This document shows, in pieces, positions 1 through 64,000 of a stretch of 64,000 nt of DNA. Made by a program: the position numbers and the translations under genes. The notes beneath the pieces are model-generated. The model was not told the DNA's origin. It ran no database searches and saw only the letters and a program-made list of their open reading frames with translations. Every line of letters begins with the position of its first letter. Position 1 is the first letter of the stretch. The DNA is from Blastomussa wellsi (taxonomy: Eukaryota > Cnidaria > Anthozoa > Scleractinia > Plerogyridae): the NCBI GenBank assembly GCA_947652115.1, contig OX393561.1, positions 4,910,031-4,974,030 of the forward strand, written 5' to 3'.

Positions 1-614
1 GAGAAGGCTACTGACAAAGAAAAGAAGAAAAATATTAACCTCGTTTTGTGATCTGAAGCACCCAGAAAGCGAAATTTTCACAGGGGGCGGTGTTCGAGAT
101 TGTACTCTTATGTGCCAAAGTTGTAGGAGTGTTTCTGCGACATATTTTTTGTTTAACGGGGCTCACACATGTTTTCCATACCCCGAGAGCAGATAACTGT
201 TTTATTGCTTGTCATACATCTTGAAAAACGTTTTTGTTTCATGAAAATAATAAAAATAACTTGTTAGCAAGATCAACACTTGTCAAAAAGATGAATTTAG
301 AATTCTGATGTGTTGCTGATCAAGAGGGCAGAATGCTAGTATCCTATCTGCTTTTATTATATAATTCACAAATATTTCTTCTCTCCATGTGTAATGGTTC
401 CATTTTTGCGTTGTAACAGGTAAAATGAAAGCGAGTCATCAGAAACGTGCATGTTAGCCGCACATTCTTTGGTCCTTTTAATGTGCTTTTTCAGCTTTTA
501 TTGTAATTTATTCAATTTGATCTATTTTTTAATTGGATTTAAAATGCCTTAGCTCTAGGGAAAATAAGGATTGGTTTTGCAGGTTTTTCTTTTTTAAGGC
601 GGAAAAAGCGATTA

Positions 615-721
615 AAATTTCTGCTATGTATAAAATATTCATTGCTTTAGATCTTAACTTATCATAGGATATGAGAATTTTATCAGTCGTCTGAAAACTT
701 CCTCGAAGCCAACAGCGAATC
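615..721 (+). promoter_or_regulatory. Promoter and noncoding first exon of ligand gene A
   Basis: A TTTCTGCT-like box at about 618-625 is followed by a TATA box, TATAAAATA, at 629-637. The probable leader exon ends in CCAACAGCGAATC at 721, directly before a GTAAGTATA donor at 722. The same three-part arrangement recurs in front of B, C, D, E, F, G and, weaker, H. Transcription would start roughly 25-30 bases after the TATA box, which is inference. The leader intron would run to just upstream of the signal-peptide exon at 1554. Confidence 0.7.
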
Positions 722-1553
722 GTAAGTATAAGGTTTCTTATTTACCATTTCAAAGTACATTGAAATCGAAGTTGCGCTCTCGTTTTCCATTTCTTAATGG
801 AATCTGTTCGCATATACACTAGAGGGATTTGCAGGAAACAGAAATAAATCGCGAAGCCTTCGCTAAATGACTTTCTGGTATAAATTGACTGTGGCTTCAT
901 GCAGGTACTCGGAATGACGAGCTGTCGTGTTTTGAGCCTCAAATGCTTGCATTTGATAGTTTACTTTATGTCACTTTTTGCTAAAATCTAGCTTATTTCA
1001 TTCAATGAAAGAAAGAACCTTGTGCTTAGCTATCGATGCATCCTTTTTCTCAGTTTACGGCTCAGGATTTAGCCAACATGTATCATGTCCATGAGAGCAT
1101 GATACAGTCTCCACTGCAGTCGTGTACAGGCGATACTGTGTCATGTTTTTTATTACATTTTATACTTCGAGGAAAGGGCATTTTTGGCAATTCAGATTGA
1201 GCATATGGGCATGGTTTGAGCAACGATCTTCTTAGGCTTTCATCTAGTAAACATGTCTGGAAACTTTTCCTTTTGATTTCCGTGAGTCGATCAACGGTGG
1301 TGACCGCTGCAATGTTGTCTTGCAATGATGTTTCAGCTACACCATGTCCGCTACATACGATAAACGTGACGTTATAATGTTGCCGTGTTTTTTAGCAGCC
1401 ACTGCACCATCTTGGATTTTGTATTTTGTGAAAGGAGTACGCTTTCCTGGCTTTCTTCTCTGTTGCGAGATAAGATTAAAATTAAGATTTAGATCCACTC
1501 CTTATTAACACTGTTTTCTTCCCACTATCAGGGATTTTGACGTTGGAGTAACA

Positions 1554-2474
1554 ATGTTTATGCCCCTGTTATACACTTTGTACTTTGGAGCAACGATATG
1601 TATGGGAGTACCGGGGGATACTGGTGACGCCAAAGCCAGGATAGCTGAGTACTTGCGCGACTTATATTATAAGCGAGGCAACTCCTCTGAGTGGAAAGAT
1701 GTCAACGACATCGGCGAAATCGAAAATGAAGGTTTGCGAATCAGATCATGAAAATTACAGCATTTGAAGCGATTTTAGCGCGCATAAATTAACATGCAAA
1801 GGTTCGAAGCAGCGGCGGATCCAGCATTTTTCTTAGGAGGAGGTGACGCAGGGCATCTCAAAGGAAGGGGGTGGGCACCCTTGCACCGCACCGCCCCTCC
1901 TGGTTCCACCCCTACGAAGATAAGACTCCATTCGTGTGAAAGTATTTTCATTAGCTTCGCACCTTAGCATGTTAATTTCGCGGCAAGATGGCTTTACGTG
2001 CGGTAATTTGCATGGTCTGATACATTTTCTTATTGCAAACATAATTTGTTTTTGTTAAGAATAACAGCGACGTTTCTTAGATCTTCTCTTTGATTTCCCG
2101 TTTTCAGTTTGTATTTTTTCTTCTCTTCGACAGGAGACCTTACCGTGAGATCAAGAACGCCATTCTGCAGAAGGCAATCTATGTACATTAAATTTTCTGA
2201 CGGTTTTGGAGCTGACAACCGGTACATTGCCCCGAAAGGATTTGAAGCATATCGCTGCAGTGGAGAGTGTCCATATCCCATCCCAGCTCACATGAAACCC
2301 ACAATGCATGCCGTTATACAGAGGCTGATGAAGGAGGCTGAAAAAAAATGGCCAGCACCCTGCTGTGTGCCCATAACGTTAAAACCCATCAGCGTCTTGT
2401 ACTATGATAGGAAGAATAAAATCCAACTTGAAGAAATGGAAAATATGTATGTGGATAGCTGTGGATGTCGCTAA
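1554..2474 (+). CDS. Short secreted TGF-beta/BMP-type ligand, gene A
   Basis: Two coding exons, 1554-1731 and 2134-2474, are joined in phase 1 (donor GGTTTG at 1731/1732, acceptor TTCGACAG before 2134) and give 172 residues. Residues 1 to about 18 form a signal peptide. A hydrophilic pro-region of about 50 residues carries YLRDLY, resembling a motif in BMP prodomains. C71 to R172 is a complete cystine-knot domain with all seven cysteines, including the CC pair that contains the interchain cysteine and the terminal CGC. The domain follows the BMP pattern (FEAYRCSGEC, PCCVP, VDSCGCR) but lacks the usual tryptophans near its start. There is no clean R-X-X-R cleavage site; VRSR lies just before the first cysteine. 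The NxT glycosylation site of BMPs is replaced by KPT. The role as a secreted dimeric signalling ligand is inferred from the family. B is its broken duplicate. Confidence 0.88.
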
Positions 2475-2555
2475 GCATACTTCCATGATGTTAGATTAGC
2501 CTTTGGTGCGTCTAGAGCCGATGTGTATTTTGAATACAGTGGTCATTGTAACACT

Positions 2556-2561
2556 AATAAA
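2556..2561 (+). terminator. Poly(A) signal of gene A
   Basis: AATAAA lies 82 bases after the stop codon of A. The same signal in the same context follows pseudogene B at 19799-19804. Confidence 0.6.
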
Positions 2562-2690
2562 TTGTCTGGAATAAGCACACGTGATACTTGGCTTGTCTCT
2601 TTCCCTCTGGCACATTCTTACCTGGTCAAAAATATATCATTATTGTCATTTTATACCCTATCTTTGCAAATAAAAATGTTGCAAAGTGTT

Positions 2691-2966
2691 GCAAAGCGCC
2701 GCTTATCCCCAGCTTTTCCAGCTGTAAATGACAAAACAACGATTCAGCTTAATCTTGCGGAACATCGTCTGTTTTAACCAACTCGGCCTATTTAACAATA
2801 ATCCTGCGAAATCGCGCGGAATATCGCCTGATACTTACACGACGAGGCCGTAGGCCGAGTTGGCTAAAATCAGGAGATATACCGCAAGATTGGGCCTGAT
2901 AATTGTTCTATTATTCAACAAAGCACTTTCTACAGGTAGAAAAGTTGCCGTTATGCGGCGCTTTGC
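2691..2966. repeat. Fold-back (palindromic) element downstream of gene A
   Basis: GCAAAGCGCCGC at 2691-2702 is matched by its inverted complement GCGGCGCTTTGC at 2955-2966. Inside it, CCAACTCGGCC and GGCCGAGTTGG form a second inverted pair. This is typical of a nonautonomous DNA transposon or foldback repeat. A partial counterpart in the B flank (19936-20130) shows it predates the block duplication. Confidence 0.55.
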
Positions 2967-4134
2967 GAGACTAAAGCCGAATTATGGTTACTTAACGTAT
3001 GCCGCAGAATATCTATTAGCTGCAGTTCACGGATATTGAGAGCAAAATGACCATGTGTGGGCAATGCGACAATTCGTTGAATAATAACAGGCTATATTCT
3101 GCACGATTTCGCAGATAATTCAAGACATAGCAGTTACTCTGGGCCCTCTTTTACAGCTTCTGCTTTGACGAACTAAGGCTAACCACGAGTGATTTCTGGG
3201 AATTGTCTCAGAACTTTCTCAAAAGAAGCAGCCAAACCGTTTCCTTTAAATTTGTCTGGAGTATATTTACCATATCAGTTTGAAGATTTTACTCTTGCTT
3301 TGTCTTGTAAATGTTGCTAATTGTAGTAGTGATGCGAATCATATTGCTTTTCAAATGCGGAATTTACAATGTAAATCCCCAAAATACGGAATCTTTTTAA
3401 ACTAAAGAAGACGTTAATCCATGGCCGCCTTTGCTGGCCGAAACCGGCTGCGCGAAAACCGGCCAAAACCGGTCGACAAAAGAACGTGCTGCCCTTTCCC
3501 TCCCTCCCTGGAGACATTTTAGTTAGGGCCAATGAGCCAATCAGAATCTTTTTTCTGTCCATATTTTAAGTGAACTCTTGGGGTCCTACAAAGAAGGTTT
3601 TTTCTCCTTAATCCGCGCGTGGAACATGTACAAGAAAATCATGGCGCGTCTTGGCGAGTTGCAGCATTTGCTTACAAAATTCCAAGGCCTTGATTTTCAT
3701 TCTGAACACAGAAAATTCCCTCTTTGGGGCGAAATATGAAAAGTAGAAACACCGATCAATTAACTTTAAGTGTCTCTTAATGGAGTAAAGGGTGTTAAAA
3801 CCTTGCTAACGAAGGAAAACCAGGTGTTGTTGTTAAGGTTTAGCCTTGCACTGTTATCAATTCCACTTCTATTCTTGATTGATTCACTATGCAGGAAAAA
3901 AGCCCCTGTATAAAACAGTCATCAGTCATTTTTGATCAAAGCCACTATCCACAATAATTTATATTTTCATATATCAATTTACAGCGGAGAATGCATGTGG
4001 TCTCTGATATGCATGACAATACATTAGGACAGATCACAAATATGTAGGAGGAATGACGTCATCGTTTGTTCCGCCTGCCCATTGCAGTTATCAAAGCTTA
4101 AAAATGCGGACTGCCAATTTGGCTAAATTCCTGT

Positions 4135-4242
4135 CATCTCTGCTCTGTAATAAAATATTCATGGCTATTGTACTTGTCATGACTTATAATATAGGGAAAC
4201 TTCATCTTGCCTTGAGACAGCTACCTGGAAGCCCATAGGTAA
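4135..4242 (+). promoter_or_regulatory. Promoter and noncoding first exon of ligand gene C
   Basis: TCTGCTCTG is followed by TAATAAAATATTCAT at about 4149-4162, matching the TATA region of the other array members. The leader exon ends before overlapping donors GTAAGTAAGTAT; the second GTAAGTAT, at 4243, is the one conserved across the array. The leader intron would then span about 2.3 kb to the signal exon at 6541. Confidence 0.6.
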
Positions 4243-4504
4243 GTAAGTATCAATCTTGTCTGTGAGTTAATGTACAACTTTTAGTGGTTTACGTTTCGTT
4301 ATACATGTAGTTTATTGGAGTCATAGGGCCGGGGAAGCCTAACGTTATGTCTCCCTGTAATTTAACAAGCATATACCTTTTTATGAGTTCGAAATCGACG
4401 TCCACGGCCGCTAAAATTTACAAAGTCGATGATCAAGTTATCAATACTCGAATGATAAAAACTTTCGCGTGATACTTTTTAAAACACATATTGATTAAAT
4501 GTTC

Positions 4505-4845
4505 ATAAGGGTGAGAGCGCTTGCCTGCCACCAATGTGACCCGGGTTTGATCTCCGTCCGGACCCAGCGTTATATTTGGGTTGCGTTTGTTGTTGGTTCT
4601 CGTCCTTGCTCCGACTCCTCCGAGGTTTTTTCTCCGCAGGTCCATCACTTATCTTCACTGTTCCTCCCTCCAACACTTTTTAACTCCAATTAGATTGGGA
4701 ATATTAATTTCAGGGCCACAAGTTTATCAATCGCACGTGCTACCCTCCAACTCTTTAAACAAAGCCGATTTAATTGCTGTTTGATTGGATTTGGTTTGAT
4801 TTGAGCGTTACACTAAATAAAAAATAGGAATAAAGAACAAAAACA
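4505..4845 (+). repeat. tRNA-derived SINE in the leader intron of gene C
   Basis: A tRNA-like head has an A-box region (GAGAGCGCTTGCCTGCC) and a B-box region (CCGGGTTTGATC). It is followed by a T/G-rich body (GTTTGTTGTTGGTTCTCGT) and an A-rich end with AATAGGAATAAAGAAC. A second copy at the same relative place in the duplicated block is at 21936-22265, so the insertion predates the duplication. Confidence 0.6.
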
Positions 4846-4945
4846 GACAAAACAATCGGCTTAACCTCATGCGATCATCATCAGATAATGTTAAGTACTT
4901 AATACCTTAAGGACAGAGGGATTCTTTTTATAACCCTCAATTGAA

Positions 4946-6414
4946 AATGATCCCACTGTTGAACAAATACTCACCACTAAATTTTTATTAGGCTGAAAGC
5001 GACATGAATTTATTCAAACTCTAGTGCTCGGAGTCTTCGTTCCCGGCCAACGGTCGGGAATCGAGCGACGCTTGAAAGATCCGATTTAAAGTCCGACAAA
5101 ATCGGACTTCCGTTCGAACTGCACATTCCAAGCTTTCCAAACTCGATCATACCTCCAAAGCCCGCTTTCCTATTGTCCAGCACCAAAACGGGGTTTCTGG
5201 AAAGTCCCGATTCCGGAAGTACACTTTTAGCGAACTTCTGGGCATTCTTTGGGTACTCAATCAGATTAAATAATCAACAATCGGGGCAGAGCATAGTCCG
5301 CGCTCTTGGCGCTGAGCAAACGAAATGCGGGTTCTGAGGATAAGGATTGATTCCATGGTCTTCTTCTTATAACAATTTTTACTGTCTAAGAACCATCGTC
5401 ATCAAAATTGATCCTGTAAAGGAACTTTCGAGAGTCGCTCATTTTAAAAGCCTGTGTAACAAGAAACGAAGACTCGGGGTACGGGATTGATTTAATCACT
5501 GAAATTGTAGGCACTCCAGCGATGCTGTCAGCTTTCGAATTTGTATTGACTTGAGAGACATCCTCATTTGACTCAAATTTAATTTTGATGTGTATAAATA
5601 ACTTTTGAATCAATAAAAGCTTATCTTTGGTTCACAACGTTGAGGTACTTCGCGTTTATGTCTTTGTTTTCAGCCACAAGTCCCAATCACGTGCAATTGC
5701 AAGGTTCAGCCTTTGTCACCTTTGGAAGTAAGTCGGTTTTATTCGCCCAAGATTTTTTGTTTGGCGCGTGACATGTGATGTCTGCATTTCAGTTGTTTGT
5801 ATGACAATCAGTTATTGAGTGGAATACAGCGAGGTCAAGTGAGTTTTTTCTACCAACGCCAGGACGAACGTTCGCCGTAGTGTTTTGATGTTGGATTGAA
5901 CTAACTTACGTAATAATTATTAACAAAATATTCCCTGACTGGAAAGTTACTCCGAATGCAAAATTGGAGTTTCCCATTGATTGCACCAGTCAAGGTCGTA
6001 ACGAGGTATATTTTTTCACCACTGATCCCGTAATTGTACTCAATATTTTGATCCCTGATCCCAAAAGCGATGAAAATTTTGATCCCTTATCCCGAAAAAA
6101 TTTGTTGATCCGACAAGATTCCATCACAACACCGATGATCCCGTTCCCACGGGTTGTGATCCCAGATTGCGGGGCTATGATCCCTGATCCCACTCCTTTT
6201 GAATCTGTTGACCCTGACCAGTGCAGATGGAGATTATTTTAAGGACAGGGTATTTATTATCTTATTGGTGCAAACCAGGAGCTGCTTTGGATTGATAACT
6301 CAAAGTATTTTCCGAGTTCAGCGGCTCACCGCCCATAACTTTATACGGATTGCAGGTTTGCGCGCAGGATTTGGGTGTCTCCCTGTGCATTTTCTCATAT
6401 TTGTATGGAAGTAT
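4946..6414. other. Noncoding leader-intron stretch of gene C
   Basis: No coding region is supported here. Around 6020-6230 there is a degenerate tandem stretch built on GATCCC/GATCCCT units separated by A/T-rich spacers. Around 5040-5330 there is a moderately GC-rich stretch without an interpretable reading frame. Confidence 0.5.
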
Positions 6415-6540
6415 AGAGAATCGATAATTTCTGATCTTCTATGAAAATTTTTCTTTCTATTTGTTGCTGAAGCTGATTCAGTCATTTACAGAGTCTTCTT
6501 TTTTCGTTCATTTATTTACTGTATTTATGTCACATTAGGA

Positions 6541-9299
6541 ATGAAGATGTTTTTTGCTCTGCTGTGGTGTTTGTTCTTTGGAGCGGCGATATGTTTGGGA
6601 GTACCGGTTGATTCTCCTGACTCAGAAGCGGAGAGGATTTATAAAGAACTGGGACAAGTCATTCTCAAGGAGCTGGGCTTGAAAACTCCTCCAAAGGTGA
6701 CGAAAGAAGAGAGAGAAAGTGCCCTGCAGAATTTAATCGGCTCGCAGAAAGAAGTCAGTGAATCTGAGAGCAACGAAGAAGATTCCAACATGGAATTCCA
6801 AAATGAAGGTTTGTGTAGGAGATCGAGAGGATACCAGAGACACACGATGTTTTACAGACAATTTTGCTATGACGGATAAGTTTTGAGGTGGCAGTGGTAA
6901 TGTAATACTCGAGGCTTACATCGGTTGATGGTCGAAGCACGTTTCCCTTTCGTAAACAGGCCATGCCTTTTTAGCGAGACGTAAAATATTTTTTGGCTAT
7001 CATCGAAACTTGTACGTTAATAACCAGATTTGAACCCTGAACCTCTGACAGCCTACATTCTTATCTCACCACTACACTACCATGCTGATCCGCCAAATTC
7101 TCGCAGAATTAAATTATAAAAAAATTACTTTCTTAATCCATTTTACTTTACTTTGCCCCAGCCAACAAATAAAAGCTAACCGCAAGTAAACCAGTTAGAA
7201 AGTGAGCAGTTTAAAGGCAATTTGAGAGTGCTTATTAGTCTATCACCAAATTATAACAAGTTTCGACCTAGTCCAGGCCTAAACTAGAGCAGATATAGCA
7301 TCGCCCATTCCAAAAAGCTTGGTTACCAATTATGGCATCGACCGTTAAAAATGGCATCGCTTGTTTACGAAAGCGAAATCAGCGTCGGCGAAGGGTGAAA
7401 TCCCGAACCAACTGTCAAAGAAGACAGATGCCTAGAGTGACTAATCCAGCTGTTTTAGCATAACCCGATGGCTAACTTTAAAAATAGACTATCCAAAAAC
7501 CTGTGATTTATCAACGATAATGTTTAACGAATATGCTTGTCGGCATTGAGGCTGAGAAACAGGTCGCGGCTCAGGACAAGTTGTTGCAACAAATAACCTC
7601 GTAGGACAGCGACAAATATTTGCCGCGCAACTAAACGCAGTGACAAATGATCCCACCCCTCCCCCAGGTAATGGGGCTTGAAGCCGATAGGATTTGAAGT
7701 ATGTGCATGAGATATATGACATAATATATGACGTACGGGTAATTTTTGTTCATGTCCAAGAGGCAGCCATCTCGGATCACCATCTTAGAATTCTTGACTA
7801 ATAAAGCACATTGTTTCATGAATAAATTTAAGATATAAAGTGATAAATTTATCAGCTTTTGGTTAAAAATGTTGAAAGTCCGCCCAGGCACTTTCTATTT
7901 CCCACAACTCATTAATGCGTGCCAAGCGGAACGATAAAATAGCGCGCGTGATTAGCATAAATGGGGTAAGATTGGCCCATCACATTTCTTTTGCGAGCAC
8001 CCTAACCTAACTTTTTAATTGTATTTTTCGAAACAGTTCATGGCAGGGAACATCCAGGGAAAGTTTAAAAAACATTGTTGGATAACATTTATTTCTGTTT
8101 TCTGTTTGTAAGCAGTAATTCCATAAGACCGATAGTGAAGGCTGTGTTATTCTTTAGAAAAATCGGAATTGTTATTCTTTAGAAAAATCGGAATTGTGAT
8201 TCTTTAAAAAAATCGAAACTCTTCCTCTATTACTCCAAATTTAAGGATTTCAAATTTGAACACGCAGCCAGTTTGGGACTGCCAGTTGGGATTCGCACTC
8301 GCGTAATATTCATTGTTTCCAAAGAAGACATTCCATGGACCAATATTCACCATTTAACACTAGAAAAAGCTCTAAAATTGCTTGACTTTAAATGCAGTCT
8401 TGAGAAATCTCTAAGCAAGTGCTCTTAATCTGTAGCCGAGGAGACTTTCCTCTAAAACAGAAAGCATCGTCATTTACTATCGTATGTTACTAATAATTCT
8501 TCATCTTCGCCAAGGCAACCCTCTTTATGGTGATGTTCAAAATGACGCCTTTGATGAGATTTTGGTAAAGGCATGATATATATGAACTATGCAACAACCA
8601 ACTTCAAGCTTTTAAATTATCTTCCCAGTTTGGTGTAAAACTAGGTAGTGAATTCATCAGACATTTGGGAAGTAATTTGAACCTTACGCTAACACCTAGA
8701 AACAGGAATGTTCCCCAGGATATCAGTGCTTTGCTTGCTTCGACTTCCACGAAAACGGGGGCGGCACGCAGCTCTTTACAAGGTCCCACAGTATTGGCTG
8801 AAAAAATGATAAACAAACAACGGCAACAATGGATCCTAGCCCTAAAACAATAGAGCTGCATGCTATTAAGATGCAATGAAATTATATGTTCTAGAGAGCT
8901 ACGAACTTTCTCCGAAGACAAGTATTAACCCAGTTTTTCTTTACTTATTTAACAGGGGAATTGTCCACCAGGGCAGATAGTGACGAATGTCGACGAAGTG
9001 AAATGATTGTCGACTTTGAGAAACTTTATGGTAAAAATGGTTATATCATTGCCCCGAAAAGTTTTAAAGCATATCACTGCCATGGAAAATGTTATTATCC
9101 CTTAGACCAAATAGGAGTCAAACCAACGTCCCATGCCTACTTACAGAGTCTACAGCACCTGTTCGACTCCAAAGTGCCAGGTCCTTGTTGTGTGCCAACA
9201 AAACTGTCCAAACTTTCAGTCTTGTATTTGGATGACAAGAAGACTATTCATCTAAAGCACATGGAAAATATGGTTGCGACACATTGTGGATGCGCGTAA
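6541..9299 (+). CDS. Short secreted TGF-beta/BMP-type ligand, gene C
   Basis: Exons 6541-6808 and 8956-9299 are joined in phase 1 (donor GAAG/GTTTGT, acceptor TTTAACAG) for 203 residues. The first ATG is used; the next in-frame ATG at 6547 is the one that aligns with the other members. Residues 1-20 are the signal peptide. Residues 33-52 (ELGQVILKELGLKTPP region) resemble the first helix of a TGF-beta family prodomain, followed by an acidic, serine-rich linker. C101 to A203 is the seven-cysteine domain (AYHCHGKC, PCCVPTKLSKLSVLYLDD, THCGCA). No basic cleavage site precedes C101 (STRADSDEC), so processing is unclear. The NxT site is replaced by KPT. The 2.1-kb intron holds a reversed SINE and a short tandem repeat. 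D is its broken duplicate. Confidence 0.87.
7020..7480 (-). repeat. Dispersed SINE-like repeat in the intron of gene C
   Basis: Read on the minus strand, about 7020-7100 shows a tRNA-like head (GTAGTGTAGTGGTGAGA and GGTTCAGGGTTCAAATC). The sequence around 7320-7350 (TTACCAATTATGGCATCGAC) recurs inverted at about 62975-63015, so the segment belongs to a dispersed family. Confidence 0.45.
8155..8222 (+). repeat. Short tandem repeat, about 23 bases, three units
   Basis: ATTCTTTAGAAAAATCGGAA is repeated with small changes three times in a row in the intron of gene C. Confidence 0.7.
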
Positions 9300-9404
9300 T
9301 CGTAGACATAAAAGAAGTGTTTTCTGTCAGTGAAATTTCCTTGGTTTAAAATGAAACATTTCATATTTGATGTAAATTTTAGAGCCAATGGCTAAAGGAA
9401 TGGT

Positions 9405-9410
9405 AATAAA
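9405..9410 (+). terminator. Poly(A) signal of gene C
   Basis: AATAAA lies 106 bases after the stop codon of C, in an A/T-rich 3' untranslated stretch. Confidence 0.5.
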
Positions 9411-9675
9411 TGTAATGCACAAATCATCTTCAAAAAATAACTGTTTGCAGCAGAATAATATTTACATGCTCTTCCAATAAGACATGGCGACTCTCGTTTA
9501 CTGAATAAGTAAAAAAAAAAAAAAAGAAAACAGCTGCTTGGTACCCAAACCACGTCCTTGCGTTATCGTTTCATGGCATCTAGCCCTGTTCACTGATCCT
9601 ATTTTGTCCTTGAGATTTACAGAGAATACTTCCAGATCCCCAGGGGGTGGGTACTGCCCTATATTAGGTATATAG

Positions 9676-9801
9676 GTACATACATACATACATACATCAT
9701 ACACACATACATACATTAACTTTATTTATACACGGTAAAAACATCAGTAGACAATATATACAATTAGAAATAACTGATTAACATGTTTTCCGTGTGGGAG
9801 T
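9676..9801 (-). mobile_element. 3' end of a LINE remnant with a short-repeat tail
   Basis: On the minus strand this is the 3' end of the LINE whose upstream part is at 14442-15205. The two are separated by the gypsy insertion and share its duplicated target GGAGT. The element end runs into a (TACA)n/(ATGT)n microsatellite at about 9676-9716, as many CR1-like LINEs end in short tandem repeats. Confidence 0.55.
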
Positions 9802-9966
9802 TGTAGTATCTCACGGATTTAACCTTCGGATTTAACCAACGTACAAGAAACACTCTAAACAAACTCCATTGCAAGAGAGCACGTTTTACTAACACGTCAA
9901 CATCTCATGCGCATGCTCCAATATACATCTAATACGCATGCTCCGATATAAATGTAAAACACTACA
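9802..9966 (-). repeat. 3' LTR of gypsy-1
   Basis: This 165-bp terminal repeat is the same as 14277-14441 base for base by reading. It lies downstream of gag-pol on the minus strand. Confidence 0.95.
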
Positions 9967-10160
9967 TTCCTCCCTTCTTTAAATAACTTGTCCGGTAGAA
10001 TGAAAAAACAAAACAAAATTAACCTAATCAATTCCTATGCATGCAAATGTCTCTGAATGTCCTATGAAAGTCTTGACAAACTTAACACTTCAAACTGGTA
10101 TCAAAAGAAGTATAACACAATAAACAGTTCAAGTTCAGTTCACATTTGTGTGTAAGAGTT

Positions 10161-13100
10161 CTACTCCGGGACCAGCTGAACACAGCCTACATCATAGTCT
10201 TGAAATCTTATCGGTGGTCGTCTGACTCTTGACGGACGTAAGGGTAAGATAGATGTAGAACCACTTTGCACTCCAGTAGGAGCTTTGACAGATTCTCTAA
10301 GCTCTTGGCTTGGTGAAGGTAGTGTCACTCCTTGAGCCTCTGTGGTATCTGATGATTCGCTGGTGGCTTGGGGTACATTATCTTGCTCGAGATACTTTTT
10401 CACATGGGTCACATTTCGACGGTACTGTACACCATCGGCCTCAACAAGAACACTATTACCATTCTTCTGAACAACTGTAAATGGAGAATGTTTGTATGTC
10501 GTGGACAGTTTGTTCTCTTTCTCCTGTCTCAACAACACTTTATCACCTTCTTGAATATGGCTTTCTTGTGCATTTCTTCTACTGTCTCCATACACCTTCC
10601 CTTTCTCTTTCCGTTCACTATCACGGTCTCTGACTTCATCTTCAACAGTGAGCTCTTGCAGTTGAGGTAGTTTGGTTCTGATACGTCTTCCAAACAACAA
10701 TTCGGCAGGGCTAACCCCAGTTGTACAATGAGGTGTACTACGGTACATCATTAAGAAATCGTCCATCTCTGATCTCCAGTTACGACCTTCGGCTTGGGCA
10801 ATACGCAGACGTTTCAGGATACTGCGGTTCTGTCTTTCAATCTCACCATTTGCCTGTGGCCATAAGGGCGTTGTTCGACGGTGCTCAATTCCATTCTCTT
10901 CCAAGTACTTCTCAAAGTAGTCACTGACAAACTGTGCCCCATTGTCGGTTCTGAGGGACAAAGGAAGACCATGAGTGACGAAAATCTTGGACAGCATTGA
11001 TACAATCTTCTCAGATGTAGTAGATTTGGTGAATTCCATTTCAAAGAATCGACTGTAGTAGTCCACCAATACAAAGACATAATCACCGGAAGGCAGTGGG
11101 CCTAATAAGTCAGCCGCTAGATGTTGCCATGGTGCAGAAGGCAACTCTGTACGTACCATCGGCTCTGGTCTAGGTGGTTGTGAAACTAACTGACAACCAT
11201 GACAGGTCTTACAGACCCCTTCCGCCTCTTTATCGATGCCTGGCCACCACACCTTGGTGCGCAAACGTTGCTTCATGGCCACAATTCCAGGATGGCCTTC
11301 ATGCGCCAACTTCAGTGCTTGACTGCGAAGTTGCTTTGGTAATACAATTCGAGTTCCACGAAGAACAAGCTTTCCAATTGCGCTTAATTCACCTCGCACA
11401 GGCAGGTACTCCTTGAATTCCATAGCATGCCATCTCCCATTCAAGAGACATTCTCGTACACTTTTCAGCTCTAGATCGTGTTCGGATGCTCTCTCAATTT
11501 CGCGAGTTGTCAAGGCAACAGGCGTTGATTCCTGAGCCACCCACTTCACATATTCTTCTGTTTCGTTCTCGTCTCTTGACTGTGGCACTGGACTCAGGAG
11601 ACGTGACAATGAATCTGCAATATTCTTGGGCCCTGGAATGTACTTCACTGTAAATCTATAGGGTTGCATTCTGAGAAGCCATCTCTCGATCCTAGCACAG
11701 GTCTTCGATGTGGGTGAGAAAATACATTCCAGCGGTTTGTGGTCAGTCATTAATTCAAAGTCAGCACCATACAAATACATGTGGAATCTTTCGCAGGACC
11801 ACACTATCGCTAAAGCCTCTTTCTCAGTCTGAGAATATCGGCGTTCTGTATCTGACAAACTTCGGCTTGCATAGCTAATAACGCGTAGCTCTTCTCCCTG
11901 CTGTTGTACCAATACAGCTCCTAAGCCTACAGGGCTTGCATCTGCGATCACCTTTGTTGGGGCATTCTTGTCAAAATATCCAAGTGTCTCTGCACTGGAC
12001 AGTCTCTTCTTCAACTCGTCAAATGATTTCTGTTGCTCCGGCCCCCACACAAAAGGTTCGCCATTCTTTGTAAGCTGGCGGAGAGGTGCTGATACGGTTG
12101 CCAGGTCAGGAATGAAACGTGCAGTAAAATTAACCAACCCAAGGAAGCTTCTCACTTCAGCAGCACTCGTCGGTTCACGAGCATCAACAACAGCTTTCAC
12201 CTTAACATCTGCTGGACCAATCCCACGTGCAGACAACACATGACCCATAAACACCAAGTGCGACATCTTGAATTCACATTTGTCACGGTTTAAGGTCAAC
12301 CCCCTGCTACTCAATACTCTGACCACATTCTCAAATCTCTTGTCATGTTCCTCTTCAGTGGGTGCATGGACTATCACATCATCAAGGATGTTGTGGACTC
12401 CTTCACACTCTTGCAGGACTTGGCCAAGTACCTTCTGGTACATCTCCGGTGCGCAACTTATACCGAACATCAGTCGTTTGTATCGGTACAGTCCCTGGTG
12501 GGTACCAAATGTAGTAATATCTCTGGATTCAGGTGATAACTCTATTTGATGATAGGCAGAGTTAAGATCCAACTTACTGAAGAACTTGCTCTGGTTCAAA
12601 TCTTGTAAAACTTCATCGATGGTGGGAATCGGGTGACGCTCTCGTTTCACTGCCATGTTGGCCTGCCGCATGTCTACACACAAACGAATGTCACCTGAGG
12701 GCTTCGGCACCACTACCACTGGTGATACCCATGAACTTGGTCCACTCACTTTCTCAATAATGTCAAGTTCAACAAGTTCGTCTAGTTTGTCACTCAACTT
12801 ATCACGCAGGTGGTAAGGAACTCGCCTAATGGTTTGTGCTATGGGTTGTACCTCTGGATCAACTGGGATCTTTAGTTGAAAATCTTCAAGCTTGCCAATA
12901 CCTTCACAACATCCGGGAAATTTGTCTAAAACACTGGATGCCCCTTTAGCTCCATCAGTTGATGCTTCTAGTGAGTTAACTTGGACTGGAGTTCCAAGCT
13001 TAAGAACTCCTAAGGCAATGGCTGTGACTCGCCCTAGAAGGGCCTGTCCCTTATTTTCAATAACAACAAATTCAACCCCACTTAGCACTACCTCCCCAAC

Positions 13101-14246
13101 AGAAACTTCTGCAGTAAATGTGCCAGCAACTTGTAGTGGCTGATTACTACCATATGAATACAACTTCTTGGAAGCTTTGCTCGACACACATTTAACCTTA
13201 TTGGCTTTCAAATCTTCCCACACATTGCGACCAATGACATTGCAACTAGCACCAGAATCAATAATCATTGTTACAGGCAAACCTCCTATTTTCACAGAAA
13301 TTTTGCCATCACTTGGAACATTTGAATCATCTGATATGCCAAATGCATACTCACAAACATCACTCTGCTGAACCTCGTCTTCCACTTGCCTCACATCATG
13401 GCGTCCACCACTCCTTCTTCTATTGCCTGCCCCACTCATTCCTCCAGCTCCTCGGCCTCGGCCACTATTTTGCTTCTTCTTCGTTTTACAAACAGCCTCA
13501 AAATGTCCTGTCCCATTACATTTCCTGCACTGTTTCCCTCTAGCTGGGCATCGGTGATCGTTAGCTTTGTGTCCTAGCCTTCCACAACAATAACATTTAA
13601 TATGGCTTGTGCTCGAATCTTCTTTGTGATCCACCTTTCCACCCACACTATTAACCTCGTTACTCGCATCGCTTGCTCCTTCGATCGAACGGGCCTGTTT
13701 CTCAGATTCTTCCATAGAACGGGCGATTTCTCTCAATTTTGGCAGAGTCAAGGCTTGACCCTTCTGAAGTAACTTTCGACGAAGCTCGTGTGACAAACAC
13801 TTACTAATCACTTGATCACGAATTTGCTCCTCCACAGCGTCCGCATCTCCGAATTCACATGTTTTAGCTTTCTGTCTCAATCTGGTCACAAACTGTTCGA
13901 CGGTTTCGTTGGCCAGTTGACTTGTTTCACGAAAACAAAGCCTTTCGTATGGAACATTTGCTTGCGGTTTGAAATATTTATTCAAGGTCGCCGTCGCTTT
14001 CCGATAGCTATCCGACCCTCCTTCTTCTTCTAACGTAAAATAGATATCTTGAACATCTGTTCCAGCGGTATGCAACAGTAGCGCCTTCTTCTGGTCGGCA
14101 TTTTTGACTCCTTTGCCCGTTGCATACAACTCGAAAGCTCGTAGCCATCTTTCCCAGCGTGCGGAGATACCAGCAGTTTCTGAGCAGTCAAATGACTTCA
14201 ATCCTTGTCCTGTATCGCTTAAATATACAGCTGACATCTCAAACAA
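10161..14246 (-). CDS. gag-pol: Gag-Pol polyprotein of gypsy-1
   Basis: One 1361-residue frame carries the full retrotransposon set. The gag region is followed by two zinc knuckles at about residues 215-250 (the second is canonical, CRKCNGTGHFEAVC). An aspartic protease has DSGA near 330. The reverse transcriptase catalytic box near 620 reads LDDVIV, preceded by the KLDLNSAYHQIEL motif. RNase H shows ADASPVGLGAVL near 768 and TDHKP further on. The integrase has the HHCC finger near 980-1015 and the D,D,E core (LVDYYSR, TDNGAQF near 1098, E near 1135). There is no chromodomain at the C-terminus. The fused single-frame gag-pol, motif order and shared primer-site motif with gypsy-2 fit a metazoan Ty3/gypsy lineage of Mag type; the clade name is inference. 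Confidence 0.95.
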   Translation of the reverse strand: MFEMSAVYLSDTGQGLKSFDCSETAGISARWERWLRAFELYATGKGVKNADQKKALLLHTAGTDVQDIYFTLEEEGGSDSYRKATATLNKYFKPQANVPYERLCFRETSQLANETVEQFVTRLRQKAKTCEFGDADAVEEQIRDQVISKCLSHELRRKLLQKGQALTLPKLREIARSMEESEKQARSIEGASDASNEVNSVGGKVDHKEDSSTSHIKCYCCGRLGHKANDHRCPARGKQCRKCNGTGHFEAVCKTKKKQNSGRGRGAGGMSGAGNRRRSGGRHDVRQVEDEVQQSDVCEYAFGISDDSNVPSDGKISVKIGGLPVTMIIDSGASCNVIGRNVWEDLKANKVKCVSSKASKKLYSYGSNQPLQVAGTFTAEVSVGEVVLSGVEFVVIENKGQALLGRVTAIALGVLKLGTPVQVNSLEASTDGAKGASSVLDKFPGCCEGIGKLEDFQLKIPVDPEVQPIAQTIRRVPYHLRDKLSDKLDELVELDIIEKVSGPSSWVSPVVVVPKPSGDIRLCVDMRQANMAVKRERHPIPTIDEVLQDLNQSKFFSKLDLNSAYHQIELSPESRDITTFGTHQGLYRYKRLMFGISCAPEMYQKVLGQVLQECEGVHNILDDVIVHAPTEEEHDKRFENVVRVLSSRGLTLNRDKCEFKMSHLVFMGHVLSARGIGPADVKVKAVVDAREPTSAAEVRSFLGLVNFTARFIPDLATVSAPLRQLTKNGEPFVWGPEQQKSFDELKKRLSSAETLGYFDKNAPTKVIADASPVGLGAVLVQQQGEELRVISYASRSLSDTERRYSQTEKEALAIVWSCERFHMYLYGADFELMTDHKPLECIFSPTSKTCARIERWLLRMQPYRFTVKYIPGPKNIADSLSRLLSPVPQSRDENETEEYVKWVAQESTPVALTTREIERASEHDLELKSVRECLLNGRWHAMEFKEYLPVRGELSAIGKLVLRGTRIVLPKQLRSQALKLAHEGHPGIVAMKQRLRTKVWWPGIDKEAEGVCKTCHGCQLVSQPPRPEPMVRTELPSAPWQHLAADLLGPLPSGDYVFVLVDYYSRFFEMEFTKSTTSEKIVSMLSKIFVTHGLPLSLRTDNGAQFVSDYFEKYLEENGIEHRRTTPLWPQANGEIERQNRSILKRLRIAQAEGRNWRSEMDDFLMMYRSTPHCTTGVSPAELLFGRRIRTKLPQLQELTVEDEVRDRDSERKEKGKVYGDSRRNAQESHIQEGDKVLLRQEKENKLSTTYKHSPFTVVQKNGNSVLVEADGVQYRRNVTHVKKYLEQDNVPQATSESSDTTEAQGVTLPSPSQELRESVKAPTGVQSGSTSILPLRPSRVRRPPIRFQDYDVGCVQLVPE

Positions 14247-14276
14247 ATCTAGTAACGACCTTCCTCGTCGCCAAAA

Positions 14277-14441
14277 TGTAGTATCTCACGGATTTAACCT
14301 TCGGATTTAACCAACGTACAAGAAACACTCTAAACAAACTCCATTGCAAGAGAGCACGTTTTACTAACACGTCAACATCTCATGCGCATGCTCCAATATA
14401 CATCTAATACGCATGCTCCGATATAAATGTAAAACACTACA
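14277..14441 (-). repeat. 5' LTR of gypsy-1
   Basis: This 165-bp repeat is upstream of gag-pol on the minus strand. The 30-base leader between it and the start codon holds the presumed primer binding site. Confidence 0.95.
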
Positions 14442-15205
14442 GGAGTGTGAGGACATTATACGATTCAGAATATCTTTAAAGTGAGGAAAAGATTTGGTCA
14501 CTCTAGCATCACGAGGAAGGCTGTTCCACAATTGGGCCCCGCTGTTTAAGGAAGTCAGTTCGGGGCTTAGGTAGAGCTAATCTATTTTCCTTGTCTCTGA
14601 GTTCGTATTCTGTATTGAATGGTATAAACAAATCTTTTAAGTACTGCGGCGTTAGCTTATTCAAGGTTTTAAACATTAGTTTCGCTTTTGTTTTTCCCGT
14701 CTGGTATATAGGTCACCCCACCGTAGATTTCAGCGAAGAGCGGTAGGACTAGAGTCATAACCAGATTTTGTGATAACCCTAATGGCGCGATTTTGAAGCT
14801 TTTGTAAGTTATCAGCTAATTCATTGCTGTGACCGCTAATTCATTGCTGAGACCGTCCCACACAGGTGAGCAGTAGTCAAAATAAGGTTCGATTAAAGCT
14901 CTATATATCAAAATAGCCGTCTCATCACAGATTAACGGCCTAATCCTTTTAAGTGCTCCTATACCAGAGGAAACAACCCTTGCTGTCTCGTTAATATGCT
15001 GAGACCAGGAGAGATTTTCGTCGATATGGATTCCCAGTGACTTAGTGTGACGAATCCTATTTATCAGCTCACCTTCGATATCAATGTTAATTGGCTCATT
15101 TAGCGTATTTGCGAGCCTCTGGCGCAAGCCTATTAACATTAATTCAGTTTTAGCTACGTTAAGGGTAAGTTTATTTGCGGTCAGCCAATTATGCAGGTTC
15201 GCAAG
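14442..15205 (-). mobile_element. Non-LTR retrotransposon (CR1/jockey-like LINE) remnant
   Basis: On the minus strand, 14816-15139 encodes a piece of the C-terminal half of a LINE reverse transcriptase. It shows the SLGIHIDENLSWSQHI and YFDYCSPVWDGLS motifs found after the palm in this superfamily. The adjoining bases continue the same protein in other frames, so the copy is broken. Its 3' end resumes at 9676-9801 across gypsy-1. The 5' part is missing; the remnant ends near a poly-C/poly-A tract at 15213-15238. Confidence 0.75.
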
Positions 15206-15212
15206 TTCGTGC

Positions 15213-15640
15213 CCCCCCCCCCCCCCAAAAAAAAAAAAGTGTATGATGATTGAGCCAACGGGTATTGATTTTGGCTTTTATGGTCTGAAATTGGGTATGG
15301 TTTTGGGGGAACAATTAAGAAAGCTTATATATAACATATTTTTCTGCTCAGTAACTTGGACGAGTAACTGATAAGAGAGAAAGAGAAATAGGTAAAATAT
15401 ATCATTTCAGCTAAGTTTTACCTAGCGGGTGTAAAACGGGTGTATATTTTCAAGGCCAGGTCTGAAACCGGGTATGGAATTTTGAGGCCAGGTCTGAAAA
15501 TGGTTCTGGAAAATAGCATGCAGTGGTCTGAAATAGGGTCTGGATTTGGCGATACGGGCGGCACACCCCCACCAAAAATTACAAGGAGTACCCCCCCCCC
15601 CCCCGGGCCAGATCCCAGATCCCTATAAGCTTGAAGTATC
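15213..15640 (+). repeat. Homopolymer tract and degenerate GGTCTGAAA repeat stretch
   Basis: A C-run followed by an A-run (15213-15238) leads into a stretch with several copies of GGTCTGAAA(C/T/A) plus GGGT(C/A)TGG. The stretch ends in another C-run at about 15589-15604. I see no reliable coding region. The C-runs may be misassembled. Confidence 0.5.
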
Positions 15641-16389
15641 TCGTTAAGCTCGAATAGATTTAAGAAGCGCAAGGAAATATCTTGAAATTCATATGAATGT
15701 ATAGAGTCCTTAACCCTCCCTTAAGCCGTTAATAGAATCACAAAGAGATTCTTCATAGACCAAAGTCAATATTACCGGTTCTTTGGTCTTAAAAACGAAG
15801 AAAGCTTCGCCGTTGGTTTTCTGTTCTTGCTTTTTTGGCCCCGATATCCAAGCCATGAAATCTTTTTTTTTCCTCTTTTTTTATTCTATTTATAATTGCT
15901 CTTTAAATCCATTGTTTTTCAAACATCAAATATGACCGTCATGTTCACTGTTCAGTTCACAGTGCAGGTGGCGTTTCTTTTTCAGCTGTACTTCCGAATA
16001 AAAATCTTTTCTGCGTGAAAACCTCTCCGAAACAAAAGGGTTCAACTTAATTCCAAAGCAGTAAAGTTTTTTTCACATATCACATACTAAAAAGTTGCAA
16101 TTTCAGTGTTTTTATAGTCGACATTTCATTGGTTCAAATCGAAAATGTTGGAATGTATTGTTCTCATACATGTAAAGATTTGTTCAAAGTTTCGGTGTTT
16201 TTTTTTTATTTTTCACAAAGCAACTTTACTTACGTGAGTCAATTAACTGAGTACGCAATGCAATACAAAACAATACAATACTAAACAGTTTCTTTTTATG
16301 ATTAATTAAGATCTATAAATTAAATTATCATTACTGGACATGAGGGAAAGAAGAAAATAATAGTGGAGGGGAAAAGAGGAGTCGGGATC
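15641..16389. other. A/T-rich noncoding stretch
   Basis: No gene, repeat border or splice-supported exon is visible between the GGTCTGAAA repeat stretch and the LINE remnant. Confidence 0.4.
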
Positions 16390-17055
16390 AAAGTTTGGGA
16401 GGAGGATTTTTCCCCACTAATTAATAAATATTCTCGAGGACGTATTTCTCGAGGACCTTATGAACAAAATCTTCAAGGATGAGAGCTTTGTTGTTTAACT
16501 TACTAGAGTAGATGTGATAGCACATGAATAAAGAAGTGTAGTTGATTTTTTGCCATATTCTTCTTAGTAAGAGAATATACCAAAAAGAATTTCCTCGATT
16601 CTCGGGCAGATCGAAGAAATATTTGTTATACACCTTATTCCAAAATGGCCGCTGATTTATGCACATACAAACTGGCCCTTGTTGCCTCGTTTAAGATAAA
16701 AGCTTAAAAACGAGGCAAGAAGGGCTAATTTGAATACCAACAAAAGAATATTAAGATGGTAGCCATTTTGGAATAAGGTGTATACTAAACCACAGGACCA
16801 CTTTTTTGTACAAATGCCTTAGAAAACGAGCAGTCAATAAATGTGTGATTAATGAATCTTTATTTCCACAGAGTACGCATTCATCGTCGTTTTTAGCACC
16901 ATATTTGAAGAGCTCTCTCTTAGTTACTACGATTCTATGGATAAATTTAAATTTGAATTCCAAGGCACAGCAAGAGCAGGTTGCCGTAGCGTACTGCCCG
17001 TGTGTTGTCGGTTTCCCTGTGGAGAGAAAGAGAACGCTCGCGTCCTTCAGGCGAA
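16390..17055 (-). mobile_element. LINE (L1/Tx1-like) reverse transcriptase C-terminal remnant
   Basis: On the minus strand, 16751-17125 encodes FKFIHRIVVTKRELFKYG followed by a CX2C...H finger (DDECVLCGNKDSLITHLL). This is characteristic of the C-terminal zinc-binding region of L1/Tx1-type LINEs. The frame is cut by the inverted-repeat element at 16627-16784, and related coding resumes at 16421-16626 (FVHKVLEKYVLENIY end). The rest of the element is absent. The right edge meets the duplicated block. Confidence 0.7.
16627..16784. mobile_element. 158-bp MITE with perfect 23-bp terminal inverted repeats
   Basis: The left end begins TATACACCTTATTCC and the right end is its exact inverted complement for 23 bases. 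A TA target duplication may be part of the ends. The element sits inside the reading frame of the LINE remnant, so it inserted after that LINE. Confidence 0.88.
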
Positions 17056-17574
17056 GGCGCGTATGTGCCAAAGTTGTAGGAGTGTTTCTCAGACATATCT
17101 TTTGTCTAACGGGGCTGTAATCCACATGTTTTCCATACCCCGAGAGCAGAGAACTGTTTTACTGCTTGTCATACATCTTGAAAAACTTTTTTGTTTCATG
17201 AAAATAATAAAATTAACCTGTTAGCAAGATCAGCACTTGTTAAAAATATGAATTTAGAATTCTGATGTATCGCTGATCAAGAGGGCAGAATGCTAGTATC
17301 CTATCTGCTTTTATTATATAATTCACAGATATTTCTTCTCTCCATGTATAATGGTTCCATTTTTACGTTATAACAGGTAAAATGAAAGCGGCTCATCAGA
17401 AACGTGCATGTTAGCCGCACATTCTTTGGCCCTTTTAATGTACTTTTCATCGTTTATTGTAATTTATTCAGTTATATCCTTTTCAGTTTTAATTGGATTT
17501 AAAATGCTTTAGCTCCAGGGAAAATGAGGGTTGACATTTCAGGGTTTTCTTTTTTAAGGCGGAAAAAGCGATTA

Positions 17575-17681
17575 AAATTTCTGCTATGTATAAAATATTC
17601 ATTGCTTTAGATCTTAACTTATCATTAGATATGAGAATTTTATCAGTCGTCTGAAAACTTCCTCGAAGTCAACAGCGAATC
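17575..17681 (+). promoter_or_regulatory. Promoter and noncoding first exon of pseudogene B
   Basis: The TTTCTGCT-like box, TATAAAATA (17589-17597) and the leader exon ending before GTAAGTATA at 17682 are nearly identical to gene A. The promoter looks intact although the coding sequence is broken, so a noncoding or truncated transcript is possible. Confidence 0.65.
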
Positions 17682-18492
17682 GTAAGTATAAGATTTCTTT
17701 TTTACCATTTCAAAGTACTTTGAAATAGAAATTGCGCTCTCGTTTTCCATTTATTAATGGCATGTGTTCGCATATACACTAGTGGGACTTGCAAGAAACA
17801 GAAATAAATCGCGAAACCTTCGCTAAATGACTTTCTGGTATAGATTGACTGTGGCTTCATGCAGGTACTCGGAATGGCGAGCTGTCGTGTTTTGAGCCTC
17901 AAATGTTTGCATTTCATTAGTTTACTTTATATGAAGCGTATAGCTTATTACATTCAATGAAAGAACCTTGTGCATCGATGCATCCTTTTTCTTTACGGCT
18001 CTGGATTTAGCCAAGTTTCATGTCCCTGAGGACATGATACAGTCTCGGACCACTACAGTCGTGTACTGACACGACTGTTCCATGTATGTTATTACATTTT
18101 GAACTTCGAGGAAAGGGCATTTTTGGCAATTCAGATTGAGCATATGGGCATGGTTTGAGCAACGATCTTCTTAGGCTTTCATCTAGTAAACATGTCTGGC
18201 AACTTTTCCTTTTGATTTCCGTGAGTCGATCAACGGTGGTGACCGCTGCAACGTTGTCTTGCAATGATGTTTCAGCTACACCATGTCCGCTGCATACGAT
18301 AAACGTGACGTTATAATGTTGCCGTGTTTTTCAACAGCCACTGCACCATCTTGGATTTTGTATTTTGTGAAAGGAGTACGCTTTCCTGGCTTTCTTCTCT
18401 GTTGCGAGATAAGATTAAAATTAAGATTTAGATCCACTCCTTATTAACACTGTTTATTTTCCACTTTCAGAAATTTTGACATTGAAGTAATA

Positions 18493-18823
18493 ATGTTTAT
18501 CGCCCTGTTGTAGACTTTGTTATTTGGAGCAACGATATGTATGGGAGTACCGGGGGACACTAGTGACGCGAAAGGCATGATAGCTGAGTACTTGCGCGAC
18601 TTATATCATAAGCGAGGCAACTCCTCTGAGTGGAAAGATGAAGAGATATCTGTCAACGACATCGGCGAAACAGAAAATGAAGGTTTGCGAATCTTGAAAT
18701 AAGAACGAAGACTAATTCGCTCCGACGAAGGGCTAACGCTCGAAACGTCAGCACTTGAATCTCTTTACGGTGGCCAATTGACATTATCAACCCAGTTGAT
18801 AAAACCAAATTATATTGTTATAC

Positions 18824-18868
<45 letters not shown>

Positions 18869-19701
18869 CTATCAATTTCACGTAGTTAACCAAAATACAA
18901 AATCAGAAAAATGAAAAAAATGCAACGATGCCTTAAATTAAATTTGTAATGGCTGAAATACATTCCTGGTTAAAGGGACTCTCCTTATACAGGGCGAAAC
19001 ATGGCAATCGAGCATGACGGGTGACACCTGATGGTGAAATAATTTCCCTTCATCTTGTCGCATGCTTTATACGTTTGTGTCACACTGAAGATGTCCGATC
19101 CCAGGAAACAGAAAGTCCGAAATGTTCTCTTAAGATAATGATTGAATTTCATATGGCTCACAATAAGTTATTTTCTGACATGAACACACGTTATGCTCCT
19201 CACGGAAAAGAAAGCTTTGCAATTAAGCTGGAAGAGGTAGAATATCCAGGCAATCGCCCTTATTGAAAACGTAATTCATTTTGTTAAGAATAACGGCTAG
19301 CTATATTTTGTGTCGTTCCCTTTGATTTCCAGTTTGCATTTTTTCTTCTTTACGACAGGAGACCTCACCGTGAGATCAGGAAGGTCCTTCTGCAGAAGGC
19401 AGTCTATGATTATTAAATTTTCTGACGTTCTTGGAGCTGACAACCCGTACATTGCCCCGAAAAAATTTGAAGCATATCGCTGTACTGGAGAGTGTCCATA
19501 TCCCATGCCAGCTCACATGAAACCAACAATGCATGCCGTTATACAGAGGTTGATGAAGGAGGCTGAGAAAAAAAATGGCCAGCACCCTGCTGTGTGCCCA
19601 TAGCATTGAAACCTCTCAGTGTCTTATACTATGATAAAGACAAGCAACTCAAAATTGACGACCTACCCAATATGTATGTGGATAGCTGTGGATGTCCCTA
19701 A
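18493..19701 (+). pseudogene. Broken duplicate of the gene A ligand (B)
   Basis: Exon counterparts are 18493-18682 and 19359-19701, with splice sites kept. There are two clear lesions. A TAG at codon 7 (18511-18513) lies inside the signal peptide. A net 2-base insertion at the A-run near 19567-19575 shifts frame just before the CC pair and stops at the next TAG. Downstream of the shift the third frame still resembles A up to CGC, but the last codon gives proline rather than arginine. The cystine-knot half upstream of the shift (SFCRRQSM, APKKFEAYRCTGEC) is well preserved, so inactivation is recent relative to the duplication. An in-frame ATG after the stop (18541) would lack most of the signal peptide. 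Confidence 0.85.
18708..18880 (+). mobile_element. Penelope-like terminal-repeat fragment with hammerhead-like motif
   Basis: The fragment contains CCGACGA at 18722-18728, a small hairpin with a TAAC loop, then CGAAACGTCAG at 18741-18751. This is followed by about 110 bases shared with 51569-51730, including GTTGATAAAACCAAATTAT and CCGACGCAGCACCACAG. It lies in the intron of pseudogene B and is absent from the A intron, so it inserted after the block duplication. The core matches a hammerhead ribozyme pattern except for C in place of the usual U in CUGANGA. Confidence 0.55.
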
Positions 19702-19798
19702 ACATACTTTCATAAAGAAGACATTTTTATGACGATAGATTAGCCTTTGGTGCGTCTAGAGCCGATGTGAATTTTGATACAGTGGCTATTTTGACACT

Positions 19799-19804
19799 AA
19801 TAAA
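19799..19804 (+). terminator. Poly(A) signal of pseudogene B
   Basis: AATAAA in a 3' flank closely matching that of gene A. Confidence 0.55.
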
Positions 19805-19899
19805 TTAACTGGAATAAGCACACTTGATACTTGTCTTGTTTCTTTTCCTCTGGCCTATTCTTACTTGGTGAAAAATATATCATTATCCGTCATCTGCGC

Positions 19900-20810
19900 A
19901 TGACAAATATCCTACGAAATACCTAAGTGACGACAAAGTGTTGCAAAACGCCGCTTGCCCCCAGCTTTTCTTGCTGTAAATGTGCTTTGATAACCTTTTT
20001 TTATAAATAGAAAATAATTAATAACAATTAATAATAAAACAACCGATCCTGTTCAACCTTACGGAGCATCTTCGATCTGTTTTAGCCAACTCGGCTTATC
20101 AGGAGATATTCCGCCCGATTTCGCAGGATAATTGAAGACGTGCTAGTAACTCTGGGCCCTCTTTTACTGCTGCTGTTCTGGGGAACTAAGGCTAACCACA
20201 AGTGCTTCCTTCGAATTGACTTAGCATTTTCTCAAAAGATAGTCAGACTTGCTCTTCTTGGAAAACAATTGCTGTTTGAAAAGAATCTGCCAAACCGTTT
20301 CCTTTAAATTTGCTTGGAGTATTTCAACAACATTTCTGAATATTTTCCTCTTGCTGTTTGGAAAATATTGCTAATGATAGTAGTAATGCGAATCATATTC
20401 CTTTTCAAATGCGAAATTTCCAATGTAAACCACCAATATGCGGTTTTTTTCACTAAAGAAAACGTTACTTCATTGCCAAACAATGAGCGACTGAGCTCAC
20501 AATACACAGAGCATAATGATCTTTACGCCTCTTTTTTTTTCCCACGTGCACGTTCTCAACGTCACTGTAACAATTTTAGAACCAACAAGATTCTATTTTT
20601 CTTTTTGCACACGAGAAACCTTGAAGCCTGCCCGGGGCATGTTTTTCAACACGTTTACTGACATTTGTTCAATTACACCTGTCTGTAGCGAGATTCAACA
20701 CCGATCTTACAAAGCTCACTCCACTCTGCAAGTAAGACATCTATTGTTTCGCGATTCGCTAAAGTTCTTTCAAAAGTTACCTACGCCCTGTAGAATTTTC
20801 AGCCATAAAG
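19900..20810. other. Duplicated 3' flank without genes
   Basis: Corresponds to 2600-3700 of copy 1, with the fold-back repeat partly deleted. No coding region is supported. Confidence 0.5.
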
Positions 20811-20811
20811 C

Positions 20812-21075
20812 CATGGGAAGAAGAGGCAGCTCATAGAGTAAAATGGCAGGGTCTGCTGAGGAAGGCCATGTTAGCCGTTGAAGAGCAGCGTCAGCAAGAA
20901 TATCAGCATGCACATGCCCGACCACACTCGGCAGCTACTTCAAGCAGTTTCCAATGCAACAACTGCCAGCGTTACTGCAGATCCCGATCGGGTCTGATTG
21001 CCCACATGAGAGCCTGTTTAAGATAGGCCTCAACTTATTGCAAGACAGTCATCTTCGGCAACGAAGGACAGCCAT
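20812..21075 (+). mobile_element. LINE 3' remnant encoding a C-terminal zinc-finger tail
   Basis: One frame, about 20821-21027, reads through a basic/glutamine-rich stretch into FQCNNCQRYCRSRSGLIAHM followed by RACLR and a stop. This C2H2-like tail is seen at the end of some LINE proteins. ATTATTATTATATATAAG follows as a likely 3' end. There is no counterpart in copy 1 of the duplication. Confidence 0.5.
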
Positions 21076-21554
21076 TATTATTATATATAAGCCTTTTCAA
21101 TGACCCGGCAATTGGCAATGACGTCTCAAAAATATTTTCCCGGAGACTCGCACTCTGTCAGAAGCAAAACAGGTACTGAGTTGCAAAATACCAATCTCGT
21201 GATTGGTGAATTTGACGAACGCTTTGGGAATTGAAAGCAAATGCAAACATGAAATCCTTGCACCCTCATCGATGCCCCTTCTGTTCGTAATTGATTTACT
21301 ATATAGAAGAAAAGCCTCTGTTTAAAACAGTCATAAGTCATTTTTGATCAAAACCGCCAACCACAATAATTTATATGTTTTATATATCGAATTAAAAAGG
21401 AGAGGGCATGTGCTCTCTGATCTTCATGACAATACATTAGGACAGATCACAACTCCAAATATGTGGGAGAGATGACATCATCGTTTATTCCGTCTGTCCA
21501 CTGTCGTTATCAAAGCTTAAAAATTGGGACTGCCAATCGGCTAATTACCTGTCA

Positions 21555-21659
21555 TTCTCTGCTCTGTAATAAAATATTCAGCGCCATTGCACTTGACTTA
21601 TAATATAGGGAGACTTGATCAGCCGCACTTAAGACACCTACCCGGAAGCCCATAGCTAA
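21555..21659 (+). promoter_or_regulatory. Promoter and leader exon of pseudogene D
   Basis: Counterpart of the gene C promoter: TCTGCTCTGTAATAAAATATTC followed by a leader exon ending before GTAAGTAT at 21660. The first of the two overlapping donors in C has mutated here (GGTAAG to GCTAAG), but the conserved second donor is kept. Confidence 0.55.
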
Positions 21660-21935
21660 GTAAGTATCAATCTTGTCTGCGAGTTAATGTACAACTTTTA
21701 TTGGTTTACGTTTCGTTATACATGTAGTTTATTGGATTCATAGGGCCGGGGAAGCCTAACGTTATGTCTCCCTTTAATTTAAAAAGCATGTAACTTTTTG
21801 TGTTCGCGCGAAATCGAAGTCCTCGGCCGCTAAAATTTACAAAGTCGATGATCGAATTATACGAATACAGAAGTCCTCGGCCGCTAAAATTTACAAAGTC
21901 GATGATCGAATTATAAGAATACAGATATTAATTAA

Positions 21936-22265
21936 ATGTTCATAACGGTGAACAGGGATGGCGAAGTGCTGAGAGCGCTTGCCACCCATGAATGTGGCGC
22001 GGGTTCAATCCCCGGCCATACCCAGCGTCATATGTGGCTTGAGTTTGTTGTTGGTTCTCGTACTTGTTACGAGGGTTTTTCCCCGCAGGTCCTTCACTTT
22101 TCCTCCCTTCACAAAGGCCAATACATCTTAAGCCACATTCAGCTAGGGCCACAGGTTTATCAATAGCACGACTGTTTCGTGCTGCCCTCGAGCTCTTTAA
22201 ACAATGCCGATTTGATTTGACTTGGTTTGATTTGAGCGATACACTATAGGAATAGGAATAAAGAA
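21936..22265 (+). repeat. tRNA-derived SINE, second copy in the duplication
   Basis: The tRNA-like head is better preserved than at 4505: GGATGGCGAAGTGCTGAGAG as the A-box side and GCGGGTTCAATCCCCGG as the B-box side. The T/G-rich body and AATAGGAATAAAGAAC end are the same. Confidence 0.65.
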
Positions 22266-22445
22266 CAAAAACAGACAAAACAATCGGCTCAACCTCATGC
22301 GATCCCCAACAGACAATGTTAAGTACTTAATGCCTGGTTCCAAGTGAACCAGTGAGTTTTGTTCCACCGAGACTCTCTTATTTTTTTGCTGAGGGAAACT
22401 GATGTCAATATTAATGAGAACAGAGGGATTCTTTTAATAACCCTT

Positions 22446-22645
22446 NNNNNNNNNNNNNNNNNNNNNNNNNNNNNNNNNNNNNNNNNNNNNNNNNNNNNNN
22501 NNNNNNNNNNNNNNNNNNNNNNNNNNNNNNNNNNNNNNNNNNNNNNNNNNNNNNNNNNNNNNNNNNNNNNNNNNNNNNNNNNNNNNNNNNNNNNNNNNNN
22601 NNNNNNNNNNNNNNNNNNNNNNNNNNNNNNNNNNNNNNNNNNNNN
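22446..22645. other. Assembly gap (200 N)
   Basis: There are exactly 200 unknown bases, a conventional gap size, so the true length may differ. Frames read across it are not meaningful. Confidence 1.
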
Positions 22646-23543
22646 AATGTTGTGGTGGTCTACCCCTTGTACTTGGTCTTTCCAAGGATACTTGGCTTTT
22701 CTTGCAACGCTGAACAAAGCACACCCTGCACTCAAGTTTACCATGGAAGTAGCAATCAATGGTAAACTACCTTTCATCGGGATGGAACTTATGAAGATGG
22801 GTAGCCAAGTTAGAACATGCGTCCACAGGAAAACTACAAATAAGGGCCTCCTTCTCCATTACCAGAGCCACGTGGACAACAGGTATAAACGATCTCTTCT
22901 AACGACTATGTTAAATCGCGCACATCGACTCTCATCTTCACCTGATCTTTTCGCTGCCGAATGTGATAACTTGAAAGAGATCTTTCTCAAGCTTAAGTAC
23001 CCTGAGAGACTCATTAACTGTACAATCACCAGATTCATCGAGTCGCAAAACCGAGAACAAGCGCTTGATTCTCAAGTTAATAAGCCCGTTCGGATTATTA
23101 TACCCTTTAAAGATCAGCGGTCAGCCGACTTAGTACGAAAACAGCTCTCTGATCTCGCGAAGAAAATTAACAGCGACTTGCGCCCAGTGTTTACAAGCAA
23201 GAAAATTGCTGATGAGATTAAAGTGACGGAACCCAAACCACCTCTTGTTAACGAACAATGCGTTGTGTATGAATTTAAATGTGATCTGCGCGACGCAGAT
23301 TATGTCGGCTATACGTGCCGACACCTATTTCAGCGCATTAATGAGCACAAACATTCTGTCATTGGCAAACACCTGCAGGACGTACACAATCTGAGGAACA
23401 AAGATCTTCGTGACCAATTTACAATCCTCAAGAAATGCCGTCGGAAGCTGGATTGCTTGATTTACGAAATGCTGTTCATCAAAGACAGAAAACCAACACT
23501 TAACACTCAATCGGACTCCATCAAAGCAAAACATTTTATTTGA
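22646..23543 (+). CDS. Penelope-like polyprotein, C-terminal part with GIY-YIG endonuclease
   Basis: About 298 residues read from the gap edge to the stop. The first 110 residues (NGKLPFIGMEL, GLLLHYQSHVDNRYKRSLL, RAHRLSS) match the region following the reverse transcriptase palm in Penelope-like elements. The last 100 contain the GIY-YIG nuclease core, with VVYEFKC, DADYVGYTCRHLFQRINEHK and a KHLQDVHN stretch. In this family the nuclease is thought to nick the target for reverse transcription. The palm with the catalytic aspartates is not visible; it lies in or before the gap, or is missing. No stop or frameshift is seen in the visible part. Confidence 0.8.
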
Positions 23544-23937
23544 TTTTTTATTATTTTTTGACATTTCAAGCGTACCACGCTTGTATTTGTATTTTTATTC
23601 ATCGTTTTTTACCTTTTATCTTTTTATCTCTTAATCATATGCACGGAGACCTTCACACTTACATTGACTATATAATGAACACACGAAATGTACTTTATTT
23701 GAATTTGAAAATGATGGCATGGAGCTGTCGAAACGTCATTCTTTGATATCGCTAGTTTTTATTCTTATTTGTCAATAAGTAAAGAGAATCGATAATTCCT
23801 GCTTTGCTATAAATTATTTACTTTCTATTCGTTGGGAATCGTCGTGACGACAAGTTCCTGGACCTGATTCAGTCAGTTACAGTGTTTGCTTCTCTTGTTC
23901 GTTTACTTACTGTACTTACGTCACATTAGGAATATAG

Positions 23938-24198
23938 ATGTATTTTGCCCTGCTGTGGTGTTTGCTCTTTGGAGCGGCAATATGTTTGGGAGTACCGGAT
24001 GGTTCTCTTGACTCGGACGCGGAGAGGATTTAAAAAGAACTAGAAGAAGTCATTCTCAAGGAGCTGGGCTTGAAAACTCTCCAAAGGTGACGAAATAAGA
24101 GAGAGAAAGTGCACTGAAAAATTTAATCGGCTCGCAAAAAGAAGTCAGTGAATCTGAGAGCAACGAAGAAGATTCCAGCATGGAATTCCAAAATGAAG
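23938..24198 (+). pseudogene. Broken signal-peptide exon of a gene C duplicate (D)
   Basis: The exon aligns with the gene C signal exon from ATG to the GAAG/GTTTGT donor at 24198/24199. A TAA at 24031-24033 stops it after 31 codons. A 1-base deletion near 24078-24082 (ACTCCTCCA in C, ACTCTCCA here) and a further in-frame TAA-type change downstream confirm decay. No matching ligand exon is found before the viral module begins near 25 kb. The 3' half was therefore deleted or displaced. Signal peptide residues themselves remain well conserved. Confidence 0.85.
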
Positions 24199-24589
24199 GT
24201 TTGTATAGGAGAGGATTTAAGAGACATACGCTGTTTAACAGACAATTTGCTATGGCGGTACGTTTTGAGGAGGTAGGGTTGATGTAATAGGGGGATTCAA
24301 GCTGACGTCATTGTTTACCTTTTTGTCATTAGCATACGGTTTGGCGTACAGAAGGCAACATGTTAGATATGAATGAACTCCAAACAGTTAAAAAGCTAGT
24401 GAAATTTAGTATATGGTGAAATTTTTAGCTTTTTGCGTGTAATATTCAAGGAGAAATTGTCTTTCAAAACCTCCAAAATTTCTGGCTGGCAGAAACGCTA
24501 ATGAGCCCATACATTCTCTGTAAAATATTGAGTTTTAAATCAGTTTTAAAACCCGCGTCAGACAAAAAGGATTCAATACAGCGAGCTGA

Positions 24590-25065
24590 CCCACAAAAAG
24601 AGGATGGTTCTAGCACACTTTGAGAAATCAAAAATTTGAGGGTTCTGGCACAGCTGGTGTAAGGAGTGACAGGGTGTGGATTAACAAAAAATATTAGGGT
24701 TCTGGCACAGTTTTGTGTCAGGAGTGCCAGCGTGCGGCAGGGGGGTGGTGGCAGGGGTGCCACAGGGGGCGGTGCCAGGGGTTGTGGCAGGGGGTGACAG
24801 GGGGAAGGTGCCGGGTTGGTAGCTTGAGGTGTGCCAAGCGGAGGACAAAGGACAAACAAACCAAGCTCGCGAAGCGGCGGGCAAACCAAGCTCGCGAAGC
24901 GGCGGGCAAACCAAGCGGCGGACAAAGGACAAACAAACCAAGCTCGCGAAGCGGCGGGCAAACCAAGAGGAGGACAAACCAGCCAAGAGCCAATGGACGG
25001 CGAAACAACAAACCAAGCGAGGGAATGGACGGCGAAAGTGAGACAAACAAACGAGAGTGAAAAAT
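24590..25065 (+). repeat. Tandem repeats at the left edge of the viral module
   Basis: Three degenerate units of about 60-65 bases carry GGTTCTGGCACAG or its variant. They are followed by a strongly G-rich stretch (24718-24825) with many GGGG runs. Next comes a minisatellite built on AAACCAAGCTCGCGAAGCGG and GGACAAAGGACAAACAAACC (24836-24970) and GAATGGACGGCGAAA-type units to 25040. Long frames across this stretch are repeat artefacts, open in several frames and on both strands. Confidence 0.75.
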
Positions 25066-25190
25066 AGCGTGACCCGCCGGAGTGGCATATTCCCTGTTGA
25101 AGAAATGCATGCACATGTAATATTGTGACGGCAGTGTGTGTCAGAATTAATTTTCCATTTGAAGAAATATCATCACAAGAATATACGAAC

Positions 25191-25552
25191 ATGGCAAACC
25201 AAGAAGGAGAAAACAAGTGCAATCTTTCCGAGTCAATTCAAAACCTCCCTCCAGAACTCCGGGAGCGAATTTGCAAGGAATTAATCGCAATCAAAGTCAA
25301 GGAGCGATTGGATCTCGGTTTTAAATATGTGCATAAGACTTATTTCTGCAAAAAGAAAACGAGTTTTTTGCCCCTTTTTGCCACAGATGTGAACAGTTTA
25401 CAAAAGTTATCGTTTGTACATGCAGGGTAAATGGATGCAGGCTAAATGGATTATGCTCTACATGTCATGAAAATGGCGTGGAACATTTTATAGGCGACAC
25501 TTATTATTTTGATGATAACGAATTCTATGAGTATATCCTAAAATACATTTGA
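25191..25552 (+). pseudogene. Small protein with N-terminal helical motif and C-terminal zinc-binding motif, frameshifted
   Basis: The start frame (MANQEGEN onward) contains SIQNLPPELRERICKELIAI, a helical motif seen in a multicopy cnidarian protein family of unknown function, and ends at 25430. A different frame from about 25431 continues with a CX6CX2C-type cluster, GVEHFIG, and an acidic aromatic tail to the TGA at 25552. The two halves therefore look like one gene broken by at least one frameshift. It may be cargo of the adjoining viral module or an unrelated dispersed gene. The function is unknown. Confidence 0.5.
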
Positions 25553-25862
25553 TCCGCGCTGGCGTGAATGGGTTTTTTCCCAAAGGAAAGGAGAAATTTC
25601 AGCTACCAAATTTTGCACAAGCTGCTCAAAGCGCACGACGATCAGAATCCACCTCGGCCATTGCCTCAACAACTTGTTGAGTTATCCGTCTGACCTCGCT
25701 CTGCCAAACGGGCGTTGAAAGTTCCTTGAAAATGAAGAAAAGCGTGTGGAAAAGCAGAAGCATTTTCCAAAGTTCTGCCAAGCTTCAAACGTTGGAACTT
25801 TTTTTTCGCAGATCAACCAGTGGTCAAAGAGAGAAAGATTTTTCTTTTTTTCGATTCAAAGT
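25553..25862. other. Spacer without a supported gene
   Basis: There are short fragments with glutamic-acid/lysine-rich coding character but no start-to-stop gene. Confidence 0.35.
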
Positions 25863-26499
25863 TTAGTTCAAATTTGCGTTGGACGCCGACATTTTTTTCA
25901 GAAACTCTTTCCGAAGTTCGACGCGAAGCTGTTTTTTTATCGTTTCCATATTCGGAGAATCGGAAGGTTTTTCCGCGAAATTTTCTAGCAATCTTTCTTT
26001 TAATTCACGATATTTTTCCATTTCACAAGAGATCATTTTGAATTCAGCGTCGGAAACATCGCCGTCATCCAGAGCTTGGGAAACGGAGTTTTTGATAGAG
26101 TCGTGTTTTGCTTGAGCCAAAGCTTGAATTTTTGTATGTTTTTTGACTTTCCTCTCAAGTTTCCTGTTAACAGCAGCAAGGCCAGTCGAAGCAAACCCAA
26201 GGAGGGCGGCAATTACGGCGACAGGCGCTCCAACAACAATTCCGACGCCCGTTAAAGAACTTGCGACGGCACCAGAAGAAAGGAATGCACTTCCAACGCC
26301 GAGAGACACCGCGGAATAGTGAATCACTTTGCGGGCTTTCGTGTATTTTTTCAAAACAACTCTTCGGTGTTCAACCTCATCGGAGATTTCTTTTTCAATT
26401 TTGGAGATCTCACCAAGACGGAAATTTTTGGTTCTTTCCAGTGGGGGAGCTCAGGATAAATGGGCGGAGCACTCGGCAACACATTTGACGAAGACATGG
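25863..26499 (-). pseudogene. Viral-module membrane protein with coiled-coil tail, frameshifted near the start
   Basis: The long frame (26354-25863, 163 residues) has a hydrophobic, glycine/alanine-rich stretch at residues 14-60 that would form one or two membrane helices. A charged helical tail follows with DDGDVSDAEFKMI and an ERLLENF segment. Upstream, another frame from an ATG at 26499 encodes a proline-rich N-terminus and runs out near 26360. A single frameshift around 26425 therefore probably separates the two parts. I do not recognise a function. It is a candidate virion membrane or minor structural protein by position only. Confidence 0.5.
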
Positions 26500-26659
26500 T
26501 ATAAAAATTTCAATTTATTTCTAAAAGGAAATAAATTGGGTACCCATGAAAGTCAAACAGTTCGCCATTTTCATTTTTGACAGAGATGTTTAAACAATTA
26601 ACTTCTCTGGTTTTATTTGTGTCTCTCAGAACAAGCTCCCCGCTATGATAAGAAACTTT

Positions 26660-27172
26660 TTAATAAGGTTTGCCTTTTATGTCAAAGCTCGCAAGAACAC
26701 TCCAGCGCTTACCATTAAAAAGGTTGTGCTCGCTGTCCACTAAATCGCAGTGGATAAAATAAAAGTTCTCAGTTTTTAAACCATAGAGGGTTATTTGCTT
26801 GTCATTTTTGGCGACAATATCAAAAAGTTTTTTCATTTTGTCGGAAACATCAAAATCTGTGACATTTTTTTCTTTATTTGGGGTTATGATAAGTGCTCTA
26901 CCGAATGGGTCCATCTTTGCAGAAAATATTTTGTCTTTGAAACCTTCGTTGAAAAAGTTTTGGATATTTTCGAAAGAATAGTTGCCAGGAAGCAAAAGAG
27001 TTTCTTTTCTAGACTGCCCAAACGTTACTAACACTTTCCCCGTTTCTTCTAAGTTGTGCCACGAGTTGTAAAGCGAACAACCCAGCAGGCGTATATATCT
27101 CGGGTTCTGAATTGGATTGTCAAAGTAATCAGTGTGATCGTTTTCTGTTGTAACAATTGTAAGCACAACCAT
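26660..27172 (-). CDS. Conserved protein of the viral module, unknown function
   Basis: 170 residues from an ATG at 27172 (MVVLTIVTTEN). A longer upstream extension to 27430 is open but overlaps the divergent gene at 27226 and is unlikely to be used. The protein begins with a beta-rich stretch (NPRYIRLLGCSLYNSW), has a mixed alpha/beta middle, and ends in DSEHNLFNGKRWSVLASFDI. It has no membrane segment or catalytic motif that I recognise. Small beta-rich proteins next to a capsid gene are often minor capsid or penton-type proteins in such viruses; that assignment is only inference. No stop or frameshift is seen. Confidence 0.6.
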   Translation of the reverse strand: MVVLTIVTTENDHTDYFDNPIQNPRYIRLLGCSLYNSWHNLEETGKVLVTFGQSRKETLLLPGNYSFENIQNFFNEGFKDKIFSAKMDPFGRALIITPNKEKNVTDFDVSDKMKKLFDIVAKNDKQITLYGLKTENFYFIHCDLVDSEHNLFNGKRWSVLASFDIKGKPY

Positions 27173-27225
27173 TTTATTTTGTTCCGAGCAAATTTTCAAT
27201 TGAAAAATAACAGGGAAAAAAGAAA

Positions 27226-28831
27226 ATGAACATCTGGAAAACCGCAAACGAACAGGCTTCTTCTGTGTTTGACTATCTTGGAAAAGTAGCACAGGCTTCC
27301 AAGGCGAAGTTAGCACAAACCAAGGCGTGGGCAGCTTTTTCTGCACGGTTTCCAAGGGCAGACAAAAGTCAATTTGAAGCCCAGGTATTTTTGCGCCGGA
27401 CCACACGGCAACAGCCGAAATATTTTTCAAAGAGGGTCCAGGCAGTCTGCAAAGTGTATTTGGTTCAGATCCAGAACATTGGAGCGCAGGAATGAAAAAA
27501 GCGCTGGGTTTGGTTGGCGGAGCCTTTGACGGTTTCCCTTACCAACTGACGCCCCTCCCAGAGAAAAGACCGCTGGCGGTTCCAGCAGTTGATTTTCATG
27601 ACGCGGCGCCGAGTTTGAAAAAAATATTCAACAAAGAAATCAAAATTTATGTCACCGCTGAAAAGTATTTTACAACAAAGTTCAGAGAGGTTTTCCAAAA
27701 GGAACAGCTGAAGTTCGAAACGTCAAAGCCCGCGAAAAAATGGTTGGCGGGCCCCAATCTATCTTTTTGGGACCAGCAGCTGAATTTCGCGGTGTGGTGT
27801 GCGACGGCAGGCTGCGGCATTTCACGAGAAGTATTTGACAGCACAATGCTACCGCCGCAGCTGCGGGCTTTTTATATTTTCCACGTGTATTTTACAGTTC
27901 GCCGAATCCTCTTTCAGCTCGGAGGAATACAAAGCGTTGGCGCACTGCCGGGTGACCCGACATGGAGTCAGTTCGACAATCATTTCGACGAAGCTTCGCG
28001 GGAAAGATTGTGCGCGGAGTTCAACGTTCCACCATCAACAGATTTCCGGTGGACGAACGGCCCGAACCACGGACTAGGCAGCGTTTATATTTATTGCCAC
28101 GATCGATCAACGACGAGGACCCAAGAGCGTCTGAAAAAGGAATTTCAGTTTGTTTTATAAGAAACGACGCCGCGGAAGAGCAATTCAATTGGTTCGCGCC
28201 CAAAAACTCGGCAGGTTTGACCCAGGCGGGTTTGTCGCGAATTAACTAGTCGATAGAGGCGTTCGTTTATTGCGGCTTGGGCGCGCAAGTAAACGTCCGC
28301 AGCAGCATTCTGGGGGCGGGAGGCAGAGCAAAAGAAGCGCAGAGCGAGTTCAACGTCTTGGTGGAAAATTCAGTGAGACAACCCGACCTGGCGAAAAGCG
28401 TGCAGCGTTATCAGCTGACGGTGGATGAAGCCAAGGTTCGGCTAAATCTGGCTGTGTGCCCGGGGGCTTGGTTAATGCCAGGGCATATGGTGATCAACAC
28501 AGAAAGCATGGTTGGATATAACAACCAGTTGAAACAAGCGGTGCAAGGCATGAAACTGGGGATAAACAACGAGGTAAACACGAGCACGAAAAAAGTTGGT
28601 GTTCAGCACATGGACGGTGAGAGACCGAAAATTGACCGGCCAAACAGTCACCCTTCCAATCCCCTTCACAAAGCAGCCACAGCTGAAAGAAGAAAAGATC
28701 CAAAACATGTTGGCACAGCAGAAGAAGTGCAAACACCCGCGGCTGGCTCAGACAGCCATCTCAACAATAAAATTGCTGCCACTGTTGGCGCGATTGCAGT
28801 TGCGGGGTTGGCATTCTTCGCGTTGCGCTAG
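27226..28831 (+). pseudogene. Large conserved protein of the viral module, broken at least three times
   Basis: Coding similarity continues through three frames. The start frame at 27226 reads to about 27385. A second frame then carries most of the middle, including 27492-28130 with a cysteine/tryptophan-rich stretch (NFAVWCATAGCGISREVF) and FYIFHVYFTVRRILFQLGGI. A third frame follows from about 28130, interrupted by an in-frame TAG at 28247-28249, and continues 28250-28831. The C-terminus has a basic proline-rich linker and one membrane helix (IAATVGAIAVAGLAFFALR). The unbroken length would be near 530 residues. The function is not recognised. Its position opposite the small conserved gene suggests a structural or membrane-anchored virion protein. 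Confidence 0.6.
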
Positions 28832-29817
28832 CGTTTTTTGAAATTCTCGACCAGAAACGCAACCGCAGCCAAAATCAGAAGCCAAACGTGCTCCGCCAGA
28901 AAAGAGACGACCTCCCCAGCAGCTTTGAAAAGGAAATAAACGATCGAGCCAATTAACCCGGGAAGGATTCCAGCAAGTTTTTTTCCGAGCTCTTTCAAAC
29001 CATTTCCGAGTCCTTTGGCGGTTGCTTTCAGTGAGTTGTTGATTGTGCTAACAACAGCGCCAATCGTAACACCAGCAGCAAGAAGAACAGCCGTGACGGT
29101 CACGCCGTATTTCTTGAAGATCTCTTTTACGCGCTCACGCAGCGGCATCCCTTCTTCAAGGCGCTCCCTTTCGTTTTCAAGCGCATTTCGCTGTTCTGTC
29201 CTTGCCCGAATCTTTTCACGCGCTTGCTCTCTCAGCGCAGATTGCTCATTTTCATCATTGGCGATTTCTTGGTTCTCTTGAATTTCTTTGTAAATTTCGT
29301 CGATTTCTTTATCTTTTTCTTGAATTAATGCCCCCCTCTCTGGTCCAAGTATTTTCATAACTGATTTTGGTAATTTTGGGTTTAACGTTTTACCGTCCGG
29401 TAGGAAGAGAGGTGTCTCGCCACCTTTTGGACCAATAACAACAACTCTTCCAGGGTATCTTTTTTTTAAGACCTCAAGTGTCAAAAAGTTACCATCTTTC
29501 CCATATTGAGTGTGCGTTTCCATCAAGGTTTGGTTCGCAAGATCAATTTTAACAGAATCAGGGTTAAAAACCCGCATACCTGGAGGGCATCTTTCAATGA
29601 AAGAGGTTTCCGCAGTGCCGCCGCGTTCAGGTGGCCTATTCATCGTTGTTGTTCTCATTGGAAATTCTTCGCCACTTGGTCCGGGAGTTGATGACCCACC
29701 AGGCTCACCAAAAGGCATTGTCCCGTGTGCATCGTCACGATCGTCGTCGTCGTCGTCACGATCGTCTGTGTGTTCCATGAGAGGGTCTCTCTCACCAAAC
29801 TCTCCACCTTCCGCCAT
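28828..29817 (-). CDS. Viral-module protein with acidic N-terminus, coiled coil and C-terminal membrane helices
   Basis: 329 residues without a break. Residues 10-35 are very acidic (a DDRDDDDDDRDDA run). The middle contains a glycine/proline-rich part (VVIGPKGGETPLFLPDG). About residues 165-225 form a charged coiled coil (EKDKEIDEIYKEIQENQEIA). From about 235 on, alternating hydrophobic stretches would make two or three membrane or amphipathic helices, ending LAAVAFLVENFKKR. It is transcribed divergently from the capsid-like gene across a 39-base A/T-rich spacer that likely holds both promoters. Its last codons overlap the end of the preceding gene on the opposite strand by 4 bases. The function is unknown; a virion membrane-associated protein is plausible. 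Confidence 0.6.
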   Translation of the reverse strand: MAEGGEFGERDPLMEHTDDRDDDDDDRDDAHGTMPFGEPGGSSTPGPSGEEFPMRTTTMNRPPERGGTAETSFIERCPPGMRVFNPDSVKIDLANQTLMETHTQYGKDGNFLTLEVLKKRYPGRVVVIGPKGGETPLFLPDGKTLNPKLPKSVMKILGPERGALIQEKDKEIDEIYKEIQENQEIANDENEQSALREQAREKIRARTEQRNALENERERLEEGMPLRERVKEIFKKYGVTVTAVLLAAGVTIGAVVSTINNSLKATAKGLGNGLKELGKKLAGILPGLIGSIVYFLFKAAGEVVSFLAEHVWLLILAAVAFLVENFKKR

Positions 29818-29856
29818 TGTCTATTGAATAAAAATTTTTTTCTGTTTAATATACAA

Positions 29857-31107
29857 ATGGAAGTGCAAGCAAACCTTCGTCCAACATACAGAGAAAAAAC
29901 ACCCGGCGCGATGAAAGCCGAGCGCACGGTCAAGCGCATCACCTTTGATCGAAGCGAAGCCAACCCTGGCGAGCTCCTGAATATTTTCGTGCCCAAACTG
30001 AATGAGCACGAGGTCCTCGTTCCAGGCTCTCTCGGGCTGCTATTCAACATCGATCTTTCTGGAGGTGACGCGGACAACTTCCTCGTTCAAAACGTCACGC
30101 GGGCTCTTGTTGACAAGATGGTTGTGAAGTACGGTGGAGAGACACTGCAGCACACGGTGAATTATGACATCTACAAGATCTGGGAGGACCTTTTCATCTC
30201 GCAGGAGGAGCGGGACAACATGCTTCTCGACGGAATTCCAAGCGAAGACCTCTGCAAGATCCGCTCAAATACTGAGGATAAGAAAACCTCGGGTGTCGAC
30301 GCGGAAAACGCGCTTGCCAAAGTTTACGGAACGAAATACCGGATCCGACTGGACCACCAGATCCTGAAAGACCACGGAGTCTTTTATCCCCAAGCCCTCT
30401 TTCACAACCTCGTTTTTGAGTTGAAACTTGCACCAGCTTCACAGGTTGTCAAAGGCTCTGATCCGGAGAGACTGCAGTACAAGCTGAAAAACATCCAGCT
30501 TGAGTACGAAATGATAAGAAGCAAGACCTTGGCGGACGAGGCAAGTAGTGTTTACGCCTCGGGAAAGGAGTTCTTTTACGACCACGTGGTGCGGGAACAG
30601 GTGGTCACATTTGCAAAAAACGCTGACTCAAGGATTAACCTCAGAGTGAACCCTCAGAGAAAATCCCTGAAAGGAATACTTCTTCTCTTCATTGAGCCAT
30701 ACATAGCCGGTACCAGGGATTCAGAAAAGTTCATCAACCCAGACCTCACGAAAGTCGCTGTTACGGTGAATGGCTCCCCCAACATGCTCTACAACAACGG
30801 CATCGAAGGAAAAGATTTTTGAGGTGAAGTTGACCGCTTCTTAGGCAAGGCAAAAAACAAAACACAGAACATGAATCTGAAAAAGTTCTGGAGCGAAGAC
30901 AAGTTCGGTCTTCTGATCGATTTGCGCCCAATGGCGGCTCACACAATGCACGGCAGCGGCACTCGCCTCGTGAACGCACAAGATGGGGTTCAGCTCGAGC
31001 TCGAGCGAAATAAAAGCGGCTCAGGCAATGTGAACTGTCACGTTTTCGTGATCAGCGACGCGCAAATGAATATATTGGAAAAACAATTAGAATCTGTGCA
31101 TTTCTAA
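29857..31107 (+). pseudogene. Major capsid-like protein, interrupted by an in-frame stop
   Basis: From an ATG at 29857 the frame runs 321 codons to a TGA at 30820-30822. It then continues open in the same frame to TAA at 31105-31107. The distal 95 codons (KFWSEDKFGLLIDLR, HGSGTRLV, NCHVFVISDAQ) are as well conserved in character as the proximal part, so the stop is probably a point mutation in a protein of about 416 residues. The beta-rich composition and proximity to the packaging ATPase fit a capsid protein of the double-jelly-roll group. The distal part resembles a family known in animal genomes from Polinton-type elements. The capsid role is inferred from context and family resemblance, not from a visible active site. 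Confidence 0.65.
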
Positions 31108-31108
31108 T

Positions 31109-31603
31109 ATGGATCCAAACAACATACCGTTCAACGCTCTGATCGTTGGCCCGACAAATTCAGGGAAATCGCAGTTTGTGCTCATCTGCCCGACATTCGC
31201 GCATAACAAAACTTTTCATCGTTTCGCTTTGGCGGAGCCGCGTTTTTATGTAATCATTTGCGAACAACACCAAGTGGAACCCTGGTTGAAGATTGTATGC
31301 GTGTTTTTGGAGGGCTCCAACGCTCTCATAATCCTCGATGACTGTGCAGCCACGAAAGATGTGAAAAAGCGCTCAGGCCCGCTGGTAAATCTTGATTTTT
31401 CTGCCCGACATATTGGCATCAGTGTTTGGGTGCTTACGCAGGAGATGACCAGCATCACAGCTTCTTTCCGCGAAAACGTGGCTGCGCTTGTGCTTTTCTA
31501 CACGCCCTCGTGGAAGACTTTGCAGGCTGTTTTTGAAGATTACGCTGGCGAACTTTATCGAGATGAGTTCAAAGAATATGTTTCGAAGTTGAAAAAAAAA
31601 TAA
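31109..31603 (+). CDS. FtsK/A32-like genome-packaging ATPase, shortened
   Basis: 164 residues start 2 bases after the capsid-like frame ends. Walker A is GPTNSGKS at residues 14-21. Walker B is ALIILDD at 72-78. A WVLTQEM stretch near 112 fits the sensor-type motif of this ATPase group, followed by TSITASFRENV. Such enzymes pump viral DNA into the capsid. The protein is well below the roughly 220-260 residues usual for the group. The spacing between Walker A and the next hydrophobic strand looks compressed (SQFVLICPTFAHN), suggesting internal in-frame deletions. ATPase activity of this copy is therefore doubtful. Confidence 0.75.
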   Translation: MDPNNIPFNALIVGPTNSGKSQFVLICPTFAHNKTFHRFALAEPRFYVIICEQHQVEPWLKIVCVFLEGSNALIILDDCAATKDVKKRSGPLVNLDFSARHIGISVWVLTQEMTSITASFRENVAALVLFYTPSWKTLQAVFEDYAGELYRDEFKEYVSKLKKK

Positions 31604-31686
31604 GTTTTCCTTCCTTGTGTTCGCTCTCGGCACCCTTTCGGAATAAAATTTGTTCGCAATTAAAAAAAGAAACCAATATAGACAAA

Positions 31687-32151
31687 ATGAGTGCTTTCGA
31701 AGACGTCCACATGACCGATGTTGATTTCGAAGACGTCGCGATGACCGACGTTTTGAACTTGCTTGAAGCTGAGCCAACCAGCAAGCCCGGCGATGTCTCT
31801 GGATTGCAGCTTGATATTCCCGCTCTTCGTGAGCAGCTGGCCGTGCTGGTTTCGGCAGGAAAAGCGTGCGTGCAACTGTCGCACGATCAGGTCAAGCGCC
31901 TCTCCGACAAAGATGTTCAGAATTACATCAAACGTTTGGAGGCCTTTGAGGGCTCAAAGACATCTGATAGATTGATCGATGGCTTCATTTTTCTTGTGTC
32001 CAAAGCGGTTGGAATGGTCGCCAAAGTCAAAGACTACGAAGTTTATCAAAAAGAACTCAGAAACTCCTATTTAATCAAGATCTCACAAAACTTGCTGGCC
32101 GCATTGCACTCACGTGCGGACATTTTCTCTCAACAGCCGACGCGGCGCTGA
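31687..32151 (+). CDS. Viral-module helical protein, unknown function
   Basis: 154 residues without a break. The N-terminus has two acidic repeats (FEDVHMTDVDFEDVAMTDV). The remainder is predicted helical with LREQLAVLVSAGKACVQLSHDQ and a hydrophobic patch (IDGFIFLVSKAVGMVAKV). It contains no cysteine-based motif and no clear membrane anchor. It lies downstream of the ATPase in the same orientation with an A-rich spacer, so it may belong to the same late structural cluster. Confidence 0.5.
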   Translation: MSAFEDVHMTDVDFEDVAMTDVLNLLEAEPTSKPGDVSGLQLDIPALREQLAVLVSAGKACVQLSHDQVKRLSDKDVQNYIKRLEAFEGSKTSDRLIDGFIFLVSKAVGMVAKVKDYEVYQKELRNSYLIKISQNLLAALHSRADIFSQQPTRR

Positions 32152-32317
32152 TCACAATAAAAAACATTGATTGGGAAAGCGAAGGAAAAGAAAAACCGGA
32201 AGATTCCTCACCAACCGCTGAGCTTTCCTCACCAACCGCTGAATAATTCCTCAGAAATATTCAACAATTCCTCACAAAAATTTTTTTTATTAAACATTTG
32301 TTTCCAAATATATAACA

Positions 32318-32776
32318 ATGGTTGAAGAACAAACGTCCGCGAAAGCAAGCACTCTTCCAATGGAAAGCCAAGTAACTTCACAAACTCCGAGCGCTGCCAC
32401 AAAGCCCCACAAAAATCCCAAGCGAGTGGCTGCTGGTAGACTAGTTGCTCAAAGAACTCGTTTGGCCCGCGAAGCACAGAAAAAAGCTCTCGAGAAAATG
32501 GCAAACGAAAAAAAATCTGCACCTGATCCTCCTGCGCCTGCGCCTGCGCCCTCAGAGCCCGCTGCAGATGATTCCAAAGGCGGAAATTGGTTCAGCACAA
32601 CCCAATGGATAGGTATCTTTGGAATTGCCACAACGCTCCTTCCGGTTTATATCAAGCGTGAAGACATCAAAGCCTTTTTTTGGCCAACTGCGCCGGCACC
32701 TGCGCCAGCACCTGCGCCACAGGTGATGCAAGAATCTCCACCGCAACCCAAAAAAGGCATTCGCTATATGGACTGA
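32318..32776 (+). CDS. Viral-module small membrane protein with Pro-Ala repeats
   Basis: 152 residues. The N-terminal half is basic (KPHKNPKRVAAGRLVAQRTR) and is followed by an APAPAP-type linker. One probable membrane helix is at about 95-112 (WIGIFGIATTLLPVYIK), and a second Pro-Ala run (APAPAPAPAPQ) lies near the C-terminus. A T/A-rich stretch before the ATG (AAAAATTTTTTTTATTAAAC) resembles other intergenic spacers of the module. The function is unknown; it is probably membrane associated. Confidence 0.5.
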   Translation: MVEEQTSAKASTLPMESQVTSQTPSAATKPHKNPKRVAAGRLVAQRTRLAREAQKKALEKMANEKKSAPDPPAPAPAPSEPAADDSKGGNWFSTTQWIGIFGIATTLLPVYIKREDIKAFFWPTAPAPAPAPAPQVMQESPPQPKKGIRYMD

Positions 32777-32818
32777 GTGGGGGGAAAATTCATTTGAATA
32801 TATTTTGCAGAATATAAA

Positions 32819-33175
32819 ATGCCGAAAATCAGCTTAACCCCGTTTGCGATAAGCACCTCAGTAGCAACAGGCATCGGCCTATTTTGGTGGTATTTCACAA
32901 ATTGCTGCTTTAAAAGTGTCCTTTGGCTTGTCAAAAATCCTGATCTCACGTCTGCGGAGGAAAATGTGGAAGATTCGGAAAGTGAGGAAGATGCGCCATT
33001 GGTAAAGTTTATTTGGAGACTGTTAAAAATACTTTTGGAAAATGCGGAAGTGCAAAATGTTCAAGAAAAGGAAGAGCTAATTAGGGAATTGGAAAATGTG
33101 GAAGCTAGGTGTTCAAGAAAGGACAGAGTTACTTTGGAAATTGCACAGATTTTCTTTGGAAAATTTTCCAATTAA
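32819..33175 (+). CDS. Viral-module small membrane protein with acidic tail
   Basis: 118 residues. An N-terminal hydrophobic segment (about residues 8-38, ISTSVATGIGLFWWYF) would span a membrane. The rest is charged and helical (EENVEDSESEEDAP, VQEKEELIRELENVEARC). No known family was recognised. Confidence 0.4.
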   Translation: MPKISLTPFAISTSVATGIGLFWWYFTNCCFKSVLWLVKNPDLTSAEENVEDSESEEDAPLVKFIWRLLKILLENAEVQNVQEKEELIRELENVEARCSRKDRVTLEIAQIFFGKFSN

Positions 33176-33218
33176 ATAATTTTCTCTCTTTCTATAAAAA
33201 ATTTCCAATTTGACCAAC

Positions 33219-33316
33219 ATGTCTGACAACAACCTCGTCAAAATCGTCATGGATTCCGCAACCCTCGTCGGCCTCTCTGCGGGCATTGGCTGGGTGGCCA
33301 AAACATGGCAGTACCA
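33219..33316 (+). pseudogene. Start of a small viral-module membrane protein, truncated by unrelated repeat
   Basis: From the ATG at 33219 about 32 codons read as a short hydrophobic protein (VMDSATLVGLSAGIGWVAK). Beyond about 33316 the frame enters C/A-rich tandem repeat with no protein-like composition, although it stays open to 33650. I take the junction as the right end of the viral module. Confidence 0.4.
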
Positions 33317-33339
33317 AACGAACCTCTCTTCCTCTCTTC

Positions 33340-33500
33340 CCACCCAAAACCCAAACCCAAGGGTAGTACAACCGATCAAGGCGACCACCACAACAGAACC
33401 CAGAACCCAAAGGCAGTGTAACCAATTAAGGCGACCGCTAGCCCAAACCCAACCCAAACAAACTAACGGCAACAACAACAAGCAAACCAAATCAATAACA
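33340..33500 (+). repeat. Minisatellite at the right edge of the viral module
   Basis: Two units of about 62 bases share ACCCAAACCCAA, GTA(G/T)(T/A)ACAACC-like and TCAAGGCGACC/TTAAGGCGACC blocks. They are followed by CAACAACAAGCAAACC. This mirrors the AAACAAACCAA-type minisatellite on the left side of the module. Confidence 0.55.
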
Positions 33501-33797
33501 AGCAACAAACCGAGGACAAACAAACAAAAACGAATCAACAGGGAAAAGAAGCAGCAACAATGTAAAGGGAAAGCCCATGCAAGTCAACAGCAACCGCACC
33601 AAGCGAAGAAGTCTTGGAAGAGCCACGAACAGCACGAAAAACAGATGTGATCGTTGAGCTCTCGCTAAGTGAGGTGATCAAAGTCAAAAATGACATGAGG
33701 TGACGGACATGGACATCATGGGCATCACTTGAGTACCGATCACCAAAAACTGAACGAACGTTAGGAAGCCTCTTAACCCAGCGAGGCCTAGTCGCAC

Positions 33798-34490
33798 TTA
33801 CAAGAAGCGGAGTTTCCATCGGACAGGCAAGGCAGGACCCACGAGGGTAAAACAAAACGACGCAGGAAGAAGAGCAGGGGTAAGGAGAACATCAGCAGGC
33901 AAGGAAGGACGGCCAGAAGGAAAAACGTAGTAGACCGAACGAACATCACGAAATTTCTTACCGGAGTAGCAAACCTCGTGATAAATGTCAGGAGTGGCAG
34001 AGTCCTCGGTGACACAACGACGGGTCAGACGGCCAAGGTCAAGAACACAACTGGAGCGCTTAGCAGAACGACGCACAGGAGGAACAGTGTCAGCAGCAAC
34101 ATCAGAGGTATCAGCAATAGGAACATCAACAGCAGCGACAGGAGCAGGATCAGCAGGAGAATCAGGAGTAACCGGACAATCCCGAGCAAAATGGCCAGGC
34201 TGACGGCACTTACGACATAAACCACGTAACGGACAGCTTGCAGCGACATGACCAAGAACGTCACAGATGTGACAAAAAACAGGCTGACCACGGTATACGA
34301 CACACGGCATGGAAAACGGAGAACACAGAGCTTGGACGGAATAGACTTCTGAGAAGACATCTTGATAGTAAGTATCCAGTAAGGATATCCGCGCCATCAT
34401 AAAAACAGGAGAGACGTCTAGGACAGCACCAAAATAAGAATAAACAGCAGCAGAGTCGGGCACCTCCACAGGACAATGGTGCAGATGCAC
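33798..34490 (-). pseudogene. LINE ORF1-like protein with tandem CCHC zinc knuckles, remnant
   Basis: A 230-residue frame has two CCHC knuckles (CHICDVLGHVAASC and CRKCRQPGHFARDC) at about residues 72-110. They are preceded by an N-terminal segment typical of LINE ORF1/ZCCHC-type proteins (VHLHHCPVEVPD in variant form) and followed by an alanine/proline-rich tail. The upstream part continues in another frame toward 34515, so the 5' end is broken. No reverse transcriptase follows on this strand, so it is an ORF1 fragment. Confidence 0.6.
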
Positions 34491-34569
34491 AAAACGGACA
34501 GACTGCTCGCCTCAATCAAAGGCACAGGCACATGATCAACCCTGAGGCCTGCATAAATAAGGCAAGCAA

Positions 34570-35270
34570 TTCATGGACAAGGCTTGTCAGTATCAGCGGC
34601 CGAAGCTTTCAAACGAGCACAATAAATGTGGAAGACAAAGCCGCAATTTTTTGGCAACGGTATATAATTTTTACAAACAACATCGGCTTCCGATTGTGAA
34701 AATATCTTCGAAAATCAATCTCTCTCTCTCTCCTTTTTCATCCGTGCAGCAATTGACAGTTTGCTTTGTCCTTTACTTCAGAGGAATTCATCGGTTCTGA
34801 GCTAATCTTTGTTTCAACACAGTTTATAATGTCTTGATCAACCGCTCGATTGCTAGACAGCTGTAATTCGGCTTGTACAAGGAAATGCAATGTTCAGCTT
34901 CGCAACACTTCGGATCTTCCTGTTAATTAACATCGTTTGTCCAAATGTACCACGATAAAAACAACTTTAGAGGTGATTGTGCCAGGAATATTTACGAAGA
35001 GTAGCTGTCTCTCTTGCTTCCCATTTTCACGTGTTTCATTCATCTTACAGAGCGAACAACACACCACTGATTTTGACGCCTTTGCATACATTCGCTTCGT
35101 TTCGGTCAAACTGAAATGTCCGCATTATTAATAACATGCAAAATAGACTGAACAAGCGTTCTGTTTTAAAAATCCTACGACAATAACCGAGGTTTAGAAT
35201 TTACTAAAACAGTTATTCCATTCGCCCTTGTTGGATGTGAGGTGATTATAACCAACTCGCGCTAAGCGCT
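34570..35270. repeat. Duplicated flank, copy of 51320-52160
   Basis: It shares GGCTTGTCAGT, the stretch AATTTTTACAAACAACATCG, the CT microsatellite, TTTGTTTCAACAC and CCATTCGCCCTTGTTGGAT with the region downstream of ligand gene F. The 51-kb copy additionally carries a short Penelope-like insertion. This points to another duplication in the array whose gene part was lost. Confidence 0.75.
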
Positions 35271-35444
35271 CGTTGGTTCTCATTAGGGAGCTTAAGCAAT
35301 GACGACGGCGACGGCTAGGACGACGCCTGCTTAAAAATGAATTTATATTTTACGCACGAATCTCGCAATTGCCTTGATGTATTCGGTGCATCTATCGCTT
35401 TCAAACATAGTTCTTGTAGAAAATATAAGGACGGCGTTTATTTT

Positions 35445-35540
35445 TGTAGTGTATGCGGTCAGTGGTTGACTTTTGTAAGCATGCGCACTTATGCGCAGTT
35501 CCAGTTCCATGTGCTTTCCAATAAAGCTGAATACATGACA
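35445..35540 (+). repeat. 5' LTR of gypsy-2
   Basis: A 96-bp repeat with AATAAA near its end (CAATAAAGCTG), serving as the probable poly(A) signal. Confidence 0.93.
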
Positions 35541-35583
35541 GTGGCGACGAGGATTATGTGTCACTAGAAAAAACGTCGAAAAT

Positions 35584-37383
35584 ATGGCCACTATCGGGAA
35601 GATAGAGAGTTTTGATGAAACACAAGAGAAATGGGAAACTTATGTGGAACGTGTGGAACAGTTTTTCTTAGCAAACAACGTCGATGAAGACCACCAAGTG
35701 CCGACACTATTGAGCTTGATCGGCGGCAAAACGTATGCGCTGTTGAGAGATCTTCTTACACCAGAAAAACCAGCTACAAAGAGCTTTCAGGAGATCGTCA
35801 CGACCCTTCAGCAACACTTGAGTCCTAAACCATTGGAAATAGCAGAACGTTTTCGTTTTTACAAACGAAATCAGCGTGAAGGAGAAACTGTGTTGACCTA
35901 CGTAGCAGACCTGAAGAAACTAGCGACCGACTGCAACTTTGGCGCCAACCTAAACGAAGCTTTACGAGATAAATTGGTCTGTGGCCTTAGAAATGTGCAG
36001 ATACAAAAGCGTTTGCTTTCAGAAGCCAAACTGAAGTATTCCAAGGCTGTGGAAATAGCCGTCGCGATGGAAACTGCCATCCGTGATGCTTCAGAATTGC
36101 AAAGTGAGCTTCAATCAGAACCTCGAGTTGACAAGATCTCAGATAACAGCAAACCACCGCCACCCCCACCGCCACCGCCAAATCCACGAGTACCACCGCC
36201 GAACCCAACGCCTAAAGCCTGCTATCGATGTGGAGGAGAATCACACGCAGCACACAATTGCAGATTCAAGAACCAGACATGCCATCACTGTGGAAAGGTG
36301 GGCCATATTTCAAGGGTTTATCGCTCGAAACAGCAAGGTAAGCCAAAGCACCCACTGCCAAACACTCCAGTCCATACCGTTGAGTACAGTGAGAGCGATG
36401 AATTTGAAGATGTATTAGGCAGCATAAAGATACACAATGTAAGCAAACCGAGCAGTAGTGTGATCTGGATCGATCTAAAAGTAGAGGGAAAACCACTGAA
36501 GATGGAACTGGACACAGGTTCAGCTGTGTCGATTATCCCACATGATTTGTACATGGAGAAATTTAGCGACAAGCCCTTGCAAAAAACTGAACTGGCGCTT
36601 AAAACCTACACAGGGGAAGACGTTATTCCAGTTGGAGTGCTTAAGGCAAATGTTGAGTACAAAGACCAACAACCATTGGTGTTGGATCTGTATGTGGTTA
36701 AGACCAAGGGCCCTGTGTTGATGGGAAGGGATTGGCTCTTCAAAGTACGCCTAGATTGGTGTTCTATCAAATCATTGAAAGCCTCACAAGTTCCACCATT
36801 GGCTAACGAGCGTCTGCAGACTATGCTAGACAAATACTCTGATGTTTTTGGAGATAAACTTGGAACATTCAAATCAGCTAAAGCAAAGCTAACCCTAAAA
36901 GAAGACAGCCAAGCCCATTTCTGCAAAGCTCGTGCTGTGCCATATGCCCTGAGACCTAAGGTTGAAGAGGAACTAAGAAGACTTCAGAATGAGGGGGTTC
37001 TCACGAAAGTTGAGTGGAGCGAGTGGGCAACACCCATTGTACCCGTCCCAAAGAAAGATGGATCTGTCAGAATCTGCGGTGATTACAAAGGCACAGTGAA
37101 CCCAGAACTACAAGCTGAGCAATACCCCTTACCTCGCATCGAAGATATCTTTGCAAAGCTCGCTGGTGGACAGAAATTCTCAAAGATTGACCTTCGTCAG
37201 GCCTACCACCAACTAGAGATGGAAGAAGATTCCAAGAAGTACCTCACCATCAACACCCACATGGGACTGTTCCAGTACAATAGGCTAGTGTTCGGTATCA
37301 CATCGGCACCTGCTATCTGGCAGCGCACCATTGACCAAGTTCGGAAGGAACATCTGGCACAAGCTGTATCCTTGATGATATGA
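35584..37383 (+). pseudogene. gag-pol: gypsy-2 gag, protease and N-terminal reverse transcriptase
   Basis: 599 residues. Gag runs to about residue 205, with a proline-rich spacer. The first zinc knuckle at about 213-226 is canonical (CYRCGGESHAAHNC). The second (CHHCGKVGHISRVY) has tyrosine where its last cysteine should be. The protease has LDTGSAVSII near 307. The reverse transcriptase fingers and palm run from about 470 (PVPKKDGSVRICGDYK, KIDLRQAYHQLEM, LVFGITSAP). The frame ends at 37381-37383, just as the aspartate box is reached. The same coding continues in another frame from about 37365, so one frameshift inactivates this copy. Confidence 0.92.
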
Positions 37384-39593
37384 TTATTACTGGCAAGAAT
37401 GATGAAGAGCACCTGGCTAACTTAGAAGAAGTCCTGCGGCGGCTACAGCTTCATGGTTTGAGAGCTAACAGGGCTAAATGTGAGTTTTTCAAGGGAAAGA
37501 TAACTTATTGCGGACATGACATTGACAAAGATGGCCTGCATAAGTCAGCGGCAAAAGTAGAAGCGGTATTGAAAGCACCACGCCCAAATGACGTAGCTGA
37601 ACTGAGATCATTTTTCGGGCTAGTCAATTACTACCAGAGGTTCTTACCTAACCTTTCAACAACAGTACACCCTCTGACTCAGCTCTTGGAGAAGAATCAT
37701 CAGTGGAAATGGTCAGAACAATGCGAGACAGCATTCCTCCAGGTGAAAGAAATGATCACTTCAGAGCAAGTCTTAACGCATTATGATCCCAACCTACCAC
37801 TTAGGCTGGCTTGTGACGCATCACCCGTAGGCATTGGGGCAGTGCTTTCTCATGTGATGAGCGACGGTACCGAGCGACCTATAGCTTTTGCTTCAAGGAC
37901 ATTGACAAAAACTGAGCAAAAGTATGCACAGATTGACAAAGAAGCCTTGTCAATAGTCTGGGGTGTAAAGAAGTTCCATATGTATCTGTTTGGCCGTTCC
38001 TTCACTCTGTTCACAGATCATCAGCCATTGACATCAATCTTTCATCCGCGAAAGAGCATCCCTGTGGTCACTGCAGCTCGTCTTCAACGTTATGCCTTGT
38101 TCCTGGAGGGCTACGAGTACTCCATTGAATACAAGAACACTAAGGTTCACAGTAATGCAGATGGTCTTTCACGCCTACCACTTGTAATTGAAGCCAGAGA
38201 TGAAGAAGTGGTCGACCCAGTGGGTGTATTCAATTTGATGCAGTTTGATCCACTACCAGTCAAGGTGGATGACGTCAGGCGAGAAACACAGAGAGATCCT
38301 GTCTTGGCCCAAGTTCATGAAATGACCAGAAAGGGATGGCCTCACAACCATGACCCTGCGCTCAACCCCTACTTTGTTCGCAAAGATGAGATCACATTAC
38401 AATCAGGCTGTCTGATGTGGGGAATAAGAGTCATAGTACCCCCCAAGTTGCGCCCTCAAGGTCTTGAGAAACTTCATCAGGGACATATGGGAGTCGTGAA
38501 AATGAAGGCCCTAGCCCGTAGTTACATCTGGTGGCCTGGAATCGATAAGGAAATCGAACTGACCGCTAAGTCCTGCTCAGGTTGCCAACTAACACAGAAA
38601 GAGCCCAGTACAGTACCAGTGCACCCATGGGAATGGCCCTCGTCCCCCTGGCAACGAATTCATATGGATTTCGCAGGCCCTTTCCTTAACAGTATGTTCT
38701 TGGTTGTGGTGGATGCACACTCGCGATGGCTAGAGATAGAGAGAATGAATACTACAACCTCAGCGAAAACCATTGAAACCCTTCAGAAGTTGTTCGCTAG
38801 ATATGGAGTACCAGCCCAGTTGGTAAGTGATAATGGGCCGCAGTTTACATCAGAAGAGTTTCAGCAGTTCTTTAAAAGAAACGGCATCAAACACATCACC
38901 TCAGCACCGTACCACCCTGCCACCAATGGCCTAGCAGAACGTGGTGTCCAGAGTTTCAAGAATGCAATGAAGAGTGAAACTGAAGTGAAGTCCCTGAACC
39001 TTAAGTTGGCAAGATTTTTGCTAGCTTATAGAAACACCCCCCACTCAACCACCGGAGAACCACCATCCCAGCTGTTTTTGGGAAGAAGATTACGCACTCG
39101 CCTGGACCTGTTAAAACCAGATCTCAGCACCCAGATAAACAACCGTCAGATAGATCGGTCTGTTGCCAAAGGTGGTTCTGTGACAAGGCATTTCTCCATT
39201 GGCCAGAGAGTGATAGCACGAAACTACAATGGAAAGTCTAAGTGGGTACCCGGTATTGTTCGTGCACAATTAGGACCCCTGTCTTATGAAGTAAAGATTG
39301 GTCCTAACTTAGTTTGGCGTCGACACACAGATCAGCTCAAAGATTCTGATGTCCCGGTTGCAGACAGTCACACACCAGGTTCCTACCCCTTGCCTGTTCC
39401 ACCTCTAGTCGAGGTTGACCCAGTAGGTGAACCGCCTGAGCAGACAGAAGCCGCCTCGAGGGAGACAGATTGCCATTTGTCTAATCCTGTAGCTGAACCG
39501 TCCGTTAGCAGCCCACCGAGCCAGATTGAACAGGTTCCTGTGAGACGATACCCTACCAGAGTGCTGAAGCCCCCAGTTCGGATGGACCTTTGA
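37380..39593 (+). pseudogene. gag-pol: gypsy-2 remaining pol: RT end, RNase H and integrase
   Basis: 737 residues downstream of the frameshift. The frame opens within the catalytic box and contains the RT connection (CEFFKGKITYCGHDID), RNase H (CDASPVGIGAVL, FTDHQPL), the HHCC finger (HQGHMGVVKMK to CSGCQ) and the D,D,E integrase core (VVDAHSRWLEIE, VSDNGPQFTS, TNGLAERG). The C-terminus is an unstructured proline-rich tail ending in RRYPTRVLKPPVRMDL. It has no start codon of its own in a natural sense; it is the second half of the broken polyprotein. Confidence 0.92.
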
Positions 39594-39723
39594 ACATTGA
39601 ACTTTGACCATTGAATGCATGATCATTGAACATTGATGTTTGAACATTTTAACTTTTTTTTTTAGGGTTAAACTTTATGTTATGGATATTTTTAGGGTAG
39701 AGACTAGCTTAAGGGGGAAGAGT

Positions 39724-39819
39724 TGTAGTGTATGCGGTCAGTGGTTGACTTTTGTAAGCATGCGCACTTATGCGCAGTTCCAGTTCCATGTGCTTTCGAA
39801 TAAAGCTGAATACATGACA
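39724..39819 (+). repeat. 3' LTR of gypsy-2
   Basis: A 96-bp repeat with one difference from the 5' LTR at 39798. Confidence 0.93.
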
Positions 39820-40392
39820 ATTTTCAAACAGAAAACCGAAAATTTAGCTGCGAGGTTTACGTTCTCCAAAGTACTGAGAAATTGGTCATTTCACGTTGTT
39901 GTTTTGCAGAGGACGGCACAGAAATGTACATAAAATTATAACGCACGTGCAGGGCTATTGTACTGCTCATTAAATCTTTTGTTTAGCGACGTTCTCGTTG
40001 ACGTTGCCGTCGTGGTTTGCTTAAGCTCCCTAATCACCTCATATGCAACGCGGGTCCATGGAATAATTGTTAGGTAATTTATAAAATGATTTTACCAGAG
40101 AACCATTCAACCACCTAAAGGGTGTCAATAAGCAACCTTTTGACATCATAACCCATTCATCAAAAGCTGTTTATTTTCTGCTTCTTACTGTACTGCTGTA
40201 CCTGTAACTCCACAATGACCAATTCGTCTTCTCTTTATATTCAACTAACTTTTCTACATTCATCCAATTCATCCATGGGCCTTTGGTTTAAAAATAGAAA
40301 CAAAGAATTCTTTTTAATTTTATTTTTTTATTATTTCCAACGCGAAGTCCAACTCGAACTCGATACCAAACTCAATGGTTCATTTCTTCCGG

Positions 40393-41023
40393 TTTTACTT
40401 GCAACGGAGTCGGAGTTGGAGTCGTGGGCGGAGTCGTAAGAACGCTTACGACCAAGTGAAAATCGAGAATCGGAGACGAAAGCGGAGCAATAAAGCCTAG
40501 TTTCCATACGTGGGAAAAATCTCAGACGATCGAAGATTTCACTGTGTTTCACTGTTTTTCACCAACCGTCCCAGATTTTTCCGACTAATGAAAATTGGAA
40601 ATCTTTAATATCCCCGATCACCAGGGATGGTTGGCGACAAATCGGGAAAAATCGGGAGCGCTTCTATTTTCACGAAGCGTCCCAAATTTCTGCGATGGTC
40701 GGCGATCATTCCCGACATATGAAAACTGAAATATCCACTGTCGGGGACGTTTCCGATGGTTTTAACTTGTTGCCAATCCTCTAGCTTCTTTTAATTGCTT
40801 GGCGCCAGTCCCAAATTCAGAATGTGGAGAGAATCTGCAACAGCACGTCTGGCGTGTCTGTGATATATCGGTAAAATCTGGTCGGGATGACATCCCCGAC
40901 CGTCTGGGATTTTTCCGACATATGAAAACCAGGCTTTACGACTCCATCGCCGATTTGATTTTCACTATATCATAACGCTTACGACTCCGCTTCTGACGCT
41001 GACGCCGACTCCGTCGCAGGCTT
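40393..41023. repeat. Nested fold-back element
   Basis: The outer arms are ACGGAGTCGGAGTTGGAGTC with GGAGTCGTAAG on the left and an inverted match around 40970-41023. An inner pair runs from TAAAGCCTAGTTTCCATAC (40491) to its inverted, diverged counterpart ending AACCAGGCTTTA (40938), about 40 bases each. Inside are repeated GGGAAAAATC motifs. This looks like one nonautonomous DNA element inside another, or a single element with complex ends. Confidence 0.6.
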
Positions 41024-41943
41024 TAGAACGGTCAGAGCGACATTTCAAAATGTATGTAATTTTGGGCCGGGTTGTGTGCTAATCTGTTTATTCTGATGAC
41101 CAGGGACATTTTTTTTTCTTTGAGACACGCCCTGGCATTTAAGATGGCTTGATATAATTCACCTATCAATGTAAATCCCACAGGGGGCGGCAGTGCGGGC
41201 ATAGGTAGGGGATTTGAACTGAGCTGAGACTTTCTGTTCAATTGCCCGGTCCCAGGGCAATTGTAGATGGTGGCCCATTCTTCGAAATGTTGCTCAGAAT
41301 CGAAAAAATTGCTCAAAATCGTAAAATTTGGTCAAAAGTTGCCGAGCAGAATGTGTCTAGGCCTATCAAGGGTGGTACCAGGGAAGAGATACCACAGCTG
41401 GATGGGTCCTCATAGATTGGCCAAAAAATCTTCTTATATGAGGCGGAAACAAACCAAGCAAAAAACCATTCGAAACCATTCTTCGATTGAGTGCACTTCG
41501 AGCGTTCCACGCTGTAGTTGTCGTGCGATTTCCAAGCGATTTTATTTTATAATCCGCGCGCGATTTCAAAGCGATATTTTCAAATAACTATATCATTTCC
41601 TGATCAATACGAAGAAAAAAACCGACCGATTTGAGGCAAGTCTACCGCAAATCATGCCGCCAGCCATGATTTCAATCTCCTATTTCCATGGTTAGGAGCT
41701 CCCCTCTGAAGCTGGCTTTCGAGGCTAAATTTCCGCTATTATAGGAGCTTACCTAAACACTCTTGTCTGTAACTTTATGTTTGAATCATCCGACCAGTAT
41801 ACCGTAACAGTTAAATGGACTGCTACGTGTTAATATAAATCTACTAGCGTTCTATCACGAATGCCGTTCTCTCATTGGCTACGCTACCCACTATCTATTC
41901 TGTGATTGATATTAAGTAGCGTAGCAGTGCGATTGTCAACAAA
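41024..41943. other. Noncoding spacer with no supported gene
   Basis: Open frames here are short and unlike any family I know. No splice-bounded exon can be supported. Confidence 0.4.
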
Positions 41944-42042
41944 ATGGCGGCCGCTTCATCACGTTTTCGCAATGTCCGTGAAGAAGATCTAGACAGTTTA
42001 CTGGTCGAGGATGTTCCAGAAAAGACAAAAGTCGCCTATTAA
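41944..42042 (+). other. Possible 32-codon fragment of a dispersed gene
   Basis: ATGGCGGCCGCTTC begins a short open frame (MAAASSRFRNVREEDLDSLL) that stops at 42042. The N-terminus has the look of multicopy cnidarian proteins related to transposon-type recombinases, but the fragment is too short to assign. Confidence 0.2.
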
Positions 42043-42193
42043 TTTAGTTTCATAAAAGCAATGCTAAGCCAAGTTATAGCCGATTGAATTTTCCCTAGCA
42101 ACGCCCCAAAAAGATTCTGTTCAGGAATACGAAAAAAATCAGTGTGGCAGAAAGTAACACATGGAGCTCTATTCCTTCCTAGCCATGCAGTCG

Positions 42194-42234
42194 TCAGGAT
42201 GGCCGAGCGGTCTAAGGCGCCAGCCTCAAGGTCA
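42194..42234 (+). pseudogene. 5' half of a tRNA-Leu-like gene
   Basis: GTCAGGATGGCCGAGCGGTC followed by TAAGGCGCCAG matches the acceptor 5' strand, D arm (box A) and anticodon-stem start of a eukaryotic tRNA-Leu; CTCAAGG would be the anticodon loop. The variable arm, T arm and 3' acceptor strand are missing, so it is a truncated copy or a SINE head. It lies about 240 bases upstream of the TATA box of gene E. Confidence 0.6.
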
Positions 42235-42417
42235 ATCACCTTCCCAGCACAGAATGGGACCGATTTTATTAGCTTATTCATTCGATTTCTATCACCTGAT
42301 AGAAATCTCGAGCTCATGAGCTTAAGATTATTCTCTCATGATAACTCGCTTGTTGTTTATACAGGTACCAAACAACTCTTACGAAATCCCCTCTTGCTAA
42401 ATTCCCTTCTTAATCAA

Positions 42418-42530
42418 AAATTTCTGCTAGGTATAAAATATTTATTGCTTAACAGTTTAGCATAACACAGATCATAGCAGTCTCATTATTCGTCGAACCA
42501 GTTCCTCGAAGTCAAGAGCTAGGAATCAGT
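42418..42530 (+). promoter_or_regulatory. Promoter and noncoding first exon of ligand gene E
   Basis: TTTCTGCT (42421-42428), TATAAAATA (42432-42440), then a leader exon ending in CTAGGAATCAGT before GTAAGTATT at 42531. The leader shares CCTCGAAGTCAAGAGC with the A and B leaders. Confidence 0.7.
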
Positions 42531-43536
42531 GTAAGTATTGATAGTTTTACAAACTTCATTTTACCGAGTCTTGCGTTTAAATAGAAGATCAGTATTCTTC
42601 ACAGAATTGTAGTTACGCCAGCTTTTAACAAACTTTTTATTGAATTTTTTTTACAAGGGAAATTGCTCTAAAAATTCGTTTAAGGTGTTAGTATGGAAGT
42701 TTGAGTAAATAAAATTATTCACAGCATTCAAACACAGCCAAGCCTAAGCTTGACGGATTCAAATTTTACATTGAACTACAATACTGTGGTTCCACTACAC
42801 GAATAATGAAATATTAGTGAATAATAAAAGGACAGCCGTTTAAATCCTCGTCCAACTGTTCAAGCCGTGGACTTACTTTAACAGCCGATTTTTTTGTTCT
42901 CGGAGCCAATCTTGCAGAAAGAAAACTGTTATATTTCACGACGTTTTTGTACTGAATATATTTTAAATTTTGGTTCTACTGCACTACTACAAAAAATTAT
43001 TAAAAAAAAATGAGTGCTATTTTTTGTGAAATATAGTCAACAATAATTTAAATAGAAAAGCCACTGAAAGTGAAAAAGGATTGTCGTAGTTAATTTTCAA
43101 GTAAAGCAATTGGAATAAGTAAGCCTAAAACTTCTCAGGGCTAAAATACAATACAATGCAAACCCCTAAAGATCACAGCTTGAGGGGTCGTATAAAATAC
43201 AAAAAGATGAGATTCCCAAAAATAAAGGAGTAAAAGTGCTAGAGAATTATAATTTCAAGATGTAGAGTTTGCCGAAGTCGACATCTCTAATCGTGTTCAA
43301 CCGTACCTGTGTGTTATTTTAGTAAAAGGCTTGAAACCTACGTACTGCATTACGGTGCTCAGCCGCGTTGTGGTCACGGCGAGGATCCTTTTTTTTAGTT
43401 TAATCTGAATACACAGTTTACATATGAAATACTTCAAATACTTTACTTCAGATATAGGTCTCTTGACTTCTGACTTATTCCTTTAATTATAAAATTATTT
43501 ACTTCCCAAGATCAGATAGATTGCCCTGGAATAAGG

Positions 43537-44506
43537 ATGTTTGCTGCTCTGCTGCTGTGCTCATTCTTTGCATCAACAATATGTATGGGAATACCAGATC
43601 CCTCTTATGGCACCGAGCATCAGGAGTCAAGTGAGGCAGAATCGAAAGGTAAAAGCATGCTAATAACGTCAATAAATCGAATTGTAATGAAGTGATATCC
43701 GAAAATAAAATCGAGTGGTTGAGTAAGGAAGGTTTCTTAATAGTTACGAATAGGCAAATATTGCAGAAAATTGCCAAATGGTACAAGCAGGTTCCTGGTT
43801 AGATACGAGGCTTTTCAACACGCTACACCAGATCAGAGGCTGAGCTAGGGGAGATCTAGGGGAGGTTTGTGCATCCCTCCTTCCCCCCCCCCCCTTCTCC
43901 CCTCATCCCCAGCCCGAGATGACCCGCGGCTTTCTAACATAATCATTATTCTTTAATTAAGAAAACAGAGAAAAAATTTGGGAATGTTTAAGTCACAGGT
44001 CAGTTACGCATTCCTTAGTGGTGCGCCCCCTCTTAAGAATAAACCTGGATCCTCCGCCCCTGCAAAAGGACTAGTCAGTTTACGATTTTTTTCATGAACG
44101 ATTTGAGCATTTAATTAGGTTCTACAAGCATGGCGCAACTGAATTTTCTGTGTTCTGTACAACAGGGAGCCTCTTCGTTAGGACACAGAGGAACTATTGC
44201 CAAAGGCTTGACATGCAGATAAACCCTAGTCAACTTTATGGGGAAGAAAATGTCTACATTGCTCCAACGAGCTTCAATGCATATCGCTGCAGTGGTGAGT
44301 GCCCGTTCCCCATCCCAGCCCACTTGAACCCAACGACACATGCCGTTCTACAAAGGATAATGAGCGGTATTAACAGTAAATGGCCTACTCCCTGTTGTGT
44401 GCCTACAAAGTTGAGAGCTGTTGATGTCTTGTACGTTGATGAAGAGAAAAGAGTACACAAGAAGACTGTGGAAAACATAATTGTGGAAGAGTGTGGATGC
44501 CGCTAA
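43537..44506 (+). CDS. Minimal TGF-beta/BMP-type ligand, gene E
   Basis: Exons 43537-43648 and 44166-44506 are joined in phase 1 (donor GAAAG/GTAAAAG, acceptor GTACAACAG) for only 150 residues. Residues 1 to about 19 are the signal peptide (MFAALLLCSFFASTICMG). Just under 30 residues of pro-region follow, acidic and serine-rich, ending in a furin-type site RTQR at 43-46. C49 to R150 is the full seven-cysteine domain (NAYRCSGECPFPIPAHL, PCCVPTKL, VEECGCR). NPT replaces the NxT sequon, so the usual glycosylation site is lost. The predicted cleaved product is 104 residues and essentially the whole precursor. This is the most reduced intact member, with no room for a latency domain. Function as a secreted dimer is inferred. 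Confidence 0.9.
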
Positions 44507-44614
44507 GCAGAGGATTATGCAGAACTCTTGTTTTCAATCCATATAACTTCCTTGCCTTAAAGTTGTTTGATTACTGTTGTATCAGTTTAAAATCGATGTA
44601 TCCATAGTTACCAA

Positions 44615-44620
44615 AATAAA
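44615..44620 (+). terminator. Poly(A) signal of gene E
   Basis: AATAAA lies 109 bases after the stop codon. Confidence 0.55.
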
Positions 44621-44639
44621 ACAATCAACTCAATACATA

Positions 44640-46000
44640 GTTGTTTTCGTTGAATAACAGTAAATATTAGTCCACTTAGTCTGAACATCATGTATCATTA
44701 TTTTACTATTTCAAAAAAAACCAAAGTCGCCAGTCAGACTGACTTAGGACCCAAGCATTGCAAATAAACACAGAACGCAGCCGCTATTTCTGTTCAAGGT
44801 TCCTTAACCATTCCGTTACTCGACCTTAACATACCCTGTACTAACTCTATTTTGGCATTGAAAACTTATCTGATTAGTACCAAAGCTGTCCCAATTTCAC
44901 TGCCCATTTCTTTATGTTTGCAAACACTGCTAACTGGCTGTCAGGCCAAAAGTGCACTCTCACTCAGGGCTAAAATTTGTTTTTGTAGCAAAGAATATTT
45001 TGATCCATGTGTAAATCTGATAAATTTACATCGGTTTCATTTTTCCTTCTTCCCTCAGTGCTTTACCTTAGATTTGTAGTGGGGAGGGGAAGTAGAGGGC
45101 TTAATAGACTGTGTTGTGACGGGAGATGTGGAACAGCGGCGGGGTGTAATAGAGGCTGTACATCGCAATATAGTCGTGCCGTACATGTCACGCGAAATAG
45201 TAGAGGCTATTTGAGCGAAAAATTCAAGTAGCATACCAGCATGAACAGGTCCCATTTTACCTCACGCAGATTAGAGTTATCGTCTTTTATGGTCATCTCT
45301 TAAAATAGATTTGAAATAACTGACGACATTCATCAGATGAATCGGCGTGTTACCTGCTATCAGAACTTTAGTGCAGGTTTTCATTCACTGGTTACGGAAC
45401 TTTAGATATCATCGTATTTATTGGGAAGAAAGGAGTATCAAACAAGCTAAGGCTTCCTCTCAGACCACGGACGTTTGTCGTTTCCTCCGTCCATTCATGT
45501 TGCCTTCTCATCTGTTGCGCGAGAAAATAATCAATACATTGTGCACGATATATTTTATTTTCTCATAAAACTGTTGACCACGCTCGCGCAAAATATTTTT
45601 GTTCAAATTGTTTACTATTTTATTGGGAAGCCATAACCTCAACATATAGCTATTTGCTCATTTATCGGCGCCTCTTTCTTTTAATTTCCACAACGTTGTT
45701 TTGGCCTGTCTGTGACAGGTCAGTACCTGTTGGGCAGGAAACAATCAGCTTTACTGATGAAAAATTAACATTATTGACATAGCGCTTAAGAAAAGAGCGT
45801 AGTCTCTCCTAACCAACACGACTTTTTTTATTATTTTTGTCAGACAGATAAAGAAAGGGAGGGATGAATCTATCCATTCCACAACAAACATAAAATAATA
45901 ACACGTCATTTAAATTGGTGTATTATTTTTCTTTTCTATAAGTTTGAGTTATCTAAATTTTGCTTGTCTCCTCTCAGTTTTAAATTAGTGAAATCGATAG
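44640..46000. other. Intergenic spacer between genes E and F
   Basis: No gene supported. 45070-45240 is moderately GC-rich with no conserved frame, and the rest is A/T-rich. Confidence 0.4.
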
Positions 46001-46002
46001 CA

Positions 46003-46196
46003 AATTTTCTGCTCAGCTATAAAAAATTCATGGTAAAACGCTTTAGTTATTACAACGTATGATCGCTTCATCAGTCGTTTGAAATTTAAAACCAAGTTGA
46101 TTGCAAGGCTGCCATAACGGCAAAAGGACAGAATTTATTCTTCGCCGTGTGGTCTCTTGTATCCAAACATTTCTTCTAAGCCAACAGCAAGGAATC
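46003..46196 (+). promoter_or_regulatory. Promoter and noncoding first exon of ligand gene F
   Basis: TTTTCTGCT, then TATAAAAAATTCAT at 46018, then a leader exon ending CCAACAGCAAGGAATC before GTAAGTATT at 46197. This leader is longer than in the other members (roughly 150 bases against about 70-100). Confidence 0.65.
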
Positions 46197-47544
46197 GTAA
46201 GTATTGATCTTCTCTGCGGCTTGTTCCACCATTTTTTTTATATTATTACTCAGTTTTGTGTGTCTTGTCGTTTTCCAGTTGATTTTTTGCTTTAGTTTGG
46301 AAAAATTGCGTCTGATGTACAAAATTTCGGTACCATTAGTCATTTCGTCCCATGGAAAAATTATTCCGTTTTGTTTTCGTTTTAACGGAGGACTAAATAC
46401 TTTCTTAATAATACAAAAGAAGGCGACTCTAGCAAAAAAGAATTGATGTTTCCTAGCTCTTTATTAGAAAAAAATAAATCTTATATGTATTGCCTCCTTT
46501 GCACGAGTTTAGTTGATTATGGGCGGGAATATGTTTCGTTTCCCATAAAATAATCCAGGACATAATGTGTAAATTGTTTAACCTCTGTCTGTTTTGGCAT
46601 TTTTTTTTTGGTAAATTCGTGCTTGCCCGAAGAATTGCGTCTTAAAAATATTACTCTTACACTAAAAAATTATAAATTTCCTTGCAACCATATGGCTGAA
46701 GAAAAAAATCTCATTATACCATTACTAGGGCTGTGGCTCCATTTGCTCGAAGAGTTTAGTCAAAATCGAAGTGGTCCTGGCAGTATAAACCTCTTATTTC
46801 AGCGTCTTCTTCTTTTCTGCTCTGTTGAAATGTATTACCTGTTTTAATTATGTTAAAGCAGATCCTTGTTTTTCTTTTTGTCATTCATGGCGTCTCATTT
46901 CATGGCTGAAATTCGTGTAATAATGGATCCGTGATATATAAGATCAGCACTTGTCAGAAACTTTCGTTTTACTCGTAGATCACTTAGCGCTGTATACAGC
47001 ACCTTTTCTCCTCTCGACCTCTTACCGTTGTTTTCTTTCCACTTTCCTTTTGCCCTTTACACTTAAATTATTGCACCGCCCTTTTCGACTCTGTCGATTT
47101 CCTGTACTAAATTAAATTTCTTATTCTCAAAAAGCAGGTCACGGTTTTCTTTCATCTCGTAGATCGGGACAGTTGGTTCAATCTATGACATTTGCGAAAC
47201 AATTGAGAAATTGATGGATGGTATACTAAGAAATCGTGAACTATCCGTGTTGGTCATGTTGCACTGTACCCTATTTCCTCTCTTCCATATCAAAAAGAAC
47301 GTGAAGAAGCACAACAAAATAGCAACACGGTATATTTAAACTCTTCTCCATTTTCCTATGTTTCACAAAATTGATGGCAAGACCAAACAAAAACATGAAT
47401 AGATATGTCTTTTCATTTTCTTTGCTTGTGCCCTCTGGGCCTCGCTGTGGAGCTGAATTTTAATACAGCGAAAGAGGCCTATCGTGTTTGGTCCGGTAAA
47501 ACGAGTCAGTCCACCGTTGAGCTCTTGAAACATTAATAAGCAAG

Positions 47545-47625
47545 CGAAAAACATTCTGCTAACTATGAAAAATTCATTGTAAAAGCGTTTGACGTCTCTC
47601 GGCATAGGTTTAGCAGTTGTCTAAC
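47545..47625 (+). promoter_or_regulatory. Relic of an array promoter inside the leader region of gene F
   Basis: ATTCTGCTAACTATGAAAAA and TTCATTGTAAAAGCG resemble the array promoter, including the conserved TTCAT after the TATA position. The TATA box is TATGAAAA and no GTAAGTAT leader donor follows at the usual distance. Confidence 0.4.
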
Positions 47626-48157
47626 AGCATATACACGAAATAAAATACAGGAAATAAGGTGCGCGCTTCGTACAATCCTATTTATGTCCACATTTATCAA
47701 AATATATTTATTCTACTGTGACTTCCAAGAACAAAAACCTCAAGAAGGTTCTATAAATCCCCTCCCCCACCACTCTTTTTCTACTTTCAGCCACCCCCTC
47801 CTCCTCTAAATCGAGAAGTTAATTTTGTTGCGTTTAACATGCATGCCGAGATCTCGGCAAACGGAAACAAGCCCGGCCCATGCAATAAGGCCCTAACACT
47901 GAGCTGTTCAAAATTAGACAATTGAAGTTAGCGCGCGAAAATTCTATCAAAAAATGTGTCTGCAACAAGAGATGGTAACAAAATAGAGATACGCGATTAT
48001 GTCTGAGCAGCCTCTAAGTGGCATTTCCCGCTTTTCTATTTTCATCACGTGATTTTTCCATCGCGATGTCTGTCAAGTGCGCATAACATAAACAATCTCT
48101 CTAGTGGTTGAAATTATTTACTTTCCCTCGCCCAGGCAGCGAACATTTGGAATAAAG

Positions 48158-50769
48158 ATGTTTATCGCTCTGCTATGGTGTTTCTTCTTTGGGGTAACGA
48201 TATGTTCTGGAGTACCGACGGATTCTTCTGACGCCAGAAAACAGGAACTGTATAATGAGTTGGGAAAGGTCATCCTGCAAAAGTTGGGTTTGACAAGTCC
48301 ACCGAAGGTGACAAGAGAGGAAAAAGAAAGATTATCGGCGTCCGTGAGGCACTTATTTGGAAAACGCATCAAGCAATCAGGGAGCCAAGATGAGGATGAC
48401 TCTGAAGAGAGTTTTGTTCATGACGGTTTGTAAACGCTGATACAATCCACGCGAAAAGAATGTAGCAGAGAAATGATTCATCATGCCTTGTTGGGGGAGG
48501 GTGGGGGATTGCTATGCCGGGGAAAAAATAGGTTTTTGACGACTTTGTTATACCTCTCTCTGTACAGTTCTTCGTCATTATGCTAAGTCCTAGTGCAACA
48601 AATCAGGTTGCGGATTTTCTAATACCATCCACCGTGTTATGCTAATAAACATTAGCGATAAGTGTTTTTACTAGCGCGAAGTAAATAAATTTCACGTAGT
48701 TCAGAGATCTGCAGCAACAATACAACAATAATCTTTATTTGCACTCACTTGTCTGTGCTAAATTAAACTTGAACAATATTGAAAATGAAAATAGTGTACT
48801 GGAACAACCGTAAGGGCTAGCGGAGCCAAGCTGAGACATCAGCATTAAACGAAAATAAATTAAAGGACAGCAAGATAGCACAAAATACAAACATAAATTT
48901 AAAAAAAGGAAAAAAAGAGTAAAAATGCTAAAACACTAATATAAGGAAAGCACACAATAGTAAATATGACACGTTTTGACTCACAGTTTGCGCTGGTTCT
49001 GGTCAGCTTTCGGCCAAAAAGAGTCATTAGAGAACTATTTTAATTTGTGTTTAGTTTGTGCTCAATCTTTGTAAGGCGATAGACAAGTCGAATCCAAACA
49101 AAAGTATATCTTTTAATTGTCGATCTCAACGGTTTTTGGCGGGAAAAGGACGTCATCAAACTAACAGCCATATTTCCTTTCAATTTCTGACAAAAAATGG
49201 ATATGTTGAGACGAATTGAAGTGTGAAAAAAATTGCTGTTAAAAGATTTTTAACGAAAAAGATATTGCACTTTTAAATTTGACAGATTTCTGAAAATAGT
49301 AACGAAATGGGGAAAATTCAAAATTCAAACATTAATAGTTTGAACAAATTGGGATATTGAATTTTTTTCTTCAGTTGTTTTTAATTTCTCGCAAAATCGC
49401 CCACTTGTTTAGTCAGAAGTTGAAAATACAATTTGGCTTTGTGTTTAGAGACGACATTTTGCCGCAAAAATCCGAAAATAAAAAAAATAATGTGTTTGTT
49501 TGGATTTGAATACTTTATCATGTTGTTCAGGGCTCCAAACTGTTTCCTGTATTTTTCAGTATTAATTATGTTATTATTAAAACAGTTACCGTAATAACAC
49601 TATTACCTTATAAATACACAATTCATTTTAGCTTTAATTGCTAATAACTTAAAAACGAGCCCATGGACCTATTTTATTTTATTATTAAACTTTAATTAAC
49701 AGGATAAGAAGCAAATTTTGATTTTGCCAAAGTTAAAAATTCTGCACAAAGATTCAGAGACACCCTAAACTTTGTAAATTTAAAGTGGCTCTCAAAAATT
49801 AATAATAAAAAAATATAGGTCACCAGGCTCGTTTTTGAGTTATTAACAGTTTAAGCTAAAAGTAAGGGTGTATTTACAAACTTATACTGTTGCTATGATA
49901 ACTTGTTGTGTCCACAAAAAAAACATGACTTGTTCACATTTAATTGGGCATGTGTTTAATACCATAATTGTTGCGTCAAAGATTTGTAGAATTGATCCGT
50001 CAAACACAGCACGAAAATAGAGATTCATATAAACGTAAAGCTGGCTGAAATCTTCTTAAAGTTGGTTAACCAACTTTACGCTATGAATTAAATATTGATA
50101 AAGTTACTTAAAAAGTCCAATCTCTTTACTCAAACTATAATTATGGGTGTAAAGCTGGCATAAAGATCAGCTTTAAGAAAACGTAAAGGCATCGTAAAGC
50201 AACTTAAAACAGAGAATTATGCCAGCTTTAAGCTGGCTTTACACTACAGTAAAGTTACCTTTTCATACTGTGTAAGTTGAGGTGCTGGAAAATGTGAGAA
50301 ACAGCCTGGGGCCACTTAAGCTTGAGTTCCATCAGATTAAAAACACAAAGGTCGTCCCTAATTATCCTTTTTGATCGACAGCTGACCCGGCGTGGAATCC
50401 TACTAAAAGACTTGTTTCATTTTATTAACAGCTCCCGCAGTGAGGCCCAGGAGAAACTATTGTAAGAGGAAGGAAATGTATGTCGACTTCGACGAGATTT
50501 ATGGTGACAAAAATTGGATCATCTCTCCGTCAGGTTTCAGTGCATATCTCTGCAACGGGGATTGTCCAAGTATCCTTGGTTCATCCATGAACGCCACAAA
50601 TCACGCCGTGATACAGAGTCTTATTAGTTTGACTCAAAGTGCAGTCTCACGTCCCTGTTGTGTGCCTACAAAGCTGTCAAAAATTAGTGTCTTGTACATT
50701 GACGACGAAAAAGAAGTCCAGTTAAAGCACATGACAGAAATGGTTGTAGAAGCATGTGGATGCCACTAA
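48158..50769 (+). CDS. Short secreted TGF-beta/BMP-type ligand, gene F
   Basis: Exons 48158-48425 and 50432-50769 are joined in phase 1 (donor GACG/GTTTGT, acceptor TTATTAACAG) for 201 residues. The start is the ATG in the shared ATAAAGATGTTT context; an upstream in-frame ATG at 48104 would put 18 residues before the signal peptide and is less likely. Residues 1-18 are the signal peptide. Residues 31-49 (LYNELGKVILQKLGLTSPP) match gene C and resemble the first helix of TGF-beta family prodomains. An acidic linker (SGSQDEDDSEES) leads to the furin-type site RPRR at 94-97. C100 to H201 has seven cysteines and keeps W (KNWIISPSGF) and the sequon NATNHAV. It is the member closest to ordinary BMPs. 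The 2-kb intron holds a fold-back element. Confidence 0.9.
48700..49540. other. A/T-rich intron stretch of gene F
   Basis: Nothing beyond A/T-rich sequence is recognised in this part of the intron. Confidence 0.4.
49560..49925. repeat. Long fold-back element in the intron of gene F
   Basis: The left arm (about 49560-49700, with AATAACTTAAAAACGAGCC and GACCTATTTTATT) is mirrored on the right (about 49797-49920, with AATATAGGTCACC and GGCTCGTTTTTGAGTTATTA). About 95 unpaired bases lie between them. The arms are diverged but pair over more than 100 bases. It would form a strong hairpin in the intron RNA. Confidence 0.7.
50030..50275. repeat. Inverted-repeat stretch before the ligand exon of gene F
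   Basis: Repeated TAAAGCTGGC and its complement GCCAGCTTTA occur several times in both orientations, and GTTGGTTAACCAAC is a perfect palindrome near 50062. This suggests a small inverted-repeat transposon relic. Confidence 0.45.
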
Positions 50770-50826
50770 AATCATACGGAGGTTTATATTTGATGTGTAT
50801 TTATGGCCAATGATAAAAGCCACAAA

Positions 50827-50832
50827 AATAAA
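50827..50832 (+). terminator. Poly(A) signal of gene F
   Basis: AATAAA lies 58 bases after the stop codon. Confidence 0.5.
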
Positions 50833-51319
50833 TCAATGTTGTCTTCCTGAAACAACCATAACTGTCTGTTAGGTTCACTGCAGCAACCTTTTTGGTTTGT
50901 TCCAAAGTCATACCTTGATTTCCTTGCTTTTCAATTGACTCGTAACTTGATCGGCCCATCCCTGTACTTTTCCGTTCTCGGTTATTGCATTTCCAGCTTG
51001 CTGATTGGCTCACAAAACCTCCGTTAATAGCGAATGACCGCTGGCCAGGAGAACAAATACTTACAAAAGACGACTTAGTCGTTAAATATAAAAAGCATTT
51101 TCCGTTAAAGCAAACAGGCAAACTCTCCCAAAAACCATTGAGCTCGATGCGAAACATTTAGACGAAAGTGTTAAAAATATACAACAAAAAGGAGTGAATA
51201 TTAACACTGCGTTTACGGGAAGATCCGAAACTGATCAACACAATTTTGTCCAGAAAATGAAAACAGAGTATCAGCATAAATAAGGCTAGGAATTAAGTAA
51301 AATTTGTTACCTTATATCT

Positions 51320-51578
51320 GGACTAGGCTTGTCAGTTCCAGCGGGGCCAAGCTTTCAAAGGAGCACAGTGAATGTGGCAGACGAAGCGGCAATTTCTTTG
51401 CGACGGTATATAATTTTTACAAACAACATCGGCTTCCAACAATCTCTCTCTCTCTCCCTTTTCATTCTTGCAGCAATTCAGTGACAGTTTGTTTTATCCT
51501 TTTCTTCAGAGCAATTAATCAGTTCTGAGCTTATCATCTTTGTTTCAACACTGTTAATTTGGAATCAGAGGGGGTAAC

Positions 51579-51614
<36 letters not shown>

Positions 51615-52160
51615 TATAACAATTTTATCCATTCGCTCCGACGAAAGGCTAACGCTCGAAACGTCAGCTCTCGAATGTCTTTACGGTGGCCAATTCACAT
51701 TGTCAACCCAGTTGATAAAACCAAATTATATAATTTGGAATCAGTCTTGATCAACCGCGAGATCGGTAGACAGCAGTAAACATTAAGCTCGATTTGTTTT
51801 GTACAATTAATGCAATGTTCAGCTTCGCAATATTTTGGACCTTCCCGTTAACCAACATTGTTTGTCCAGATGTTCCACGATAAAGACAACTTTAGAGGAG
51901 GTTGTGCCAGGAATATTTACGAAGAAGTTGTTTTTATCTCGCTCGCTTTCTTCGTGTGTTTCATTCAACTTACAGAGCTGACATTTTCATACAATCGCTT
52001 TATTTATGTCAAACTGAAATGTCCGCATTATTAATAATATACTGTACTGTTTTAAAATTCTTACGACAATAACCAAGGTTGAGAATTTACTAAAACAATT
52101 ATTCCATTCGCCCTTGTTGGATCTGAGGTGATAAATAACCAACTCGCGCTACGCGCTCGT
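51320..52160. repeat. Duplicated flank downstream of gene F, copy of 34570-35270
   Basis: Collinear with 34570-35270 apart from the inserted Penelope-like fragment at 51569-51730. It includes the shared CT-rich microsatellite at about 51443. Confidence 0.75.
51555..51744 (+). mobile_element. Short Penelope-derived insertion with 14-bp target duplication and hammerhead-like motif
   Basis: A 162-base insert (51569-51730) is bounded by TAATTTGGAATCAG at 51555-51568 and 51731-51744. The duplicated flank at 34.8 kb lacks the insert. The left part is an inverted copy of sequence found at the 3' side of the 18.7-kb fragment (CTGTGGTGCTGCGTCGGTGG). The right part has CATTCGCT, CCGACGA, a hairpin with TAAC loop, CGAAACGTC and AGCTCTCGAATG. 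The outer CATTCG and CGAATG pair, as do GCT and AGC, giving a hammerhead type I-like stem I. No coding capacity. Confidence 0.7.
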
Positions 52161-52756
52161 ATAAATTAGTAGCACCGCGCCTCAGGGGATTGGAGCGAGA
52201 GAACGTTTGATACTTCAGACTACACTTGAGCCAGCTATAAGGTCAAAAACAAACCACCAATATTTGATAACTGAAACGTTCATGTCGTTGAGTTGTCTTT
52301 AAATCAAAAATATTATGGCTTCACGTCCGCTGCAAGCAGAGATGTCTACAGCCGAAATTTCGTTGGCAAAGCCGCCATTTTGAGACGCCATATATATTGG
52401 GTTCCATGAGTTCAATTTGCGTGGGATTGCATGGAAGACTCGAAAAGGATTGTGCTGTAGTGTAGTACGCATATTACCCACTGTGCTCAACAATCGAAGT
52501 CTCGCATTTCTTTATTTTACACTGAAGAAATTAATTTTCAAAACAGCAATAGCAGTTCTACTACCTCAATGAGAAAAACGGATTTGTTTTATACTTTTTC
52601 TACATTGAAATGTTGTTCACATTTGCGATGATCATTCGTCAGTTTCATCTACATCCGCAGTTCAAATATGGATTATTTCATATATACTTTGCCTTATTTT
52701 ACTCCACGGGAAAATATGAACTCAATAAATTGACCTCGCTCCCAATGTTTGTCTTC

Positions 52757-52935
52757 ATGGCTCAGTTGGAGCACCGCACCGGTATCGCGGAGGTCACGGG
52801 TTAGAATCCCGTTGAAACCCTATTGTTGTTTTTTTTTTCAGGCTTCTTCTTTCCAATTGCTTAAATTTGAAATTCACTGCGATGATCATTCTTCACTTTC
52901 AATGTTGTTCACATTATCACAGACTATTGTTGGAC
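52757..52935 (+). repeat. tRNA-derived SINE
   Basis: The tRNA-like head has ATGGCTCAGTTGGAGCA (A box), an anticodon-like arm CCGCACCGGTATCGCGG, and ACGGGTTAGAATCCCGT (B box and T arm). It is followed by a T-run, CAGGCTTC and a body ending near GATCATTC. The T loop has A for C, and acceptor pairing is incomplete, so it is not a functional tRNA. Confidence 0.65.
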
Positions 52936-53975
52936 GTTTGAAGCCTGAACTGGGTTAGTTCAACAATTGTTGTTTTGGTCAAATCAGTCAAATTCACTGA
53001 TAGCCTTCATAAAGGCCCATGACATTATTTCCTGGTGGCGTTTGTTCTGTTTAGTGACAAAGAATAGAATGAATAAACTGAAGGCATTTCGTGACCTGCT
53101 AGACCAATTTACACGGCACTAGTAGACTAAATCCCAACAGTTCAAAATTTAGAAGTGTTGGCTCGCCTCTGGTGTAAACCGAAATGTTCCATTCGCTGAG
53201 CGCAGATTATAGTTTTCATTCTTTTCATAGGGAGCATAAATAATCAGTACTGATAACTGTACAAGAGAGAAGAGTAACCAGTCTTCTTTGATATATGCCA
53301 ATCTTGAATGTCTCAATGGGGTCAACCGGCAACCGTCAAATGGCCAAAAATATTAACCGCCAACCATAAAAAAGCGATATTTTTACCGTCAACCGTCAAA
53401 TCAAGAAGCCAATGTTAGCCGTTAGATGCTCAGATTTCCTTAATTAAGAACTAAACGATTGTCATTAAATGGAGCTCAATATATCACAAAATACGTCCAG
53501 CGGTAGCAAAGGTAATGTAAGCTAATTAGACACATAGTTGAAGACCAAAAACCTAATTTTTAACGCACAAATTATAAGATTAACGGGATTATTACAAAAA
53601 ATATATGGGAAAAATTTGAAAGATTACAGCCAAATTCGTGCTTTAATTTCGTGTTATAAACGACATTCCAATTGTCTAACCGTCAACCGTGTGACCCCCC
53701 CCCCCCCCCCATTCATTAAGACCCTCAAACCTCGTGCGAACATTGACGTATTTCGGGCTGCGGCCGGTCTGTGTTCGCAGGATAGACTCGCATAGGCCAA
53801 CAAAAAAGTGAAAAAAGAAATAAATTACTGAAAAGTGTTGAATTTCAATTATTCTCACAGTTTATCTCGGCTCAATTTACGTTTTCATGGGTAAACGTTA
53901 ACTTGTGGGCAGTCCCGGCTCATTCAAAATTAATAGGAGAAATCCTTTCTCGGACTTTAGGTCTTTTCAAAGACG
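52936..53975. other. Intergenic spacer before gene G
   Basis: Contains a degenerate (C/A)CCGTCAACCGTCAAAT repeat at about 53325-53430 and a C-run at 53696-53710. No gene supported. Confidence 0.45.
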
Positions 53976-53977
53976 AT

Positions 53978-54094
53978 GAAACTTTCTGCTTGTTATAAAA
54001 TATTCATAGCTTAAAGTGCTAAGCTTCTAATGTCAGCGAAAAATTTCACCTGCCATCTAACGCTTTCTTCCGTCGAAGCCAACAGCTTGGAATA
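53978..54094 (+). promoter_or_regulatory. Promoter and noncoding first exon of ligand gene G
   Basis: TTTCTGCT (53983-53990), TATAAAATATTCAT at 53994, then a leader exon with CGTCGAAGCCAACAGCTTGG ending AATA before GTAAGTATT at 54095. Confidence 0.7.
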
Positions 54095-54962
54095 GTAAGT
54101 ATTGATAACGTGACAGTTATTTAAGAATGCCTTCCTAGTACTACGGCACTAATGTTTTAGTACAGGTTTTAATAGGATTAAAAACTTTTCTTCATGAACT
54201 GTCTAAAGGTATCACTGCTTACTTAAAGTTTTAAAGTTTTAACAATTCATATCGAAAAAGGAACGATGAGTTAAACACTTTCTTTCAAATTGTTTATTTC
54301 AAGCTATTTTAAAAACGGTTGTGGTTTATCACGTGAAAAAATAATAGACGAACATTTAGTATTATTGTGAGCGAGCTGCTCTTCTTAATTCTGACGCGCG
54401 TGGCTTTTTCGTTTCAGTCGTCTGAAATTATTTGGAATTTCGAGAGTACAAACTTTTTTTGGATCTCTTCAATTTGAAAGTTCAAAAAAATGCCGCTGAC
54501 AGTGCCGCAGTAAGTAGAAAAGTGCAACTTTGGTCGAAAAAAAGTTTCCGCGAGAAATGGCCTAAAGTTTTTTATTTGCTTCGGAATAGACGTGTGTGTT
54601 GCCTATGCAATCAAGTACTGAAAAGCTAGACATTGGAGAACCAAGGTTCATTAGAAAAGATAAAGAGAGTGTCTCATATTTACATTATCAATATGACCAA
54701 TATGTTTTTCGCACGCTAAATGTTGTTTGTGACAGCCAACAATTGTCAGTGTATGCGTTATTAGCATATGCGCTTCCGTTTCTTATCGAGCTGCAAAAAT
54801 ATATGTTAACAGTATGCTGCGAATATTGAAATAACGTAACATGGCAAATTTAGCTTTCGCTACAAATTTGAGCCAGAAAGTACTAACACGTGCGTTTTAT
54901 TTTACGCGGGTTTAAACATAAAAACTGTCAAAGAATGTGTAGGCTAATAAATCGTGCAATTT

Positions 54963-55205
54963 AATGATAATAATGACGATGGTAATGATGATGATGATGA
55001 TGTTGAATGATGATGATGATGATGACGATGATAATAATAATGACGATGATGATAATAATAATAATAACAATAATAGTAATAATAATAATAACAATAATAA
55101 TAATAATAATAATAATGTGATAATAATAATGATAATAATAATAATACACTTTATTTTATATTGGTCCATAATGATGATGATGGTGATGATGATGATGATA
55201 ATGTG
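54963..55205. repeat. Trinucleotide microsatellite (GAT/AAT)
   Basis: About 240 bases of GATGAT, AATAAT and TAATAA units with a short interruption near 55150. Open frames in it are artefacts. It lies in the leader intron of gene G. Confidence 0.95.
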
Positions 55206-55478
55206 AATATGTTTAATTGCGCGTTAAAAACAAATACGAAGCCAATTAAATATAATATGTTAGGAATACCAACTGTGTAAACCTGGATCAGTTAAAATCT
55301 TAAGATACTAAGTAAAAACACGGTAGACTGCTCCTGTGAGTTTTTCAAAAATATGAAATTGTAATTCGATCACTCCACCGTGCAAATTAATTCCAAATTG
55401 AACTCGAAACCGTATGATTAGCAATACTTATTAACATTGTTTGCTTTAATGTTCAGGTTCGTTGTGGTTAGAATAAAG

Positions 55479-56328
55479 ATGTTTCTTGCTCTGACTTGGT
55501 GTTTGTTCTTTGGAGCAACGATATGTCTGGGAGAACCGGATAATTCTTCTGATACAAAACAGCTGGAGGAACTACAGTCCATGTGGAGAGGAGAGAACCC
55601 AGCACATAACAACATGGAGGAATTCGAGAGTGAAGGTTTGGGAATCGTGTCACAATACTCTGCAATTGCCTTGTTTCAGCGAGAGTGGCATATGTATTCA
55701 GCAAAGCCTGATTTGTCTTTTCATATCGGGCTTTCTTAACCTTCTGGGACTTGAAAAGGGAACGGGAGGGGGCACTTGTAGACCTTAAAACCACTGTGTA
55801 ACCTTAAAACCGCTTATACTCTGATTACTAATAAACACAGTATGGTCTACGCACTAATTCTTATAATGATAGTGTTATAATAGGTTGATTTAACAACAGG
55901 ACGGCAGCGTCAGTTGAGGACGGAGCGCGCATCAAATGGCCAATCAGAAGTCCAAGCAAAGTTGCGTCCAGACCATTATGCACGCGCTCCCATTGGGGCA
56001 CATGGTTACCGGTCTGGCCTTTCTGGACTGGGTGGGTGGGGTGGGACACCTCGCATAGGACCTCGAGTCCTGTTCGTGCTCTTTCCCTCTGGGCAGCTTT
56101 TCCCAGTAAAATGGTGTAAAACAAAACAAAACCAAAAACAACTGACGTTCCCGTCCTCTTGCTAAATCAATCTACAAGTAACGTAATATGACTTCACTTA
56201 TGACGCCGCTGATCTGATTTTATTGGCTAAAATAGTATTCAAAGTGCGCATGAGAAAAAGAAAAACAACTTAGTCTAAGAAGAATGGTGTTTTTCGTGTT
56301 GTAATATCTTCTTTTGCTCCAGAGATGA

Positions 56329-56416
<88 letters not shown>

Positions 56417-56929
56417 ATAAATCAACCTTTATTGAGAAATAAAACTCGAATCTTACATGCATCCATGTGGAACTTATTACAATATTTATTATATAAAGTA
56501 ATAATACTAATAACAAAAATAACTTACTTACATAAAAGAAGTAAAAATTAGATAATTGATAATAGAAGTTCAAAATTCTATAAAATTGCAAATCCCATGA
56601 TACCGAGTTATTAAAATCAACAATCGAATTATACTAATGACGGCTAAACCAGTGTCCATAAAACGCCCTAAGTATAAAAGCACATAAGCCGTGTATTTCA
56701 AATATGCGCACTGGCTACATTTATTTTACAGTCTAATGATTGCTCTATCTTGCTACGCAACGGCGTTCGCGAACCTCTAACGCATGCATGTACCGATCTT
56801 AAGAGTTCAAACGAAATCTGTGTCCTGAGCCAAGTGATTACAACATGATAAGGCTCAGTATCTTTCTCAGCTATCTTGTCCGCGAGATGCTTTAAGAACC
56901 GCTGACACTCATTTCCCATTCCGCCATTG

Positions 56930-56970
<41 letters not shown>

Positions 56971-56971
56971 G

Positions 56972-57028
<57 letters not shown>

Positions 57029-57828
57029 GTTATTATTATTATTATTCAAGTTTTTGCGTTACTGGGGACGTCATTCATTTTGTGTTTTACACAATGCAAA
57101 ACTTGTAAATCTCTGAGGCGAAATAAGATATAACAAAAAAGAAAATATCATTCGTCTTCATTCTTTAAGACTTTCAAATTAGGTTTAATTTATTGTTTAC
57201 TTCATATGCATTAATTTTACAAAATATTTCAAACGTGACATTTAATTTGTGCCTCATAAAGCTTTGGTTGTTATTATTAACAGCTATGCTATCATTATAA
57301 GTTACAAATCTTCAAAATTGGAGCGAGCCTCAAATCCCCGGCTCTGAAAAGGGTTAAAACATCATTGTTCTCGTGGCCTTTGAACTATTCACTACAAACC
57401 TTAGGGTGTTGCTGTTTTCTGCCTTTTTTAGCATAGCGGCCATGTTGGTTTTAATTAGAACAGTTATTTATTTCGTTCATCTTACAGCAGGGTACCTTTC
57501 CAAGAGGACAAAAGCCAACTTGTGTAAAAGGCATCCTTTACGTATTCCACTGTCAAAACTTTACGGGAAAGACATCATTACCCCTACCAGTTTTGAAGGC
57601 TTTCGATGCAGTGGCGAGTGTCCATTTCCCATCGCGAAACACTTGAACACCACGAACCACGCCGTTATACAGAAACACATGAGTGAGGTTTTCAGGGGTA
57701 AATGGCCATCGCCTTGCTGTGTGCCTACGAAGTTGAAACCCGTGGCCGTCTTATGGGTTGATAAAAACAACAAAGTCCATCATGAGAGGATACAAAATAT
57801 GATTGTAGAAGGCTGTGGATGCCGCTAA
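55479..57828 (+). CDS. Short secreted TGF-beta/BMP-type ligand, gene G
   Basis: Exons 55479-55635 and 57488-57828 are joined in phase 1 (donor GTGAAG/GTTTGG, acceptor CATCTTACAG) for 165 residues. The start is the ATG in the shared ATAAAGATGTTT context rather than upstream ATGs at 55437/55449. Residues 1-18 are the signal peptide. The pro-region of about 40 residues is acidic with no recognisable prodomain motif. SKRTK at 57-61 is a dibasic but not R-X-X-R site before C65. The domain C65-R165 has seven cysteines, FRCSGECPFPIAKHL, the sequon NTTNHAV, PCCVPTKL and EGCGCR. Sequence upstream of the acceptor stays open in the exon frame for 38 codons, but the splice pattern argues against its use. 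The intron contains two long TTA microsatellites. Confidence 0.9.
56329..56416. repeat. (TTA)n microsatellite
   Basis: A pure ATT/TTA run of about 85 bases in the intron of gene G. Confidence 0.97.
56931..57046. repeat. (TTA)n microsatellite, second tract
   Basis: About 115 bases of TTA repeats with two interruptions, in the same intron. Confidence 0.97.
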
Positions 57829-57986
57829 GCCAATTATCATGTACAAGCATTTCTTTTTATTGATGTAATTAATGTTTGATTACGTTTAGCATCGATGTGA
57901 CTTTTCAATTATAGTCATATTGTCAAAATTATACAAATAGATGTAGAATGCTGTTGTCTTTCTATCATTGCTTGTACTCACTAATT

Positions 57987-57992
57987 AATAAA
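57987..57992 (+). terminator. Poly(A) signal of gene G
   Basis: AATAAA lies 159 bases after the stop codon. Confidence 0.45.
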
Positions 57993-58029
57993 ATTAATCT
58001 TTCACTCCGATACCTTATTAATCTGCTGG

Positions 58030-58250
58030 TTGGTTCGAGCCTGGAGGCCATGATCAGGGCGGAACTTTGCCTGGTTTATGTACCATTAAGCGACTGAGAG
58101 TATTTGTGCTCCCCCGGATGGGATGCTAGACCTTTGCAGGGCATTGAATTACCCGACATGCGTAAAATAGACACTGTGAGAGAGAACACAGCATAGTGCC
58201 ACTGTCCGGACTCAAAAGGGGACCAGTCCCGCCAGCTAACCAATAGCCCA
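58030..58250 (-). repeat. SINE body, reverse orientation
   Basis: On the minus strand it shares the pattern of the body at 62800-62950: a TACTCTCAGTCGCTTAATGG-like region and a counterpart of CATCCCATCCAGGGGGGAG (here CCCCCGGATGGGATGCTAG on the plus strand). The head is not clear. Confidence 0.5.
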
Positions 58251-58674
58251 CCTGCTTTTATATGTGCAAATTTCTCCTAGGGCTAACATCCAAAGTTCCT
58301 TCAACCGTCCATGGGGTTCCCGTTATATTCTCGTTCTTGTTTCTTGAATATTCAAAAAGGTTTCCATTTATGGTGCCGGACAAATCCTGTCCGGGTAGGA
58401 AAAAGCTGGACCAATCAAATAGAGAGGGGTTCGCCAATCCGATTCAAGGACTTCTTATTTCCGACCGATGAGATGCTTGGGAAAAATATAAATTTATTCA
58501 TTGTAGGGTTTGTAAGAAATGACTTTTTATCGGGTTCTGCAACGTACATGTAAGTCTCATAAGGCCTCACTCACCAAAAAGTGTAACGTTAGCTTTGTCC
58601 ATCGGCACTTCAACTTCTGTCATTCAATGGGAAGCACCAAATTTCTGCTTCTGCTCTCTTCTATTTAAGATGGT

Positions 58675-58745
58675 AAAGCAACTTCTGCTCACCATCAAAA
58701 ATTCATTAGGAATGCGCCTAACAGCAGGAATCGAAGGCGTTGATT
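58675..58745 (+). promoter_or_regulatory. Relic of an array promoter without TATA box
   Basis: ACTTCTGCTCACCATCAAAA then ATTCATTAGG, followed closely by CCTAACAGCAGGAATCGAAG. The blocks flanking the TATA position and the leader end are recognisable. The TATA box itself is lost, the leader is shortened, and the donor GTAAGT is replaced by GAAGGC. Confidence 0.4.
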
Positions 58746-59465
58746 GATCTTGTTTATGTCAACCTTTCCATTTAACAGTTTAAATTTAATTTGCGAACAT
58801 TACCTGAATGAAGTCTTTAAAGCACTGCTTTTTACTTTTGAGGACAATTTTACAGAACGTTTTGCTTGCATTAGCCAAGCAACAGGACTTTATTACACTA
58901 GATTCGTTTTTATTGCCTTTCTGAGATTCTTTAAGCCTTCACTTCTTTTACTTATATTTATTTATTTTTATCGATAGGCGCAGAAAATAAGAGAAACAAT
59001 TTCCCGAAAATTTGATTTGCAAAATAATAAACATGATCATGAATATTAAGAGAACTCCAAATGAAAATTTATTTAAACAACCAATTCTTATCAATTGATG
59101 AAACACCCGTTCTCTTTTCGTATATGGTGACTTCGGCTACCAATTTTCGATCATTTGAGAGAAGGTTACAGTTGTATTTCCTCCAATGCATTAAAATAAT
59201 TGTTTTATTCCATAAGTTTTTGAAATTGTGAGTCGCGGATGGATGAGATTTGTGTTAGTAAACTTGTGAATAATCAGTCAGTACAAAAATAACAGAGAGG
59301 AGAACGGCCTATCCACCTTGTTATAAAAAAAGTTTCCACAACTTGTCAAGATCCAAAAGAATGTGAAGTGTTCCATCAACACATCTCTCTCGACGATTTG
59401 TGTCGTCTTACTTTGAATTGGCGTTTTCACAGGTAAAGCAGGTTGAAACATTAGTTAGCGAAAAA

Positions 59466-59586
59466 AGTTCTGCTAGCTATGAAAAATTGATTAATGGCTA
59501 AAGCGCTTAATTTATGATGACATTCAGTAAGTTTATCCTCTTCATCAGATGTCTAACGTCTTCCTAACAGTCAACAGCTAGGAATA
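59466..59586 (+). promoter_or_regulatory. Promoter and noncoding first exon of ligand gene H
   Basis: GTTCTGCTAGC, a weak TATA-like TATGAAAAA at 59478-59486, and a leader exon containing CTAACAGTCAACAGCTAGGA that ends before GTAAGTATA at 59587. The TATA box is the weakest of the complete promoters. Confidence 0.5.
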
Positions 59587-60190
59587 GTAAGTATAGATGA
59601 ATCGCTTTATCGTGTTTAATTTTTCGACCGTAGACCATTAAAGACTTTTTCTTCTCGTTATACTTAATGAGAATAGCGACGTACTACATTTTTTTTAACT
59701 CTTATCGGTTTATTCAAAATCTAAGTGGTTATTTTAACTTATTGGACTATTGTGTGCTACAATTGTTTTGATTGAGTATTAATACTAATATGTCAGAAAA
59801 GATTGATCGCACGAAAAGAGGAATTTCATATGACCCTGAGTGGAACTGTATAGTAAATTAGGATTCATGAATTACGGCTATTGCTCAATTGTTGATGCAT
59901 GCTGATGCATGCATTTTTTTAATTAACGTTTTTCCTTCAGTGCCGTTAGCCCGTTACATACTCGAACCGTGAACACTTGACATTTATTTTTACTTTTTTT
60001 CTACCATTATCCAATGTTAGCCATTCATATAAACAGAAGAATTAGCTTTTTTAGGTACTGAAAACACTCAAGAGCTAGATTTTTTTTGTCAAGATAATCA
60101 TAACAAAAAGATATAAAAATAAATGTCAAGTGTTCACGGTTTGAGTGTCCGCACTGTAAGAACAGGTCACAGTCTTTCGCATCTCATGTG

Positions 60191-60908
60191 TTAAGGTGGC
60201 TCGATCGGATTTTTGAGTGACGATACCTTTCAACTTTCAGCAGCTAGTGTACCGCCAAAGAGTATCTGACAGAAAATCGATTGCTCCAGGTGCACTAGAG
60301 AAAGATCAAAGTTTCAGATGAAGTTAATTTTATCGCGATCGGAGTTACCATAGCAACGTAGTGACGTTATGCCCCACTTTACTCGAGACCGAATAACCTG
60401 TCATCAAGGGATAATTTTGGAAAACCCTTCCTGGATCTTTAACCTGGCATACTTTTCTTGAGGTCTGCCAAATTTTAAAAATTGTTATGAGAGCGATTTC
60501 GAGAAAATTTATGGCGAAGTTTTAAGGTGTTAAAATACAACAAAATCGTATTACTTCCTGAATGTTATTAAAAAGTTTGTTCACTAGGCCTGATGTAAGA
60601 TGACTTTGGTCTGAAATAAATTGAATAGCATCCAATTACGTTTGGGGAAAATCTTAGAAAAATCGTTTTATTCGATTTCTGCTTGAACACTCGCTTGAAT
60701 ATGAACTGGAGTGGAGTATTATTTTGCATTTTCGTCAAAAATTGACCCTACATTTATTAAAATGGTCGCTATTTAAAAAGCGGTTGATAGTTTTTTTCAA
60801 AAATTATTCATCAGGTAGATTAACCAATATTTAATATAATCCCCGAGTTTCAACTTCATTGAAACATTCTAAGGCTGTAAATTTGTAGCCTCAACTTTGG
60901 TAAACATT
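60191..60908 (+). repeat. Long direct repeat, copy 1
   Basis: About 718 bases starting TTAAGGTGGCTCGATCGGAT and ending near CAACTTTGGTAAACATT; collinear with 61401-62113. No coding region. It lies in the leader intron of gene H. Confidence 0.85.
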
Positions 60909-61400
60909 CCGCTTATTTTCCGGCTAGTCGCTTGTGGTTCTAATTATACCTTTCCATTGTCTTGTATCTCCGAGCAACTGTACATTTCAATGCGTCGTGA
61001 ATTCATATATCGTTACATGAATTAATAAGGCACTTTAAATTTTGGGGTAATTATATTGTAAGTAGAGGTTTGTACGCAATGAGCAATTTATAATTATATC
61101 ATTTTTGCTCAAATGATGTAAGGATATTATTTATATCATTTTGTTTCAGAATAAAGGTTTTGCTTCAGCCTTGTTTGGATTGCTGTCATAACATATTTCT
61201 TTATGTAAATTGAATAATATCTGACATAAAGTATATCGTTATCGTGTACATCTTTCAGGCCACGTCGAGCCCTTCTAGTTGCTTTCTTCTTACGTCTAAA
61301 TTAGCATTTCTCTATCAATTTGGTAAATGAAAATCAACCAGAAAAGTTTTTTTTCAATCTCTATAAGATTTATATCAACGTTGTGAATGAAACGGTTGCC

Positions 61401-62113
61401 TTAAGGTGGCTCGATCGGATTGACGATACCTTTCAACTTTTAGCAGCTAGCGTACTGCCAAAGAGTATCTGACAGAAAATCGATTGCTCCAAGTGCACTG
61501 GAGAAAGATCAAAGTTTCAGATTAAAGAGGTTTCAGCGTAATCGGAGTTACCATAGCAACGTTGTGACGTCATGCTCCACTTTACTCCAGACCGAATAAC
61601 TTGTCATCAAGAGCAAATTTTGGAAAACCCTTCCTGGATCTTTGACCTCACATACTTTTCTTGAGGTCTGCCAAATTTTAAGAATTTTTATAAGAGCGAT
61701 TTCGAGAAAATTTATGGCGAAGTTTTAAGGTGTTAAAATACAACAAAATCGTATTAGTTCCTGGATGCTATTAAAATGTTTGTTCACCAGGCCTCATGTC
61801 GGATGACTTTGGTCTGAAATAAACTGAATAGCATCCAATTACATTTGGTGAAAATCTTAGCAAAATCGTTCCATTCGATTTCTGAAAACACTGACTTGAA
61901 TATCAACAAGAGTGAAGTGTTATTTTGCGTTTTCGTCAAAATTGACCCTATATTTATTAAAATAAAATGGTCACTATTTAAAAAGCGGTAGATAAATTTT
62001 TCTCAAAATTATTCTTCAGGTAGATTAACCAATATTTGATATAATCGCGGAGTTTAAACTTCATTGAAACATTCTAAGGCTGTCAATTTGTAGCCACAAC
62101 TTTGGTAAACATT
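61401..62113 (+). repeat. Long direct repeat, copy 2
   Basis: About 713 bases with the same start and end as 60191-60908 and scattered substitutions and small indels. Both begin with TTAA, but no terminal inverted repeat is apparent. The copies are 490 bases apart in the same orientation. Confidence 0.85.
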
Positions 62114-62310
62114 GTGCGAAATAACCTTAAGAAATGGGGTGGGGGAGGGGACGATGCCAGTGTAGTTGGTGTTCACGGTTTTCTCGTCATTGGGAATCAG
62201 CAGGCTTAGATGGAATTGAGACATGTTGTCAATCCTGTCTATCTTTGCTTCTAAGCCATTTAATTTAGTCATTGACTGATTGCTTTTCCTTATTTACACT
62301 TAGACTAAGG

Positions 62311-62362
62311 ATGTTTACAGCTCTGTTATGGTGTTTGTTCTCTGTTACAACTATATGCCTTG
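62311..62362 (+). CDS. Signal-peptide exon of ligand gene H (incomplete in window)
   Basis: ATG in the context CTAAGGATGTTTACAG opens an 18-residue signal peptide (MFTALLWCLFSVTTICLG). It ends in phase 1 at a perfect donor G/GTAAGT (62362/62363). The other members continue for a further 19-71 codons before their donor, so this exon encodes the signal peptide only. No ligand exon with seven cysteines follows before 64000. Either the gene continues beyond the window with extra exons or it has lost its ligand exon. Confidence 0.65.
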
Positions 62363-64000
62363 GTAAGTAAACGGCTGGAGTAAAATAATAAACTGGAAAA
62401 AGGCACCCTGTAAAATAATCGACTGACAACATGAATATTCTATATCAAAAGACAAGTCAATAAATCGGAAAACAAAATGCCTTAGAACATCTTAAAGGAA
62501 AATCAAGGTTTATCAATCGTGACACAATAAACGAGAAATGATATTGCAGAGATGTGATTTGTAATTATCGCATATCCATAACAGATCGCTTGGAAGAGGA
62601 AGTCACGTTATCTATTGACTGACTGTCGGCAAAGCGTGAATTCCTGTACCAACTACCAAAGCAATTTAATTGTCTATTTAAAGTTGACTTCCAGTCCGTA
62701 GTGCACAATCTCTGTGGAGGCTCAGTGGCCTAATGTTTAGTGCGCTGTACTCCGAATTGGACAGTCCGGATTCGAGTCCTGACTGGGACACTGCGTTACG
62801 TTCTTTACAATTAGCAAGACACTTTACTCTCACAGTGCCTCTCTTCAGCCAGGTGTATAAATGAGTACCGGCGAATTTACTGCCGGGGTAACCCTGCGAT
62901 TGACTAGCATCCCATCCAGGGGGGAGTAGAAATACTCTCAGTCTATTCAGCTGATTTCCCTTTTTGTAAACGGTCTGTGCCATTTTTAACCGTCGATGTC
63001 ATAATTGGTAACCAACCTTTTCGATTCTGGTCATTGACGTACAATTATTCTTTCTTATTTGTGAGAAAAAAATTCGATGATAGCCAAAAGTGTCGCTAAA
63101 ATGGCATCGACCGTTTGCGAAAGGTAAACGTGCGCCGCTTCATGCTAAGGAAACCGGGATTAGCTCGGGCCTGATGGGCCACTAGGCTCGTATGCAGACT
63201 AATAATGAAGAAGGTAAGTAAGAAAAGAGTACGTTTTGTCCGTGATTTTCATTTTGGATTGTTTACATTCCTTCCTGTGTTACTCACATGAACATTGCAG
63301 GCGAAGATTGCGCAGTGCGGACTGGAAAACATATTTACGGACATTTTTCGGCTATTTTTGTGGTACGGCACCAAGACAACGACGGAAGTAGCTTCTCTCG
63401 TACAGAAAATGTCCACTAGAACATCAAGAGGAAATTATGAAGTAAATTATTGAAAGAACTGGGAACCATAATTACTTTTTTTACTACTTTTTCCGGCTCC
63501 CGAATCCAGTTCGAATAAGAAAATTCTTGAACGGCGCAGAGTGTACAGTAAGCCAATCGGATTCAAGGATTTGGGTTTCCAGAGGTAAGAAAAAGTGCGT
63601 GATGCCGGAAGACTGATATATTAATGGTTTTGTTGAATGCCGAAAACATCGTCGCGTGTATCCAATCTTCTTCCAACCTTACAATCGACCGCTAGCATAT
63701 ATCTGGCATGTGCCTGGTCAATAAACGGTCCAATGAACAGCCACTGGGTTATGCTAAGACCCGCTAATACAAAGATAATGAAATATAGTTTGAAGCGCTG
63801 AAAACACCGCGCAACAAGTCTATATCGTCTTGATCCTGTGTCGTTCAGTTCCTCGCTGTTTAAAACGAAAACGTACGCAACTAGCGCTCTAATGTAACCT
63901 CTCCGGCTCCACAAAACCGCCTGTTATGCACGCTGTCATGTATTTATCAGTCCCTCCTGTGATTTTAATGAAAGCAAGCATAACGCCGTTTTTTTGTGCT
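62363..64000. other. Downstream sequence of gene H, mostly noncoding
   Basis: Contains a SINE at about 62700-62960 and the inverted counterpart of the gene C intron repeat at about 62970-63140. A minus-strand open frame at 63621-63914 (97 codons) includes a hydrophobic stretch (LYFIIFVLAGLSITQWLFIG), but it has no family resemblance that I can name. Confidence 0.4.
62700..62960 (+). repeat. tRNA-derived SINE
   Basis: The tRNA-like head has GGCTCAGTGGCCTAATG and GTCCGGATTCGAGTCCTGAC (A and B boxes). It is followed by a body with GACACTTTACTCTCACAGTG, GTGTATAAATGAGTACCGGC and CATCCCATCCAGGGGGGAG, a body shared by dispersed SINEs of aquatic animals. Confidence 0.65.

Follow-up and report, generated by a model that had tools for sequence, protein, structure and literature searches.

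TGF-beta ligands for which no propeptide is predicted have been described in Mnemiopsis leidyi (MlBmp3, MlTgf3, MlTgf4, and MlTgf1b), where MlTgf1b is a tandem duplicate adjoining MlTgf1a (PMC3169577). Both features, predicted ligands without a propeptide and tandem duplication, recur in the coral array considered here; in Mnemiopsis, however, the propeptides may be absent or too divergent for detection, and the available part of that account describes neither a straitjacket remnant nor arm loss (PMC3169577). The freshwater mussel Sinanodonta woodiana has three comparable precursors of 205–229 aa (ACJMK2_000481, 483, and 486; P0120, P0107, and P0117), with no PF00688 match in the two that were scanned (P0107, P0120), and their close locus tags suggest that they are neighboring genes. 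Since all three carry RKRR ahead of the ligand, P0107 retains Trp28, and they form a clade of their own in the ligand tree (100/98), they probably constitute an independent case.

Among conventional ligands, the nearest match to the pro-exon of the array is the same genome's own BMP2/4 (decapentaplegic) gene. The array genes resemble BMP2/4 in their signal peptide, in the alpha1-lasso-alpha2 start that several copies have, in a phase-1 intron, and in a seven-cysteine ligand with the interchain cysteine; they differ from it in lacking the arm domain, in placing 10–13 rather than 171 residues between the intron and the first ligand cysteine, and in having lost Trp28. A comparison with other cnidarian genomes, proposed in the initial annotation, found similar short precursors annotated in the stony coral Oculina patagonica. 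Overall, we consider it likely that the locus is best explained by armless BMPs that derive from BMP2/4 and form a tandem family in this stony coral.

Extent and unit structure of the arrays

The window, by which we mean the whole stretch of 64,000 nucleotides analyzed, contains a tandem array of eight TGF-beta/BMP-type ligand units, all on the + strand and in the order A, C, B, D, E, F, G, H. Five are intact models (A, C, E, F, and G; precursors of 150–203 aa), two are broken (B and D), and H is cut by the window edge. PF00019 was matched in 5/5 intact ligands at E-values of 2.2e-24 to 3.4e-31, which excludes chance as the source of the matches; together with the gene models, this bears out the tandem array of at least eight short ligand genes first proposed. 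The limits given for it, 619..62362, proved too narrow, as the ligand exon of H begins 12 bases beyond the window end and a genome search found four more units downstream of the window (the I copies), bringing this array (array 1) to 12 units over about 121 kb. A second array of seven members (array 2) was found by genome search 5.4 Mb from the first. The genome holds approximately 16 apparently intact short genes (ten spliced array 1 models and six stop-free array 2 ligand exons), and inactivating changes occur in 3/19 units across both arrays (B, D, and one array 2 member with a stop).

The three-exon structure suggested earlier is borne out in those units that permitted a check. In six of the eight (A, B, E, F, G, and H), exon 1 is non-coding and ends in a GTAAGTA donor; for C and D, this exon was looked for in the window and not located. 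TATAAAA lies 93–101 bases upstream of the exon 1 donor in A, B, E, and G, and the conserved block from TATA box to donor occupies 629..721, 17589..17681, 42432..42530, and 53994..54094, respectively. For F and H, the end of exon 1 with its donor motif lies at 46178..46196 and 59568..59586. Phase-1 GT-AG introns were found in 6/6 window models (the five intact genes and B), and in H.

Coding exon 2 of gene A (1554..1731) encodes a signal peptide and a pro-region with only an alpha2-like helix motif, and its exon 3 (2134..2474) encodes the seven-cysteine ligand of a 172 aa precursor (PF00019 E 9.6e-29). In genes C and F, exon 2 (6541..6808 and 48158..48425) adds to the signal peptide an alpha1/lasso fragment, only alpha1/lasso-like in C, with weak PF00688 matches (E 0.014 and 0.046) under the family cut-off; their ligand exons lie at 8956..9299 (precursor 203 aa; PF00019 E 2.2e-27) and 50432..50769 (201 aa; RPRR site; E 3.4e-31). 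Gene E has a signal peptide and ~19 residues more in exon 2 (43537..43648) and a ligand exon at 44166..44506 (150 aa; RTQR before the first cysteine; E 2.2e-24), and gene G has a signal peptide and short linker (55479..55635) followed by a ligand exon at 57491..57828 (164 aa; E 2.2e-24). Exon 2 of gene H (62311..62362) encodes a signal peptide only, which joins the ligand directly without a pro-region in a precursor of 129 aa. Gene B (18493..19698) is broken by an in-frame TAG at codon 7, within the signal peptide, and by a frameshift in the ligand exon. The signal/pro exon of gene D (23938..24198) has in-frame stops, three of them within the genome search match, and a frameshift; a ligand exon for D was looked for and not found.

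Prodomain remnants and kinship with BMP2/4

The arm domain of TGF-beta proproteins had no significant match in the window or downstream of it. Across 2091 window ORFs, the best match to an arm-domain HMM was at E 0.19 and fell outside the array genes, and one chance-level match (E 2.8) fell in the intron of gene C; in the 70 kb that follow, 2412 ORFs gave no match at E 10 or better, and the best in array 2 was at E 0.1. The HMM recovered 65/65 control proteins cut into exon-sized pieces, these controls being kin of its training set.

The only part of the prodomain to survive, in some copies, is the N-terminal straitjacket (alpha1, lasso, alpha2). A weak fragment remains in C and F (8.0 and 8.9 bits vs shuffled maxima of 5.9 and 5.2) and a trace of the second helix in A, nothing is recognizable in E, G, and H, and the downstream I copies retain an N-terminal fragment. 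The straitjacket is clear in Oculina P0002, P0020, and P0018 and in P0017; only P0002 and P0017 reach the PF00688 cut-off, the P0002 match spanning only profile positions 15–74 of 242. The view that these precursors have almost no prodomain thus stands for their signal peptide, seven-cysteine ligand, and missing arm, and needs amending in that loss of the pro-region is not uniform among copies. R-X-X-R precedes the ligand in 8 of the 15 junctions scanned (E, F, broken B, P0001, P0002, P0023, P0025, and P0027), P0018 has KGKR, and the remaining six (A, C, G, P0003, P0019, and P0020) have no furin-type site; the junction of gene H reads KKR.

On contig C8, the BMP2/4 gene of this genome has a last exon 50% identical to Xenopus BMP2 over 268 residues. 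It comprises the signal peptide stretch LFFGATICLGVP, a segment with alpha1, lasso, and alpha2, an intron in phase 1, and a last exon whose first residues are G-D-H-L, and it has the signal peptide and phase-1 intron in common with the array pro-exon. Array ligand exons start with G-D-L (A, B, and the I copies), G-E-L (C and H), G-S-L (E), G-Y-L (G), or A-P-A (F). Among 65 BMP N-termini, in which the cnidarian entries were this genome's own only, the BMP2/4 exon was the best match for 11/11 pro-exon products (E 9e-3 to 3e-27), and the pro-exon of I1 aligns with it along the straitjacket segment (E 9e-15). A genome-wide search with P0017 gave 11 matches, of which the sole one outside the array was the same BMP2/4 gene; as the search missed A and H, its sensitivity was limited. 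The phylogeny that had been suggested was run on the ligand, and these trees (92–118 columns) did not place the family inside BMP2/4, which leaves the first coding exon as the basis for parentage. Trees in which the coral set was constrained to a single clade were not rejected (p-AU 0.405 with 20 rows, P0020 being omitted, and 0.567 with 13 rows), a result that does not show the set to be a clade.

From these comparisons, the array genes appear better described as BMP2/4 derivatives, their last exon lacking the portion that codes for the arm, than as a class apart. Of the distinct ligand class first envisaged, the cluster without an arm remains, and its separateness gives way to a pro-exon that is kin to BMP2/4 and, in several copies, a straitjacket fragment. 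We regard the armless architecture and the BMP2/4 origin, taken jointly, as highly probable.

Ligand fold, wrist residues, and receptor use

Seven cysteines are present in 10/10 window and Oculina ligands listed, and the interchain (dimer) cysteine in 21/21 aligned members. The AlphaFold2 model of the gene F ligand exon has a mean pLDDT of 87.9, and that of Oculina P0002 matches BMP-2 (1es7_A) with a TM of 0.95 by target length. The core of the type II receptor motif is kept in the short ligands; in BMP6, an IAP motif is described as being engaged by ActRIIB (PMC12415261).

The wrist is altered. Within this genome, Trp28 occurs in 0/19 loci without an arm vs 9/11 loci with one, and among 108 proteins first listed by one search it occurs in 107, the remaining one having a gap. 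In the aligned set, 11 of whose 21 members were chosen by resemblance, Trp28 is found in 0/21, Trp31 in 5/21, and Tyr103 in 1/21; for the window and Oculina ligands alone the counts are 0/10, 3/10, and 1/10. Tyr103 is lost in 6/10 array 1 loci; it persists in all four I copies and in 3/6 readable array 2 members. Loss of Trp28 does not need loss of the arm, since two arm-bearing loci (L029 and L030) also lack it. A pocket of GDF5 that includes Trp414, Trp417, and Tyr490 is described as taking BMPR1, RGMs, TWSG1, and prodomain helices (PMC11167000), and in our reading of the alignment these residues would correspond to Trp28, Trp31, and Tyr103 of BMP2. With the wrist tryptophan lost and the type II motif core kept, the short ligands probably depart from the usual mode of contact with BMP type I receptors, with prodomain helices, and with wrist-binding regulators. 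We infer that the tryptophan loss points to a change in type I receptor use more than to plain constitutive BMP activity.

The products may act as modulators of BMP/activin signaling, either by competing for type II receptors or by way of an altered type I receptor. A precedent for modulators comes from BMP3 and other inhibitory TGF-beta ligands, which are antagonists with a BMP fold, although BMP3 has a conventional prodomain, unlike the array genes. Antagonist-like competition for type II receptors is a serious candidate that we stop short of expecting. Somewhat more doubtful is an agonist role with a re-tuned type I interface, in which tandem expansion served lineage-specific signaling and arm loss simply ends latency. 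The retained fold and type II motif core are compatible with agonists, the role of Trp28 might be taken over by a displaced aromatic, with LYG in place of GW, and the ligand dN/dS of 0.20–0.48 among the five intact window genes, with dS near saturation, suggests constraint; against this stand the complete absence of Trp28 from the arm-less loci and the frequent loss of Tyr103 in array 1. It is unlikely that folding and secretion of the short ligands depend on heterodimer formation with a conventional BMP precursor that contributes its arm in trans. The prodomain has been described as required for folding and dimerization of the growth factor domain (PMC5798290), the invariant interchain cysteine would permit such pairing, and 11 arm-bearing loci in the same genome could supply partners, but the groove that would receive the prodomain helix lacks Trp28 in 19/19 arm-less loci, and gene H has no pro-region, although both counterarguments are indirect.

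Decay, origin, and significance

Decaying duplicates, a pseudogene array in which open frames persist by chance or gene conversion, are very improbable. Units B and D and the array 2 member with a stop fit decay, as do the recent copies I1 and I4, between which there is no constraint (ligand pN 0.054 vs pS 0.061). Exon 2 shows little constraint except in the pair C-F (0.28), the other 14 pairs falling at about 0.33–0.92. Against decay, among 2000 simulated copies the ligand frame stayed open in 30% at 10% substitution, 4.4% at 30%, and 2.3% at 40%, whereas the five intact ligands of the window all have open frames and a full set of seven cysteines. Splice sites and first-exon donors have also been retained, and similar precursors are annotated in Oculina. 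Least probable, by a small margin, are incomplete gene models in which a conventional arm domain is spliced from unseen exons, for which the introns of C, F, G, H, and the I copies (1.6–2.7 kb) leave room, but against which stand the arm HMM results and their controls, the introns of A and E (402 and 517 bp), the 201–713 bp from ATG to first cysteine in array 2, and the short products of the same form annotated in Oculina.

In the BMP2/4 derivation that we prefer, an ancestral copy would have lost ~160 arm-domain codons from inside its last exon, whereas the exon for signal peptide and straitjacket, the phase-1 intron, and the ligand were retained. This armless copy would then have spread by tandem duplication, with some copies subsequently losing the straitjacket as well. 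Once in the secretory pathway, the products would need no help from an arm domain for folding or for disulfide-linked dimerization, and they would be secreted free of arm-based latency. More tentatively, they may represent prodomain-free BMPs that fold without an arm (gene H even without any pro-region), arose at least twice in one genome (arrays 1 and 2), and serve as secreted type II competitors or as partners that tune conventional BMP signaling, with losses of the arm and the wrist tryptophan coupled because this hydrophobic groove is normally covered by the arm and straitjacket.

These short coral genes amount to a natural test of the purpose of the prodomain, in a genome that still contains the probable parent gene to compare them with, and they form a natural series from a straitjacket remnant (the I copies, C, and F) through a trace (A) to nothing recognizable (E, G, and H). 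An armless family may also explain why the wrist aromatics are retained elsewhere. Orthologues of BMP2/4, BMP5-8, GDF5, and ADMP have been described in hexacoral genomes (PMC11226491), and four BMP ligands in Nematostella (PMC11846459); the expansion would accordingly change which ligands need to be considered in coral axis formation and skeleton building.

Structure and extent of the short-ligand arrays

Translated searches and splice inspection placed eight TGF-beta-type units (A to H) in the window, all on one strand, and the tandem cluster described in the initial annotation was borne out, with five units intact (A, C, E, F, and G) and two, B and D, broken. The genes have two coding exons, exon 2 (the pro-exon) encoding a signal peptide and a short pro-region and exon 3 the seven-cysteine ligand. 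The intact precursors measure 172 (A), 203 (C), 150 (E), 201 (F), and 164 (G) residues, each with both signal peptide and seven-cysteine ligand, which agrees with the 150–203 residues first proposed. A phase-1 GT-AG intron is present in the five intact genes and in the broken B, a non-coding exon 1 with a GTAAGTA donor lies upstream in six of the eight units (it was not located for C and D), and TATAAAA precedes this donor in A, B, E, and G. A chance origin of the ligand frames was rejected by the matches of the five intact window ligands to the ligand family PF00019 (E 2.2e-24 to 3.4e-31).

The count of eight members holds for the window, but the array continues beyond it. In gene H, exon 2 stops directly behind the signal peptide, and the ligand exon begins 12 bases past the window end, giving a precursor of 129 aa, and four extra units (I1–I4, 191 aa each) follow downstream of H; array 1 thus totals 12 units (10 with intact models) over a span of ~121 kb measured from the ATG of A to the last ligand exon. 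The protein products of I1–I3 (C1:4985221-5018078, spacing ~14–15 kb) are identical; either these copies arose by duplication very recently or the assembly is responsible. Because window positions 109-4937 are similar to 17062-22444, and 6395-6907 to 23763-24289, in the same order, the alignment suggests that B and D arose by block duplication of the A and C pair; both genes of this second block are broken.

Between C and B, a Ty3/Gypsy-type element (9802-14441) has an open Gag-Pol frame of 1374 aa in minus-strand orientation; it is probably a very recent insertion, since its 165-bp end repeats are 100% identical. A second element, Gypsy-like by translation (35444-39819), has 97-bp direct repeats that are 98.97% identical and a change of reading frame near 37335-37383. 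The open frame at 22617-23543, which has a GIY-YIG domain (E 1.1e-5) and adjoins 200 N, is possibly a remnant of a Penelope-like element. Between D and E, an ORF cluster at 25000-34000 is probably an integrated virus-like element; its ORF 31091-31603 scores above the cut-off for the poxvirus A32 packaging ATPase family (E 7.8e-6), and the six other scanned ORFs of the cluster matched no Pfam family above the cut-off.

A genome-wide profile search (367.8 Mb, 124 contigs), in which the window occupies C1:4910031-4974030, returned 34 PF00019 matches, from which 30 loci were taken, leaving out two rows that represent gene B and those on C20 and at C5:8319017. Array 2, located 5.4 Mb away on the same contig, comprises seven short TGF-beta ligands (C1:10458090-10495239; 10.458–10.495 Mb) with a signal peptide type that differs from that of array 1. 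Its likely ATGs lie 201–713 bp from the first Cys, as counted on the DNA of unspliced models; one member has an in-frame stop, and the open frame around one ligand could by itself yield a 169-aa single-exon precursor. That the arrays consist purely of pseudogenes was rejected for the family as a whole, although 3 of the 19 units in arrays 1 and 2 are broken. Among the five intact window genes, ligand dN/dS (Nei-Gojobori) was 0.20–0.48 at dS of 0.8–1.5, so these values are rough; exon 2 gave 0.28 for the C–F pair and ~0.33–0.92 for the remaining 14 pairs. The ligands of the recent copies I1 and I4 (pN 0.054, pS 0.061) count against constraint.

Arm domain and pro-region

The gene structure is evident in the DNA, and the arm portion of the prodomain is missing as far as searched. 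An arm HMM was built from 64 trimmed prodomains, one of which was the short Oculina patagonica protein P0018. Against 2091 window ORFs, its best match reached only E 0.19, upstream of exon 1 of gene E, and another (E 2.8) fell inside the intron of C; there was no match at E ≤10 among 2412 ORFs in the 70 kb downstream, and around array 2 (1583 ORFs) the strongest match, a minus-strand one, had E 0.1. As a control, the HMM recovered 65/65 conventional proteins and 200/205 of their 60-residue pieces, these controls being BMP2/4 kin of the training set. The introns of A and E are only 402 and 517 bp and therefore leave little or no space for an arm. A hidden arm exon was rejected on the lack of a significant match in the window, downstream, or array 2 ORFs, with controls of that same kinship, and the original description of genes with almost no prodomain stands with respect to the arm.

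The pro-region is short in the intact window models, as had been claimed, but carries a straitjacket-like signal that is weak in C and F and a trace in A; in pro-TGF-beta1, the straitjacket is described as an alpha1 helix, latency lasso, and alpha2 helix (PMC5798290). Oculina P0002 matched the TGF-beta propeptide family PF00688 above the cut-off (profile positions 15–74 of 242), as did P0017, a similar short precursor used as a query (positions 20–71), and matches of P0018 and P0020 were below it. The best two PDB sequence matches of P0017 were pro-BMP9 chains, with E values of 0.055 and 0.12 that by themselves lack significance. When pro-regions were scored against shuffled versions using an N-terminal HMM from 64 BMP2/4-type proteins, P0002, P0017, P0018, and P0020 received 20–34 bits (shuffled maxima ≤2.3), C and F 8.0 and 8.9 bits (5.9 and 5.2), and A 4.7 bits (0.8); E and G scored no better than shuffles, and P0001 was equalled or exceeded by 2 of 100. 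Among the intact window genes, E and F carry an R-X-X-R motif ahead of the first Cys, and A, C, and G lack it, so some products may retain the pro-peptide, and cleavage may vary among copies.

Relatives and BMP2/4 parentage

Two protein searches found short proteins of the same form in the scleractinian coral Oculina patagonica: P0001 (173 aa, ACROYT_G015755), P0018 (275 aa, G015758, whose signal-exon sequence is doubled), P0002 (205 aa), P0023 (129 aa), and P0020 (197 aa, labeled isoform X2). The first four are listed with a contig of 64,437,903 bases, and P0020 with one of 38,349,888. This kinship suggests that the window, too, comes from a stony coral. The search of other cnidarians that had been proposed thus recovered precursors of 129–275 aa, with no named cnidarian besides Oculina among the matches listed from the protein database. 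P0099, a 168-aa TGF-beta precursor from an ENA contig, has a short pro-region yet keeps Trp28 (BMP2 numbering here and below).

A conventional BMP2/4 gene is located on C8, its last exon 50% identical to Xenopus BMP2 over 268 residues and its signal exon matching the N-terminal BMP2/4 HMM at 3.8e-19. This signal exon has the sequence LFFGATICLGVP, similar or close to that of the array genes, spans alpha1, lasso, and alpha2, and ends in a phase-1 donor. The last exon opens G-D-H-L and runs 171 residues up to the first ligand Cys, in contrast to 10–13 residues in the array 1 genes, whose exon 3 starts with G-D-L in A, B, and the I copies and G-E-L in C and H; the others differ. For 11/11 pro-exon products, the C8 exon was the top match among 65 BMP N-termini (E 9e-3 for H to 3e-27 for P0020). 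With P0017 as query, a genome-wide search reported 11 matches at E values of at most 1: 10 in array 1 (A and H were missed) and one in the BMP2/4 exon (E 8.8e-12). In tblastn of three pro-exons against the 11 arm-bearing loci, which covered ~1.5 kb upstream of each ligand and so reached only first exons within that distance, BMP2/4 scored E ≤1.4e-13 and three others E ≥0.003. Parents other than BMP2/4 were rejected as far as these searches reach: the P0017 search, which missed A and H, names BMP2/4 alone outside the array, and tblastn within ~1.5 kb upstream of each ligand gave the three other loci values of at least 0.003.

By these sequence comparisons, the array genes are akin to BMP2/4. 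In the simplest history, its direction inferred, a BMP2/4 copy would have lost ~160 codons from within its last exon and then undergone duplication and further erosion. The phylogeny called for in the initial annotation joined the C8 gene to the BMP2/4-like P0024 and P0074 (support 98/94; neither is so named in the database) and did not settle the origin of the array family, as the ligand trees demonstrate neither a single origin nor a direction of change.

Receptor face and proposed mode of action

Residues of the receptor face are lost in the aligned ligands. Relative to other matches of the first two protein searches, Trp28 was kept in 0/21 family members (vs 84/105), Trp31 in 5/21 (vs 89/105), and Tyr103 in 1/21 (vs 94/105), and the dimer Cys78 was present in 21/21; 11 of these 21 members were picked by resemblance, and among the window and Oculina ligands alone Trp28 occurred in 0/10. 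Both tryptophans were found in 107 of the 108 proteins first listed by a third search, the remaining one being a gap. Within this genome, both are kept in 9 of the 11 arm-bearing loci, and Trp28 in none of the 19 loci without an arm (10 from array 1, seven from array 2, and L027 and L028, the upstream exons of these two being outside the survey; locus L026 was cut at its stop). Trp31 is retained in F. The I copies and some array 2 members keep Tyr103.

By our alignment, the three positions correspond to a GDF5 pocket that is reported to admit helices of BMPR1, RGM, TWSG1, and prodomains (PMC11167000); a neighboring aromatic of the LYG motif might stand in for Trp. ActRIIB is described as binding an IAP motif (PMC12415261), which was present in 6/10 window and Oculina ligands, with I-x-P in 10/10. 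AlphaFold2 predicted a BMP fold for P0002 (pLDDT 93–97 in ligand blocks; Foldseek top match BMP-2), and its model of the gene F ligand, from AlphaFold2 only, was confident (mean pLDDT 87.9).

TGF-beta-type ligands without a predicted propeptide are already on record for Mnemiopsis (PMC3169577), and short TGF-beta precursors with close locus tags (P0107, P0117, and P0120; 205–229 aa) occur in a freshwater mussel, Sinanodonta woodiana, apparently an independent case. Of armless BMP2/4-related arrays we recognized no earlier description in the open-licence literature searched, without implying absence elsewhere. The short ligands would fold and be secreted without an arm and would lack arm-based latency, with type I receptor engagement altered and type II binding kept. 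We favor the reading in which the products would act as modulators of BMP/activin signaling; that they are agonists with a re-tuned type I face is nearly as probable.
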